DNA of 64,000 bases. It comes from Pholiota molesta (Eukaryota; Basidiomycota; Agaricomycetes; Agaricales; Strophariaceae). Both the position numbers and the translations under genes were made by a program. Shown one piece after another: positions 1 through 64,000 of this stretch (position 1 is its first letter; every line of letters begins with the position of its first letter). Where the stretch lies: NCBI GenBank assembly GCA_014925825.1, contig JACGCK010000077.1:124001-188000 (forward strand). Reading direction: 5' to 3'. The notes under the pieces were generated by a model. That model ran no database searches. It worked only from the letters and a program-made list of their open reading frames with translations, and was not told where the DNA came from.

Positions 1-3000
1 GATGCCGGACATGATATTTTGTGTGCGTATTCCAGAAGATCAGCGCTGAGCGAACTGCGTTTTAACTGAGCGCGATTGCGTGGGCCAAGATTTACTTATA
101 GTATGTTCTCAGTCAGTTCAACTGGCTATTATTATGTTTAACCTACGTGGTCGGCGTGGATAAGTAGTACTTTGAAGTTCGGGTATAGGGAAGAGTCGAT
201 GTAGCATCACTCCGTTATGCAAATGATATAATATATTCTAGCCTCCGTAAAGGATCCGCAAATTTGACTGAATGATAATGATTCGGGAGGTCCACGGAGG
301 TTTGAAGAAGACGGATAGCTGGCATTTGATTGATCACGCTCCTCAGCGCTCACAAATGTAGACTTCTTTCTTACCCGGAGAGCAATTTCAAGCGTTACGG
401 AGTCAATGAAAAATTGGGGGGGTTATATTGGTATGCAACATCTTCAAGGCATTGACTCCTATCGCTAGCAATTTATATCCTTATTGAACTTCTAAGGCAT
501 TTCGCCCAACGTCTATATCACGGCGGCTGAGATACGATGGCGGGAGTCACACTTTGAGTACTCTGTGCCTCTCAAACCGATTAGGTATGACCAGATCTTT
601 TTAATGGAAAGGGCTACTAGGTATTACCTGACATTTATCTGGCAAAATTAACTGGGGATCTATGCTCCGGTATCACATCTTCACCATGCAAGGTGTGATA
701 TTCTACTTGTGCCGTGAAGCCTCGTGTTCAACTTGCATGCTCAGGATGTAAAATAATATGGCATTCAAAAAACGAGTCGCCCATGCATTATCTCAAAGAC
801 TTGGGTATGGCCGGATGACCGGTGGCATGGATCATGCGTGTTACATTTATTCGATGGACATGCATACATGTGTATGAGGAGGGCTCCGAGTTTGACTCCT
901 ACAATGAAAGTCCGCGCCAGTACCAAGAAGCTAAGGAAACGATGGATGCTGTACCGCGAATTGAAGAACCGTGTGTGAAAGAGGTAAATATATGGCACAC
1001 CAACAGTGCAAGCTATGCGCACAGTGTGACGATCATTTGTTGAACTTCGAGGGTGTGCTTACCCAGGCTGCAGAGCAGATTGACAGTACTCACTGCTCAG
1101 TCGTGTGTGAAAGTCTATTTGAAGTTAGGTAGATGCAGCAAATGGAGAATGTCTGGTTTAACAAGTATAACAATGACCGGAAATCCATATAGTCTACTAC
1201 CCATTTCATACTCAACGTAGCCACAGCAAGTATTCTTAAAGCAGACTAGAAAGTCATCGTTGCCGTGTAATTTGACAGTTTTGCAATCGATGAAATGACG
1301 ACACAACAATAAATGAACCTTTACAAAGCACGCTCAAAACGGAACTTCTGTGGTCGGAATGAACTTAGGAATGAGGAAGTCCCCAAAAGTTGTACGTTTC
1401 TCAAACGTTTCTAGCGCTCTCCGCTCTCCAACGTTTTCGACAAGTTTTCGATAATCTCCAACCCCATAAGCAAAACCTCAATGCGCTACCCTCGCGCACC
1501 CAAACTTCTACATAAGCGAAGTCAAGGAAAAAGATGATCAACGAAAATAAGCGCCAGAGCTACAGTGGCATGGATCGGACCGAACCTTGCAAATTGAGAT
1601 TGAGCGCCTGAATAACTCAGCTCAGTTAATTACATAATTGCTGAGGTTGCTAATCTCACGGTCATTGCCGATGTCATGATGGAAAACAAAATCATTTTGC
1701 AGAGCCAAATTTGGGATATCTCCTGGCTAAGGAATATGCACACCGCCACAGCATGGCAAATTTAGTCGTGATCGATCAGAATCGGGTATCCAGAAACGGT
1801 TAAGAACACCGGAATAGGTCGTAGTAGCCCAGGCTTTTTCTGACTCGAGAGTTGTCATCTTTTCGCTGCATTCATTCTTTTACGAGTGACTGTGTATTCA
1901 TTTTGCATGAACAGTTTTTTTATGACTCTTGCGTACAATCTTTTCTCCGTGGTTCAATCTGGAGTCGCTCTGATCATGCAAATGTTATAATTAAAAGTGC
2001 CACCTTCTGATTTTATCCGAATTATTGGATTAGCCACCAGGGGATACTCATTTTGCTTAATTACCTTCCAAGCCATAAGCTTGATGCTGCTTGATGTCCA
2101 CACTTGTCCACAGTGTTTAGTACCGGCCCAATTCCAATTATGTTAAGTATCATAGATCTGAAATGTACATCTTATGTATGTTTGCCACTTCCGCAATGGA
2201 AAGTAGCGGAAAGATCAATTTGAATTCATGTACCACAGGGATGTCAGAACTTTAGTCAAACTCGCACGAAAAGTATGCCTCAGAAATGTTATTGTCGCCG
2301 TGAATGATCAGCCTGTCCTCATGGACTTGTGCTGGGAGATACGTGTGTGGAAAACGCCTCAAATGTAGTATAGATTCCGTGTCCACCAAAACCCAAGTAT
2401 GAGAGTGAATGGATACCGTAAGGTAGAGGCCGAGCTGTGCCCTATAGACGGAGAGTTAGAACTATATGAGAAAGCCCGCAGGTCCAGATACTGAGGCACA
2501 AGCTCTGACATTTATGCCCTAACAAACGCGATAAATATCGGTGGAAAATCTGAGACCCCTGATGGATAGAAGAGACGATATCGAGCACATACTTCCATAA
2601 CAAACGTCGAGCACCGCATGGAACCTTCGAAGCATCAACGATTTTTCTATTTTTTTAAGAGCCCTCACAGCAGCGGCGACGAACCAGGTCCCAGGATTCG
2701 AGCTCCCTCACCAAAAGCTCGGTGCAAGTTCAGCAACACGTATGGATGATTTGTACTCGGGCCATTCGTGGAGATTGAACATCGCAATCCGATGAATGAA
2801 TGCGCGCGTTTCTAGCACCACTTGGCCAAATGCATTCACATTTCTCTTTCGCATTTCGTTCCAGTCGGAGTGCCCCAATTGTTTTCACAAGCCTCGACTA
2901 TGGTAGACTGAGTACAGGCGAAAAAGAAGGGCTACAGAATCCGAGGAGCGAGATTTGTAGTCGCGAAGGCTAGGGAAGGAAGATGGCGAATTGCGAAATG

Positions 3001-5599
3001 TAAATTGTACACCCAGATCGAGACCTCATCCGAAGACCTAGCATCAGGATCATATGGATTTGCGCGCGACGCTCCATGCCTCTATGTACAACCCACAAGC
3101 GACGACGCCACAGAACACAGGGGGTCCGAATGTCAAGTGGTGTAACATATCAGATAGGGTTCGTTATTCCGGCGGGGCGAGCTTACGGCGTCAGAGGTCT
3201 AATGAGTGCGCGCAGAATTCAGTTGAACAATTCTGCTTGATTGTCGAGGCCCGATGGCGGAGCTTACTTTGCGTATGAGCTAAAGTGGTACCTATTGAAT
3301 AGTCAATCATGTTTGATTCTTGGAGCATACCCGTGGCACGGTGGGGGTAATACACAAAACTGAAGTTATACCTGCAATCGGGGACAGAAACTTCGGGAAT
3401 GGCGGGTGAGATGGAATGCAACTCCCAAGTGAAAGCCCATAACGGCGAAACAAACGGCAGGTAGACATCATACATACGCCAGATAGACGCATTAGGGTCG
3501 ACAGACTCGGATAGCTACGCTGTTGTGCGATTTGCTTCGGAAGAACTTGCATGAACGAGGGTGCGCGCGTTTCTTGCACAAGGGTAAGATATGTATTCCA
3601 TTATGATATACATTGATAGAAAGAATACAAGTGCAGCCAGCTATCCTAGTACCGGAGTCGAACAAGCACAGAACGAATCGAGAATTCGAGCATGACAGGG
3701 AGATTCAACGCCCCGAAATTTTGAGAAGTCCAACGGAGAGAATTTGGTGGTTTAGCGACCAGAAGCATGCGCGAAAAGCCCGTAGACTTGATGCTGTGCC
3801 GTTCCACGCGCAGTGTCCCAGAGAGCATAGAGAACATGAAAGGAGCCGGCACGTCGACAACGCAGGGTGGATTTTACAGAGTTTACGACGACGAGGAGAG
3901 GAAGTTGACTGGGAGAGTCTTCACGTGATGAAACGTTCGAAACAGGAAAAAAGATAAGGGTAAGGCTATGGGGAATCCCTGGGGAATCCCCTTGCCGTGA
4001 ATGCCGAGCAATCCCATCAATTTTAGGTCATTAATAGAAAGGGTTATTTTCACGTTGATAACCTGTAAACTAAGTCAAAAAGATTTGAATTTTGAATACG
4101 TAATGCGAAAAATGAGAAATGGATTGTTTCTTTTCATGAGTGTTTTGGATCGGGCATGTAGTGGTGACGTTAGAACGATATCGATTGAGTGTAGTGGGAC
4201 TTTTGTCTGGATAGTGCCAAGTTGTGACGTGCGGTTGTTCACCCAGACTCAGTAAATATAAGCATCTACGTGTTGAGTAGATTCAGATGAGGGTGAATGA
4301 TGGCGACGCGCTAGATGGGGGATGAGATGAGGGGCCCTGTGTCGGAGTTGGACTTGTAAGAATTTCTGTCTACGTTCTATTCATTGCCTGGTTGGTGCGT
4401 TCCCTGCCATTTGCCATTTGGCTCTGCTCCCTTCCCTGCAGCCGTAACGAGACAACAAGTTCACCTCCTATCACCCGTGTGCGGGATCAATCCTCAGATT
4501 CGGAACATACCAGCGCTCTGCTAGGCTGGAGTGACAAAATGTGATGATTATTTGCCTGCTATTCTGCGTCGGATGCTCCCAGCCCTGCCCATATTTGGTG
4601 TCTTTCGCCGTGTTCGGGCACCGGTTTGTCTCGCGAACCTAATACTTGATGACCCAATCCACACCGCATCGCTTAGTTGTCCGCGCTCCGTTGCTGGATG
4701 CGGCGGTGACGAGAGAGATGGTGTAACTCAGCGTTGATTCAGAAGTAGAGCCGGCGGACGATCCAATTGACTAAATTTCGTTCCATTCTAATCTGTGCTG
4801 TGCCCCTTGACCAAATGCATCGGCAATGAATTGAGTTTACGCTGTTGCGATCTTGTTCAGGCTGAATTCGCAAACGAATGCGTGACAAGACATCGAAGGC
4901 CTTTCCTTCCTTGGATTCTCGTTTGACGCGGTCGCCACCTTCGCCTCAAACCCAAAAGTGCAACAGGCTCCTTTGCCCCTTCGCTTCCTTACGCAGCTAG
5001 TGATACAAACTACCGAATGCGGCAAGCACCCCCAGCAGCGAATATACTTGGATAGATGTCCTTCGGTTTTACACGCACTCAGAGTCAGACCAGATGGGTC
5101 CATAAGAGCCGAAGGCTAAGTCGGGAAGTGATTCCCCTGTTCGTCCTCTGAGCGATAAGTTGGAACGGGTTACGTCTGTGCGAGATGCAGAGATGCGCAG
5201 CGCGCGTGTCGCTGGGCTGAGCCAGTTCTTTTTTTAAATTGAGCAAAATTTCTCGTGGGTTCGTGCTGTTGCCGCTTTGCAGCGAAAGCAGACTGATCGC
5301 CCAACTCCAAGTGCATGCGAGGGTGGGGTGGCTGGTTCTGTTTTAGGCCGCTGGGGCTTTTTGGGCTTTTTTCCGGAGGTTTAGCAGTGGTTGCGGGTGG
5401 AAGATCTGACGTGCACCCCCTAGCGTGGGCATGCGCCGAAAAATGATAACCTTGTTTTCATGCAAATGTGACTAATTTGGGTATATCTGCAATGGACGCA
5501 TCTGGATATTATTTGCGTGATCCATCCTGTAATCGTCCCGATATATCCAGTGCCCGCCCCCGGCCTGAGCCTGTACGCTCTACCGTCCGTGACCCGTCC
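1..5599. other. Gene-poor left flank, nothing recognised
   Basis: No open frame here resembles a family I know. The longest are about 114 codons (+, 3613-3957) and 60-94 codons on the minus strand around 3191-3852. They overlap each other on opposite strands and lack a convincing chain of splice sites, so I do not call genes. The base composition is more AT-rich than the cyclin gene downstream. A decayed gene or transposon could be present but is not identifiable by eye. Confidence 0.5.
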
Positions 5600-5751
5600 C
5601 TCTTTGAATTAGAATCTATCTTTCCAACCTTCCTTTATATCATATCCCTCCTTTTTTTCTTCTATTCCGTTCGTTCCCTGGCCGGCCCCTCAACGATCCT
5701 CAGTGCCCTTTAACGACCTCCCCACGACGCCCAATCATTTGCCAGTGTGCT
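5600..5751 (+). promoter_or_regulatory. Pyrimidine-rich promoter/5' UTR of the cyclin gene
   Basis: The 150 bases before the cyclin start codon hold long C/T runs, densest at about 5620-5670. Such runs are common next to transcription starts in filamentous fungi. No clear TATA box is seen. The assignment is positional. Confidence 0.4.
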
Positions 5752-8700
5752 ATGGCCTTTTATACCGCCGCATCTCACCTGAATCTCGCCCGCACCCCCG
5801 ACGTATTTACCAACGCCTTTACTCTCCAGAGCTGTCAAGGCTCTTCCGCAGCGTACTCAGCGTCCAATAGCACCGACGCTGCCTTCTCTTCGTCCGAGTC
5901 GTCCTCGTCCAACCCGACGTCACCGTATTCATACAAGACATCCAGGTCGCGGACACACCAACACCTAGACAATAGCGCGATGAACGCGACGTCTTCGTCG
6001 AATCCTTCTACCGCGGCGGGATCCTCAATACGTGGCGCGGCAGACCTCCTCCAAAACACATTTGCGCTCGCGAGCAAGCCCTGGCGGACCGCCTCGTCCT
6101 CGTCGCTCGCTACAGCCTCTGCGTCAGGTCTGAAACAAGACACAATGCTCACCCCGCCAATGACGTCGACGTTCTCTTCGCGGACGATGATGGGCGGTGC
6201 GAGTGCCGGCTCCGGTGCAAATGCAGGGATGGGCTATAGTAGCGGCGGCGCGGCGGCGAACTCGGGATCGACGCTGGCGCCCGCACTAACGTATCCGGGG
6301 TCTGGTCCCGGAACGGCCACTCTCGCCACTCCGACGAGCATGGCTGTAGAGGAGGCGACAATAAGCGCGAGCACTAGCGCCGTTAGGCGCAGCGATGAGT
6401 CGCACTCGCACCACCACACCCAGCCGTACCACCACCCCCACCAGCAGCAGAGTCAGCCGCACCAGGAGTACCGCCATCACTCGTCGTACCAACACCCGCC
6501 ACCACCGCAACCCCAAAATCACCACCAGTACCAGCAGGAAGCATCGTCGCATCAACAACAGCAGCGAATGACGCTACCTCCGATTGCGCATCTGGAACGA
6601 CACCTCTCGCACCTACCTCCATGTAAGTATCCCGTCTTCGCTTCGCATTTTGATGTTATTTCCTTGTCTTGGATCTTCCAAATGTTTTTGCCCGATTTGA
6701 CGCGTCCCTAGCCGGCGCTTTCCATTTTCTGCTTCGTCATAGACTCCGATCTTTTTTGTATTTTCTTCCGCGCTTGCTATTTATCCCTGAACTAGACTCA
6801 CCATTCCGTTGTAGTAACACCCCCTGCAGACCTACCTTTACCTCAAATACAAATCGCCCTGCCCCCGCAATCCAGTGGTATCCCCTCCACGCAAACGCAG
6901 GTGCCAATACAAGTGCCACTGCCCTCCCAAACGCGTGTCCAAGTACCCCTGTCCAAACCCTCGCCGCAGGAGTTCTACCATACCACATCAACCCGCACCG
7001 AATCATCGCCTGCGGACGCCATGCCTGTTCCTGTCCAACCGACACAGCAGCCGAGCGCACCCCCATCCGACCTGCACAAGCACCAACCGCAGGCCGTGCA
7101 GCCTAATTATGTGGTCGACTGGCTCGATTTCACGCGCACGCGCTCAGCGCACTTCATCGCGGAGAAGACGTGCGAGATGATATGCTATCTGTGGTTCGCG
7201 ACGCCTTCAGCAGCAGGGAGCAGTGTGGGGAAGGCCATCGAGACGCCTCCAGCGACGCCACCCAGCGAGTCGGCCGTCGTAGCGAATGGAAGCGATGCCC
7301 TCTTCGCTTCTCCGGTGTCCCTGCCTGCCGTTGCACCGTCGTCGTCAGGCGGAAGTTTACCGAAACCTACAAACAGCGCGCCGTCGACCCTGCAACTCCG
7401 CGCAACGCCTACCTTTGTATCATTCATGCAAAAGCTTCTTGAGACAACCCAGGTTTCCCAAAGCGTGATCGTACTGTCGCTGCACTACATTTACCGGCTG
7501 AAGGAGAGGAACCAGTATACGCCTGCGCAGCCCGGAAGCGAGTTTCGCATTGCGGTGGCGGGGTTGATGATGGGGAACAAGTTTTTGGACGAGTGCGTCT
7601 TGTCTCCCTTTCGTTTGGAGTGGCATTGCTAAACTTACCCTGTTACCTTTCCTTAGCAACACGTACACCAACAAGACCTGGTCCGAAGTCTCTGGGATTG
7701 ACCTTTCCGAGATCAACCACATGGAACGCGAGTTTCTTTTGGGCGTCGACTTCAACCTCTACGTCGATAAGGCCACTTACGAAGCGTGGCTCAACCTGCT
7801 CAAGGGACTCGTCTTGGCGAAGGAACGCGATTGTCAGCGATTCGGCAGCGGCGCTAGGAGTCATAGGCACGGGCGGATGGAAGGACGCGACCGCATGGGC
7901 AGAGCTGTAGACAGTCGCGCGGAGAGAGAAAGGGAACGCGAGAGAGAAGAGAGAAAGAGAAAGCTGTACGGGAGCACCGGTCCGGCCTCGCGAACATACA
8001 CCACTGCAAACATCACGTCGTCCACCAATAGCAACGCGAGGAGCACCGCGGCATATAGAAGCCACACGCATCATCGCGCGCGCTCGACCTCGCCCACGCT
8101 CCGCATGAGCTCGTCGACGTCGGCGGCTGTGCTTTCTGTGGCGCCAACGACGACCACAAGCCATACGGCAGCGGTGTACTTGCCTTATCCACCGGCCCAA
8201 CAACAGCAACCTGTTGGCTATGGCCCACCGCCGGCGACTGCGCCATCTGGGTATTATCCTCCCGCGAGCGGGGCTTCAGTTTCGAGTTCGACCTACGCTG
8301 CGTATGCATCGCAAAGTCAATCACAGAACCAAAGTCAAGCGCAAGGATCTTATACTTCCTCGACTTCGGGCTCCACATATGCACCTGTTCAACCATCTTA
8401 CCCAACGTCCTCCTCGCACCAACAATACCAACAACACCCGCACCAAACACCGTCCCACGGATCCACTCAGGCGCCTGCGCCGATGCCCGTGTCCATGCCC
8501 GCGTACATCTACCCGAGCACAACTCCGTATGCCTCCTACCCATCCGGAACGTCCTCCGCATACACCTCACCGTCGCCGGCGCCAGCCGCGGTCGCGCCGC
8601 TGCATCACGCCGCTCACGCGCACCCCGTCATGCACATCTCCACCGCGATTCCGCGTTCTGGATCCAAGCGCACTGCGGAGGCCGCTTTCTCGCCTACCAG

Positions 8701-10214
8701 CGCGTCCTTTGCGCAGGACGTCTCCCTGCCGCCCGCGAAGACGCGCAGCGTGCGGTTGGCGTCGGGGTCTGGAATCAGTCTGCGCATCCCGGATGTGGTC
8801 GCGTCGGGCCAGGGAAGCAGTGCTGGTGGAAGCAGTGCGAGTCCGTTAGAGGGACTTGTAAGCTTTGAGAGGATGAGTATTGGTAGTAATGCTAGCCGCG
8901 GCGCGTCGCCTACCAGAGAGAGAGAAGAAAGAGAGGAGAGGGAGAGAGAAAGAGAAAGAGAGAGGCAAAGGGGAAGAGAGAGCGTGCTTCCAAAAACGCT
9001 GTCGTCGAAGTATTCGTATTCCAACGATGGCAGACGAGGCGCTGGCCCACAGGTCTGTATTTTTCTTCATATTGCTCATCTGGTAGCTGGCTGACATGGA
9101 TATATGCGCGTCTTGTCGTTCAGAACTTATACTTCTATACTCTCGCATGCTCGCCGTTGAAGCCCGAGCCTGCTCCCCCCGTGAACCGCGACGTTTACTT
9201 GGACAATCCAGACAGCGACGCTCAGGATATGCGGATGGAGTCTGTCCGGCCTCCTATCAAGGAGGATGGTGCAGGATACGGGTATCGCAAGGCCAGGCTG
9301 CGCTACCACCAGCCTGTACTGCCATCCAACGCCCCGTACGCGTATGCGGACCTGAATGCGTCGCGCGGTGTCGGTGTCGGTGTCAGTGCATACAATGCAT
9401 CTTCATCGAGCTACAACCCATATGCGGCGCCGATTGGGTCCATTTCTGGATGGCCGGTCCCTCAGCAGCAACAGCAACATTCCCACCCTTACAATCATCA
9501 CTCGCAGCATGGAACGCGCCTCGTCGTTCAGAGTGCCGCCACCAGCCCGACGTTGTTGCAGTCTTCACAGACAAGTGCGTCCTCTGGCGCGCTGCCCCAC
9601 TTCAGAGACGATGTGTGGGCCCGGCCTCCCGCGCCTGCCTATCCCACGCAGAGCCAGGAGGAGGAGGAAGATTCGGATGAGGACGAGGACGAGGACGAGG
9701 AGGAAGACGATGGGATGGAGGCGGAAGACGAAGAGGACAAGCAGATGTCATACACCGGCCCGGGTGCGTACACCGAGTCCCCTCTTACGGTCCATTCCCG
9801 AGCACCGCCACCCACCAATTCCTCTGCACCGTCGAGCAAGTCGAGCTCGACGTCGACAGTCATGTATGCGCCGCGTACACCGCCATTAGCCCCTGCGCAC
9901 CACAACTACCACCAAGTCCCGCACGCTACGCACAATGCGCAGTACGACCGCACCCCACCGTCGGCGCGTATCCCGTCAGCGCCGTTCGCGAATGCCGGCC
10001 CGCCGGGGTTGGGGTGATGTTTTACGAGGACGGCAGTCCGTTGAGGCCTGTGCAGTATGTGCACTCGCACACCAGTGCCGCTGGATCGGCGGTCTCGGGA
10101 GGATACGCTTATCAGCCACCGGCGACGAGCGCTGGATATCCTACCAGCACGCATGGACAGCAGCCGTATCATGATGCCCATGGAAATGGGTATTGGTATA
10201 ACTATGGGCGCTGA
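5752..10214 (+). CDS. PHO80/PCL-type cyclin (CLG1-like), N-terminal cyclin box protein
   Basis: Four or more exons: 5752-6622, 6815-7592, 7657-9052 and 9124 onward. Intron phases join cleanly and give about 1,312 residues to the stop at 10015-10017. The cyclin box lies near residues 390-600: NYVVDWLDFT, then FVSFMQKLLETTQ, KFLDDNTYTNKTW split by an intron, MEREFLLGVDFNLYVDKATY and YEAWL. These motifs are typical of the PHO80/PCL group, whose members activate a Pho85-like CDK in phosphate, glycogen or cell-cycle control. A Ser/Pro-rich insert of about 60 residues interrupts the box. The flanks are very long and disordered: Ser/His/Gln-rich N-terminus, Arg-Glu repeats near 8920-8970, and an acidic Glu/Asp stretch near 9655-9745. 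A further 66 codons continue in another frame to 10214 (YEDGSPLRPVQYV to NGYWYNYGR), suggesting a short unrecognised intron or a one-base error near 10010; I therefore end the gene at 10214. The cyclin call is firm; the exact subfamily is less so. Confidence 0.88.
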
Positions 10215-10431
10215 ACAGAGTCTCTCTTCAATTAATGACAATGATGTTCATTCACCCCTCTGATTTCTTTTTTTCTGTTGTTATCATTATCTTCGTTTTG
10301 ACCTTGGACTACATTGTTGCATGCATTTTTTTCCTCGTGTTTATTACATTTTTCATCCATTCGTCTCATGCACCCATAATCAACCTCATTCAGCACCTTT
10401 CATCATGCATTTCGTTCGCATTGCATCGCAC

Positions 10432-10437
10432 AATAAA
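10432..10437 (+). terminator. Poly(A) signal-like AATAAA after the cyclin gene
   Basis: A perfect AATAAA lies about 220 bases after the last coding base, inside a T/C-rich stretch typical of fungal 3' ends. Fungal polyadenylation signals are loose, so this is only a candidate. Confidence 0.35.
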
Positions 10438-13400
10438 GTACTTATACTATTGCATCCCCTCTATTCGCACTCGCATTTTTACGACCCCTTCCACGAGCGA
10501 TCTTACAATTTATGCCTTACGCTCTATCACCTCGCGATACCCATCCATCCTCTAATCCGCACACCTACCACCACATCTATCCCCTTGACACACACAGCAA
10601 CACACTTACACGACGACGACGGCATTACTCCATATATTAGCATACTATTCTATTTAACTTATACTGCACACCTACAGCATAGTACATCCAGCACTCGATC
10701 AACTGCAATTAGATATCACAGCATGTCAATATACAACTTCATTGTTCAACCAATTCTTCTAAACCCTTCTTTTTGACCGTGCCACTGCCGCACTAGGCTG
10801 CACAGCGTTGCATCGCACATGCCACTGGAAAACAACGTTGCTGTGACGATGATCGCGCGTGTCAGTAGATTACGCTCGCGCGTTTGCAACGCCCGCGCTT
10901 GAACCTATTAACGGTGTATGTTGCCTTAGTATACTCGTCTCAAATGACTCATGAGAGCTCAGCGGCTACCATAGAATTATTGATGATCGTACGCTACCAC
11001 CTTTGCGATAATCAGAGTGCTCGTAGCGACGAATTTATTATGAAATTCGCTCGTGCGGATGTGGCGTTGCATGCTACACGGCCAGGCTTAGAGCAATTCA
11101 CATCGAATGCCCGGAAAGAAAGTCTATGGCGAAGAATTGGAAGGATCCTTTCGGGTAGATATCCTCATGGTGGCATCGATGGTTTAGAAATTGCACACAC
11201 AAAGATAGATTATTTAATTTGAAAGGCAAATGCTCATCGTACTTGAGAACAGCATTACATCGTACAGGGCACCAAGAGCAATAATTACTTATCGTCATAA
11301 ATTAGATATATTACGAGAAGAAACTACTTCGAGGTGATCTGCATAAGCTAAGGCTTAAGCTCGTCGAACGGCGCTCGGAATCGACGCCGCGGAACTTGAA
11401 ACTCGAACTTACTCGTAAGGTGGCAGGTGAGGGGCGCGGATGCCTAAATGCAACGTCGTAATTTCAGTAATCTAAGCAATGGATTTGTAGTCGTACTCTA
11501 AACTAACTTGGTGTGTAGCCTATGTGGTGTACTAGTGTTCGTTTAGTGTATTCTGCTCAGCTCTGTTGAGTGTTCAGATTTCGAAGATTATGATCTATTG
11601 TTAAATATTCCTTCTCTAAGCTTGTAGTGTTGTAACTGACTGGTGCGCTTGAGTATCTTGGACTGCTAACGACAGGAACCAGCGTAATATCAATCTCAGG
11701 AAATTATCCAAACTCCTGGAGTCCCGTTGGTTACAATACTTAAGTCTGAGTCTGTACCAGGAGATCGCGTCCTCCAATTACGCCAACTTCGTATTCATTC
11801 CCGACGCGCAATGATTTAAGGACAGGCTTACTTGATGCTCAATCTAATCTCGTTACCCTCGTCAGCCGACGCGCTCTCCTTAGATACAAATTGGCATCTG
11901 GAGAATGTGCTCTGAATTACCAAGCCTTAGGCAAACTGGCGCTTACGCTAAGCCTATGCCTGATGGATCTCGCACCCCCGAAGCCTCGGCGACGTCTGAA
12001 GAAGGAAAATGAGGTCGTGCAATTGGGCGTAGTAGGGTGCGATAATGCAGGCCGAATCAACAGCCAAATACACGACCGCGATCGTTCAGATATTCACCGG
12101 CAGTTATCAAATCAGTGGCTCAAACGGGGCGATATGCGAGGAAAGATTTTGGAGACTCCGACAGGAGCAAAATCAAACGTGTGCGAGTGAAACGCAACAG
12201 CGACCGCTGAACGCAGACCGTTCTAGCGATATCCGACCCGTACATCCCGCTAAGTTCGAATATGTCAAGGAGAATGGTTCGGACTGTTGGGCTGTACGTA
12301 TGGCATTATTGGGCATAACCTTCGAGGTCTGCATGACGGGTAGAGCAGAAAACGCCGAATCCAGTGTGATTCAAATGCGGAGTTGATTTCAGTGTCCAGG
12401 AGTAGCACCTACGACCCAGACAACTGTTGTCTGTGTCAAATGTACAAGTGATACTAGTCTTTTCTCGTGTTTTCGTAAACTGCTGAAAGGATTGGATCAT
12501 GGTCCATGATAGTTTGCGACAAAGCGGTACCATGATCTTACTGCGCCCATATACTTACCGCTCTATTCGGCGGTGCTTATACTTGGATGGGCGCCACCGC
12601 CTGTCCGACTGGACGCGTCAAGGGGTCAAAGATCTTATTTGAGCTTGCTCTGCACAAATGAGACGCCATATATACAAGATGATCCATGATTAGGCCTCAC
12701 GCGGAGGCGACGACACCGGAAATGTAATTAATTTAAACAGAAACATAGATAGACCAGAAGAGACTTGAACTTAAAGGCGTTCTTAGATAGTCGGTGAGTA
12801 ATTTAATAGGTACTGTGAAGGGAACAATGAGACGTCAAAGTTTGGCCGGAATCATTCATGATTAACAAAGTCGCTATAGGTGCGTTCACGGTTGTAGACG
12901 CCGCATTTCCACTCAATTCCCTTCGGGATTCGGCCGTATGTAATGATATCCGAAGGTCCTACCTTGTGACTAAATAGATGATAAGAAAAGAAGATAGGAA
13001 ATTTTGACTTATGGCAGTATTAGTTACTCCTCCTACTTTCATGGATAAGGGCTGGCCGAGTCAGACCGACAATACATTTATACAGGACTCGGCGCCTCAG
13101 AGATGTATGCAGAAACGCTTCTTTCAATCAAGTGACTAGTAATTTTTTGGGTCATACCAGAATGTGGATAAGTATATCCCTTTGGAGCTTTTAGCAAGAG
13201 TATATGTGAAGAGAGAATCAGGCGGTAGTAGTCAGGAGAAATATCATATAATTAGGCACTAAGCATTTTGGAGATCTGTAGTTGAGCATTTGGACTTCTA
13301 GGGTGTTCTAGGGTCCTCTAGATAAATTGAAAACATACTTACTGGGTCCTTGTTTGGGCTTGAAGCAGCAGACATTAGATGGGCAACGTGTATCTGATCA

Positions 13401-14651
13401 GACTTTGCGATTCTGCGAACGCCACAGCACGCCACAACGCTTTTCCATAAATTTTACCGAATCCCGATTCGTGAAGCAAAGATCGTTTACCCTCCTCAAG
13501 AAATGGAGCACAATATTGGGAGCGGAATGCCATATGTGCCATATTCGAGTAATTTTCCGATGCCTTTGTGCTGATAGCTCGAATCTCGCAGCGAGTAAAC
13601 ATCATTATTATCGCTCAACAGTATTCGATTCTAAAAAGAAACACGACCATTGTCGCAACCTCCGTAAAGCGTCTAAGTTCAAGAAAAAATCAACTGAATT
13701 GCCTGCGTCTTTTTTATCATTCCTGAAATCTGTGAACGAATGATTTTCTGATCATGACAATCGTCTGACGGTGCGGTATAATTCGCGCAGCAAAGACACG
13801 ACTTGCAGAGGAAGAAAGTTATACCTTGAAGGGGATGCTTGCTGCCGAAGAAAATAGCGAGATCAATCATGGATAGCCGTGAAAACATTGTGGTTCAGTC
13901 TGGTTCAGTTCCGTTGCTCCATGAACTCGATGAATAACAATTGAGCTCAACAGTAAAAATTTACAATATGAATCTCATAACGGCTATTGATTGAAATAAC
14001 TCGCCCAATAGACCTAATAAATTCACAATTACTCAGAAATAATCTATATCTATGCCAACACCTGCGCTGGTAAGTTTGGACCCCCCAGGCCGTTGGTGCG
14101 TCCTGACGCGTCTTGGTATGTACATATGTGCATTCATACGCGGCGGGAACGGTATGGGTTAATCGTGATGCATATTTTTGTTTGATCGGGAATGATCCGT
14201 TTGATCCGTTGATGATTCGGAATGGGGAGCTGTGAGCCTGTGACCCGGAGTAACATCAAATGACACACTTAATTCTTTCAAAATTAGTTTCCAAAAATGA
14301 CTACTATTTGGGCGGAATTATGCGGCAGCATGCCGGCGGGAGTTGGTGGGTATAAACTGAGGCGGTTATGGGTGATACAAGAATTCAGACTGAATTGTGC
14401 CTTTCGAAAATTCCAGAACCTTTACGGATGGCTTGTTACAGAAAATTTGCGTAAGGCTCACTAATGATTATCACTACGGTATCGGAATCTTTTGTGAGCA
14501 TTAAAGGAATGATAGAGCAGTTTCAGGCGCGATGCACAATGTAGCGCCGGAGTTCCGCCTGAGCAGATCCCAGAATCCAGATGTATTGATTTCGTAGTGA
14601 TTATCAAACGATACTTCTAGGCACTCGCATGTGAGTTTGAACTATGTAGTC
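10438..14651. other. Long intergenic stretch, no gene recognised
   Basis: About 4.2 kb of AT-richer DNA with scattered open frames up to about 150 codons (10321-10776, 10884-11222, 12045-12386, 13327-13743). None resembles a known family, has an obvious splicing partner or shows coding-like composition. A 13-base imperfect inverted repeat (GATTATCACTACG near 14467 and its reverse near 14592) sits just before the MITE at 14655. The stretch could hold decayed transposon or non-coding RNA sequence. Confidence 0.45.
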
Positions 14652-14654
14652 AGT

Positions 14655-15241
14655 GGGTGACTTTCCATAACAATAACTTGAATTATTTAGAACTTGAAAT
14701 GTTAAGCGACGTCAGTCGGAGTTCAAATGGTGAAAAGGCGAATTTCCATAATGCCCATAAACCAAAATTTGGAGTTGATATCTTGAATTCAATGGGTGAG
14801 ATCATCGAAAAGTCCTTTCCAAGGCTCTCTGAAGCATTCTATCCGATTTTTTGGGAGATAAAACTGTGATGTCAATAGTAATATCTTCTGGCTATGCTAT
14901 TCCTTAATTTTTCTCGATAACGCGAGCCGGCGGGCATAGCTGTTGCACCTGTGAGGGCAATGAGCGGGAGCTAGGGTCGGCATTGATGCCGGTGTGCCGG
15001 AAAGGGACATCTGGCGAGAAAGGAAAAAAAGGGTCCTGAATGGCAACGGATGACAGTTTTTGACAATTCAAAATTTGGAAGAGGGGGGTAGGGGCCTCTT
15101 CCAAATACGAGATTTAGACCTGTCAACTTGAAAGCCAGTTGACAGCTCGGAGGTTGTACCGTCAACGGCACCTTGGCCAAGGACCCTTGTTGCCATGTAT
15201 TTAGAGATAGATATTCAAGTTAGAGTTATGGAAAGTCACCC
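14655..15241. mobile_element. MITE-like element with terminal inverted repeats
   Basis: The left end at 14655-14671 reads GGGTGACTTTCCATAAC and the right end at 15225-15241 is its exact reverse complement. Similarity continues inward after two mismatches (TAACTTGAAT). The trinucleotide AGT flanks both ends (14652-14654 and 15242-15244), which fits a 3-bp target duplication. The interior has further hairpins: an 11-bp stem at 15074-15084/15095-15105, a TGTCAACT/AGTTGACA pair near 15120-15145, and the palindrome CCTTGGCCAAGG near 15170. No transposase is encoded, so it would be non-autonomous. A 3-bp target site and a GGG start recall PIF/Harbinger elements, but that is a guess. Confidence 0.72.
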
Positions 15242-15244
15242 AGT

Positions 15245-16926
15245 TTCTTCCATTCATCAGACGGCGCTGAAATCCGATTCAAACCTCTAGCGCACAATGG
15301 CAATATACTACCAGCAAAGCTCAGATTACCTTTGCCTTGCTTTTGCTATACAAAGCCTGACATTAGTTAAATTGCGCTTGAAGAGGCATTGAAGACCGGT
15401 CATCAAAAATCTGTTTCCAAGATGGGCAACGCTGAGCGATTTGTACGAGGTCAGCTGTATCCCAAGCCCAGGATGATAACAGTTTTCCACTGTTGTCAAC
15501 CCATACGCGACATGGCGTGGCGCATGTGGTCTATTCTCCTTGTCTCCTTTCATCGCTTATTTGGATTTGAAACTTGTAAGCACCAGAGCACCGGTGCTAT
15601 GACATAGGGAATTTATACGGGACATGAAACCGTGTATCAACAAGGAAAACATGGAACTCGTTTGAACCTCGTAGAGATCATACTATGAAGATGTTGCCTT
15701 CATGGTAAGCTTTGTCGTCGAATAACGATGTGGTATTCATGAGTAAATATATTTTTGCACTCTTTACAAAATCACGGAAAGCACTCTGTCAGACAATGCA
15801 GAGATTATTTACTCATGCGCTTCAATATCGCCAGGGCATAGGAAATTTTCAAGAAATTTCGACAGATTTCGAAATGTCAAAGTTTGAAATGACGAAACTG
15901 ATTACTCCTCATACCATCAAGGTCTAAAGATACAGCATGGTATACTAATAGATATTTCCCTTCCAAGCTCGGGAGGATGATACGGAATAGCAGCGTTCAA
16001 ATAATTCAACAGCGCCAGCGGAATGGGCACTATAAATATCTTGAATTATTTATGGTGTGCAGAAGTTCTCGTGTGTAATTGCCTGTGGAAGTCTGTCGGA
16101 CCAGTGGCACGGATGTACGCAGTTCTGGGTAGAGCTGATCTATGTTCAGATTAAGCTTCTGCCTGTTTCGCAACTGCGCACTATGTACACGCGCACACGG
16201 AGCAGCTTCTTGTGCTGATCGTCATCCTGTCCAAGTGGAGTGAGATCGTGCTCCGTGTATAGTTCTCTGCGCAATCAAAGGTATCGATGTTGAGCATTGA
16301 GCACTGAGCAACTGTGTACAGGTGTGTGTCGCGTTGAGCCAGCGCATTGCCAACATCAAAATGTATCCATGCATGTTACAACATGGAAGCCTAAGCATAA
16401 ATTGCAGGAATAAGAACTGTCGTCAGCATTTAGCAAATGAAGGTGCTGGAAAGTTTATCCATCAAGCTAAGGCATAAAATGACATAGAAGAGTGCTCACT
16501 CTGATCCAAAATGATTGAGAAGTAATTGTTCTTATGCTGCGAGCAAAATGTCAGACGTATCATAAATCACAGGATGTGTACCTGGATACCTTTGTTTGAA
16601 TTCGACCTTCCAGAATCATGGACACTCAACAATCCGTTAAGACTGCCTTTCACGGTTTCGCCGATGTGACAACAGTCTCAGGGATATTCGCCATCGCCGT
16701 TGGTGATATATATCCGGATCTTTTGGTGGGCTTGCAAAACATGGCCACCATAACCGATGATCGATGATCTACGAATTACCGATAAAGTCGAGTATTTGTT
16801 CTTATCGCGATGAGTCCACAAGGCCAAAGGCGCTGCTAAAAGGAAAAGACAATGACATCGCCTGAAGTAATCGCATACATACTAATGTATCTAGGATAAA
16901 TGCAAGTATTCATTGAGGAAATGGGT
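15245..16926. other. Intergenic stretch, no gene recognised
   Basis: About 1.7 kb between the MITE and the small membrane protein gene. Only short open frames (about 70 codons) occur, including a 49-codon frame from 16618 (+). None has recognisable motifs. The right part probably includes the 3' UTR of the minus-strand gene ending at 16927. Confidence 0.45.
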
Positions 16927-17587
16927 TTACGCTGGAGTTTTTTCGGATGCCTGAGATTCGGGTTTGTCTAGTTGTTGAACACGCACGCGTGCTTCCTCGG
17001 CAGCCACCTGTGCAATGGCACTCTCTTGAAATGCCTATATTGAAGGGAAGTACGTGATGAGATACATTTCGTGGAAGACCATTCCAGAATGTTGATCCAG
17101 ATGACCGTAACAAACTCGTTTGCTCACCTGGGTAAAAAGGTACCCAGAAAGGAGACCAGTGACTGAAGGACGGCAGAATAATATCACTAGATCTATTTGC
17201 ATGAAGCTCAGAAACATGCTTACGGACGCCGCAGAAGAGGGTGGTGTTTCTCTTGAAACCAAACAGGCGGCTCCCAATGACGGCTGGTAGACACGAGCGA
17301 AAGTGACGCACGGATATCACCAGAAAGAAGCGTGTCAAAAGGGTATAAATTCAATCATAACGGTCCTACTTGCCTGATGCCAATCCTGATGTAAGTCCAG
17401 CGAAAACACCTTCTTTCCTCGCTTCCTGTGAAATAGAGAGTATGTAAGTATCTGGAATCTGCAATCATCGCACTGCCAAAATTCAGGCTTGAATCTGAAG
17501 AACACTGACCGTCGTCACGCGTTCTATCGCGTCGGACGGGACCTTACCAGCACTGTATTGTGCTAGTAAATCACGCGGGATGCTCAT
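16927..17587 (-). CDS. Small glycine-zipper membrane protein of unknown function
   Basis: Reconstructed from spliced minus-strand exons, about 110 residues. It starts MSIPRDLLAQYSAG, followed by EARKEGVFAGLTSGLAS, VIGSRLFGFKRNTT, GLLSGYLFTQ and a soluble C-terminus rich in Ala/Glu/Gln ending SEKTPA. Two hydrophobic helices are spaced by small residues (GLTSGLAS; LTGLLSGY), a glycine-zipper-like pattern seen in small inner-membrane or mitochondrial proteins. One intron uses a GC donor: the exon ends at 17374 and the intron begins GCAAGT, the usual sequence of GC-AG introns. The exon chain keeps the frame throughout, which supports a real gene. Its start is 383 bp from the divergent SPO22 start. 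I cannot name the family. Confidence 0.7.
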
Positions 17588-17970
17588 GTTTAATTTTTTG
17601 ACTCTGTGCTGGATTTCGTTTTATGTTACGTTCAAGCTGCGGGATTCAACCTGGCTGATAACTGAAAAGACGCGAACAGAAAGCAAGCTTAGTTCTCTCT
17701 GAAAGGAAACAGGGCACGGGTAGGCTGACAGTCAGGGATGAAATCAAGATAAAAGTAGCTGGACGGGGTCGCACAAAGTTAACATCGAAAACCGGCGCGT
17801 GAAGATTCTGAAAGTGAAACTGCTACGTATTGTCACGTGCTCAACCCCACACGCGTAATGATCACACGTGTCACATGGCTGTGACAGTCGACTTTCTCTC
17901 TGGCCCTTTGCTCTGCTGTTCATACTTCGGACTGATAACTGGGATTTTACAAGTCTGGAAGGTCTATTTC
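17588..17970. promoter_or_regulatory. Divergent promoter with two CACGTG boxes and one MluI box
   Basis: The 383 bp between divergent start codons contain CACGTG at 17834-17839 and again at 17865-17870, with ACGCGT at 17851-17856 between them. CACGTG is the core site for bHLH factors. ACGCGT is the MluI cell-cycle box bound by MBF-type factors in yeasts, which drive G1/S and premeiotic S genes. Placement about 100-135 bp before the SPO22 start fits regulation of a meiotic gene. The sites are seen; binding is inferred. Confidence 0.5.
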
Positions 17971-20900
17971 ATGGCTTCGCGAAAGAAAAAGTCTGTTGAA
18001 AGTCTCCAAGAGCTCCATACGTCTATTTTGGGTACTTTGAAGGTCTGAATGGGCTTTTTGGGCTCGCATATTGAATTTGTTCTTTTCAGAGCACTTGTCC
18101 AAAGTTAAACCATTACTTGACGATCCTAAGCACCCAAACTGGCCATCTATTATTGAGGAACTTAACCAGGTCACTTCTCAAGCAGAGTCTTTTACAGAAC
18201 AGCGCCCGAAGTCAAGCAAGGCCACCTGGAGCCATCTCGCAGATTCCCTAGATCAAGAAGGTCGTTTCCACGATCTAAGTAAACGTAGATATACTAAACC
18301 TTTTCTTGCGCTGAAGGTGTCAATCTATGGAATATATCTGGATTAATCCACAAGGGATTGGGCGGTGAAAATTATGCTCATATCGCTGCTCGTGAGTGCT
18401 ATTTGCTCTCACATATATCTCCGACGTCTACTTTTCGACATCAATTCATACGCTTTCCAATTACAGTTCGACTCGCAGCGTTTAGATTGGTTGAAGCAGG
18501 TCTAGAAACGAAACCAGCCATAGAAAGTCAGTTGCCATCTCTATCTACCGCAGTAGTCGCAAATGTATGCTAATTATCATCCCTTGGAAAGGTCTTGTCC
18601 ACGTGCTCCAACTAGCGAGTAAGGCTGGATCGGCCCTCAGTGGTGTGTATCCCTGCTGCGCATTCGATAAAAATGTGCCCTAGAATGACACAAAGCCGCG
18701 TTTGCCCCTTCAGAAATTGGAGATAACGTCGTAGCCGCGAGGGTGTTGACCAGTGCGGCAAAGGTCAATCATGTTACTACATATTCCATTCTGGTCATCT
18801 CAACATGTACAGTTTGAAGAACAACTGAAGACGAAAACAGCGAACGAGTCGGACGAAACACATCGACGAACAATCGCATGCGCTATCGTAATGTACCACT
18901 CCACCAGAATGGAAGCGGTACGTTTCTTTCTGAATCACACGATGATCAAGGTGTGATCGTTTATTCAGGCCTGGAAGGAGGGTAACCATACCGTAGCGGA
19001 ATATATGTCACGGAAGATCACAGGTAAACTAAGCTTGTCCCCTCCTTTCCCCATTGAATGCTCATAAAGGAGCTAAATCACGTGTGAATACCTGCAGATG
19101 ATATTCACAATCTTAGCATGCTTCCTCCTCACGCTGTACGTCTTCTGCCTAATAATGTTCGCTTTCTTTTGTTTACTAAGGCCCGTTGAAAAAGCGCGAA
19201 CTTCTCGCCTACAAGCTCCATCAAATTGGGAGATCGTTCTTGACAGAACCCACTCTGGACGGATCCAAACCTGGGGATGCAATACAATGGTTGCAACGGG
19301 CTTTCGCAATTGCAGATCAACTAGAAGACTCAATGGCTTCTGATATTTCGGGACTAAAAGTACGTCACTGAATTTTTAGCCCATTTCTTAACTGAGTTTT
19401 GTAGATATCAATCTTGAGGACGATGGGCCAGTTATTTCTGGCTCGATTTTCATACAATTCAACTGATTTGCGTATCTATCCTACAGCTAGAGCGTATTTT
19501 TTATCAGGCGCATATGAGCGCGCTGAAGGTGTTCTTGATGAACTTATTCCGACCATAGATGCATCCAAAAATCACGTAAGACGACCCATCTTCCGCGGCT
19601 GATATATTCCGTTTGGCAGAAAATAACTCTTTACATTGATCTAGGCAAGTACCGAGTATCAAGAACTTCGATGGCTGAGATTAGCCGTTCTGAAAAGAAG
19701 GAAAGCAGGCGACACCGCTCTCCTTGATGGTCAGCCTTGCGACAGTTCTTGACTTGATAGTGATAGTGGGCTTACTATTCCTGACTTCATGAAATCTATT
19801 ACAGCGTTCAAATCCATTATCGACCACATGGAGTTCTCAGATGCTAACATTACAGAGTTAGGGGTTCCGTTTCTGTATGCGATCGTGTTACTCAACATAT
19901 CATTTCCTTAGCGTTTTACAGGATCTGAGAACCTTGAGTCATCAGCAGTGAGTCCATTTCTGCTCCCGAACCCCAGTGCGAAAATAAGCTCACCGCACGC
20001 GTGGCTGCAGCACACTCGCCACGACTGTACATCAACACTGTCTGGATAAGGCACTGCAGCAGGTTACCCGCGAACCGGACCATATCTATCGCTTAATTTT
20101 GTCCTTGATTATTCATTGCTCGAAGGATGAAGATCACACACGAGCCATGAAAACACTTGAGTCTGTATTCACAGGTAAAAGATTCCTGATTCATAATGTT
20201 TCACCGAATAACCGCATTGAGTTCTATAGTGGCCTATGATGCGGACTTAGAACTTCCAAGTGTACCCACCACTGCGTGTCTAACGGTGCGTATCTTTCTC
20301 CTCTTCACTACAAAGTTTTATCACCTTTCTTATCCGGAGGTCATATGTAGCTAATATGGCAGTATGGTGGCCGCTATTACAAAGCAAAGAAGTGGTCGGA
20401 AGCAGCGGATTGGTACATGGCCGGTAGCCATAGCCTATTCAAGGCTCATAGTCCCTTGAGTTCTGCGAAATGTTTCCGAAAGGCGGCGTTGTGCCATATC
20501 GAGCAGCGAGACTACGCATTGGCATCCACGATAATACGTCGATGTCCCAATAATGAAGCTTCTACCCATTACGTTATTTTTCTCACTGCGATTCATCAAG
20601 GTTCGTCCAAGAAAATGCATTTCAATCCAATCTAATCATATCGATATTGTTGGCAATTTTTTCATGATCCCTCCCCAACTTTAGGGCTCGAAAACGAAGG
20701 TCCGCGACGTTCCCTTCTCGAAAAGTGTATTGCTGATATAAACCGCATTCGTAGCTACCCGGGCTATTCATGACATGCTGAAAGCTCCGGATTTTGACCG
20801 GAAAATGTTGTTATTAGCTACGCAAATCTCCCACCAATCGGAGATGAAGGGCGTTCTGCTCGCCGTCCTAGAAAGTCTTCTCAAGACACTCAAAATTGGT

Positions 20901-22762
20901 TCCAATACAGAGGTCGTAATCGAAGCTATGACACTCGTCCGATGCATTATCAAGCTCGTTCTCAAACTTTTCAACGAACCCGCAGCAAATAAGTAATTTA
21001 CAGACCATATTCTTTCGCCGGTATAAGGCTAATTTCAAGGGCTTGTACTTAGACCCGTCTTGATTGACACCGTGGTAAATCAGTTCCGGACAGGTTCGTC
21101 TCCCGCTGTGTGCTTTACCTCTCTCCCAAGATCACAAATTAATCAACGTTCTGTGAAGCGCGTATTTTGACGGATGCGGCATCAGCACAGAAGATGACGA
21201 CCCTTATTTTCAAAGATATCTCATGGCTCTGGCGGACCGCCTACAACAGCGCTGTCCAAGGATGCTCTGAATGGGAAAACGCAGGGGAACAAATCTCAGA
21301 GTTGTTTGACATTGCCAGAGAGGTATTGCATGTGGCCAGGAACCTTTCCGAAAAACTTTATTTCTGATATCAATTCGTGTAGCTATTGGAAGCATCTTGC
21401 CATGCATCGCCAGTCGACCTTGACGCCGATCTGTGCCTCCACTTGGCCAATGCATCATTTGCTGCAGTCTCTGGACGAGGTACGTTTTTGACAATTCCCT
21501 GTAGAACACGAGACGTAACCGTGTTCCCCTATCTCATTTCGAATTCAGTGTTTTCAATTCGGGAAGTTATCGCCACCACGCAAACAATCGATGTGAGGCG
21601 AATACGCCAGATTGCAGCATGGTCCGAATTAATTCTTTTTCAGGAATCGCGCCTCCTCGCCATTTCAACCGAAATCAAAGCAGCGAAGTCCAGAATAATG
21701 GAAATTTGGAATAAACATGTCATCCAAGATACTCATGATAATGAACGCATCCAGTATTTTCTTCGTGTTTTGCGAGTATTTCAGGCAGAATTCTCAGCCC
21801 AACTGCATGACTGGGATCAACTATCACAAGATGTCGATGTACGTTTTTCACTTGACGTACCACGACAATAACCACAAGATTTCCTATTTCCAGGAAATCA
21901 CAGATTCGCCCCCCTTGGCTATTGGAAGCTACGAAGCAATTGCTGATATATTGGTTTGTTCTTCCGCCTTCCGCTTACCCCACGCAGAATCATTGATATG
22001 GTATGATAGTGGCTCGACCAAACGTGTCCTGTGAAAGGTACGTGAACGGCTTACCCTCATCCTATCTTCATCACTGGAGCTCCCCTTAGTGTTATACAAA
22101 TGCTTGGAGGTAATTCCTTATCCGACTTTGAATAGACAACAATATGGAAGGCTAGCTGATAAATGATCTCAATTGCAGGCGATTCTCCGTGCCAGTTTGG
22201 ATCATAATTCACTATCTGTCGAAAAGTTTTCACGCTGGTTACGTGCAATCTGTACCATCAGTATAGCTCGGGATACTCCAGAAGACAGGCTGAAAGCCAT
22301 TGGGTATGTAGAACACGCGCTCACCGTGATAGAAGACCACAATGACAGTGACGAGGTCCGGGCCCGTCCCATCTCACTACCTATTGTGTCCATCTGACAT
22401 GTTTGTCCCGCATATGACGCACATATGAATAGCCTTACCCCATGGACGAGCGGCAGTGGCTCTTGGCGACGGCGTACAACACAGGAACTGAGTGTCTTCA
22501 GTTTGTCCAAATATTTTAAGATCAGGTTCTCCGTGGAACTCATCTTCATTTCAGTGCTGGTATGCTAGATGAAGCCAAAAGATGGTTTGAAGCATCCACC
22601 ATCATATGTCGATTTGTTCCCGAAGGCAAACTACGGGCGGAGAAGGTGCGGACCAATGCTTGCTATACCCTCCGTTTTCTCAGAATATCTGGCTGACGTC
22701 TCAAACTCAAGATCTCGGAAACATATACTCAGCTCTTGGACCGCTACGAAAGAAAGGCTTAA
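17971..22762 (+). CDS. SPO22: SPO22/ZIP4-like meiotic TPR protein (ZMM crossover factor)
   Basis: At least 25 short exons; those to 21953 join in frame to exactly 830 codons and the rest (not fully resolved, 22.0-22.76 kb) bring the protein to about 1,000 residues, ending ...YSQLLDRYERKA. Start chosen at MASRKKKS (17971). Recognisable SPO22/ZIP4 segments include GVNLWNISGLIHKG, VRLAAFRLVEAG, RELLAYKLHQIG, MARAYFLSGAYERAEG, IWQYGGRYYKAKKWSEAADWY, YVEHALTVIEDH and DEAKRWFEASTIICRF. These are degenerate TPR helices typical of the family. ZIP4 is the scaffold that couples ZMM proteins (Msh4-Msh5, Zip2-Spo16) to the chromosome axis and promotes interfering meiotic crossovers in the nucleus. One intron (19427-19486) needs a GC donor (GCCAGT) but has a normal branch site and acceptor. 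The reading frame is intact across the resolved exons. Confidence 0.87.
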
Positions 22763-23649
22763 GGCGAAGTAACCCGTCGGAATCATTACCTCAGCAAATT
22801 TATTCTTTCGCGATGTCTCATTTGGAACTCTCAGGGCTACGATTCTGGTATTCCCTCTTTGCTGGTTCGCCTTATAGCCTCTATATCTGCTGTACTACTG
22901 GACTCTCTCTTTGATTGGTCAAAGCGACACTGACTATCTGCGCTTTGTTTATGTCGATCCTGATTCACTTTCACTTGATACTTCGCGATTCGACATACAT
23001 CTGTCTTCCCTGATCTCAGCCGGTTTTTCTTTGTACCTTCAAAGCTCCACGGCCTCTTCCTCCAACGCCGACTGCTGATTACTGTCTTCATGTTTACAAT
23101 ATCTTGCTAACCCTAACTGCCGATGTTTACTATCGATATAAATCTAATATCTCTTCCTCCTCATCTCCGACCTGAAGTCTCGAACTGGTAACGAATTGAT
23201 TCAGTACATATCCTTAGCTGAGCCCCATTATCTGCTTATCTACCGCGGTAATGGATATTCGAACTGCGGCTTTCGAATTACTGGACGGTTCATGGACGCA
23301 GGAGTGTTTATGACATCTAGGCACAGACATTCCGATGGCTTCTCTTGTACTGACACACTGCTTCCATATAATTAGTGGTATTCTTGTTGAGGAGGGGGTT
23401 TATTGTCCTTTCTATTTGACATTCGCATGACTTTCTCCAGGACCTGGCCTACCGGAAGATCTCTCCATGTCTATTGAAGTACTTCTTCAATTATGTAAAA
23501 AGTTTCTAGTTTCACATAGCGTGTTGGTCAGTTCAATGTTGTCGGTTGCGGGGGATAAGCGTCTTCCTTTACTGTCTGAGATTTCTCGCTTGTGCATATA
23601 TCGTATTTCATTTCTAAATCTTCTGAATCCGACTAAATGGCCCATATAA
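22763..23649 (+). other. Unassigned region with coding-looking plus-strand exons
   Basis: After SPO22 several open segments look spliced: one starting MSHLELSG near 22814, one with DTDYLRFVYVDPDSLSL near 22930, one with NELIQYISLAEPHYLL near 23190, and a last one from about 23442 with LPEDLSMSIEVLLQLC that stops at 23647-23649. Plausible AG acceptors and GT donors lie between them, but I could not join them into one convincing frame and recognise no family. It may be a small real gene convergent with minus-strand exons, or a decaying one. Confidence 0.35.
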
Positions 23650-25380
23650 TGTTCCATGGTCCTCGTAGTTTTTTTCAAGGCGTAGATGGCCAAAAAATGA
23701 AGCAGGGTGTCCTGATAACTATCTGAATGCTTGACGAGGCGTGGATCCCCATAGAGTTCAGGTAGGAGATAAAAGTGGTCAAATATTACGAAAGGGTTAA
23801 TCTTTGTTCGAAGTTCCACTTCATTGGCTTCGCATAGAGCATTCACCATTCAGCGGACAAATCTTTTAAAACCGACGGGATCTTCGGCTCTTCCAGCGTA
23901 AAACACGTCGCACTAAGAAAACTCTCGCAGACATGATTGCGTTCGTAGTATTATTGGAAGACATCGTTTACGTGCATGGAGCGCAACTTGGATAAGGGTA
24001 TCACGGTGTTCGGGCAGCCTAGAAACATTGATGCGAAAGCAGACTTGCATAGGAATTGTGTTTGAATCGTAGACCAGGGCATCATGCTAATTCTTTCAGC
24101 CGTCTCAAAGCTGAATGCGAGATTGTAGGATTTAAACTCGAAACTGCACGGCGCAGACTGAAAATACGTCTGTTTCAATAATCCTTGAATTCAAGCTTCA
24201 AGCTTGAAGACCAGATTTCACGGTAAAGGTGACCACACGAGCCTGGAGTGGCATCTCGGCATGCCGATTCGGTCATTTCCGAACCCTAAATATTGCCTCG
24301 CCGCTTAGACCCCTCTTAATAATCTACTATCATGTCCTTGTTCCGAGCGAAAAAAAAAAGGGAACCATGGCATCCTACTTTCTAAACACTCTGAAAAGGA
24401 AAACTACACGCTCATCTGGAACACCTTACCCACGGCGTAGTCTTCTAGTTGGGAAATTCGTGCCACCGTGTCTAATGTGATATGCAACCTGGATACCATG
24501 CTTCCCTAGGATCTGGGATATCTAATGTCTAAACGAAACTGACGGTACATATACACGACAATTATCTTCTGGTCTGTCTTTTGCGACTCCATCTACGCTT
24601 CTGCTCCATGGACTTGGTTGCTTTCGCATATCTTGGATCTTTGGCTTTTTCCGGAATCCTACTAGATCTGGTCCTGCAAGCTATGCATATATATGGACTG
24701 AGAAAATCAAAGTGGCAATCGCCACTCATCGTCATGTTCATAAATGGTTAGCGCAACGTTTCTCTTTGAGTATGACGTCCAGTATTCCAGCTCTGTAGTT
24801 TCTGCCAGTACGTTCTCCACATTGTGCCCGAACAGCCACAGAAAATCTTAGCCAGAGAACAAGGAAACCATGATCATGGGTGTGCGTTTGTATATTTCAT
24901 TTTTCGTTCTGACTGTGATATTGAGATGAACAGCACGTTGTAATTCTCGGACAAGTTAAATCGGACCGTTTGTCTTCTCTGCTTAGCACAGGCTCGCTTT
25001 GGTGTTCGAGCATGATCATTCGCTTCTTCGCGGGTGTACTTCATTCTTCCGTCCTGCAAATGGAAATGGAAATATAGAACTAGAATAATTACGGGTTCGC
25101 CGTAGTTCGCAATTTCACATTTCCTACGGCGGAGTTACTGAACACCTTGAGCCTACCTCAAGGAGGAGTGGCCCACATATCCGCCTTCAACCGCAGCTAG
25201 TACCCAAGGTCTAGAATCAATTGTATCTCGGCTTGCCTTTCCATTCCGAAGTATTTGCCTCTAGGGCTATCCCAGTATGACGACCTTCATGCTACTCGAT
25301 TATAACTCGGTCCGGAAATTAAGAGAGCCACAGGCACATGAAATGGTGTTAGAAAACAGGAAAACAGGAAGTACAAAAGA
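23650..25380 (-). other. Unassigned region with coding-looking minus-strand exons
   Basis: Reading the minus strand from TRS33 downward, an acceptor near 25046 opens an exon DGRMKYTREEANDHARTPKR. A basic C-terminus KATKSMEQKRRWSRKRQTRR then a stop lies near 24560. Further on, 24160-23850 reads SFETAERISMMPWSTIQTQF and, after a possible 48-nt intron with a TACTAC branch-like site, SATCFTLEEPKIPSVLKDLS. A 120-codon frame (23487-23849) overlaps the plus-strand exon at 23.46-23.65 kb. None resembles a family I know. There may be one or two small genes here, or pseudogenes. Confidence 0.35.
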
Positions 25381-26322
25381 TCATGTTCCTTTTGGTAGCT
25401 TTACTTGGAATGTACCTGACAATGTTATACGATCAATATAGTATATTTGTGGACTATATAAAGGAAGAACTTACATTGTGGCATTGAAGTTATCTCTGGA
25501 ACCACTGTTCCAGCGTATCCTAATCGTTGAAGTGCACCGCGAATGATCCCTGCTGGCATTGCAGCATACTACGCGCGGAGGTGCTTTAGGGTGGCACTGG
25601 TACTTCATTTCGAAATGGAACTCACCAAACGCGCTCGTTTCAGGGCATCTGCACGCGATTCCCATGATGAAAGGCGGCTTATTGGTTTGAATAGATTATC
25701 TTGCAGTACATAGACACCCTATTGTGACATCAGCCAAGTGAAAACACAACATTCTTTACAACAAACCCTATGATTCGTGCGCAAGTTGTCAACCTGTTTG
25801 TCCCAACATGCCGCCCAGATGTCCTTGCATATGAACTTGATGGCGTCTAGGGTTTCCGAGAACATAGGTCTGTCACGACACAATCTGGGAGCTCCTTCTT
25901 ATAAGTATTGTCAATACCAGGATGTGGAGATTTTCCACGCACCGTTCAGAAAAATTAGCGCCGACGTGCATGCCAATTGCCTCGAGTCGTTGCCGTACGG
26001 GCTCTTCCTCCTCGTCCAACGTTCCCTTGCCCGCGGCACTACCTGTTCTTGAAGCGAGGCTCGTCACCGAGTCTCTAGCTGAGGTATCCTTCTTCAGAGA
26101 TGATGGTACCGGTTGAGGCGGTGGGATCAGCCCAGCATCGAGCATCTCCTGTTCGATCTTTTTGGCGCGGGTGGTGGCCACTGCCGCTGACTCACGCAGA
26201 GTCGCGACCATCTCAATGAGAAAGTAGTCCATTGCTGCGCCGTCTATCTGGCGCAGTGGTGGGTCCGCATGGGGGGCGAGAGCGACGAGGTATGGCGAGA
26301 GTGTGGCCTGGGGCGCGGACAT
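25381..26322 (-). CDS. TRS33: TRAPP complex subunit TRS33 (TRAPPC6-like)
   Basis: Five exons (26322-25943, 25884-25767, 25718-25626, 25568-25475, 25415-25381) join to exactly 240 codons, 239 residues. Family landmarks are the N-terminal DGAAMDYFLIEMVATL helix, EAIGMHVGANFSERL, a helix with MFSETLDAIKFICKDIWA, NLRTNHRGVYVLQDN, and the C-terminal AMPAGIIRGALQRLGY with final strand CTFQVKLPKGT. TRS33/TRAPPC6 is a core Bet3-fold subunit of TRAPP, the tethering complex and exchange factor for Rab1/Ypt1 and Rab11-type GTPases at the Golgi. A Ser/Thr/Pro-rich insertion near residues 65-110 makes it longer than the core fold, as is common in basidiomycetes. It is divergent from UBR1 with a 74-bp gap. 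Splicing phases all agree, so the call is firm. Confidence 0.92.
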
Positions 26323-26396
26323 GATGATAAATAGGGATGAAGATGTATTTGGTGATCGCGACAACGGGTGCCGGCTTTCTCTCCACAACCTCCACG
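26323..26396. promoter_or_regulatory. Very short TRS33/UBR1 divergent promoter
   Basis: Only 74 bases separate the TRS33 start (26322, minus) from the chosen UBR1 start (26397, plus). An upstream in-frame ATG at 26337 would shrink the gap to 14 bases and add 20 residues without similarity to the family, so I prefer 26397. Core promoter elements of each gene must overlap this gap or the other gene's 5' UTR. Confidence 0.5.
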
Positions 26397-29300
26397 ATGT
26401 CGGCTCTCTCAGCGTTCTTCCCTTCGCGCCGGCCGCCCTCCACCCACAGCGATCTCCTCTCGGACCTCCGGTTCTCCCTCGAGGTCATGCCAGGATCCCG
26501 CAAATATGTATTCACCCCCACCGCACGCGCGGAGATTCTTTCCAAGCTCTACATCGCGTTTATGGGCCAGTACCCTCACCTCTTTCTCCCAAGCGGCACC
26601 TTGCAAGTGCCCGCCCACAAGCTTCTCAGTGAATACCAGGCGTCGGTTGCCTTTGCGGGCGCGGGAAAGGAGGATCCGCTCACACCTGGGAGACCGTGTA
26701 GTCACATCTTTAAGAAGGGTGAAAGCTGTTACCGATGCAAGTGCGTGGCTTTTGAAAGTTTGAATCTCATAAGGAAACTAACATGCTGCGAAGAGACTGT
26801 GCATTGGACGATAGTTGTGTTCTATGTTCGCGGTGTTTTCATGCCACTGATCATACAGGACACAACGTGAGCTTCTTTATTGCTCAGCAATCTGGAGGTT
26901 GCTGCGATTGTGGCGACGAAGAAGCATGGAGGACGCCAATACGCTGTCCTCACCATCCGCCTGCGGGGCCTGACGATCCCCAGGATACGACCCCTCGTCT
27001 GATTCTTAAACCCATGCCGAATGAACTTCCTCCAGCGCCAAACTATCCCTTTCGCGTCGCGACACCACCGGAGCTTAAAGATTGCATGAGGCGGACCATC
27101 GGATTCGCTTTGGATTTCATCCTGGACACACTAGATTACTCGCCTGACGAGCCCGTGGTGCCTACAAATGAAGCCGATCTCCGGCTGCAACCTTCCGCCG
27201 ACCCAATGCTGAAAGATCAATATTGCGTGGTGCTATGGAACGACGACAAACACTCCTTTGAAGAAGTTACGAAGCTGCTGGTGGATATGACAAATCGGAC
27301 TCCGGCGGAGGCATCTGCGCTTGTTCGACGGTTAGACGAACATGGGCGCGAAATTATCGACATGACTTCGAACGCCAACCGCCTCTTGGAGACTGCGCAG
27401 GCGATTACGCAGATCGACCTCGGCGTGACGATCCGACGGGCCTACGACACGTTTTGCGAGCAGATCGTTGGGGTTATGGTCGAGTGGCTTCTGGATTTGA
27501 CGCGGAGTCGACTGGGTACAGACACATTGGTAATCCGAGAGGCATTGGCAGCAGAATTGCTGAGCCCAAGAAAGCGAGACGGATTTACAAAGACCCTGAT
27601 CCCTCCTTGCGCGTTGAATCTCGACAGCGAAGTCGCAAATCCAACAAGAATTGATACACTCCTACTCTATCACACGAGGCTCTGGAAGCGTCCAAGACTG
27701 AGTTTGAAGGAGGTTTACGCATCTGTTATATCGATCAGCAGGGCACATAAGCTGGCAATTGGTATGTTTATCTTCATATATGCGCGTTGTGGCCTTCGAC
27801 TTATATTTCTTAGCCGGTCACTTTGCGAATATATATCACAGGGTCATAGATGCCTATCTTCTTGTCGATCGCGAAGCCGAGACGAGCATTAAATACTTTG
27901 CCCTACAACTATTCACAGTTCCTTCGGTCTCTGGACATATTGCGAGAAACCACCGACTAGTTCAGCGTTTACTTGCGATCATCACAAGCTTTTTCACCAA
28001 TCGGATTGTCGAGAAGCGGATCATGTATCCAGGATCTTCTGGTCAAGGAAGCGGCGCGACAGGAGGTTCTGGAGGAGGTGGTGGTGGAGGTGGTGTCAAT
28101 GGCGGCGGTGGAACTATCACGTCACCCATACCTTCAACCCCTATCAACGCCACAGGCACTATCGACGTCGACTCGTTCCCATTCAAATCCAAACGTTTCA
28201 TGCCCGTCTTCAGCGACCTCCGATATCTCGCACATACCTCACAAGTGCAAGACCTCATCGCCCACACGCCATCCTACCTCGCCGCATTCGCTTCCACATG
28301 CCGCCTCTTCATGTGTCTGAACCCAAACAAACGCGCTGTCGAGACACACGTCGAATACGAGACGGACGCGTGGATCAGCGTGTTCAACGTTACCCTCAGC
28401 CTGAGTCGTGTGATCAAGGTGTTCGGCGAGGCGTTCGCGCGCTCGACGAGCGCAGAGCTCATCGGCGCCATCGGTACGGTGGTACACCAGATCCTGATGG
28501 TGTGCACGCTCGCGGAGGACCGTCTCGACCGGACGAAGTTTTCCGTTCCATCCTTCCACTGGGTCGAGTTTGGCGGGGCGCGATTCCATACGCTCGAATT
28601 TGATGTATCGGAGGGATGGGTCAGTTTTCATCACTCGTTGCATTGGCTCCTTGCAGAGCTGTTGAAGCATGTGGATTTGCTGAACGAGGACGCGTTGAGA
28701 ACGGTTGGGATCACAGGCGGGTTGAAAGAAGTATTTGGGCGTGGGGCGAGCGAGCAGGCTATATTGACGATTATGGATTTCCCGCTCAGAGGTAAGTTTC
28801 ATGTCATGATATATTGTCTGAAAATAAGGATTCATATATTTATCCCGTTTTGCTTTCTTCGTTCAATAGTGCTCGCTATGATAGCTCAAATCCGAACTGG
28901 TCTCTGGGTTCGCAATGGCTTTGCCATCCGTGGTCAACTCCTCCATTACCGAGATTACATGCTCCGCGAGCTCTGCTACGACCAAGATCTATTCATCCTC
29001 CAAACCGCATTGGTCATACTCCCCCCGGACCTCGTCATCGTCGCTATACTCGATCGCTTCGGCCTTCTGGACTATTTTTCCGGCTCGTATCTGCAATCGC
29101 ATTACGAAGGACCCCAACTAGGAAGCATGGTCGAGGAGGTGTTCTACGTCTTCATCACGATCTTCAGCGAGAACGCGAACGCGAGCAAGATGCCCATGCA
29201 CCTGGCTATCCGGAGAGAGATTGTGCACGCGCTCGCGATGGGTCCTTGCAGTTTCTCCGACCTGGTCAAGCGCGTGGCCGAGCGCCTCGTCGACGATCCG

Positions 29301-32300
29301 TCCTTCGAGCGCATGCTGCGCGAGGTTGCGAATTTCCGCCCGCCAGAAGGTCCTACGGAGACAGGACTCTACGAACTTAAAGACGAGGCCTACGACGAAG
29401 TCAACCCGTTCTTCTACCACTATACTCGTAATCGCCGGGAGGAAGTGGAGACAGTTCTGCGGAAGAGGGTCGAGAAGAGGACAGGCAAGAAGGAATGGGA
29501 GATCGTGTTGCCACCAAGGCCGTTCGGCGTCACTGAGGGACCATACAAGGGCATCAGCGACGTCTGGGAGCGCGAGATCATAATTCAAATCATGTTCTTC
29601 GCGGTATGGAATGTCCTGGTCGTGACGGACTCCGGCTCTTCATCTGTCCCAGCGGGTTCAGCGCCGCCTTCCGCGGAAGCTATCCTTGATCAGGCTGTAC
29701 ATATGGTCATGCTTGGAGTTGTTGAACGCCCTCGCGGATTCAGCACGCTCGCATCGAGAACACGGTTCGAAGGAGAGGGCAGAGGGAAGACGCTGCTGGA
29801 GGTTCTCTGGACACTTGGGGAACACGAGAAGTACGCCAAGTTGTACAAGTCCCGCATCGACTGGATATTCGCGAAGCTCGACGCTGAGATACCTAACGAG
29901 ACGCAGAGGATCCGCGGGCTGACCGCAAGGCCCAACATAGGACCTGACGGACTTGGCGCACGCGCTCCTGGGATGGATAAGGACGAGCAGAGGAAGAAGG
30001 CGGCGAAGAAGAGGCAGGATGCTATCATGCAGCAAATGAAGGCGCAGCAAGCGAGCTTTGCGAGTATGTTTGCTCAGGGTGCCGACACGGATTCTGAAGA
30101 TTCTCTCGACAATGACGACGGCGATGCCAGCATGGCCGATGTCAATGGCTCTGCTGACGAAGAAGAGATCATATCGTTCGGGACGTGCATTGTCTGTCAA
30201 GAGGATCTGACGAGTGCAAGCGCTGCTGCGGGAAAGCACTTCGGTTCTTTAGGACTCGTGCAACCCAGCAGGATGATTAGAAGGCATCCAGACGTGCAGA
30301 GCACGTTTTTGAATGATGTGCTGCTTTCGCCGCTGTCAATGGATCGGCCGCCCAATTTGAACGTCGCCAATGGTGCTAATGGGATGGCCACCAGTGGAAG
30401 CACCTCATTCCCACCTGCCCAAGCAGATCTACTCGACGCGCGTTCTACTTCTCCAAACTTTGAAGGTTTCCCCTCGAACTATACGCGATTCGGACTCCAT
30501 GGCTCTGTCTGCAGTCATCTCATGCATCTCGATTGTTTCCAAGTGTACAGTGTCTCTATTCGACAACGCCACCGTGCACAAGCAACACGGAACCACCCAG
30601 AGTGTATACCTCGAAAAGAATTCATCTGCCCTTTGTGCAAAAGCCTGGGCAATGTCATATTGCCTGTGACCCAACCTGATGCCAGGATCTCCCTCAACTC
30701 AGTCCCGTTTCCGGATTGGATTAGAGCCGCAGGAATCAACATTCTAAAAAGCAAGCCGGACCCGCTTCTCGCTTCTTTGCAAACCCGGAATGGGACTGGC
30801 GAGTTCGTGTTTTGGAGTGCGCAAGACGCTGCCTACTCCAACATGGTGAAGAAGAATGCGGAGAAAGACAAGGATGTGGACGGAGGCAAGATGCTTGACA
30901 CGTTAATGGTGATCACGAAGTCGATATCGCAACAAAGCCGCCACTTGCGCGACAGAATGGAACCCGATGCAACCGAGCGTGGCGCAGGAATCTATCTGCC
31001 AGAGGAGCTCGTGGGTTATACCATTGCGGCCATGGAAATCAGCCAGCGCGGCGTGGCTGTGGATACATCGAGTTCTGGTGCAACGGAAGGGACGATGATG
31101 ATCGATGCCCTCTCGGAATCGCAAACAAGGATGATTCGAGGTCTTTTGGCATGTCTTACGAAACTCGTCGCGTTGCAGTTCAAGAATCGACCTGACGAAG
31201 GCCGAGATGCTGTGCGACAAGCAATTATCAAGAGGCTACTACCAGAGTGGAGCCGTTCCTCGTTGACTTCGTTTTCATATCCCCTCCTCCTTCGAGATCC
31301 TTTTACTTTGCTAGTCGAGACCGCTGCCGTCGCGCCTGAACTACTACAACATGTTCTGGTGCTTACCTATTACGCATGCCTCGCCCGAACAGTCATCGGT
31401 CTCGTATATATCCTCAACAAATCACGCAGTAATTCCACAACGCAGACTCCGCGAAGAGCGCATGAAGACGTCTTCGGCGATGTCCACATGTTCTTCATGT
31501 CGGTTGTTCGTCATTCGCCAGTGTTCGAGCACACTGCAACGCTGGCCTTCGAAACCTTCGGCGAGGCACGGATAGAAAAACTCCTTTACGCCTTCACGCT
31601 ACCTTTCCTTCGTCGCGCAGCCATCCTCTGTCGCGCCGTTCTTCCGCATGCCTTTCCAACGCCCGACTTTGGCGAGTGCAAGGATGTATGTGAATACAAC
31701 CGCTTGCTCCATATACTCGATATACCACCTCTCTCCGACCTGCCCCACCAAGATACTTTGCAAAATGCACTTTCTAGCTGGTGTGCACACTACGGGCATG
31801 CTCATTCAGCCTCGCAACTCAACTGCGGCGTCCTCTTGGATTATCCTGGCACATATCGCCTGGCGAGGCTGCCTCTGGTCCTCGATAGCCTGTTCAATCG
31901 CCAAGACAAGGCGCTGATGTGCATGAACTGCGAAACTTTCCCAGTCGACGCTGCCATTTGCTTGATTTGCGGTACAACTGTGTGCCTGCAAAGTAGCTGC
32001 TGCCAAGACGAAGATTATCTTCGTGGGGAATGCAATGTGCATACTCGAGAGTGCGTATTTTCTTATATACCGTTGAGTTACATCATTAACGAGTTCTTTT
32101 AGGTGCGGTGGGACTATCGGAATATATTATTGTGTCAAGCGGTGCTCGGTTCTATACCTAAATTCAGGCAATGGAACTTTCACTTCTTCCCCTTACCTCG
32201 ACGCTCATGGCGAGGTGGATCTTTCGATGAGGTAATTCCTTTTCTTTACCATGCTACCTGTTTATGACCTGATCCATCTTCGACTACAGCCGCCGCGGTC

Positions 32301-32428
32301 GTCGCCAGTTCTTGCATCACGCAAGGTGGGAAGTCATCCGCAAGACATGGCTCGCGCATGGTATCCCGAGTATGGTTGCTAGAAAACTAGAAAGCAGTAT
32401 GGACTCTGGAGGCTGGGAAACGCTATAA
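26397..32428 (+). CDS. UBR1: UBR1 E3 ubiquitin ligase (N-recognin)
   Basis: Exons 26397-26740, 26794-27761, 27814-28791, 28870-32050, 32103-32231 and 32290-32428 join to 1,913 codons, 1,912 residues, close to the length of fungal UBR1. The UBR zinc box is at about residues 97-168 (GRPCSHIFKKGESCYRC; DDSCVLCSRCFHATDHTGH; GGCCDCGDEEAW), the type-1 N-degron pocket. A ClpS-like type-2 domain follows near 256-330 (YCVVLWNDDKHSFEEV). A RING-H2 begins near 1202 (CIVCQEDL; CSHLMHLDCF; FICPLCK). The C-terminal cap includes CGGTIGIYYCVKRC and GEVDLSMRRGR. UBR1 selects proteins with destabilising N-termini and, with a Ubc2-type E2, ubiquitinates them for the proteasome. A poly-Gly run (about 28068-28115) and an acidic stretch (about 30090-30170) look like family-specific linkers. 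This intact gene is the parent of the fragments at 32.9, 37.7, 43.0 and 50.7 kb. Confidence 0.96.
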
Positions 32429-32854
32429 CTTAGATGCTATTCTTCTCGTCCTCTGTTTTCCTTTTCTTCTGCCTTTTTCCTCGAATTCTCCGTCACGAAA
32501 CCTCATAATTTAGAGCCCTCCATCAAGTTGTCTGTCCTTCACATGTCGCATTTTGTACCATTATCCATCCGTTCATCCACATCCAATAACGACTAACATT
32601 ACACACTCGCATACCTTATTTAAACAATTTCTCCCTAGCTTTCCTCGTAGTCAACTGTCACGTTCACCTCCACAGTCCATCATTGTCTTTTTGTTGTTTC
32701 TTTCCGCCGCACTTTCGCCTCCGTCGCTATGTTTTGCAACATCCAGTTCACAAGCTTACTAATTTACCGCCTAGCATACGTAATTGTAACAAATCGCATT
32801 GTCCAATCCATCCACTGAATTTGGCATTATCAACTACTTGGTCGCGCTGCTGCA
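32429..32854. other. 3' flank of UBR1, start of the duplicated tract
   Basis: Pyrimidine-rich DNA following UBR1, presumably its 3' UTR and terminator, with no gene of its own. The sequence just before 32855 resembles the leader preceding the HET first exon in later units (compare 38480-38502), so the first duplication junction probably lies near here. Confidence 0.4.
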
Positions 32855-32870
32855 ATGTCTGAATCCGCTG
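32855..32870 (+). pseudogene. Orphan copy of the HET-gene first exon
   Basis: Sixteen bases encode MSESA plus one base and are followed by a GTAATT donor. This is identical to the first coding exon of the HET2 gene (38503-38518), including the CTGCA leader. No HET body follows; the sequence runs into a UBR1 fragment about 60 bases later. It looks like the remnant of a fifth unit whose HET gene was deleted. Direct use as the first exon of HET1, about 1.1 kb away, is possible but unlikely. Confidence 0.6.
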
Positions 32871-32929
32871 GTAATTTTTTGCGAGAAACGAACTGATCAT
32901 GATGCAGTACTGAGTGCTTCTCGTGGGGT

Positions 32930-33325
32930 CGTTGCAGATTTGTCTGACCTGGTCAAGCGAGCCGCGGAGCACCTCGTCGATAATCCGTCCGTCGAGCGCA
33001 TTCAGTGTCATCGAAGGACTAGCGACTCTATAAGGGCGTCAGCGAAGTCTGCGAGAGCGGGATCGTGCTTCAGGGCATGTTATCGGCGTATGGTTCGAAT
33101 GTTCTGGTCGTTACAGACTCGGGCTCTTCCTCTCGACTAGCGGGATCGACCCTCCCTCCCACCGAAGTTATCCTCGATCAGCCTCTGAGAATATGGTTAT
33201 GCTTGGTGTGATTGAACGATCTCGGTGGTTTAGCACGCTCGCGGCGAGGAAATGGTTCAACGAGGAGGGTAAAGGGAAGATGCGTAGCGAAGGCAAGGTG
33301 GAACTTGAACTTAGTCATCCTGAAA
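32930..33325 (+). pseudogene. UBR1 fragment 1 (decayed)
   Basis: Reads DLSDLVKRAAEHLVDNPS, matching UBR1 DLVKRVAERLVDDPS (about 29262-29305), then jumps to YKGVSEV and NVLVVTDSGSSSRLAGS, matching UBR1 YKGISDV and NVLVVTDSGSSSVPAGS (29547-29660), and fades after a match to the RPRGFSTLASR region. Internal deletions, frameshifts and stops rule out function. No UBR box or RING is present. Confidence 0.85.
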
Positions 33326-33394
33326 AAAGGGCTCTCGCATGGTATCACCATTTCCAAGGACCAAGTTGATTATGATCATCACACCCGGTGCATG

Positions 33395-33736
33395 ACACGG
33401 CGGACATTTAACTGTCAGGTCGTGCCGATACTTGCGCTGTTAGGTTTCTGTTAGGTTATTGTTAGGTTGCTTGTCAGGTAACAAGCAAGGTAATATTTTG
33501 GTCACAGTATCTGCTGTCACTCTGTGCCGCCTTAGATTTGTTAAGACCCTGCTTATACAATAGTCTACATGAGTATTACATTTGTTGATACACGAGAGCG
33601 TGACAACTGAGCCTGTGACCACTAATATTACCTCGCTAGATACCTAACAGCGACCTAACAGCCAACTAACAGCCACAAAACAATAGCCTAACAGCGCAAG
33701 TGCCGGCACGACCTGACAGTTGAATGTCCGCCGTGT
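33395..33736. mobile_element. 342-bp foldback/MITE with long inverted repeats
   Basis: The left arm begins ACACGGCGGACATTTAACTG and continues through GTCAGGTCGTGCCG, a short interval, and CTTGCGCTGTTAGG. The right arm is the reverse complement with few changes. After tandem CTGTTAGGT-like repeats the arms pair again (GGTAATATT and GGTCACAG), so roughly 130 bases of each arm are inverted copies around a short centre. No protein is encoded and no clear target duplication is seen. It is present only in the first unit, 280 bp before the HET1 start, so it inserted after the amplification. Confidence 0.75.
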
Positions 33737-34014
33737 GAACATTGATTATAGCTGGGCATGAACAATTAAATATAACTTCAGTGTACATGGGAATCTTGTG
33801 CGAATCCGTAGGAATCCGTCGATTCATTTTTGCTTGCCATCAGGGTTTATCGCAAAGCGTTCGACTCGGAATTGCGAAGCTCTTTCTCCTTCTTTCTCCC
33901 CACTCACATCAAGTTCATCGTTGCGCACTGTTGCGGATAACTGAATCCACTGGTAATTTTTTGTAGGAATCTCAGATGACCAATGCCTGATTTTCCTTTC
34001 ATTGTGAAGAGAAA

Positions 34015-36311
34015 ATGTTAGAGCATGGTAATGCGCATCTCAATTCTGCTAAAATCCATCAGGGATCGTCAGATGGTGATCCCGCTGAAAGAGGTGAGCA
34101 AAATCACTTGTTGACCTAGAGCTCATAGGTCGCTGGGCGCTCATCATGTTTATTGCATGCACGATTTAGATCCCATCGCCAACTCCCCATCGCAGATTTT
34201 GCTCGAGGCCCTGCAGAATTTTGTGATTCCACTCATACATGCCGCCGAGGGAAACAATAAGAAGGGTAAATCTGTTCACCACGACAGACACGATTTCAAT
34301 CACTTAATCATAAAATATTTTAGATATCAGCCAAGTTCATATGGGCGTCGAAGCGGGGAAGCTTCTTACCTCGCTCCAGGAATTTATATCGTCCATAATC
34401 GTACAATCACGAATTGTTCAACCACAAGGAATCGAGGTGGATTTGGAAGGTGGAACTCTTCCTGAACAACGCCACAATTGCAGTTACTGACTGTAAAACA
34501 ACTCCTACTGCTTAATGTTGACGACGTTCTAGATGATGCCAAATCTTCTGGTGCGGCCACACCCACAGATAGTCTCGCCTCCGACCTCGAACCCTCAGTG
34601 GAAGGTATGCAAATAATAGCAGAACTGTTCAGGATCTAATATTATTGCCGTCAATTGTTCAGAGACAGCTTTAAATTCTCGAATTAAACGAATGTATACA
34701 ACGATTATGGGAAGAATTCCAGAGGCGGTCCGCAAGCATGTCTTCAGCAAGATGCCTATTCGAGTGTTGCACTTCACCAACATCCCTGGAGACTCCGGCT
34801 CTAAGCTCCAAATTACGCTACTTGATAGGAATGGCGTCTGCGACCGCGTTATTAGAGAAATTCACGCCAGATCCTCGATTATACACAGGTACATCAAGGA
34901 ACTGTGCAAAGGCATCAAGGAAGACACACAAATTTTGCATGACGTTGCCATCAGAAGTATCGTACTGGAAAACACCAAATACGCCATCCTGTCTCATACC
35001 TGGCTCCGTGAATCGGACAGCGAGATCAGCTATGGCGATTGGCAGATAGGACAACATGATACACAGAAACCAGGATATCAGAAGCTTGCCAATTTTTGCA
35101 AATCTGCTTGGATAGACCACGGACTCTCTTTCGGTTGGATGGACACTGTTTGCATTAACAAGGACAGCAGCTCCGAGCTCGACGAATCCATCCGCTCAAT
35201 GTATAAGTGGTACCAGGACTCTGACGTCTGCATCTCCTACCTGGCGGGGACTGTCACCCTGGGTGATATTCATCGGGATGCTTGGTTCACTCGCGGATGG
35301 ACATTCCAAGAACTGCTCGCTCCACGTCGCATGTCCTTTTATAACAAGGACTGGAAGAAGTTCGTACGGTACTCCGATCCTGGCAACAAGTACAATCCAT
35401 ATATTCTAAAGCAAATCTACAAAGCGACGACCATTACTGAAGATGAACTACGCTTCCCCACCAAGTTATCTATATCGCGCAAGATGCAGCTAGCAGCGAA
35501 GCGCAATGTGATGCGCGAAGAGGATATCGCATATTCTCTGATGGGCATTTGCAATGTCAGTATTTCGATAGCATATGGCGAGGGTGCCAGGCGCGCGTTC
35601 TTCCGCCTCATGACGGAGGTCTTGAATACATCGAGCCAAGTTGTCGATTTCTTCAACTGTGCTCAGATGGATGCACGCTCTATTATTCCATCGGGACCGT
35701 CGGCATACCTTCAATGCTCCGAGGCTATAATGAGCACGTCACCGTGGCACAGCTCACCTATAGAGCCGTTGCTTCTTACTCATGTCGGCCTCCGGACGCC
35801 AATCCTTTTGATGCCCTCTTTGCGAGAGAACGACAATTGCCTTGAAAACAAACCCATTGGTAATTATCATGCCAAGCTTCACTTACCTGCTTTGGAATCT
35901 ATCAATGTCGGAGTCTACCATGTATTGGACAAAGGCATCAAGAAAAGCACTGCTGGTAAGTGGCAAGACTTGAGCTGGGCTCGCAATGGACTCACTGATT
36001 ACGATCTTGACTCTACAGAAATGAGGTGGTCATTTGGAATATTGAATTTCGGAGGAGATACATCCACTATCCATTATCGGGATCGCTGCCTTGCATTATG
36101 TTTCAAGGTGAACCGCCTGGGCGGTGTTGGCCAAGTGGATTGGAGCTCAACTTCCGGTTTGCAATTCGTAAGGATTTGCACGAAGGAGCCTATCGTTTTC
36201 CATCTCATGAAGCACGGGGCATCCACTTTAGGAGCAAGTAATGTTCCTTATCCAATCAAGCGAAGCGAGCTGGCAATGCATGGGATAACTTTGACCACCA
36301 TGTATCTGTAG
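34015..36311 (+). CDS. HET-domain protein, copy 1 (HET1)
   Basis: Exons 34015-34093, 34170-34265, 34324-34449, 34533-34604, 34663-35955 and 36019-36311 join to 653 codons. The original short first exon is lost (ATGTCTGAA has become ATAACTGAA near 33940), so I start at the ATG in exon 2. The HET domain is in the long exon: KYAILSHTWLRESDSE, GLSFGWMDTVCINKDSSSEL, YQDSDVCISYLAG, WFTRGWTFQELLAPRRM and FYNKDWKKF, then MREEDIAYSLMGI. HET domains trigger growth arrest or cell death when genetically unlike hyphae fuse. The N-terminus carries two similar helices (LLEALQNFVIPLI and LLTSLQEFISSII). The C-terminal exon forms a separate conserved block ending TLTTMYL. No STAND NTPase or repeat domain is attached. 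The frame is intact apart from the lost first exon. Confidence 0.87.
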
Positions 36312-36796
36312 GGGCTCGAACACGTAGCGTAAAACAGGTTAAATGCAATTCTATATTCGACACAGGCGAATATATATCCGTTTTTGAAGCTAATAGGGCT
36401 TGATTCGCACATCCATTGATGCCATGAACCATGAACCCAAGCATCGAAGCCCCACGCAGTTCCTCCAAAGTCTAGCCAGAAGATAAGTAACACGCTCTAT
36501 ACCCGCACCCGCCCAGCTTTTGAATCAATGTTCAAAAAGGCATGAACTATGTTCGACGAACGATAAAAGAGAATGTCGATGGAGGAGAGTGACGACAACG
36601 CAGGTCTAAACAGAGGGACGGAACCCGCAAGGACGAGGTGTTGAAGAAAGCGGGACGACAAAGACGAACGAGGGCAGAGCACGACACAACACGGAAACGA
36701 GAGGTCTTCAAACGGCTCATAAAAAAGCATCTACGCTGCGCGGCAGCATAGGGTCATAACAAAACACTCTTGAGCCCAACGCCCAAAGCTCAGATC
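36312..36796. other. Shared 3' flank of the HET1 unit
   Basis: No gene. The first bases after the stop (GGGGCTCGA, then a block with TATATTCGAC) recur after the HET3 and HET4 stops. The 36.5-36.8 kb part resembles 48.8-49.05 kb and 55.4-55.62 kb, which lie next to the 3' end of the PH-CRIB-PH copies, so this is probably their former 3' UTR. Confidence 0.5.
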
Positions 36797-37110
36797 TCAG
36801 AGCCCAGTCTGAATCCGCCGCACGCAGGCACGGATGCCCCCACAGTCAGGGGCACGCTCTTCCGTCGAGACCTCTTCTCCTCGCTCGCAGGCGCGCCACG
36901 CGCGCACCTCCGCCTCCTTCGCAAACGAAACGTACAGCTGCGCCAATTTTTGCGTGAATTCAAGCAGGTGGGTTGGTCCCCTTGCTCTCAGGCGTGATGC
37001 GCGTGTTAGGGTAGATATAAGTATCGTTTTCCAAGGAGGCTATCTGCAAGCGCGTGCAGGGAGATCTAGGCGTGGTCGGCGATGGAGGCAAGGAAAATGA
37101 GAGACAGACA
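36797..37110 (-). pseudogene. PH-CRIB-PH gene fragment, unit 1 (last exon only)
   Basis: Minus-strand sequence matches the last exon of the intact gene at 55690-55998: traces of the LTRITP...LLEF strand, SFAKEA-like and SEEKRSRRKS segments and a degraded PVGAPVPA-type end. Several frameshifts are needed to follow the match and the CRIB-encoding exon is absent. It is a relic. Confidence 0.7.
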
Positions 37111-37142
37111 CAGACGGCCGCGGAATGTGGTTTGGCCGAAGT

Positions 37143-37690
37143 GCTGACATAATATCCCATTCATCAACGACTTCAACTTGACGCAAACTCGACGTTAACC
37201 TTGTTCTGGTCGTTCGACGCCTCTACGCCTCTATGCTAAGCTGGCTTGAAGCTGACAATCAGGTTTCCAAGGGTTTCATCGCTTTGGAAGGCGTACACCG
37301 CATACGTTACAGGAAAATGGCTGGATTCAGAACTCTCAGCATCGGTCTCGTCAACGACTCTCGGGACACCGCCTAGCGCATCTATTAGCTTCCATGGCCA
37401 ACCTCCACGCACCTCCAGACTCAGCTGCGAATCCCCCGCTGTCATGGCCACTATTGCACACATGAAACCCACCACGAAGCCCACTCTCATGGGCCAGACA
37501 ACTATCTCAGGTCTCAGGGTGGCACCCAAGTTTGTCCTCGCGGAGCGCGCCTTCATACTACAACTCCACGACACATGCAAGGAGACGCTGAAGGATTCTA
37601 CATGTGCTCAAATGACACGCTTAATACGCAGACGTGCTAGCGAAGGTGAGCTTTTAACATATTGGCATACGATTTGAGCCTGGCTCGGCG
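37143..37690. repeat. Module X, copy 1
   Basis: A segment of unknown identity that recurs at 42465-42850 and 50050-50560, always between a PH-CRIB-PH relic and a UBR1 fragment. This copy is the most open: on the plus strand 37246-37677 is free of stops for 143 codons and contains APKFVLAERAFILQLHD, which matches APNFVLAERAIILQLPD in copy 3. On the minus strand ALGGVPRVVDETDAE loosely matches the other copies. I cannot decide the coding strand or name the gene. Confidence 0.5.
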
Positions 37691-37744
37691 CCTGTTCTAA
37701 TATTCCATGATTTCTATTGACATTTTCTTCCCCCAGTCACCGCC

Positions 37745-38225
37745 ATTCTTCTTCTGGGTGGCCGAACAACGTTCTCTGTGCGTTCCTTCCACGAGGTCGA
37801 GTTTGGCGGGGCATGGTCTCATCCGTTCAAATTTGACTTATCGGAGACCTAGCCGACCTCGTCAAACGACCGAAGGAGCGCTTCGTCGGCAGTCCGTCCT
37901 TCCCGCGCATGCTGCGCAGAATCGCAAACTTCCAGCCGCCGGAAGGCCCTACGGAGCGGGCCATGGTTGAACGACATCGGTGATTCAGCGCGAACCGTTT
38001 CTTGGACACGAGTGCGCTGCAAAGCTCGACGCTGAAGGACCCGCTGATGAATGGGATCCGCGGGCTGACCGCAAGGCCCGGCATAGGATCCGATAGACTC
38101 GCCGCATGCCCTGCTAGGTTGGAAAGGCACGAAGAAAGGAAGTAGGCAGCGAAGAAGAGGCAAGACACTATCATGGAGCGAAAGGAGGCAACAACGAGCG
38201 AGCTTTGCGAGTATGTTTGCTTGGT
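37745..38225 (+). pseudogene. UBR1 fragment 2 (decayed mosaic)
   Basis: Three separate UBR1 blocks are fused: FHEVEFGGAW...FDLSE (parent about 28555-28615), DLVKRPKERFVGSPSFPRML with NFQPPEGPTE (about 29262-29365), and a block with KLDAE, GIRGLTARPGIGSDRLAA and SELCEYVC-like sequence (about 29875-30070). Stops and frameshifts interrupt every block. The mosaic shows large internal deletions relative to UBR1. Confidence 0.87.
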
Positions 38226-38502
38226 GCATGGGTAGTGACGATAGCTATTCCGATATGCCACATCATCGAGTAAAACGTGCTTGATTCCCATCTCATGGTC
38301 AGTACGGACGTTGGATGGTAAGTTAAGCAAAAGTCGCTCTTCAGTAGGACGGCGTCGTGACTGGTATACATATCATCACGACGACACATAACTAAATATA
38401 GCGTGTACATGGCGGTCGGTGATGGTCAAGCATGCTGACGGTCTAAACTACCGAATTTCACAGCTCCTTCTCCCCGTTCACATCAAGCTCGTTGTCGCTG
38501 CA

Positions 38503-40894
38503 ATGTCTGAATCCGCTGGTAAGCTCCTCACGAAACTTATATGAGCAAGGTCTGGTTCTCATTTCTTTCCAAGAGAGAACCTCAACGTTTGGTGATGCGC
38601 TTCCGCATGCTGGAACCCGTCAGGGACCATTGGGTGACGATCTGAATTCCACTAGAAGAGGCGAGCAAAACCACTTGTTGGCCTAGAGGCCATCGAGCGC
38701 TGGGCGCTCATACATGTGTACTGCGCGCGTTGTAGATCCAACCACAAACACCCCATCGCAAACCTTGCTCGAGGCCCTGCAGAACTTTGTCACCCCTCTC
38801 ATACATACAACCGGCGGGGAAAAAATGAAGAGTAAGCCTCTTCGCTGCAACAAACACAATTTTATTCACTTAATAACGAATTAGATATGGGCCAAGCTCA
38901 TTCGATGGGTCCTGAGGCGGTGAAGCTTCTTACCGCGCTCCAGGAATTCATATCATCTATGATTGTACAACCACGATTCGGTCAACCACAAGCAATCGAG
39001 GTGGAATTGGAAGGTAGATTTCTTCCTGAAAAATACCGCAATTACAGTTATGACTATAACGCCTACTACTTAACTTTGACAACGTTCTAGATGATGCCAA
39101 ATCTCCTTGCGCGGCGACACCCACAGATAGTATCGCCTCCGACCTCGAACCCTCAGTGGAAGGTATGCAAATTATAGCAGAATCGCTCAGGGTCTAATAT
39201 CATTGCCGTCGAATTTTAGAGATAGCTTTGAATTCCCGAATCGAACAAAGGTATCCAACAATTATGGAAAGAATTCCAGAGGCGGTCCGCGAGCACGTCT
39301 TCAGCAAGATGCCTATTCGAGTGCTGCACTTCACCAACGCCCCTGGAGACCCTGGCACGAAGCTCCAAATCACCCTACTTGATAGGAACGATGTCTGCGA
39401 CCGCGTCATAAAAGTTATTCACGCCAAATCCTCCATTGTAAAAAGACAGATCAAGAAAATTGTCACAGATCGGTATAATCAATATAAACAATTTGGCGAC
39501 TCGGAGCATTTCCCTATCATCGAGAAATTCATCACACAAGAAAACACCAAATATGCCATCCTGTCTCATACGTGGCTCCGTGGATCAGACGGCGAAATCA
39601 CCTACGGCGATTGGCAGATAGGACAGTTCGATGCTCAGAAACCAGTATATCAAAAACTCGCCAATATTTGTAGATCTGCTTGGAAGGACCACGGACTTTC
39701 GTTCGGTTGGATGGACACTGTTTGCATTAACAAGGACAGCAGCTCCGAGCTCGACGAATCCATCCGCTCAATGTATAAGTGGTACCAGGATTCCGACGTC
39801 TGCATCTCCTACCTGGCGGGGACCGTCGCCCTCGATGATATTCATCGTGATCCTTGGTTCACTCGTGGATGGACATTCCAAGAACTGCTCGCTCCGGAGC
39901 GCATGGCATTCTATAACAAGGACTGGAAGCCATTCGTACCATACACCCTTCGTGGCGACAAATTCGATACAGATATTCTAAATCAAATCTACAAAGCAAC
40001 GACGATTACTGAAGATGAACTACGTGGCTCCAACGATTTACCTATTTCGCGCAAGATGCAGCTGGCGGCGAAGCGGAATGTGATGCGTGAAGAAGACATC
40101 GCGTACTCTCTGATGGGCGTTTGCAATGTTAGTATTTCAATAGCATATGGCGAAGGTGCCGAGCGGGCGTTCTTCCGCCTTATGACGGAGGTCTTGAATA
40201 CTTCGAGCGAAGTTGTCGATATCTTTAATTGTGCTCAGAAGGGTCGTCCGGAACGTCCCTCCATTATTCCATCGGGACCATCGGCATATCTTCAATGCTC
40301 CGAGGTTATTATGGGGATCTCGCACAACCCACCTATAGAGCCATTGCTTCTTACCCATGTAGGACTGCGGACGCCCATCCTTCTGATGCCCTCGTTGCAA
40401 AAGGACGACCCTTGTCTTAAAAACGACCCCATTGGTGACTACTATGCCACGCTCCGGTTGCCGGGATCACCTTACACTTTTGGCCCGGGGAGCCCCTCTT
40501 ATCTATTGGACAAAGGTATTATGAAAAGCATCACTCGTAAGTGGCAAAATTTGAGCTGGGCTCTCGATGGCAGAAGCGTCAATGTCAATCATTTGCTAAC
40601 TCCCACTTTACAGGGCACAGAAGGACATTTGGAATATTGAATTTCGGCGGAGACACGACTACTGTCCATGTTCAAGATCTCTGCCTTGCAGTATGTTTTC
40701 GGATGGACCACTACTACGGCCAAGTGGAATGGGGCTCGACTTCCAGTCTGTCCAAGATCGATCGGATGGTAACAGACGAGCCTATTGTCTTCCGTCTCAA
40801 GAAGCAGGGGTCGCCGAGGGGTCAAGCTGTTTATTCAATCAAGCGAAACGACCTGGCAAAGCACGGGATGACTTTAGAAACCATGTATTTGTAG
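38503..40894 (+). CDS. HET-domain protein, copy 2 (HET2)
   Basis: The most complete copy: exons 38503-38518, 38574-38660, 38736-38831, 38885-39013, 39091-39162, 39220-40536 and 40614-40894 join to 666 codons. It starts MSESA. HET landmarks are KYAILSHTWLRGSDGEITYG, GLSFGWMDTVCINKDSSSEL, CISYLAGTVALDD, WFTRGWTFQELLAPERM and MREEDIAYSLMGVCNV; the end is TLETMYL. N-terminal helices read LLEALQNFVTPLI and LLTALQEFISSMI. The donor after exon 2 is GCGAGC where the other copies have GTGAGC. If that GC donor fails, translation would read into the intron, so expression of the full-length form may be reduced. By family the role is non-self recognition and cell death on hyphal fusion. Confidence 0.87.
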
Positions 40895-40984
40895 GGGCTT
40901 GACCTGGCTCGACACAGCGTACAACGAGATCAATCGCAATTCTATATTCAAGGCAGATGTTAGCGTCCTTTATAGATTTTTAAG

Positions 40985-42070
40985 TGATGACACCGGCGCG
41001 CTCAGCGACAGGACCGCCCCATTCGCGAACGACACGTACAGCGCCTCTGTAAATCTCGACTGCGGCTGGGAGGCGGCGGCTTAGGGGTGAGCCGTGTACG
41101 AAGTCGAAGGGTGACGGGCCGGCGCCGCCCAGCCAGCTGCGGGCACGACGGTAGATGTCGTGCAGACGTCGTCTTGCCCATCGTATAGCTCGGAGTCTTC
41201 GGCGAACAAGAGACGGAGGCGGCGTTCCTTGTCGGTCTGGGATGTACGTTAATGATGGCAAGAGACTGTCGAACTCGAGCCGCCGTGGCTTCCAGGATGC
41301 CTATTAAGGCTGACCCAGCGCATCTTAGCAAGCCAGCGCGAAAATAGACCGTTCCAAGCAACGATATACCGGCCCTCGAAGGCAGGAAGGGATGGCCAGA
41401 TGGAAACCGTGTCTTGCTGCCCATTGAGCGAGATTATATCAGACGTCGACCGCGAACGCGGCGCCGCCTGCACTATCGGTATCGAAGCCTCGGGCGACGT
41501 GGAAGTTGCAGCTGCGGGCTGCGACCCGCCCCCGACGATCTCGGCATATATAGGGAGTATACTGGCGTCTCCGAAATTTCTGAAGACGTCCGCGCCGACG
41601 TGGGCTTTGGTACGAAGCCGAAGGGGGACGAGCTGGCGCCGCCGAGCTGCGGGGCGCGGCTGTAGATGTCGTCTTGCCAGTCGTAGAGCTCGGAGTCGGC
41701 GGCGAACGAGAGATGGAGGCAACGTTCGTTGTCGGTAGCGTCGGGTGCGGCGACGCGGATGGAGAGTCGTGCGGTCTGGGGCGGCGACGAAGGTGAGGGG
41801 GATGCGAGTATGTTTACTTGACGAGAGCTATGAGTGCAAGCAAGTGTGAATGAGAATGTAGATGTCGTGGAAGAGGTTGTGGGACGTACCTTGATGATGA
41901 TGGTAAGAGACTCGGCGTCGGTCTGGCTTCCAGGATGCGCTGCGGAAAGCACTGCGCTCGCGGACGTCGGCGGGCCCATCTTCGGTGTGAACTTGGACAA
42001 CTCGGAGGGGAGTGGACACGTCAAGGACGCTGTGGGCTTGTAGCACATGCTCTCGTGGCGGCCATTCGCA
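40985..42070 (-). pseudogene. PH-CRIB-PH gene relics, unit 2 (two nested pieces)
   Basis: The larger piece (about 42070-41280) keeps the start region (YKPTASLTCPLP), the first PH part (HTRIPLTFVAA; ELYDWQDDIYSRAPQLGGA), the CRIB region with a frameshift inside it (SSPFGFV in one frame, KAHVGADVFRNFGDASILP in another) and the entry of the second PH (GRYIVAWNGLFSRWLAKMRW). The smaller piece (about 41280-40985) fuses another ELYD...QDD and SPFDFVHG segment directly to the end of the second PH (ALYVSFANGA). Frameshifts destroy both. Confidence 0.8.
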
Positions 42071-42114
42071 GAGGATTGTGGTGGAAGAGAAAGTAGGATA
42101 GAAAAGAGAGGTAC

Positions 42115-42350
42115 TCAGGGACCCTCGCCTAGGAGCTTTCACTCGTATATAGAGAGCATACTGGCATTACTGAGATTACCTGCGACACCCGCACCGTCGT
42201 GGGCTTTGTGTACGAAGCTCAAAGGGGCGAACTGGCACTGCCTAGCTGCGAGGCAAGGCTATAGAGTTCATCTTGCCAGCATAGAGCTCAGAGTATAAAT
42301 CGGCGACAAAAAATTGATGGAGGCGGCACTCCGGCGTCGACTCGGAGAGC
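42115..42350 (-). pseudogene. Third PH-CRIB-PH relic in unit 2
   Basis: A short, strongly diverged piece on the minus strand aligns with the intact gene from the ELYD...QD segment through the CRIB region to the ILPIYAE strand (for example ALYIRV opposite SLYTR-like sequence and GFVYEAQR opposite GFVHKAHV). It has several stops. A similar piece is at 49690-49900, so this small duplication predates the split of units 2 and 3. Confidence 0.55.
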
Positions 42351-42464
42351 CTGCGGGGCGAAGTAGATGTGGTGGTCGAGAACACGTCGCGCGACGCGTT
42401 TGAAGGGTTGATGGTAGTGGGTGAATAGAGTACGTCGATGATGAGAGACTGAGGGAGAGGTGCT

Positions 42465-42850
42465 GACGTAATATGTCAAGCCAAGTTTGCTTTCTGCTTT
42501 CTCCGTGCTCGTTCCTGCTCGTTCGCCGCAACGCCAAGTCGACACTCAGGCCCGCAAGCTCAAGGTCGTCATCGCTTGTTAGGCGCATGCCGCTTATGCT
42601 ACAAGACAATGATATCTCAGTATCGGTCTCGACTCTTCGGACACCGCCTGGCGCGTCGCTCACCTCCCACTGCCGCTACGAAACACCTCAATGCACCTAC
42701 AAACCCGTCGGAGCGTTCCTTGTTATTACAGTCGCGCCTACATAACACAGCGCCTCGACATATACAAGGAGCTGAAGGTGTTCTATCACGATGCCGATGA
42801 TGCGCTTCATACGTAGAAGGAATACCAGCAGACATGTTATAGAAGGTAAG
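42465..42850. repeat. Module X, copy 2
   Basis: Shares with copy 3 the blocks CGACACTCAGGCCC, TATGCTACAAGACAATG and ATACAAGGAGCTGAAGGTGT. On the plus strand the last part reads LDIYKELKVFYHDADDALHT then a stop. On the minus strand SLSCSISGMRLTSDDDLELA resembles a segment in copy 3. Truncated relative to copy 1. Confidence 0.45.
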
Positions 42851-43004
42851 CCTTCAATATTCAGACGATTCGAGCTCAAGCCTGGGCTCGTCTGCTCTAA
42901 TACTTCGTAACTTCTACTGACACTTTCTCCATTTTCTTCCCCCAGCCGACCTCATTCATCTTCTAGGCGCTGATGTAGACGAACGCGGGGCTCAGTTGCG
43001 CCAT

Positions 43005-44550
43005 AACCACAGTGTTGCACCATGCTCGCAGAGGACCGCCTCGACCGAACAAAGTTTTCCGTGCGGTCCTTCCACCAGGTCGAGATGATCTCATCCCGTT
43101 CGAATCGACATATTGGAGGCCTGGTCAGCTTTCGCCACTCGTTGTCCTGGCTCCTTGCGAAGCTATCTGTTGAAGCATGTACATCTATCAAGCGAGGTCG
43201 TGTTGCCGGTTGGGACAACAGGCGGGCCCTTATGGATTTTCTGCTCAGAGGTAGTTTTCCTCTCCAATAAAAACGAATAGAATCTGCATATTCACTTTAT
43301 TTCGTCGTTTGACAGTCCTCGCCGTGATAGTCCAAATTGGAACTAGGCTCTGGGATCGCTATTACTTTCTATCCATTGTCGACTCCTCCGCCTTCTAGGA
43401 CGACTTTTCCGGCAAAGGAGCAGGTCGTGTCGATCTTCGTGGATTTTTTGTTCCGAGGTGAATTCTATCTCCAAAAAATACGCTCCGTACATTTATCTCA
43501 TTTGTTCATCTAATAGTATTCTCGTGAAAGCCCAAATGCGGACTAGGCTCTGGGTTCGCAATGCCTCCGCCATCCGTGGTCGACTCTTCCATTACCGGAG
43601 CCACATGCTTTTGCGAGCTTTGCTATGACCAAGGCCCATTCACATTCCAAATCGCTTTGATCGTGCTCCACACCGACGTCGTCATTTTCGCTGTTCTCGC
43701 CCGCTTTAGCCTTCCGGATGACGCTGGTATTTGCATTCGCAACTACCCAGGGCTCCATTCAGGAATCTAGGAGGCATAGTCCAGCCGCTTTTCTGCACCT
43801 CCAGCACGATCTCCAGCAGGAACGCGAACGCAACCAAGCATACACCCATGCGTCCATTTGTCCGGAGAGAAATTGGACACGTGCCCGCGCTCGCGACCGC
43901 GCTCGCGAAGGGCATTGCAGCTCCTTCGACCCGGCCAAACGCATTGCGGAGCATTCCGTCGACAATCCATCCTTCGAGCGCCCGCTGCCGAACTTCCAAA
44001 CTCCCAGCCGCCAGAAGGCCCACGGGGTAGGACTCCAGGAAATCAAACATCCGACGAGGCTAAGCCGCTCTTCTAAACCATACGGGGAGGAGGTGGAGAT
44101 AGTGCTGCGGAAAAGGATTCAAAGGAGGGTAGCCAAGATGGAGTGGGAGGTCGCACTGCCCCCAAGGTCATCCGATATCACGGGGGGACCGCGTCAGGGC
44201 GTCGGCGAGATTGTGATTGAGACCGTGTTCTTCGCTACATCGCAACGAGCGCCAGCTGCACGTGTTCGCGCTCGGTGTGGTTGGACGACCTCGGGGTTTA
44301 ACGCGCTGGCGAGATCGTGGTTCAGATCTTGCTCTTCTACACTTCGAACGCTGTGGGGGCTACGAGCGCCGGCTGCACATGGTCGGGCTCGGTGTGGTTG
44401 GACGATCTCGGGGGCTAAGCGTGCTCGTGTCCAGGAAACGGTTCAACGGGGAAGGAATAAGAAAGACACTCCTGGGGCTCTGGGCACTTGGGAAAGCACG
44501 AGAAATGCGCCAGGTTGCACGAGGCGTCGCGATTGATCGTCAGCACGAGA
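43005..44550 (+). pseudogene. UBR1 fragment 3 (decayed, largest)
   Basis: Follows UBR1 from LAEDRLDRTKFSVPSF (here MLAEDRLDRTKFSVRSF, 43022) through FHHSLHWLLAELL, the intron before VLAMIAQIRTG, the LRELCYDQDLF block, DNPSFERPLPNFQTP, EEVEIVLRKRIQRR and WEVALPPR to the RPRGFSTL and KTLLEVLWTLGE region near 44550. Multiple frameshifts and stops occur, parts are repeated (two RRLHMVGLGVVGR-like blocks near 44240 and 44370), and the UBR box and RING are absent. Confidence 0.88.
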
Positions 44551-44552
44551 TA

Positions 44553-45475
44553 TATGTATATGCCCGCTACCTTTAGGTAGAGGGTCTTAGAAACAAGTCG
44601 GTTAACAAAATTGGCGTGAAATCGTACTTTCAACACGGGCTGTGCACTCCGGTTACTTGAGCTTAGCTTTTCAATTCAGAAATCCTGCTGTGTCGCTCGA
44701 TTCGCTCCTTGTGGCGTCGGTGGCGTCGTGAATGCCGTCGGCAGGTGGCTCCTTTTTTGAATGTCCGACGTTGATAGCTAATCATCGCTTTCGAGTCCAA
44801 AGACTCCCAACTTGAACATGCTATGTATGTATCTCTTTTCGCCCGCTATCTTCAAGCTATCTTCCTCCCTGCCCATTTTCTATGCCCTTGGTTATCTGAA
44901 ATTCTGGCTGCCTGTCCATATATCCCTTGTGCACTTTTCGAGATAGGTCGCCGTTCTGCATGCGGAACATATACACACCGTCAAATCAGTCCCATGGCTC
45001 TGGCTCCCGTTTGTCTGGTCCCACTTTCTCATCTGCTGCGGGCACCTCGGGCAACCTACTCTGCTGCACCTTCATTTGTTAACCTAAACCTTTCTACATT
45101 CTCCCTGCGTTCTCCACCAGGCCATCTGATGACTCATACGGCGCCTAACCAAAATCTTGGAGAGAATCGAAGAATCGCGTCCAACATCAGCAATGACAGC
45201 ATCAACAGCCAATGTCACGAAGGTTGGAATTTCTACGCCTGACCGACTGACACTGTTCGTCGATTAGCACTCTTAAGAGGAGGGATTCCATCTCCGCGCG
45301 TTCATCCACCGACCCCAGCTCTGATCGCACTTTTTTGTATATAGGAAATTTTCTGCTGTTTACACATATCTACATATGATCTTCCAACTACAATGCCTTC
45401 TCATATAATATATTATGTGTCTGAACTTTGACTGCCGTGTAGCGGGCTATGCCGCTTGTCGGCCTTACCAGCGTT
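44553..45475. mobile_element. Insertion of about 0.9 kb unique to unit 3
   Basis: In unit 4 the UBR1 relic runs straight into the HET leader (about 52048-52100). In unit 3 the same junction is split: CAGCACGAGA ends at 44552 and TATAGTGTGTACATGG resumes at about 45480. The inserted DNA has an imperfect inverted pair near its ends (GCCCGCTAC near 44561 and GTAGCGGGC near 45438). It contains a 139-codon plus-strand frame (44823-45242) with no recognised motif. An unclassified transposable element is the simplest reading; retention of DNA lost from the other units is possible. Confidence 0.45.
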
Positions 45476-45692
45476 ATAAATATAGTGTGTACATGGCTTG
45501 TACATGGCGGTGCTCGTGAAGCGTGGTTGCTGTCAAAACATATACAGACAATGAACTATTAAATCTTACCGCTCCTTGTTCCCGTTCACATCAAGCTCAT
45601 AGTCGCTGCAACGTTTGGATCCGCTGGTAAGCTCCTGACGATACCTATATGAACATCGCACGATTCTCATCTCTTTTCAAGAGAAAACCTCA

Positions 45693-48013
45693 ATGTTTGG
45701 CGATGCGCCTCCGCCTGATGGTGGTACCCATCAGCATCAGGGATCATCGAGTGACGATTCCGCTGGAAGAGGTGAGCGAGACCATCTGCTGGCCTAGCGT
45801 CCGTGGATCGCTGGGACCTCATACCTGTCTACCGTGTGCAATGTAGATCCTACCACAAACACCCCATCGCAAATTTTGCTCGAGGCCCTGCAGAATTTCG
45901 TCATCCCCCTCATACATACGGCCGAAGGGAAAAATAAGAAGGGTAACTCTCTTCGCTGTAATAAACACAATTTCAATCGCTTGATTATGATATATTAGAT
46001 GTCGGCCAATTCCATTCGATGGGTCCTGAGGCGGGGAAGCTTCTTGTCGCGCTCCAGGAGTTTATATCATCAATGATCGCACAATCACAAGTCGGTCAAA
46101 CGCAGAGCATCGAGGTGGACTTGGGCGGTAAACTTGTTCCTCAGCAATACGACGGATTACAGTTATTGATTTTGAAACAGATCCTGATGTCGACAGCGTT
46201 TCATCGAACGATGCTATGGTCAAATCTCCCGGCGTAGAAACAGAGAGCAAACTCTATGACCCCGGGCCCTCGCAAGGTATGCAAATCATAACAGAACCTC
46301 TGATCTCAACATCTAATAGCATTGTTATCGCCTGTTGGAGGATAGCTTTGGTACCCCGACAAACAGATTACCAACGTGTTATGGGAAGACTTCAGGAGGC
46401 AGTTCGTCGGCACGTCTTTAGCAAGATGCCTATTCGGCTATTACACTTCAGCAACACGCCTCGAGAAACCGGCACCAAGCTAAGCCTACAAATAACACTA
46501 CTTGAGAGGAACGATGTCTGTGGCCGAATCATGCAAGAAATTCTAGCCAGTTTCTCGGAGAGAATATTCAGAGAGAGGATGGTAAAGGCTAGAGAGACTC
46601 GTGGGCCTGGATCTGGATTGGGACTATCTCTTGAGGACCGCATCATCAAGGACATCATACAGGAAAACACCAAATATGCCATCCTATCTCACACATGGCT
46701 TCGTGGATCGGACAGGGAAGTTACTTATAGCGCTTGGCGGCTACGAGAGTTCGATGCTCAGCAGCCAGGGTATCAAAAACTCATCAATTTTTGCAGATCT
46801 GCCTGGAAAGACCATGGACTTTCTTTCGGTTGGATGGACACTGTTTGCATTGACAAAGACAGCAGCTCCGAGCTCGACGAATCCATCCGCTCGATGTATA
46901 AGTGGTACAAAAACTCCCACATCTGCATTTCCTACCTGGCGGGGACTGTCGCCCTCGGTGATGCTCATCGTGATCCTTGGTTCGCTCGTGGATGGACATT
47001 TCAAGAACTGCTCGCTCCAGAATGCATGTCATTCTATAACAAGGACTGGCAGAAGTTCGTAACGTACACCAGTGATGGCGACAAGCGCAATCTAGCTATT
47101 ATAGATCAAATCTTCAAAGCAACAACGATTACAGGTGACGAGCTCCGACGTGCCTCGCTACTACCTATTTCACGCAAGATGCAGCTGGCAGCGAAGCGCA
47201 ATGTAATGCGCGAAGAAGATATCGCATATTCTCTGATGGGGGTTTGCGGTGTCAGCATCTCGATAGCATATGGTGAAGGTGCCGAGCGGGCATTCTTCCG
47301 CCTTATGACGGAGGTCTTAAATACTTCGAGAAAAGTAGTTGATATCTTCAATTGTGCTCAGCCGCTATGGCGTACTAGTATTATTCCATCGGGACCATCG
47401 GCATATCTTCAATGCTCCGAGGATATTATGATGATGCCGCACATGCAACCTATAGAGCCATTGCTTCTTACTCATGTAGGACTCCGGATGCCAATTCTTT
47501 TGATGCCCTCATTGCAAGAGAACTCTTGTGTTGAGCATGAGCCCATTGGCGACTACTATGCCACGATTTGCTGGTACAAGGATCGCAAAACATCTTTCAC
47601 GGGCAACGGTATTTTTACCTATCATCTATTGCACAAAGGCATCGCACAAAGCACCTCAGGTAAGTGGCAAGACTTGATCTGGACTCTCAATGGCAGAATC
47701 ATCATTTTCTAATTCCAACTTCACAGAATACAAGTGGATATTTGGAATATTGAATTTCGGAGGTGATACAACCACTATCGATGTTCGGGGTCTCTGCCTT
47801 TCAGTATGTTTTCGCGTGAAACGCGCGACCCAAGTGGAATGGGGCTCAACTTCCAGGTCATCTGCAATCTATCGGGATAACACAGACAAGCCTATCGTCT
47901 TCCATCTCATGAACAGGAGGACATCAACTTCAGGGGATGGTAACACTGTTTATTCAATCGACCGAAGCGACCTGGCAAAGCACGGGATGACTTTAGTGAC
48001 CATGTATTTGTAG
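45693..48013 (+). CDS. HET-domain protein, copy 3 (HET3)
   Basis: Exons 45693-45771, 45847-45942, 45999-46127, 46181-46276, 46346-47659 and 47727-48013 join to 667 codons. The usual first exon has lost its ATG (ACGTTTGGATCC near 45612), so the in-frame ATG in exon 2 is used. HET landmarks: KYAILSHTWLRGSDREVTYS, GLSFGWMDTVCIDKDSSSEL, YKNSHICISYLAG, WFARGWTFQELLAPECM and MREEDIAYSLMGVCGV; it ends TLVTMYL. Relative to copies 1-2 it carries a longer spacer exon (DPDVDSVSSNDAMVKSPG) and an insertion after the N-degenerate LLERNDVCGR segment (SLEDRIIKDIIQENTKYA region), so copies 3 and 4 form one subgroup. Reading frame intact. Confidence 0.87.
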
Positions 48014-49079
48014 GGGCTCGACACAGCGTGTAATGAAGTCAATCACAATTTTATATTCGACGCGGATGTAATCCATATCCATTTTGAAGTTATTCAGGCT
48101 TGTTTCACATATTTCCTCAGAAATGACCCGTCAGAACCTGAATTCACCGCTGTGGATGGTAACAAATGCAAGACAAAGCGCCTAAATATACGCTGTCACC
48201 ACGAACAATAGATGGCAAGCATCGAATCCCCTGACCGATTTCTCCAACGTCCGAGCCAAAAGATTAGCTTCATGCACATGCGCGGCCCCGACTCAGAAAA
48301 GATGATCTACAACCCATATCCTGCGCATCGCAAGGAAGATTCAGTCCAAGAGAGTTCGAACACAAGGATTGAACAAAAAATGCAAATCTAGATGCAAAAT
48401 CCAACAAAGATACGGGTATATCATATACAACCAGCCGTCATGCGCACAACCCGCAAGCCGCACATGGCGTAGGGTGATAACATACGAAGTAAAATACAGG
48501 GGGTGGAGGGGTGGCAGGTAACTTCATGACGATGATCGGCGAACGACGCGGATGGCGGGGAAAATGTAGGTACATAGCGGAGGTGCATACAGAGTGAGAG
48601 GGGGGGTGCGGAGATGGGGGTCAACAGAGACAGAGGGAGAGAGCGGACACACAACATGATGGGATGCTAGCGTAGATATGTAAATAGGCAAAATAGAAAG
48701 GATGGAGGGCAGACCAACGATGGCGACACGAAGACGCAGACAGGCCCAGCCCAGCTGGACTAGCCACTGCGGCGGCCCCCAGCGCGCCTTAGCGTGAAAA
48801 GGTGCGTCGTGACATGGATGTCAGGCGAAGACGGATGGACATGTGTACGATGGATGAACGATCCGACGAAAGAGGATGTTGACGATGGAGGGAAATGCGG
48901 ACGGAGGAGCATAACGGGGAGATGGGACAGGATAGGATGTACAAAATGCGGCATGACAGAGACGAACGACGGCACAACAAGACCACAGCACGGAAACGGG
49001 CTCATAAAAAAGCATCTACGCAGCGCGGTAGCATAGGGTCATCACAAAACGCTCCGGGCCAACGCCCAGAGCCCCAGCC
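48014..49079. other. Shared 3' flank of the HET3 unit
   Basis: Non-coding stretch closely similar to the flank after HET4 (54538-55690): both contain the block GCAAATCTAGATGCAAAATCC, ATACGGGTATATCATATACAACC, and GGGGGTGGAGGGGTGGCAGG. Minus-strand frames of 60-80 codons occur but are broken differently in the two copies, so I do not call them genes. It probably represents intergenic DNA plus the 3' UTR of the minus-strand PH-CRIB-PH gene. Confidence 0.55.
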
Positions 49080-49640
49080 GGTCTGCATCCCCTACGCAGG
49101 CACAGGCGCCCGCAGGCAGCGGCCCGCTCGCCGACTCCCCCTCCGCGCCCTCTTCTCCTCGCTCTTCGCCGCCGCCACTGCTGACGGCGGCGGCGCGCTC
49201 AGCGCATCGCGCCACGCACGCAGGTCCGCGTCCTTCGCGAACGACACATGCAGCACCTCCGGTGATCGTGACTGCTCCTTTTGGGCCGATTGTGGTTTGA
49301 ATTCGAGTAGGAGGGTGTTCGGTCGGGCGTGAGGCGCGTTAGGGTGGATATAGTAATCGTTTTGAGAGGCTGAGGTCCACATAGAGGAGTTTGATGGTGA
49401 GTACGCAGTTACGATGATAGGATGCGGAAATGATAGGAGGTGATGATTGAATTTAAAGTGAAAAAAAATGGGAATGGCATTGCGTTCACAGACGTCGGCG
49501 GCCTCACTACGGATGACCTTGGGTGGAGCCTTGGTCGACCTGGAGTCTTAGAGGGGGCGCGACGTCAAGGACGCTGTGGGCTTGTACGCCATGATCTCGT
49601 GGCGCAAATGTGCAGAAGATTGTAGCGGAAGCGAAGGAAG
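49080..49640 (-). pseudogene. PH-CRIB-PH relic, unit 3 (internal exon deleted)
   Basis: The last exon is well preserved (49382-49092): NTLLLEFKPQ, SPEVLHVSFAKDADLRAWRD, EEKRARRGSRR and the end LRAPVPA. Upstream (49640-49490) only the first exon region (YKPTASLTS; SEAADVCE) remains. The long middle exon with the first PH end and the CRIB is missing, and the first exon carries a stop. A hybrid protein is therefore not expected. Confidence 0.72.
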
Positions 49641-49689
49641 AACGAATATGACAGAGAGGAGAGCGATGGGGCCAGTACTCAGGACTCAG

Positions 49690-49900
49690 GCCTCAGGGAC
49701 CTTCGCCTACGAGCTTTGCGTATACAGAGTGTACTGGCATCACGGAAATTCCCTGCGGCACCCGCACCGTCTTGGGCTTTGGGTACGAAGCCAAAATGCG
49801 GCGAACTGGCACTACCTAGCTACGAGGCGAGCCTATAGAGTCCATCTTGGCCAGCATAGAGTTCAGAGTCTGGACTCTGAATCAACGACAAAGGATGGAT
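49690..49900 (-). pseudogene. Second PH-CRIB-PH relic in unit 3
   Basis: A diverged piece equivalent to 42115-42350 in unit 2, covering the ELYD...QD to ILPIYAE region of the intact gene. The two pieces share the block CTCAGGGACC(C/T)TCGCCTA(C/G)GAGCTTT and lie in the same relative position. Stops and frameshifts present. Confidence 0.5.
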
Positions 49901-50049
49901 GGAGGCGGCACTCCGGGTGTGCGGGGAGGAGTAGGTGCGTTCGATGGCGGCAACGGAAGCGAGGAAGATGGGAGCGCGTCGCGCGACGCGTTTTTGGTCG
50001 AGAAGGGCTGGTGGTGAGTGAAGATGAGAGAGACGGACTGGGCAGAGGT

Positions 50050-50560
50050 GCTGACGTAATATTTACCTCACCCCGTGCTTGCAATGTTCGCCGCTACGCC
50101 AACTTCCAAGTCGACACACAGGCCACCAAGGCCGTCGTCGCTTGGTAGGCGCACACCACCTATGCTACAGGACACAATGACTCTCAATACCGGTCTCGAC
50201 TTCAAGACACTGCTTGGCGCATCTCTCACCTCCCACTGCCGCTGCTAAGCACCTCAACGCACCTACTACCTACGCACTCATCGGAATATTCCTCGTTATT
50301 ATGGTAGCGACTACACACTTCAAGCTTCAAGGCCAACCGCGAAGCGCATTCTCTTGGCGAAGACAACTGCCTGCGGGCGGCACCCAACTTTGTCCTCGCT
50401 GAGCGCGCCATCATACTACAGCTCCCCGACATATCGAAGGAGTTGCTAAAGGTGTTCTATGCGGATGCCAATGATGCGCTCAAAACATAGAAATTCCCCA
50501 GCAGACATGCTAGCGAGTAAGCCTTCAGCTTCAATATTCAGACGGTTCGAGCTCAAGCAT
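50050..50560. repeat. Module X, copy 3
   Basis: Contains the plus-strand segment APNFVLAERAIILQLPDISK (50382 onward), followed by ELLKVFYADANDALKT and a stop, and upstream blocks shared with copies 1 and 2. On the minus strand VSCSIGGVRLPSDDGLGGLC matches copy 2. It ends with a donor-like GTAAGCCTTCAG that is also found after copy 2, and then joins UBR1 fragment 4. Confidence 0.45.
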
Positions 50561-50654
50561 GGGCTCGTCGGCTGTTCTCATATTCCGTGACTTCTACTGA
50601 CACTTTCTTCCCCAGGGGCACTGATGTAAACGAACGCGGAGCTCAGTGGCGCCA

Positions 50655-52050
50655 TCACCGCAGTGTTGCAACATGCTTGTAGAGGACCGCCTCGACCGAA
50701 TAAAGCTTTCCGTGCGGTCCTTCTACTAGGTCGAGATGGTCTCATCCGTTCGAATTCGACATATTGGAGGCCTTATCAGCTTTTGCCGCTCGCTGGCCTG
50801 GCTCCTCGCCGAGCTGTTGAAGCGTGCACATTCATCGAGCGGGGACGTGTTGACGGTTGGGACCACAGGTATGTAGATTTCCTCTCCAATAAAAACGAAT
50901 AGGATCCGTATATTCATTTAATTTGTTCATTTGACAGTGCTCGCCGTGATAGTCCAAATTGGAACCAGACTCTCGGTTCGTTATATCTTCACCGTCCGTT
51001 CTCGACTCCTCAGCCTTCTGAACGACTTTCCTGGCAAACGAGCTGGTCGTGTCGATACTCCTGGATTTTTTTTCGTTCCGAGGTAAATTCCATCTCCAAA
51101 AAATACGATCCGTATATTTATCTCGTTTAGTACTCTCATGAAAGCCCAAATCCGAACTAGACTCGGGTTCGCAATGCCTTAGCCATTCGTGGACGACTCT
51201 TCCATTACCGGAGCTACATGCTCTTGCGAGCCTTGCTACGACCAATATCTATTCACTTCCCAAATCGCTTCGGCCATATTCTCCACCCACCTCGTCATTT
51301 CCGCTGTTCTCGACCGCGTTCAGCCTTCCGGATGACTTTTCGGGCTTATATTTGCATTCGTAACTACACAGGGCCCTACGAATTTAGGAAGCATGGACGT
51401 GGCGTTATTCTACACCTCCAGCACGATTTCCAGCGAGAACGCGGACGCAAGCAAGCATACACCCATGCATCCATTTATCCGGAGAGAAATTGCACACACA
51501 CACACGCCCGCGCTGGCGACGGGCATTTGCAGCTCCTTCGAACCCTGCCAGACGCGTGGCGGAGCATTCCGTCGACAATCCATCCTTCGAGCGCGCGCTG
51601 CCAACTTCCAAACTCCCAGCCGCCAGAAGGCCCCACGGGGCAGGATTCCACGAATTCAAGCATACGACGGGGCCAAGCCGCTCTTCCACATATACTCGCA
51701 ACAACCGGGAGGGCGCGGAAATAGTGCTGCGGGAAAGGATTCAGAGGAGGGCAGGGAAGATGGAGTGGGAGGTCGTACTGCTCCCAGGTCATCGGATACC
51801 ACCTAGGGGCCGCATCAGGGCGTCGGCGAGATCGCGATTGAGACCGTGTTCTTCGCCACATCGAACACTGGGCGCAACGAGCGCCGGCTGCACGTGGTCG
51901 TGCTCGGTGGTTGGACGACTGTGGGGGCTCAGCGCACTCGTGTCCAGAAAACGGTTCAATGGGCAAGGAATAAGAAAACACTCCTGGAGGTTCTGGGCAC
52001 TTGGAAAGCACAAGAAATGCGCGAGGTTGTACGAGGCGTCGTGACTTGAT
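50655..52050 (+). pseudogene. UBR1 fragment 4 (decayed)
   Basis: Parallels fragment 3: VEDRLDRIKLSVRSF at 50675, LAWLLAELLKR, the VLAVIVQIGTR block after an intron-like gap, DNPSFERALPTSKLP, EGAEIVLRERIQRRAGKMEW, WEVVLLPGHR, and a final KTLLEVLGTWK near 52000. Frameshifts and stops throughout. Fragments 3 and 4 share deletions and substitutions not seen in fragment 2, so they descend from one already decayed copy. Confidence 0.87.
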
Positions 52051-52203
52051 GGTCAGCACGACGAGACATAACTATTAAACTAAATATAGCGTGTACATGG
52101 GGTGCTGGTCAAGCATGCTGGTTGTCAAAACATGTGCAGACAATAAACCATCGAATCTTACCGCTCCTTGTTCCCCATTCACAACAAGCTCATAGTCGCT
52201 GCA

Positions 52204-54537
52204 ATGCCTAAATCCCCTAGTAAGCCCTCTTGAAACTTACACGAACATTACATGACTCTCCTTTCTTCTAAAGAGAAAGCCTCAGCGCTTGGCGATGCGC
52301 TTCCGCATGCTGGAACCCATCCGGGACCATCGAGTGACGATTCCACTAAAGCAGGTGAGCAAGACCATCTGCTGGCCTAGCGCCCATGGATCGCTGGGCA
52401 TTCATACATGTGTACCGTGCGCAATGTAGATCCAACAACAAACACCCCATCGCAAATTTTGCTCGAGGCCTTGCAAAATTTCGTCATTCCTCTCATCCAT
52501 ACGGCCGAAGGGAAAAATAAGAAGGGTGACTCTCTTCGCTGCAACAATGCAATCATAATCACTCAATAATGTATTATAGATGTCGGCCAAGTTCATTCGA
52601 TGGGTCCCGAGGCGGGGAAGCTTCTTGCCGCGCTCCAGGAGTTTATACTATCATCGATGATCGTACAATCACAAGTCGGTCAAACGCAGAGCATCGAGGT
52701 GGACTTGGACGGTAAACCTCTTCCTCAGCGATACCACGAATTGTAGTTATTGATTCTAAAACAGATCGTGATGTTGAGTGTTTCATCAAACGATGCTATG
52801 GTCAAATCTCCCGGCGTAGCAACAGAGAGCAAACTCTATGACACTGGGCTCTCGGAAGGTATGCAAATCATTATAGAACCTCTGAATCTCAACATCTGAC
52901 CATATTTTTATTGCTTGTTGGAGGATAGCTTTGATTCCCCGACAAACAGATTACCAATATTGTATGGGTAGACTTCAAGAGGCGGTCCGTGAGCGCGTCT
53001 TTAGCAAGATGCCTATTCGGCTATTACACTTCAGCGACACTCCTCGAGAAACCGGCACCAAGCTACAAATAACACTAGTTGAGAGGAACGATGTCTGTGG
53101 CCGAATAATACAAGAAATTCAAGCCAGTTTTTCGGAGAGAATATTCAATGAGAGGGTGAAGAAGTTGGGATTCATTAACCGCGTCATCGCTGAGATTGTA
53201 TACGAAAACACCAAATATGCCATCCTGTCTCACACCTGGCTTCGTGGCTCTGAAAGCGAAGTTACTTATGGCGCTTGGCAGCTACGACGGTTCGATACTC
53301 AGCGGCCGGGATATCGAAAACTCGCCAATTTTTGCACATCTGCCTGGAAAGACCACGGACTCTCTTTTGGTTGGATGGACACTGTTTGCATTGACAAGGA
53401 CAGCAGCTCTGAGCTCGACGAATCCATCCGCTCAATGTATAAGTGGTACGAGAACTCCGCCGTCTGTATCACCTATCTGGCGGAGACCGACACTGTCGAT
53501 AAAATTCATTCCGATCCTTGGTTCACTCATGGATGGACATTCCAAGAACTGCTCGCCCCAGATCACATGGCATTCTATAACAAGGACTGGAAGAAGTTCG
53601 TACCATACATCGATCCTGGCGACAAGTACAATGCAGATATTCTGGGTCAAATCTTCAAAGCAACGACTATTACTCCTAATGAAATACGCACCTCTAGGTA
53701 TTTACCTTTTTCGCGCAAGATGCAGCTGGCAGCAAAGCGCAATGTAATGCGTGAAGAAGATATCGCATATTCTTCAATGGGCATCTGCAATGTCAGCATC
53801 TCAATAGCGTATGGTGAAGGTGCCAAGCGGGCGTTCTTCCGCCTTATGACGGAGATCTTAAATACTTCGAGCAAGGTAGCTGATATCTTCAATTGCGCTC
53901 AGAGGGGATGGTCTATTATTCCATCGGGACCATCTGCATATCTTCAATGCTCCAAGGATATCATGACGATGTTGCACAGGCCACCTATAGAGCCATTGCT
54001 TCTTACCCATGTAGGCCTACGGATGCCAATCCTTTTGATGCCCTCGTTGCGAGAGAATGATCCTCATTTTAAGCATGAGCCCATTGGCGACTACTATGCC
54101 AAGTTTGAGTTCGAGCATCGTAGCGGTTCCACTCTCTATCATCTATTGGACAAAGGCTTCCAGAGAAGCACCTCACGTAAGTGGCAAAACTCAAGCTAGA
54201 CTCTCAAGTCTCAACAGTAGAAACATCATTTGCTAATTCTGACTTCACAGAATACAAGTGGACATTTGGAATATTGAATTTCGGAGGTGATACAACCACT
54301 ATCCATGTCTGGCATCTCTGCGTTGCAATATGTTTTGAGGTGAACCGCCAGAACCAAGTGGAATGGGGCTCAACTTCCCATTTGTCTAAGATCCATCGGA
54401 TTGCTACCGACAAGCCCATCGTCTTCCACCTCAGGAAGCAGGGGACATCAACTTTAGAAAAAGGTCAAACTGTTTATTCAATTGAGCGAAGCGACCTGGC
54501 AAAGCATGGGATGACTTTAGAGACCATGTATTTGTAG
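52204..54537 (+). CDS. HET-domain protein, copy 4 (HET4), N-terminal frameshift
   Basis: Exons 52204-52219, 52274-52354, 52430-52525, 52580-52711, 52765-52858, 52929-54176 and 54251-54537. It starts MPKSP. HET landmarks: KYAILSHTWLRGSESEVTYG, GLSFGWMDTVCIDKDSSSEL, WFTHGWTFQELLAPDHM and MREEDIAYSSMGICNV; the end is TLETMYL. The spacer exon 52765-52858 is 94 bases against 96 in HET3; a 2-base net loss near 52777 shifts the frame. All neighbouring introns are phase 1, so skipping this exon would restore an intact 620-codon frame. Otherwise translation could start at MGRLQEAVRERVFSKM (52963) just before the HET domain. The gene is either young-damaged or uses one of those routes. Confidence 0.82.
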
Positions 54538-55689
54538 GGGCTCGACACAGCGTGTAATGAAGTCAATCACAATTCTATATTCGACGCGGATGTAATCCAT
54601 ATCCATTTTGAAGTTATTCAGCTTGATTCACCGTGATATGCCTCCTCAGAAATGACCCATCAAAGCCTGAATTCACCACCATGGATGGCGACAAATGCAA
54701 AGTGAAGCACCCTGGAAACACGCTGTTACCACAAACACTAAATCGCAAGCATCACAATTCCAAGTAAGATTCACCCCAAGAGAGTTCGAACACATGGATT
54801 GCACAAAAAAAATATGCAAATCTAGATGCAAAATCCAACAAAGATACGGGTATATCATATACAACCAACCACCGTGGCCGTGGCCACAGCACGCAAGCCA
54901 AGCCACGCACGACGCACGGTGGTAACATACGAAGTAAAATACAGGGGGTGGAGGGGTGGCAGGTAAAAGTCTTGATGACGACGACGGGCGAACGACGATG
55001 TGGATGCGGAGGAGAAGGTAGGTACACAGGTACATGCGGGCAGGTACATACGTATTCATGTTTAGACAGCGGACGACGGAGTGAGAGGGGATGGGGGGGA
55101 CAACAGAGACAGAGGGAGAGAGCGGACACACAACATGATGGGATGCTAGCGTAGATATGTAAATAGGCAATATAGAAAAGGTCATAGAGAGGGGGGGCGA
55201 CACGAAGATGCAGACAGGGCCAGCCCAGCTGGACTAGCCACCGCCGACCCGCAGCCTGCCGCAGCGCGAAAAAGTGCTTCGTGACATGGAAGGCAAAACG
55301 GATGCACATGTGTCGATAGACGAACGATGGACAACGGACGAGCGATGTCCGATGGATGACGATGGTTGGGTGATGTACGATAAACAACGATGAAAGTGAA
55401 TATCGGCGGAGGAGATCGTCGATAGAGGAGAATGTCGATGGAGGAGCATGACGATGGACAAAAGGCGGCAACGTGGGTCTTGACGGAGAAACGGGACGAG
55501 ACAGGACGAGGTTCAAAGATATGGCATGGCGAAGACGAATGGCAGAGCACAACACGGGCATGAGATCTTCAGGTGGCTCATAAAAAAAGGGCATCTACGC
55601 AGCGCGGCAGCATAGGGTCATAACAAAACACTCCGAGCCCCAAAGCCCAGACCCGGTCGGCGCACACGCGCCCGTCCTCCCCTGAGCCC
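54538..55689. other. Shared 3' flank of the HET4 unit
   Basis: Non-coding stretch paralogous to 48014-49079. A 280-codon minus-strand frame (55594-54752) spans most of it, but its counterparts in units 1 and 3 are broken and it is low in complexity (Ser/Pro/His/Arg). I read it as the 3' UTR and downstream DNA of the PH-CRIB-PH gene. Confidence 0.5.
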
Positions 55690-57302
55690 TCACGCAGGCA
55701 CAGGCGCGCCCACAGGCAACGGCCCGCTCTTCCGCCGACTCCCCCTCCGCGCCCTCTTCTCCTCGCTCCGCGCCCTTTTCTCCTCGCTCGGGGTCGGCGC
55801 GCTCAGCGCATCGCGCCACGCGCGCAGCTCCGCGTCCTTGGCGAACGACACGTACAGCACCTCCGACTGCCGCGGGTGCGGCTGCGCGGCGGGGGTGGCT
55901 TTGGGGGTGAACTCGAGCAGGAGAGTGGTCGTCCGCTTGGGGTCGGGCGTGATGCGCGTGAGGGTGGGGAGGGGGATCGTTTTTGAGGGAGGTGAGGTCT
56001 GTGGAGGGAATTGATGGTGAGTAAAGAGTTACGGGAATAGATTGTGGACATGATAGATGGTTGATTGAATGCAAAGCGAAGAAGGTGGCAGGGATTATGA
56101 TAGCGGCGAGAATAGCACGAGTGTGGATCAGCTCAGCTGCACATAATGACCCTCGGTTCCATCCATATCTACAGGTAACGAAAATGCTGATTGATGGATG
56201 AGAGGAATGCAGCAGATGTATCTCATATGCACCCCAACCACAATTCCCCAGCGATGAAAAAAATAGAACCATGGAATAGCGGTAAGAATAGCACGAGTGT
56301 GCATCAGCTCAGCTGCTCGAAATGACTCCGGGTTTCATCCATATCCACAAGACAAGAAAAACTCTGATTGATGAATGGATGAATGGCAAACATATCTCAT
56401 GTGCACCCCAAGCACAAATCCACAGCAACAAAGAAGGAAAAAATAGAACAAAATTACCCACCTTGTCAGCACCGCGATGGATAACGAGCACCTGCCCATT
56501 CAGGCTGACCCAGCGCATCTTAGCAAGCCAGCGCGAAAACACCCCGCTCTGGGCCACGAGATACCTGCCCTCGAGCGCAGGCAGCGCCGAGCCCGGCGGC
56601 GACGGTGTCTTGCTCACATTCAGCGAGATAACCCCCGACGTCGGCCGCGACCGCGGCGCCTGCACGATCAGCGTCGACGCCTTCGGGGCCGACGACCCCG
56701 CCGCCGCGGACGACGACCCGCCCCCGACGATCTCCGCGTATATAGGGAGGATGCTGGCGTCCCCGAAGTTCCCGGCGACGTCCGCGCCGACGTGCGCCTT
56801 GTGCACGAAGCCGAAGGGCGACGAGCTGGCGCCGCCGAGCTGCGGGGCGCGGCTGTAGATGTCGTCTTGCCAGTCGTAGAGCTCGGAGTCGGCGGCGAAG
56901 GAGAGGTGGAGGCGGCGCTCCTTGTCGGTGCCTCCGGGTGCGGCGACGCGGATGGAGAGGGCATGTGGGGAGAGGTCGGTGCGGTCGATGGCGGCGACGG
57001 AGGTAAGAGGAATGCGAGTACGTCTGCTAGATGATGGCTAGTAGGGAGTGGGTGCAAATAAGTGTGAGTGTGAATGTAAATGTGATGGAAGGGAGTGCGA
57101 GACGTACGTTGATGATGGCGAGAGCCTCGGCATCGAGCTCGAGCCGCCGTGGCTTCCAAGATGCGCCGCGAAAAGCACTGCGCTCGCGGATGTCGGCGGG
57201 CCCGCTGCGAACGATTTTGAGAGGCATCTTGGACGCCTTGGCGGGGAGGGGGCGCGTCAAGGACGCTGTGGGCTTGTAATCCATGCTGTCGTGGCGGGAC
57301 AT
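55690..57302 (-). CDS. PH-CRIB-PH protein, probable Cdc42/Rac effector without kinase
   Basis: Three exons (57302-57108, 57037-56462, 55998-55690) join in phase 0 to 359 residues starting MSRHDSMDYKPTASL. A PH-like region spans about residues 25-130 (RSAFRGASWKPRRLEL; TRIPLTSVAAIDR; LHLSFAADSELYDWQDDIY). A textbook CRIB motif follows near 131-145, SSPFGFVHKAHVG, fitting S-x-P-x2-F-x-H-x2-H-V-G. A second PH domain starts at GRYLVAQSGVFSRWLAKMRW, continues across the last intron (TIPLPTLTRITPD; TTTLLLEF; VLYVSFAKDAELRAWRDAL) and ends with a basic tail and PVGAPVPA. PH-CRIB is the N-terminal layout of fungal Cla4/PAK kinases, but here no kinase follows: translation stops. It may bind GTP-loaded Cdc42/Rac and membranes as an adaptor. 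This is the only intact copy; at least five relics lie in the array. Confidence 0.82.
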
Positions 57303-57549
57303 GCGCGGGGGATTGTGGTGGGAGACAAGAAGGAAGAGGAGTGGGACAAAAAGGGAGCGAAGCGGAGTGGGTGGTGGTGAAAGAAAAGAGACAAAGACAG
57401 GGACACTCCCAGTCACTCTGTCACGCTACAAAAGGAGGAACCCTCCGCACCCATCAATCACGCTAACCCGGTTCTCCGCGCCAAAATATATCTATCGCCG
57501 GCTAGATGGCCACTCAAGGCGCCTTCTGAGGCGAGCACGGTTGGGCCCG
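57303..57549. promoter_or_regulatory. Upstream region of the PH-CRIB-PH gene
   Basis: About 250 bases of purine-rich plus strand (pyrimidine-rich on the gene's own strand) separate the PH-CRIB-PH start from the transposable element at 57550. This probably holds its core promoter and 5' UTR. The element may have displaced more distal control DNA. Confidence 0.4.
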
Positions 57550-58540
57550 TAGGGCTGGGTTTTTTATTGGTATGTTAATAACACCTATATTTATCACACG
57601 TGATTAATGTGTTAATAACATATATCACACAGAGGGGGTCAAAATGGGCGGTGATAAATTGTGATAAACTATAGACAGTCAGAGGATGATCTTCAACAAA
57701 TCGTGCAGCAAAAACTTCAACCAAACTACAGTTTGCACTGACTTTAGGGCAGAAAGCCAAAAAATGTGACTGTGATGGGTGACCAAAGCCCGGGCCGTGA
57801 TTTTGTAGTCTATATCTGGTACAAATCTAATATATGTGACGTCTATGTGACAAGTGTTTGCCCAGAAAGCCTCTGTCCAATGCGGAAAATGAGTGCATGG
57901 GCATCCTACACTGATCCTACAGCTCTAAATAAAGCCTTAAACCGCCCAATTATTTGAAGTTCAGTGCCAGTGTGAATTCGGCTGTGTTATTTTGACTCGC
58001 AGTTATATATTAGATTGCAAGTACCAGCCATTTGCCAGCCATTACTTCAACATTTATGATCATTACCAGCATCGATTCATTGATCATTGCCTGAAAAGAT
58101 AAGTCTAGATACATTTTACATACTCTTTGCATAAATTACAGCCGTAACTACTCGATTATCTGGCACTGCTGGAGGTGATCATTGTTCCATGTAAAAACAG
58201 CCCGGAAAAAGTGTATTTTTAACCTGTTGCATAGGCTGTTCCCAGAAAAAACTTAGGGAACAGCCTTGAAACCTGTTCACAATAGGCTGTTTCCAAAAGA
58301 AACAGTCATTGCCTCCAGCAGTGTGGGGAAGGTCATGGTATGACCTTGTTAGAGGTTCAGGAGGCTCAAATTGGCCGATTTTGCTGCCAAAATCTGCTTG
58401 CGGAGGACGGATTTTTTGATTATGTAACACGTAGTTACGTAATAAAACACTGTTAATAACAGGTGTGATTAATACCCCTTGAGGAACGAAAAATTTATCA
58501 CATTTCTAACAACGGCAAAATAATAAATAACCCAGCCCTA
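57550..58540. mobile_element. 991-bp TIR element, TA at both ends
   Basis: The left end reads TAGGGCTGGGTTTTTTATT and the right end, reverse-complemented, TAGGGCTGGGTTATTTATT: 18 of 19 bases agree. If the outer TA is the duplicated target, the element is GGGCTGGG...CCCAGCCC, a Tc1/mariner-like arrangement. Subterminal TGTTAATAACA motifs occur twice on the left and once on the right, next to GTGATTAAT. No transposase-length frame is present, so it is non-autonomous. It is AT-rich compared with its flanks. Confidence 0.72.
58164..58323. repeat. Nested hairpins inside the TIR element
   Basis: An outer 12-bp pair CACTGCTGGAGG (58164-58175) and CCTCCAGCAGTG (58312-58323) encloses a second perfect 10-bp hairpin GGCTGTTCCC (58234-58243) / GGGAACAGCC (58256-58265), with further GGCTGTT copies around it. 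This looks like a smaller foldback sequence inserted in, or evolved within, the larger element. Confidence 0.65.
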
Positions 58541-58883
58541 GGTTGGGGGGATGGGTAGGGCGGGCCCATATCAACCGCGCAGGCCACAGGAATCACCACA
58601 CGGCCGCGATGACGGCCGCGACGCGCTTGGGCCCCGCGCCCCGTGCAGGCCACCGCCGCCGAGTCCGTTCCCATGCGGCACCTTCTGAAACAACCGTTAT
58701 TGTTACCCACCGTGATTCTTGGCCAAACCCATTCGCGTATTACTAGTACCCGTGACACGCGCTGCGTCGTCCTTCCCCACCCAGTGTCAGTCCAGCTCAG
58801 CTTATTGTTGTCAGTCGTATATAGTAGCACGCTTGGTAGGCGCTCTTACTCCTTAGATAGAGCCCAATTGGTTTTATCAATTG

Positions 58884-58951
58884 ACCGGATTTGAATTTGA
58901 ACCCTCCTTGGAAGATCCACCCAAGCCTACGAGACCATCGCGCCATCCGAT
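58884..58951 (-). other. tRNA-like / SINE-like segment with A and B boxes
   Basis: On the minus strand TGGCGCGATGG (58945-58935) fits the Pol III A box and GGTTCAAATTC (58903-58893) fits a B box, with start-to-start spacing of about 42 bases, as in tRNAs. ATCGGAT and ATCCGGT at the edges can form a 7-bp acceptor-like stem. The anticodon loop is not standard, the T stem does not pair, and the total is only 68 bases. It is more likely a tRNA pseudogene or the head of a SINE than a working tRNA. Confidence 0.4.
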
Positions 58952-60768
58952 CTCCGTATGTCCGCGCCACCCTTATACTACTTACTTAATAGCAATCAAA
59001 ACGACTAAACACGCGCGCGCACATATCCAATTCTCGGATCCCACTGTCACCCCATCGCCTCGCCTCCCGCCCCCCGTCCGGCGCCCGCAAACGCTGGCCT
59101 CGTCAGCGCTTCAAGCATCAGCTTCAGCCCCTGTCTACTCTTGCACTATCCGATCGATCATGATCGCTCCATGCGGCCCTACGGTGACATAAAGTCCGAG
59201 CTAGCCCTAGCTAGGCAAAAGCTCGGTGGCATAAACAACATTTAGCACAGATCAGCACACTATCTAAATTAGCCCACTAATTGGCCTGCATTAACGCGGC
59301 TCTTCACATCCTAGATTACACACCCCTACGAACACGGACAGACCCCAAGAATAGTCCAAATCCCAGAGTACTTCAGACTGAGCGAAACGCGACGGACGCG
59401 GTGTGTTTTAATGAGATTATATTGTGTTCGGTTATTTTTATGCTCTTGCATAAGTAGGCAGTAGTAATATACCCCTTCATGCCATAGATGAACTCGCAGC
59501 AGATATCCGATGCCTGCAGGTGACGCGAATGATTTACTCTAGACCATACACATACATGAATACAAGGGCGGCCCCATACATCAGCATCAACATCCAGCCA
59601 CAAAACCATCCACTCTGCCGCTTCAGACTCGAACCGTACCCGGAATAAAGCCATCTAATACCACCCCCACCACCACTACCATCCAGTCTAAGATCCTCTA
59701 GATCCTCTAGAGCCGCAGGGCCACTAAACATCGACGTTGATCAATCACTCTGTTCGCCAACTCTGCTGAGTTGGACATACTTACACCTCGACAGACCCCA
59801 AGTACAAATCGGGGATCCCATACAGATCAACTCACCCCCCCGCCGCGGCCCCGCACCTACGTAGCCCCGTCCACCCAAGTACATCCCGATTCCCACCACA
59901 CATAAGTAGAAGTAAGTTAAGTACCTAGCAATCCCCGCGTCGGCGCGTCCATAGATCTCCGGCCCCGCGCTAGTACCGTGCCCAAAGCAGGCCAGATGCC
60001 CCTTGAAGCTTGAAGCTTGAAGGCTTGAGACTTGGAGCTTGATGCAGGCAGGCCGCAATACATACATAGCCATCTGGTCCATGACATGAGGAGAATGTGT
60101 CTTCCCTAAGGTCCGGGACGCGCCTTCCACACTAAGCGCTGCCAATAAAACATGGACGGAAACGCTGCCTCGTTCCCCAGAGCGAAGGCGTGTCGCGGAT
60201 GGATATAGTATCAGTGTCGTTCGAAACGAGCCGTTACTTTTCTCAGTATGTAGTCCTCTACATACCCGACTGAACCGCGCGCCCAAAAAAAAAATTCGCC
60301 CAGACCCCCTCGTCCAAATACGTGAAAGTAATTCCCCGCTCGAGTAAGTACCCAACCTCAAGCGCTTATCCGATGGGAGCTAGGTAAGAATCTATGAGCA
60401 CTTACACACGGATCGTGACTATCAGATCAACCTAGAGCACATCAGAAAGCTATTAGCAAGCTATTAGTATCAGTATCGAATGTATATTGAATCACGCGTT
60501 CGAGACAGGCGCTCAAGCGCTCAAGTGCAGAGACGGCCCGGGCCGCGGGCGCTAAAGCACGCAGCCCTCCATATCCTACTCGCCCAGTCATTCAACGCAC
60601 CTACGACGCCAAGTGCATCTTAACCGATAAATCCAGTATTGTCTGTACCGTCGGGCGCATATAAGAGAGATCCATAACACATCAACAAAAACACGAATAC
60701 AATCATATTCAAAACAGGTGTTTCTGCACGGACCAGCACATTCCCTTCCATAAAATCCATTCAAGTAT
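58952..60768. other. Intergenic stretch, no gene recognised
   Basis: About 1.8 kb with only short or shadow frames (longest 206 codons on the minus strand, 59741-60361, without recognisable motifs and with odd composition). Small repeats occur: AGATCCTCT in tandem near 59692-59715 and TTGAAGCTTGAAGC near 60004-60030. The last few hundred bases are probably the 3' UTR of the minus-strand gene that ends at 60769. Confidence 0.45.
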
Positions 60769-62291
60769 TCACACGCCTCCAGCCGACGCCGGCGCCTTCA
60801 CCTCCATCGCATGCCCGTCGATCGTCCTCAACCACCCCGGGCGGCTCTCCAGCGGCACCGATGCATGCCGCGTCGTCGCTGGGTCCCCGTACTGCCTCAC
60901 GTCCTCTGCGTACACCCGGCCGAACGCGCTAACAGGTCACAGAAGAAAAAAAAAAAGAAAGCGTCAGCTTTCAAGAAGCTGCCCGAAAGAACGGAGGGCG
61001 CGACTCACTTGGAAAGCTCGATGGAATCCGCCGATCGCGCACGCGCTCTCGCGAGGGTCTCGTCCACCGCCATCCAATAGTCCGCGGTGGGACAGGTGAC
61101 CAGACAATGGCGCTACGCGATGTCGATGTGAATGTCAGGACCGAGACCGGGATAATGGTTGAGAATAGGAAGAAGCGGGTGGAGACTCACCAGGAAAGCC
61201 ACGCGCATCCAGAGCTGCAGGGTGGGCGGGACGGCGGTGTGCGCGATGAGCGCGTGCGTGAGGTCGGCGACGTTGCGCGTGGGCGCCGCCTTGTCGTTCG
61301 GCGCCCCCAAAGAAGCTTGGATCTGGGAGACGACTCGGCGGTTAGCCTGCCACCGTCTTATAAACATTGGATTGCCTACCTTTTGCTTGATCACCGCCCG
61401 GAATGAGGTCAACTGATTGGAGATGGAAGACAGCACCTCATTCACTTGGAGCACACCCTTTTCAGGGGGCAGGTCGGCGACGTTGAGGTCCTCCATAGCT
61501 TTCTGCAAAGCCAGCAGGTGAGTGAAAATCCAACCGACGAAACTGAATACCAGCTCAGCACATACCAGGATCTGCTCTGCACAGTTACCGCGATACGCGG
61601 TAATATTCGGCGAAAGCAGGAAGGCCTTCACATATGAGCCAATAGTTTTCTTTGCGGGACCCAGTCAATGGAAGTAGTCAGGAATAAAGAACGACGCGCA
61701 CCTTGAGCTCGTCAGAGAGGGTCCAATTCCCAGGCCGGTGTGTCTGCTTGAAGAGGTCCCGTATCTCAAGTAACAGCACATATTGAAGAGCATCGCGTTC
61801 TTCAGCATTTTCAGTCTGAACAAATGTTAGCAGAGTCCAGAAGTAAAAAAAATCAAATACATTGCAAAAGCGATCCAACTGTGCTTCGGCACCAGGGCTG
61901 AGTTGAGTAGTGCGCTTGAAGAGGTTGCCGAAGTGGGACAATCCTGTGTTGGGTGTTGAGGAACCGGTTGCTGGCGAAGGCGGAACAGGCTGTCGAGCCC
62001 CATTTTCGTCTTCGATGAGTTGAGGAGTGCGCTTGGCAATGTTGCCGAAGTGGGGCGATCTCGCGTTGAGCAATGAGGAACCGGTTGCTGATGCTTGCGG
62101 TTGTACAGGTTGACGAACCCCATTTTCATCCTCGATAGCATCCGCGACATTGATCGTCAGATTCAAAGTCTATTATATGATAAGCAAGAACTTCGGAGCT
62201 GTACAACGCAGATTGCACTCACCAGTGAGCTGCGGTCATCAGCAGGAATGATGATGTCGATGGAACGATTTTCTATGTGTTGAGTAGCCAT
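60769..62291 (-). CDS. Uncharacterised eight-exon protein
   Basis: Exons 62291-62223, 62169-61861, 61815-61702, 61649-61566, 61502-61380, 61322-61191, 61112-61009 and 60928-60769 join to 365 codons. It starts MATQHIENRSIDIIIPADDR. A Pro/Ser/Asn-rich linker contains a tandem duplication of about 35-40 residues: IEDENGVRQPVQPQ and IEDENGARQPVPPS, each followed by ATGSS...HFGN and KRTxQL. The C-terminal half is helical and conserved-looking (EERDALQYVLLLEIRDLFKQ; SYVKAFLLSPNITAYRGNCA; LTSFRAVIKQK; LTHALIAHTAVPPTLQLWMR; ADYWMAVDETLARAR). I recognise no named domain; it resembles the lineage-specific proteins of unknown function common in Agaricomycetes. All eight exons agree in phase, so the gene model is good even though the function is not known. 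Confidence 0.78.
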
Positions 62292-63442
62292 CTGAGGGAG
62301 TCGCAGACAATAATGACCACAATGTCGAGACAAGGTTTAAATACATTTTGCCTTGGAAAAGCGTTAAAGGGATGCGGTGGCTCGGAGGAAAGCAACAGGC
62401 CACAAAGCCACAACAAAGTGAAGCGGTGCTTAGACTGATTCCTGAGCGAGGGCCGTGTCACTGCTTCTTTATGCAACCCAAATGTGAGGTGGGCCCAAGC
62501 CCAAGACCACGAGGATACGCCGATATTTCCATCGCAAGGAAGTACATACGAGAATGATGAAAGTGAAAGAGAGAGAAAAATAGCCGATAGTCACCACCGT
62601 AGTGGGACTCGGCCTATCCCGAAACAGACTTGGTGGCCTGAGGCCAGATGGGCCACCCGCCCTCCTCCCTTTTTCTTTGTTCAAAATTTACAGGGCCGTA
62701 GGATAGGTTACCGTTTGTACTGTGTCACAGTGCCACTCAATAATTTTTTTTTCTCGGTTGAATTCTGGCTTATGCCATTATTCGGTCGGATCATGTCGTC
62801 TGAGTCCGAGCTCACTGTAACATCGCCGTTTTGACGCTCAGATATATTCCGCGTAAACTCGTCGAAAATATATTATCTAGGTGTAAGTAGGTCTCAACAA
62901 TAAATCCCTCATCGCAAAAAAAATTACACATACAGCCTCTCGAAGTCCTGCAGTCCAGATCAAAAAGCAGTAAATGCCAAGAATGAACGAGCGACACCTT
63001 CGTAGATTGAAGGAAAGAGGCGGAAGAGCCATGTATCTAACTGCATATTTTAACGACCAACACATATCAAAGACGTATATGCTACCCATCAACAAAAGGC
63101 CGACAAGGGAAAAGGAAAAAAAAGCAAGAAAGATCGGCCAGATGTATTAGAAAGGGGTCACGAGGGCAACCAAAACCAAAACCAGAAAAAAATGGAAGGG
63201 TCAAGGTAACGGTAAAAGTATGAAAAAAGAGAGAAAGAAAGAAAGAAAATGCGAAACCATAAGAAAGAGAAGACAAAGAGAGGAAGGGATCGTCCATGCC
63301 TGTGCTGTGCTATGCTAAATGTAATAGTAATAGTAAATATATGCATCCGAGAGCGAGTCGTCGTACGTGCGCGCGTCATTATCAACCAACCAAAAAACCC
63401 CCCACTAAAAACTGTCCATCCACAATCCACACCCGCCCCGGC
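62292..63442. other. Intergenic stretch, no gene recognised
   Basis: Holds the promoter side of the uncharacterised gene and the 3' UTR side of the next minus-strand gene. The stretch 63100-63290 is strongly A/G-rich on the plus strand (C/T-rich on the gene strand). No frame in it has coding features. Confidence 0.5.
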
Positions 63443-64000
63443 CTAATACCGCTCCCCGCTCCCAGGCGGGTACCGCTGCCCCCCCTTCGCGCCGTACAGC
63501 TGCTGCCCACTCACGCCCCCAACCAGGCTCGGCGCGTTCCCCCCGGGCCCGCCGCCGCCGCCCGACTTGTACCCGGGATACGGGATGCCGCCCCCGTGCT
63601 GCTGCTGCTGCTGTCCGCCCGAGAAGCTCGACGGGTACCCCGGCAGTGGCGGGGGTACAGGGTACCGCTCCGCGGACGAGGAGTCCTCGTCGTAGTCCCC
63701 GCCAGACGGCGCGAGGAGCGGGTCCTTGACTTCCCAGACCGCGGCCTTGGAGCCGACGGAGAATTCAAGGTCTTCGCGCTGGAAAAGGGGGAGGATGTCA
63801 ATATGGGTTTGGGATGCACAGGAGAAGAGATGGGGGAGGGCAAAGGATGAGAATATGTGGGGTGCAGGATATACTTGGGTGAAGATAGATGCCCACATTA
63901 TGACCCGACAATAGAAGGTGCTTCAATGGTCGTCGCGCAGTGTCCCAGCATTGCAAAGACGACAATCATCGAGCACCCAATGATGGATCCAGATGCGCAT
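63443..64000 (-). CDS. 3' end of a probable membrane protein gene (partial)
   Basis: The terminal exon 63778-63443 is preceded by a clear CCTTTTCCAG acceptor and a GTATAT donor at 63874, joining [10 protein letters not shown] in phase 0 to [19 protein letters not shown]. Then come an acidic stretch ([14 protein letters not shown]) and a low-complexity tail rich in Pro, Gly, Gln and Tyr, ending PGSGERY. A second upstream exon near 63900-64000 is likely, but its boundaries are unclear and the gene runs off the window. The hydrophobic segment before the last intron and the disordered cytosolic-like tail suggest a multi-span membrane protein; the family cannot be named from this part. Confidence 0.6.

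Follow-up and report, generated by a model that had tools for sequence, protein, structure and literature searches.

The window, by which we mean the whole 64,000-nucleotide stretch analysed, from a genome taken to be that of Pholiota molesta (Basidiomycota), contains four units in direct tandem with the order UBR1 slice, HET gene, remnant of a PH-CRIB-PH gene (PC) and module X, flanked by an intact UBR1 gene and an intact PC gene. The features are the following, in window coordinates:

26331..32102, + strand: UBR1 gene, left neighbour, open on the window haplotype (start approximate; last exon 27708-32102; Pfam)
32849..32874, + strand: stray copy of HET exon 1 (ATG at 32855; exact 26-mer match)
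32926..33307, + strand: UBR1 slice U0, decayed (4 frameshifts in alignment)
33937..36311, + strand: HET1 (canonical start ATA; HET core and C-terminus intact; PF06985 35.4 bits)
36561..37094, - strand: PC remnant 1, including part of the 3' flank (2 stops, 4 frameshifts)
37468..37758, + strand: module X, copy 1 (self-BLAST)
37762..38221, + strand: UBR1 slice U1 (1 stop and 6 frameshifts)
38503..40894, + strand: HET2 (retains its start ATG; model includes one GC donor; intact core; PF06985 42.7 bits)
41014..42332, - strand: PC remnant 2 (6 frameshifts)
42480..43016, + strand: module X, copy 2
43021..44523, + strand: UBR1 slice U2 (2 stops and 14 frameshifts)
45611..48013, + strand: HET3 (ACG in place of the canonical start on both haplotypes; intact core; PF06985 38.1 bits)
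48331..49984, - strand: PC remnant 3, including the 3' flank (3 stops, 6 frameshifts)
50086..50680, + strand: module X, copy 3
50682..52035, + strand: UBR1 slice U3 (2 stops and 20 frameshifts)
52204..54537, + strand: HET4 (start ATG present; core intact; PF06985 39.2 bits)
55690..57302, - strand: PC gene (PH-CRIB-PH, 359 aa), the right-hand neighbour, with an open frame on both haplotypes (exons at 57302-57108, 57037-56462 and 55998-55690)

A self-BLAST of the window places the HET unit at 33.9-36.4, 38.4-41.0, 45.5-48.2 and 52.0-54.8 kb, with identities of 72.6-81.9% across the six pairs and E values reported as 0.0. Each HET gene has a UBR1 piece on its 5' side (32.93-33.31, 37.76-38.22, 43.02-44.52 and 50.68-52.04 kb). 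Downstream of HET1-3 come PC pieces and downstream of HET4 the intact PC gene, and module X sits in the interval from PC to the UBR1 slice of the following unit. The original prediction had described this repeating order and proposed a self-comparison as a check, which confirms it. That the array starts beside intact UBR1 and ends at intact PC is likewise borne out on both haplotype contigs; the start given for it, 32855, is the ATG of the stray HET exon-1 copy and not UBR1 sequence. Exact copies of this stray 26-mer are found in HET2, in the HET genes of contig C15 (three places) and at C224:86464. We rejected the idea that the conserved 26-bp element is a regulatory or mobile-element motif, as it corresponds to HET exon 1 and its splice donor.

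The array is repetitive and transposon genes occur in stretches near the contig ends, both of which could favour an assembly artefact or a collapsed repeat. We reject this explanation as extremely improbable: two haplotype contigs agree in carrying these four units and differ at the level of alleles, and JGI-source proteins pair with HET1 (P0001, 98% identity), HET2 (P0003), HET3 (P0006) and HET4 (P0005).

Outside the window, the HET unit occurs at two further sites, an inverted array on the same chromosome, with copies about 13 kb downstream and a HET content that is unequal between the haplotypes, and 268-276 kb of contig C224, which carries two further unit copies. Tandem units of common composition, both living and dead members, and differences between haplotypes, the marks of a tandem birth-and-death cluster, are all found here. 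Another HET cluster, on contig C615, consists of four tandem HET genes and had no UBR1 or PC-gene match in blastn, so that the passengers are specific to the present locus. A search of 26-64 kb against Rfam yielded no match at the gathering threshold.

All four HET frames in the window match PF06985 with 35.4-42.7 bits (cut-off 22.5), the best stretch covering profile positions 1-89 or 1-91 of 146. Searches for NACHT, NB-ARC and WD40 gave no match in these frames at E 0.1, nor in P0014, P0018, P0025 and P0040 at E 1; judged by these profiles, the proteins would not belong to the NLR-type HET receptors (HET-E/D/R), in which NACHT or NB-ARC and repeats lie behind the HET domain. PDB sequences compared with the HET profile at E 10, and PADLOC run on two proteins, likewise gave no match. 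In a tree of 131 sequences, a single clade of 23 tips (support 0.956) unites the array copies, the inverted copies and JGI-source relatives. The HET proteins carry a paired LLxALQxFI motif at the N-terminus, and their C-terminal part evolves fast.

The HET genes comprise about seven exons, and their read-through frames take in a last intron of 63-77 nt. In HET1 this intron is 63 nt long and the frame therefore reads through. Broken C-termini were considered for HET2-4 and rejected, as the 3' frame change is an intron of 77, 67 and 74 nt, respectively; similarly, a stop in the 5' frames of the four HET copies falls in an intron of the models. The canonical start is lost on both haplotypes in HET1 (ATA) and HET3 (ACG), with in-frame Met codons in exon 2 of the models; the HET4 model on contig C601, the window haplotype, needs a 5'-exon frameshift near 52776, which the C28 allele does not, and the HET2 model on C28 needs one as well. 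The core is without stop or frameshift in 14 of the 16 modelled HET copies, including 8 of 8 in the window array on the two haplotypes; the other two, on the C28 tail, are broken. The survival of the four HET genes, as originally described, stands for their cores but not for every 5' end. With two broken C28-tail copies and 5'-exon lesions in several window copies, retention of HET is not absolute.

The passengers are in a different state. The intact UBR1 gene has Pfam matches to PRT6_C (332 bits), UBR1-like_wing (127), zf-UBR (54) and ClpS (43); the alleles of its last exon differ with dN 0.0066 and dS 0.071, and in the C28 allele a gap of one base faces window position 29377. All UBR1 slices in the window derive from within 28505-30074 of this gene, and all 10 slices scored have four or more lesions, in agreement with the decay originally described for them. 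The PC gene has three exons encoding 359 aa, with PH matched in two stretches (32 bits) and PBD at 18.7 bits, below the cut-off of 21.3. The 12 other PC copies scored carry 3-13 lesions each; most PC copies had been called decayed, and the window's one intact copy is the right-hand neighbour itself. Module X has 16 matches in the genome, the query included, all within HET-unit regions, and no intact parent was found among them.

Selection on HET and on the UBR1 slices differs as well. The dN/dS of the HET core was 0.31-0.59 over 28 paralogue pairs, not neutral and below 0.6 in every pair; an alignment at the DNA level only gave a mean of 0.40 (range 0.29-0.55). For the UBR1 slices, DNA-only alignment gave 0.8-1.12 in 18 of 28 pairs, with a range of 0.46-1.43, and the five lowest pairs (0.46-0.70) all include a single slice, UB3_15. 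This alignment replaced a protein-guided UBR1-slice control, whose values near 0.5 we attribute to alignment bias. Further, 177 of the 217 indels in the 28 HET core pairs are multiples of three. Retention of HET alongside decay of the passengers is real, and the dN/dS contrast together with the lesion counts gives good support to the proposed history of repeated segmental duplication with selection keeping HET.

Constraint is unevenly distributed along the HET genes. Among the 28 paralogue pairs, seven were selected for comparison, and in these dN/dS was 0.14-0.36 for the HET domain and 0.50-1.30 for the last ~140 residues. Between alleles, the 5' exons of HET1 look relaxed, with 16 nonsynonymous and 4 synonymous changes as compared to 10 and 29 in the core.

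The intact appearance of the HET genes could also arise in a neutral tandem array through continual conversion from a few functional copies. Conversion would fit the unit-3 block (42.5-50 kb), which is ~99% identical between haplotypes where most neighbouring windows are at 91-97%, and the three HET segments, whose trees differ in detail. Yet HET dS between copies is 0.23-0.71 (28 pairs), not below the passenger and upstream divergence of 0.17-0.43, and dN/dS stays under 0.6 throughout. Between units 3 and 4, the Jukes-Cantor distance of the UBR1 slice is 0.17, that of module X 0.23 and that of PC plus flank 0.34, next to a HET dS of 0.30. Since HET is no less diverged than the passengers, its frames are not simply refreshed by conversion, and we disfavour this explanation as improbable.

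The original prediction went further, seeing an allorecognition locus under diversifying selection. In a classical heterokaryon-incompatibility locus, balancing and diversifying selection keep alleles divergent and a mismatch kills fused cells; several proven incompatibility genes do have HET domains (PMC10197012, PMC4986451). Site models computed on all 469 ungapped columns point in this direction, M2a being favoured over M1a with 2dlnL 84 and 8% of codons at dN/dS 4.2. However, when only the 269 columns lying 9 or more codons away from any gap were used, 2dlnL was 0. Segment-wise fits with separate trees behaved in the same way: 2dlnL was 10.6, 27.5 and 47.4 with every ungapped column included, all significant, but fell to 0, 0.005 and 1.6, short of significance, once the columns near gaps were left out. 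The signal of diversifying selection is therefore not robust.

Comparison of the alleles, for which one pair of haplotypes is available, gave dN/dS of 0.09, 0.13, 0.73 and 0.43 for HET1-4. Purifying selection acts on the alleles of HET1 and HET2, whose C-terminal part is also constrained (0.11 each, from 7 and 11 changes; HET4 0.53); the alleles of HET3 differ by only 7 coding changes and those of HET4 by 18. In favour of allorecognition, the HET2 alleles have a dS of 0.177, ~2.5 times that of the UBR1 last exon (0.071), and the haplotypes differ in HET content at the inverted array. Against it, both haplotypes are held in the assembly of one genome, and where the array is alignable, the haplotypes differ no more than they do in the left flank: identity per 500-bp window was 90.7-99.8% in the array and 87.4-99.6% in the flank (20-33 kb), for windows with at least 350 aligned bases and after dropping alignments under 86%. 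With the site signal gone once near-gap columns are removed and allele divergence ordinary in the one haplotype pair, the reading as an allorecognition locus under diversifying selection stays conjectural, and we regard a classical incompatibility locus as unlikely.

We consider the locus to be, with good probability, a birth-and-death cluster of HET-domain genes that grew in place by duplication of a composite segment and may provide a repertoire of sensors. The segment consists of module X, an internal UBR1 slice of ~1.6 kb, a HET gene of about seven exons and a convergent PC gene, and unequal exchange between units may have extended the array. The HET core of each window copy is under purifying selection, while the passengers gather stops and frameshifts. 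By analogy with published HET biology, the products are probably TIR-related cell-death effectors, the HET domain being related to TIR (PMC4986451). Their trigger might be set by the fast-evolving C-terminal part and possibly by the N-terminal paired motif too, and the copies could form a repertoire of intracellular sensors of non-self or damage, of which allorecognition would be just one possible use. In Podospora anserina, only 5 of 125 HET genes act in allorecognition (PMC10197012, section 14).

More tentatively, the repertoire may be species-specific and diversify more between paralogues than between alleles, a possibility to which we give less than even weight. It would join a constant HET effector to a C-terminus that is near or above neutral between copies but under constraint when alleles of HET1 or of HET2 are compared, and to an N-terminal module with the paired motif, which individual copies lose while retaining the core. 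Were this true, the cluster would be a basidiomycete counterpart of the expanding immune-receptor clusters of plants and animals rather than a polymorphic incompatibility locus. A HET domain is reported to be sufficient for cell death in fungi (PMC10197012), and the genes could in principle persist as selfish, addictive elements that kill non-carriers, akin to spore killers; the array is present on both haplotypes, however, and we find this very unlikely.

The sensor cluster proposed here offers an unusually clean internal control, in that one segment exists in several copies of which one gene has been maintained and two others dismantled. It provides direct evidence that HET copies are worth keeping in a basidiomycete, a group for which we found no HET gene of tested function in the parts of the HET literature covered. 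Two haplotypes and array copies of graded divergence are, moreover, material for asking whether selection acts between alleles, as in allorecognition, or between paralogues, as in immune sensors.

The Pholiota genes resemble HET genes of Podospora and Neurospora, in which HET is often the sole identifiable domain and which are described as lineage-specific, clustered and variable (PMC10197012, PMC10684091). Those are ascomycetes, some of whose HET genes have a proven incompatibility function, whereas any such function of the Pholiota genes is hypothetical, and they differ in having the N-terminal paired LLxALQxFI motif and the fast C-terminal part. As in het-c/pin-c of Neurospora crassa, duplication has brought a HET-domain gene beside another gene; for that locus, balanced haplotypes and trans-species polymorphism are reported (PMC2988816), in contrast to the ordinary allele divergence seen here in one haplotype pair. 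A tandem expansion of HET genes has been published for a mushroom before: the basidiomycete Ganoderma lucidum has 96 HET-domain genes, with several scaffolds rich in them, and its authors suggested tandem duplication (PMC3342255). Whereas that suggestion was made from scaffold counts, the segment, its passengers, their decay and the contrast in selection are resolved in Pholiota on two haplotypes, making this array a clear illustration of a known mode of growth in HET-type gene families.

The window occupies positions 124001-188000 of contig C601 in a 65.6 Mb assembly of Pholiota molesta (Agaricales, Strophariaceae), which comprises 625 contigs and includes both haplotypes, at least for the array region. 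A profile search with the HET domain (PF06985) gave at least 112 exon-level matches across the assembly, a lower bound resting on 150 of 180 scored candidates. From left to right, the window holds an open UBR1 gene, a stray HET exon 1, a UBR1 slice, HET1, a remnant of the PH-CRIB-PH gene (PC) and a module X; then come UBR1 slice, HET2, PC remnant, X, UBR1 slice, HET3, PC remnant and X, and the array ends with a UBR1 slice, HET4 and the open PC gene on the minus strand. The fourfold tandem order between UBR1 and PC, as originally noted, is present both on C601 and on C28, the allelic contig of the other haplotype, where all four units are collinear with the window at about 87-99% piecewise identity.

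HET genes were modelled by spliced alignment guided by one P. molesta gene model, and the C224 gene model agrees with the database protein P0018. No stop or frameshift breaks the core, which extends from AVR/VVR to TMYL over 480-542 codons, in 14 of the 16 models; for the remaining two copies, A5 and A6 in the C28 tail, the model is broken or cut short, and further HET analyses were run without them. The cores evolve under constraint, with dN/dS of 0.31-0.59 over 28 pairs of eight copies (mean 0.40 with a DNA-only alignment), against 0.8-1.12 in 18 of 28 pairs of eight UBR1 slices, likewise aligned as DNA only (full range 0.46-1.43); all five slice pairs at or below 0.70 involve one slice, UB3_15. 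This comparison supports selection to retain the HET genes. Between units 3 and 4 the HET cores have a dS of 0.30, compared to a K of 0.17 for the UBR1 slice, 0.23 for X and 0.34 for PC with its flank. The HET copies are therefore not intact by being younger than their passengers or rewritten. Seven of the 28 paralogue pairs, chosen for a comparison by region, gave a dN/dS of 0.14-0.36 in the HET domain and 0.50-1.30 in the last ~140 residues.

The passengers have decayed as proposed: each of 10 scored UBR1 slices carries 4-20 frameshifts, and each of 12 scored PC copies, the intact one aside, has 3-13 lesions. Among the loci fetched, every slice derives from within 28445-30074 of the intact window UBR1 and none reaches further 3', so the slice had probably been cut by the time the unit began to multiply. 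The intact PC (3 exons, 359 codons) is open on both haplotypes and contains a tandem duplication of ~170 bp in its second intron (window 56100-56449). Module X resembles an exon-intron stretch that has decayed; all 16 of its genome matches, query included, fall within HET-unit regions. The UBR1 allele on C28 has a 1-base gap opposite window 29377, surrounded by clustered substitutions, which would put the allele out of frame if the gap is real and not a sequencing error; this variant has no match in any of the eight aligned UBR1 slices.

The expectation that HET frames are kept holds for the cores of the window array and only in part towards the N-terminus. The 5' exons encode LLxALQxFIxPLI and, ~34 residues on, LLxALQxFISSxI. 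Of 55 proteins with at least 100 residues before the core (among 121 sequences overall), 49 carry one or more copies of a pattern written from the same family and 29 carry two, where shuffles expect 1.41 and 0, respectively. Many long HET proteins of the Pholiota type have the paired motif in front of their HET domain, and no Pfam family covered the motif in four proteins tested. HET1 and HET3 have lost their start codons on both haplotypes (ATA and ACG), although exon 2 offers in-frame methionine codons further on; a frameshift is required to model HET4 on C601 and HET2 on C28. HET1 alleles differ by 16 nonsynonymous and 4 synonymous changes in the 5' exons, compared to 10 and 29 in the core (Fisher p 9e-5), and the alleles of HET2 lean the same way (p 7e-4). 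These findings indicate that the N-terminal module is being released in the window array while the core is kept. Between paralogues, 5'-exon dN/dS was 0.23-0.80 (28 pairs), and the module has thus been constrained over a large part of the family's past. On C28, the HET2 allele contains ~537 extra bases in its last intron (C28:89319-89856) with complementary ends, ACACGGCGGACA and TGTCCGCCGTGT; absent from the window allele, they form a MITE-like insertion.

The signal of diversifying selection, also predicted, depends on the columns considered. An in-house M1a/M2a comparison over all 469 codon columns free of gaps favoured such selection (2dlnL = 84, 8% of sites at dN/dS 4.2), but when every column fewer than 9 codons away from a gap was removed, leaving 269, the difference was 0 (M7-M8: 0.37). 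The hypervariable HET stretches coincide with indels, and would be either truly hypervariable or places where the alignment misleads. Allele dN/dS was 0.09 for HET1, 0.13 for HET2, 0.73 for HET3 (7 coding changes) and 0.43 for HET4 (18). Long-held allele classes have been reported at established incompatibility loci (PMC2988816, PMC11138114). Here, array divergence between haplotypes was no higher than in the left flank over the alignable parts, a comparison that omits poorly alignable indel stretches and so understates structural difference; it gives no support for balancing selection and covers one haplotype pair. Window 42.5-50 kb (UBR1 slice, HET3 and PC remnant of unit 3) is ~99% identical between haplotypes, most neighbouring windows being at 91-97%; unit 3 as a whole may have been exchanged recently. 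In the flanks, C28 has ~7.2 kb extra at window 2979 (left), and window 61899-62136 (right) is a tandem duplication of ~120 bp at 77% identity.

The unit also occurs elsewhere. Further, inverted units lie in the C28 tail, of which 119.6-127.4 kb is allelic to C15:5.9-11.8 kb, near the start of that contig (87-96%); the window and C15/C224 arrays therefore share one chromosome, mutually inverted and ~13 kb apart on C28. C15 (157,223 bases) carries four units, two of them also on C224 (397,965 bases), which has two extra X-UBR1-HET units ~180 kb from the others, with only the 3' flank of PC remaining. Beside the shared unit, C28 has the HET copy A6, which is unlike B3, the neighbour on C15; at this point the two haplotypes thus do not hold an identical set of genes. 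Transposon genes lie near contig ends: copia-type genes on C601, RT_RNaseH/chromodomain retroelement genes on C28 and a Transposase_21 gene on C15. A separate tandem cluster at C615:343-369 kb (L021-L023) has four HET copies in units of 5-6 kb, parts of which are 95-97% identical, and no UBR1 or PC matches.

In a tree of 131 sequences, a clade of 23 tips (support 0.956) unites the array genes with their sisters on C15/C224 and with relatives of JGI source, taken to be environmental; the named Pholiota genes fall outside it. Close HET1 DNA matches outside the tree lie at C224:26 kb, C15:124 kb and C224:271 kb and on C619, C489 and C12. Partners of HET1-HET4 occur among the JGI-source proteins, P0001 pairing with HET1 and P0003 with HET2. 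Since P0001, P0002 and P0003 are each recorded on a contig of 14,858 bases, possibly one and the same, and P0002 is not a HET3 allele, the make-up of copies probably varies among haplotypes in nature.

In the library searched, no paper paired Pholiota with heterokaryon incompatibility, and no title or abstract listed dealt with HET genes of Pholiota. Lineage-specific, clustered HET genes are described as a general pattern (PMC10197012, PMC10684091), and the window array is an unusually well-resolved new case of this known expansion. It resembles the situation reported for another mushroom, Ganoderma lucidum, with 96 HET genes and a suggested tandem expansion (PMC3342255).
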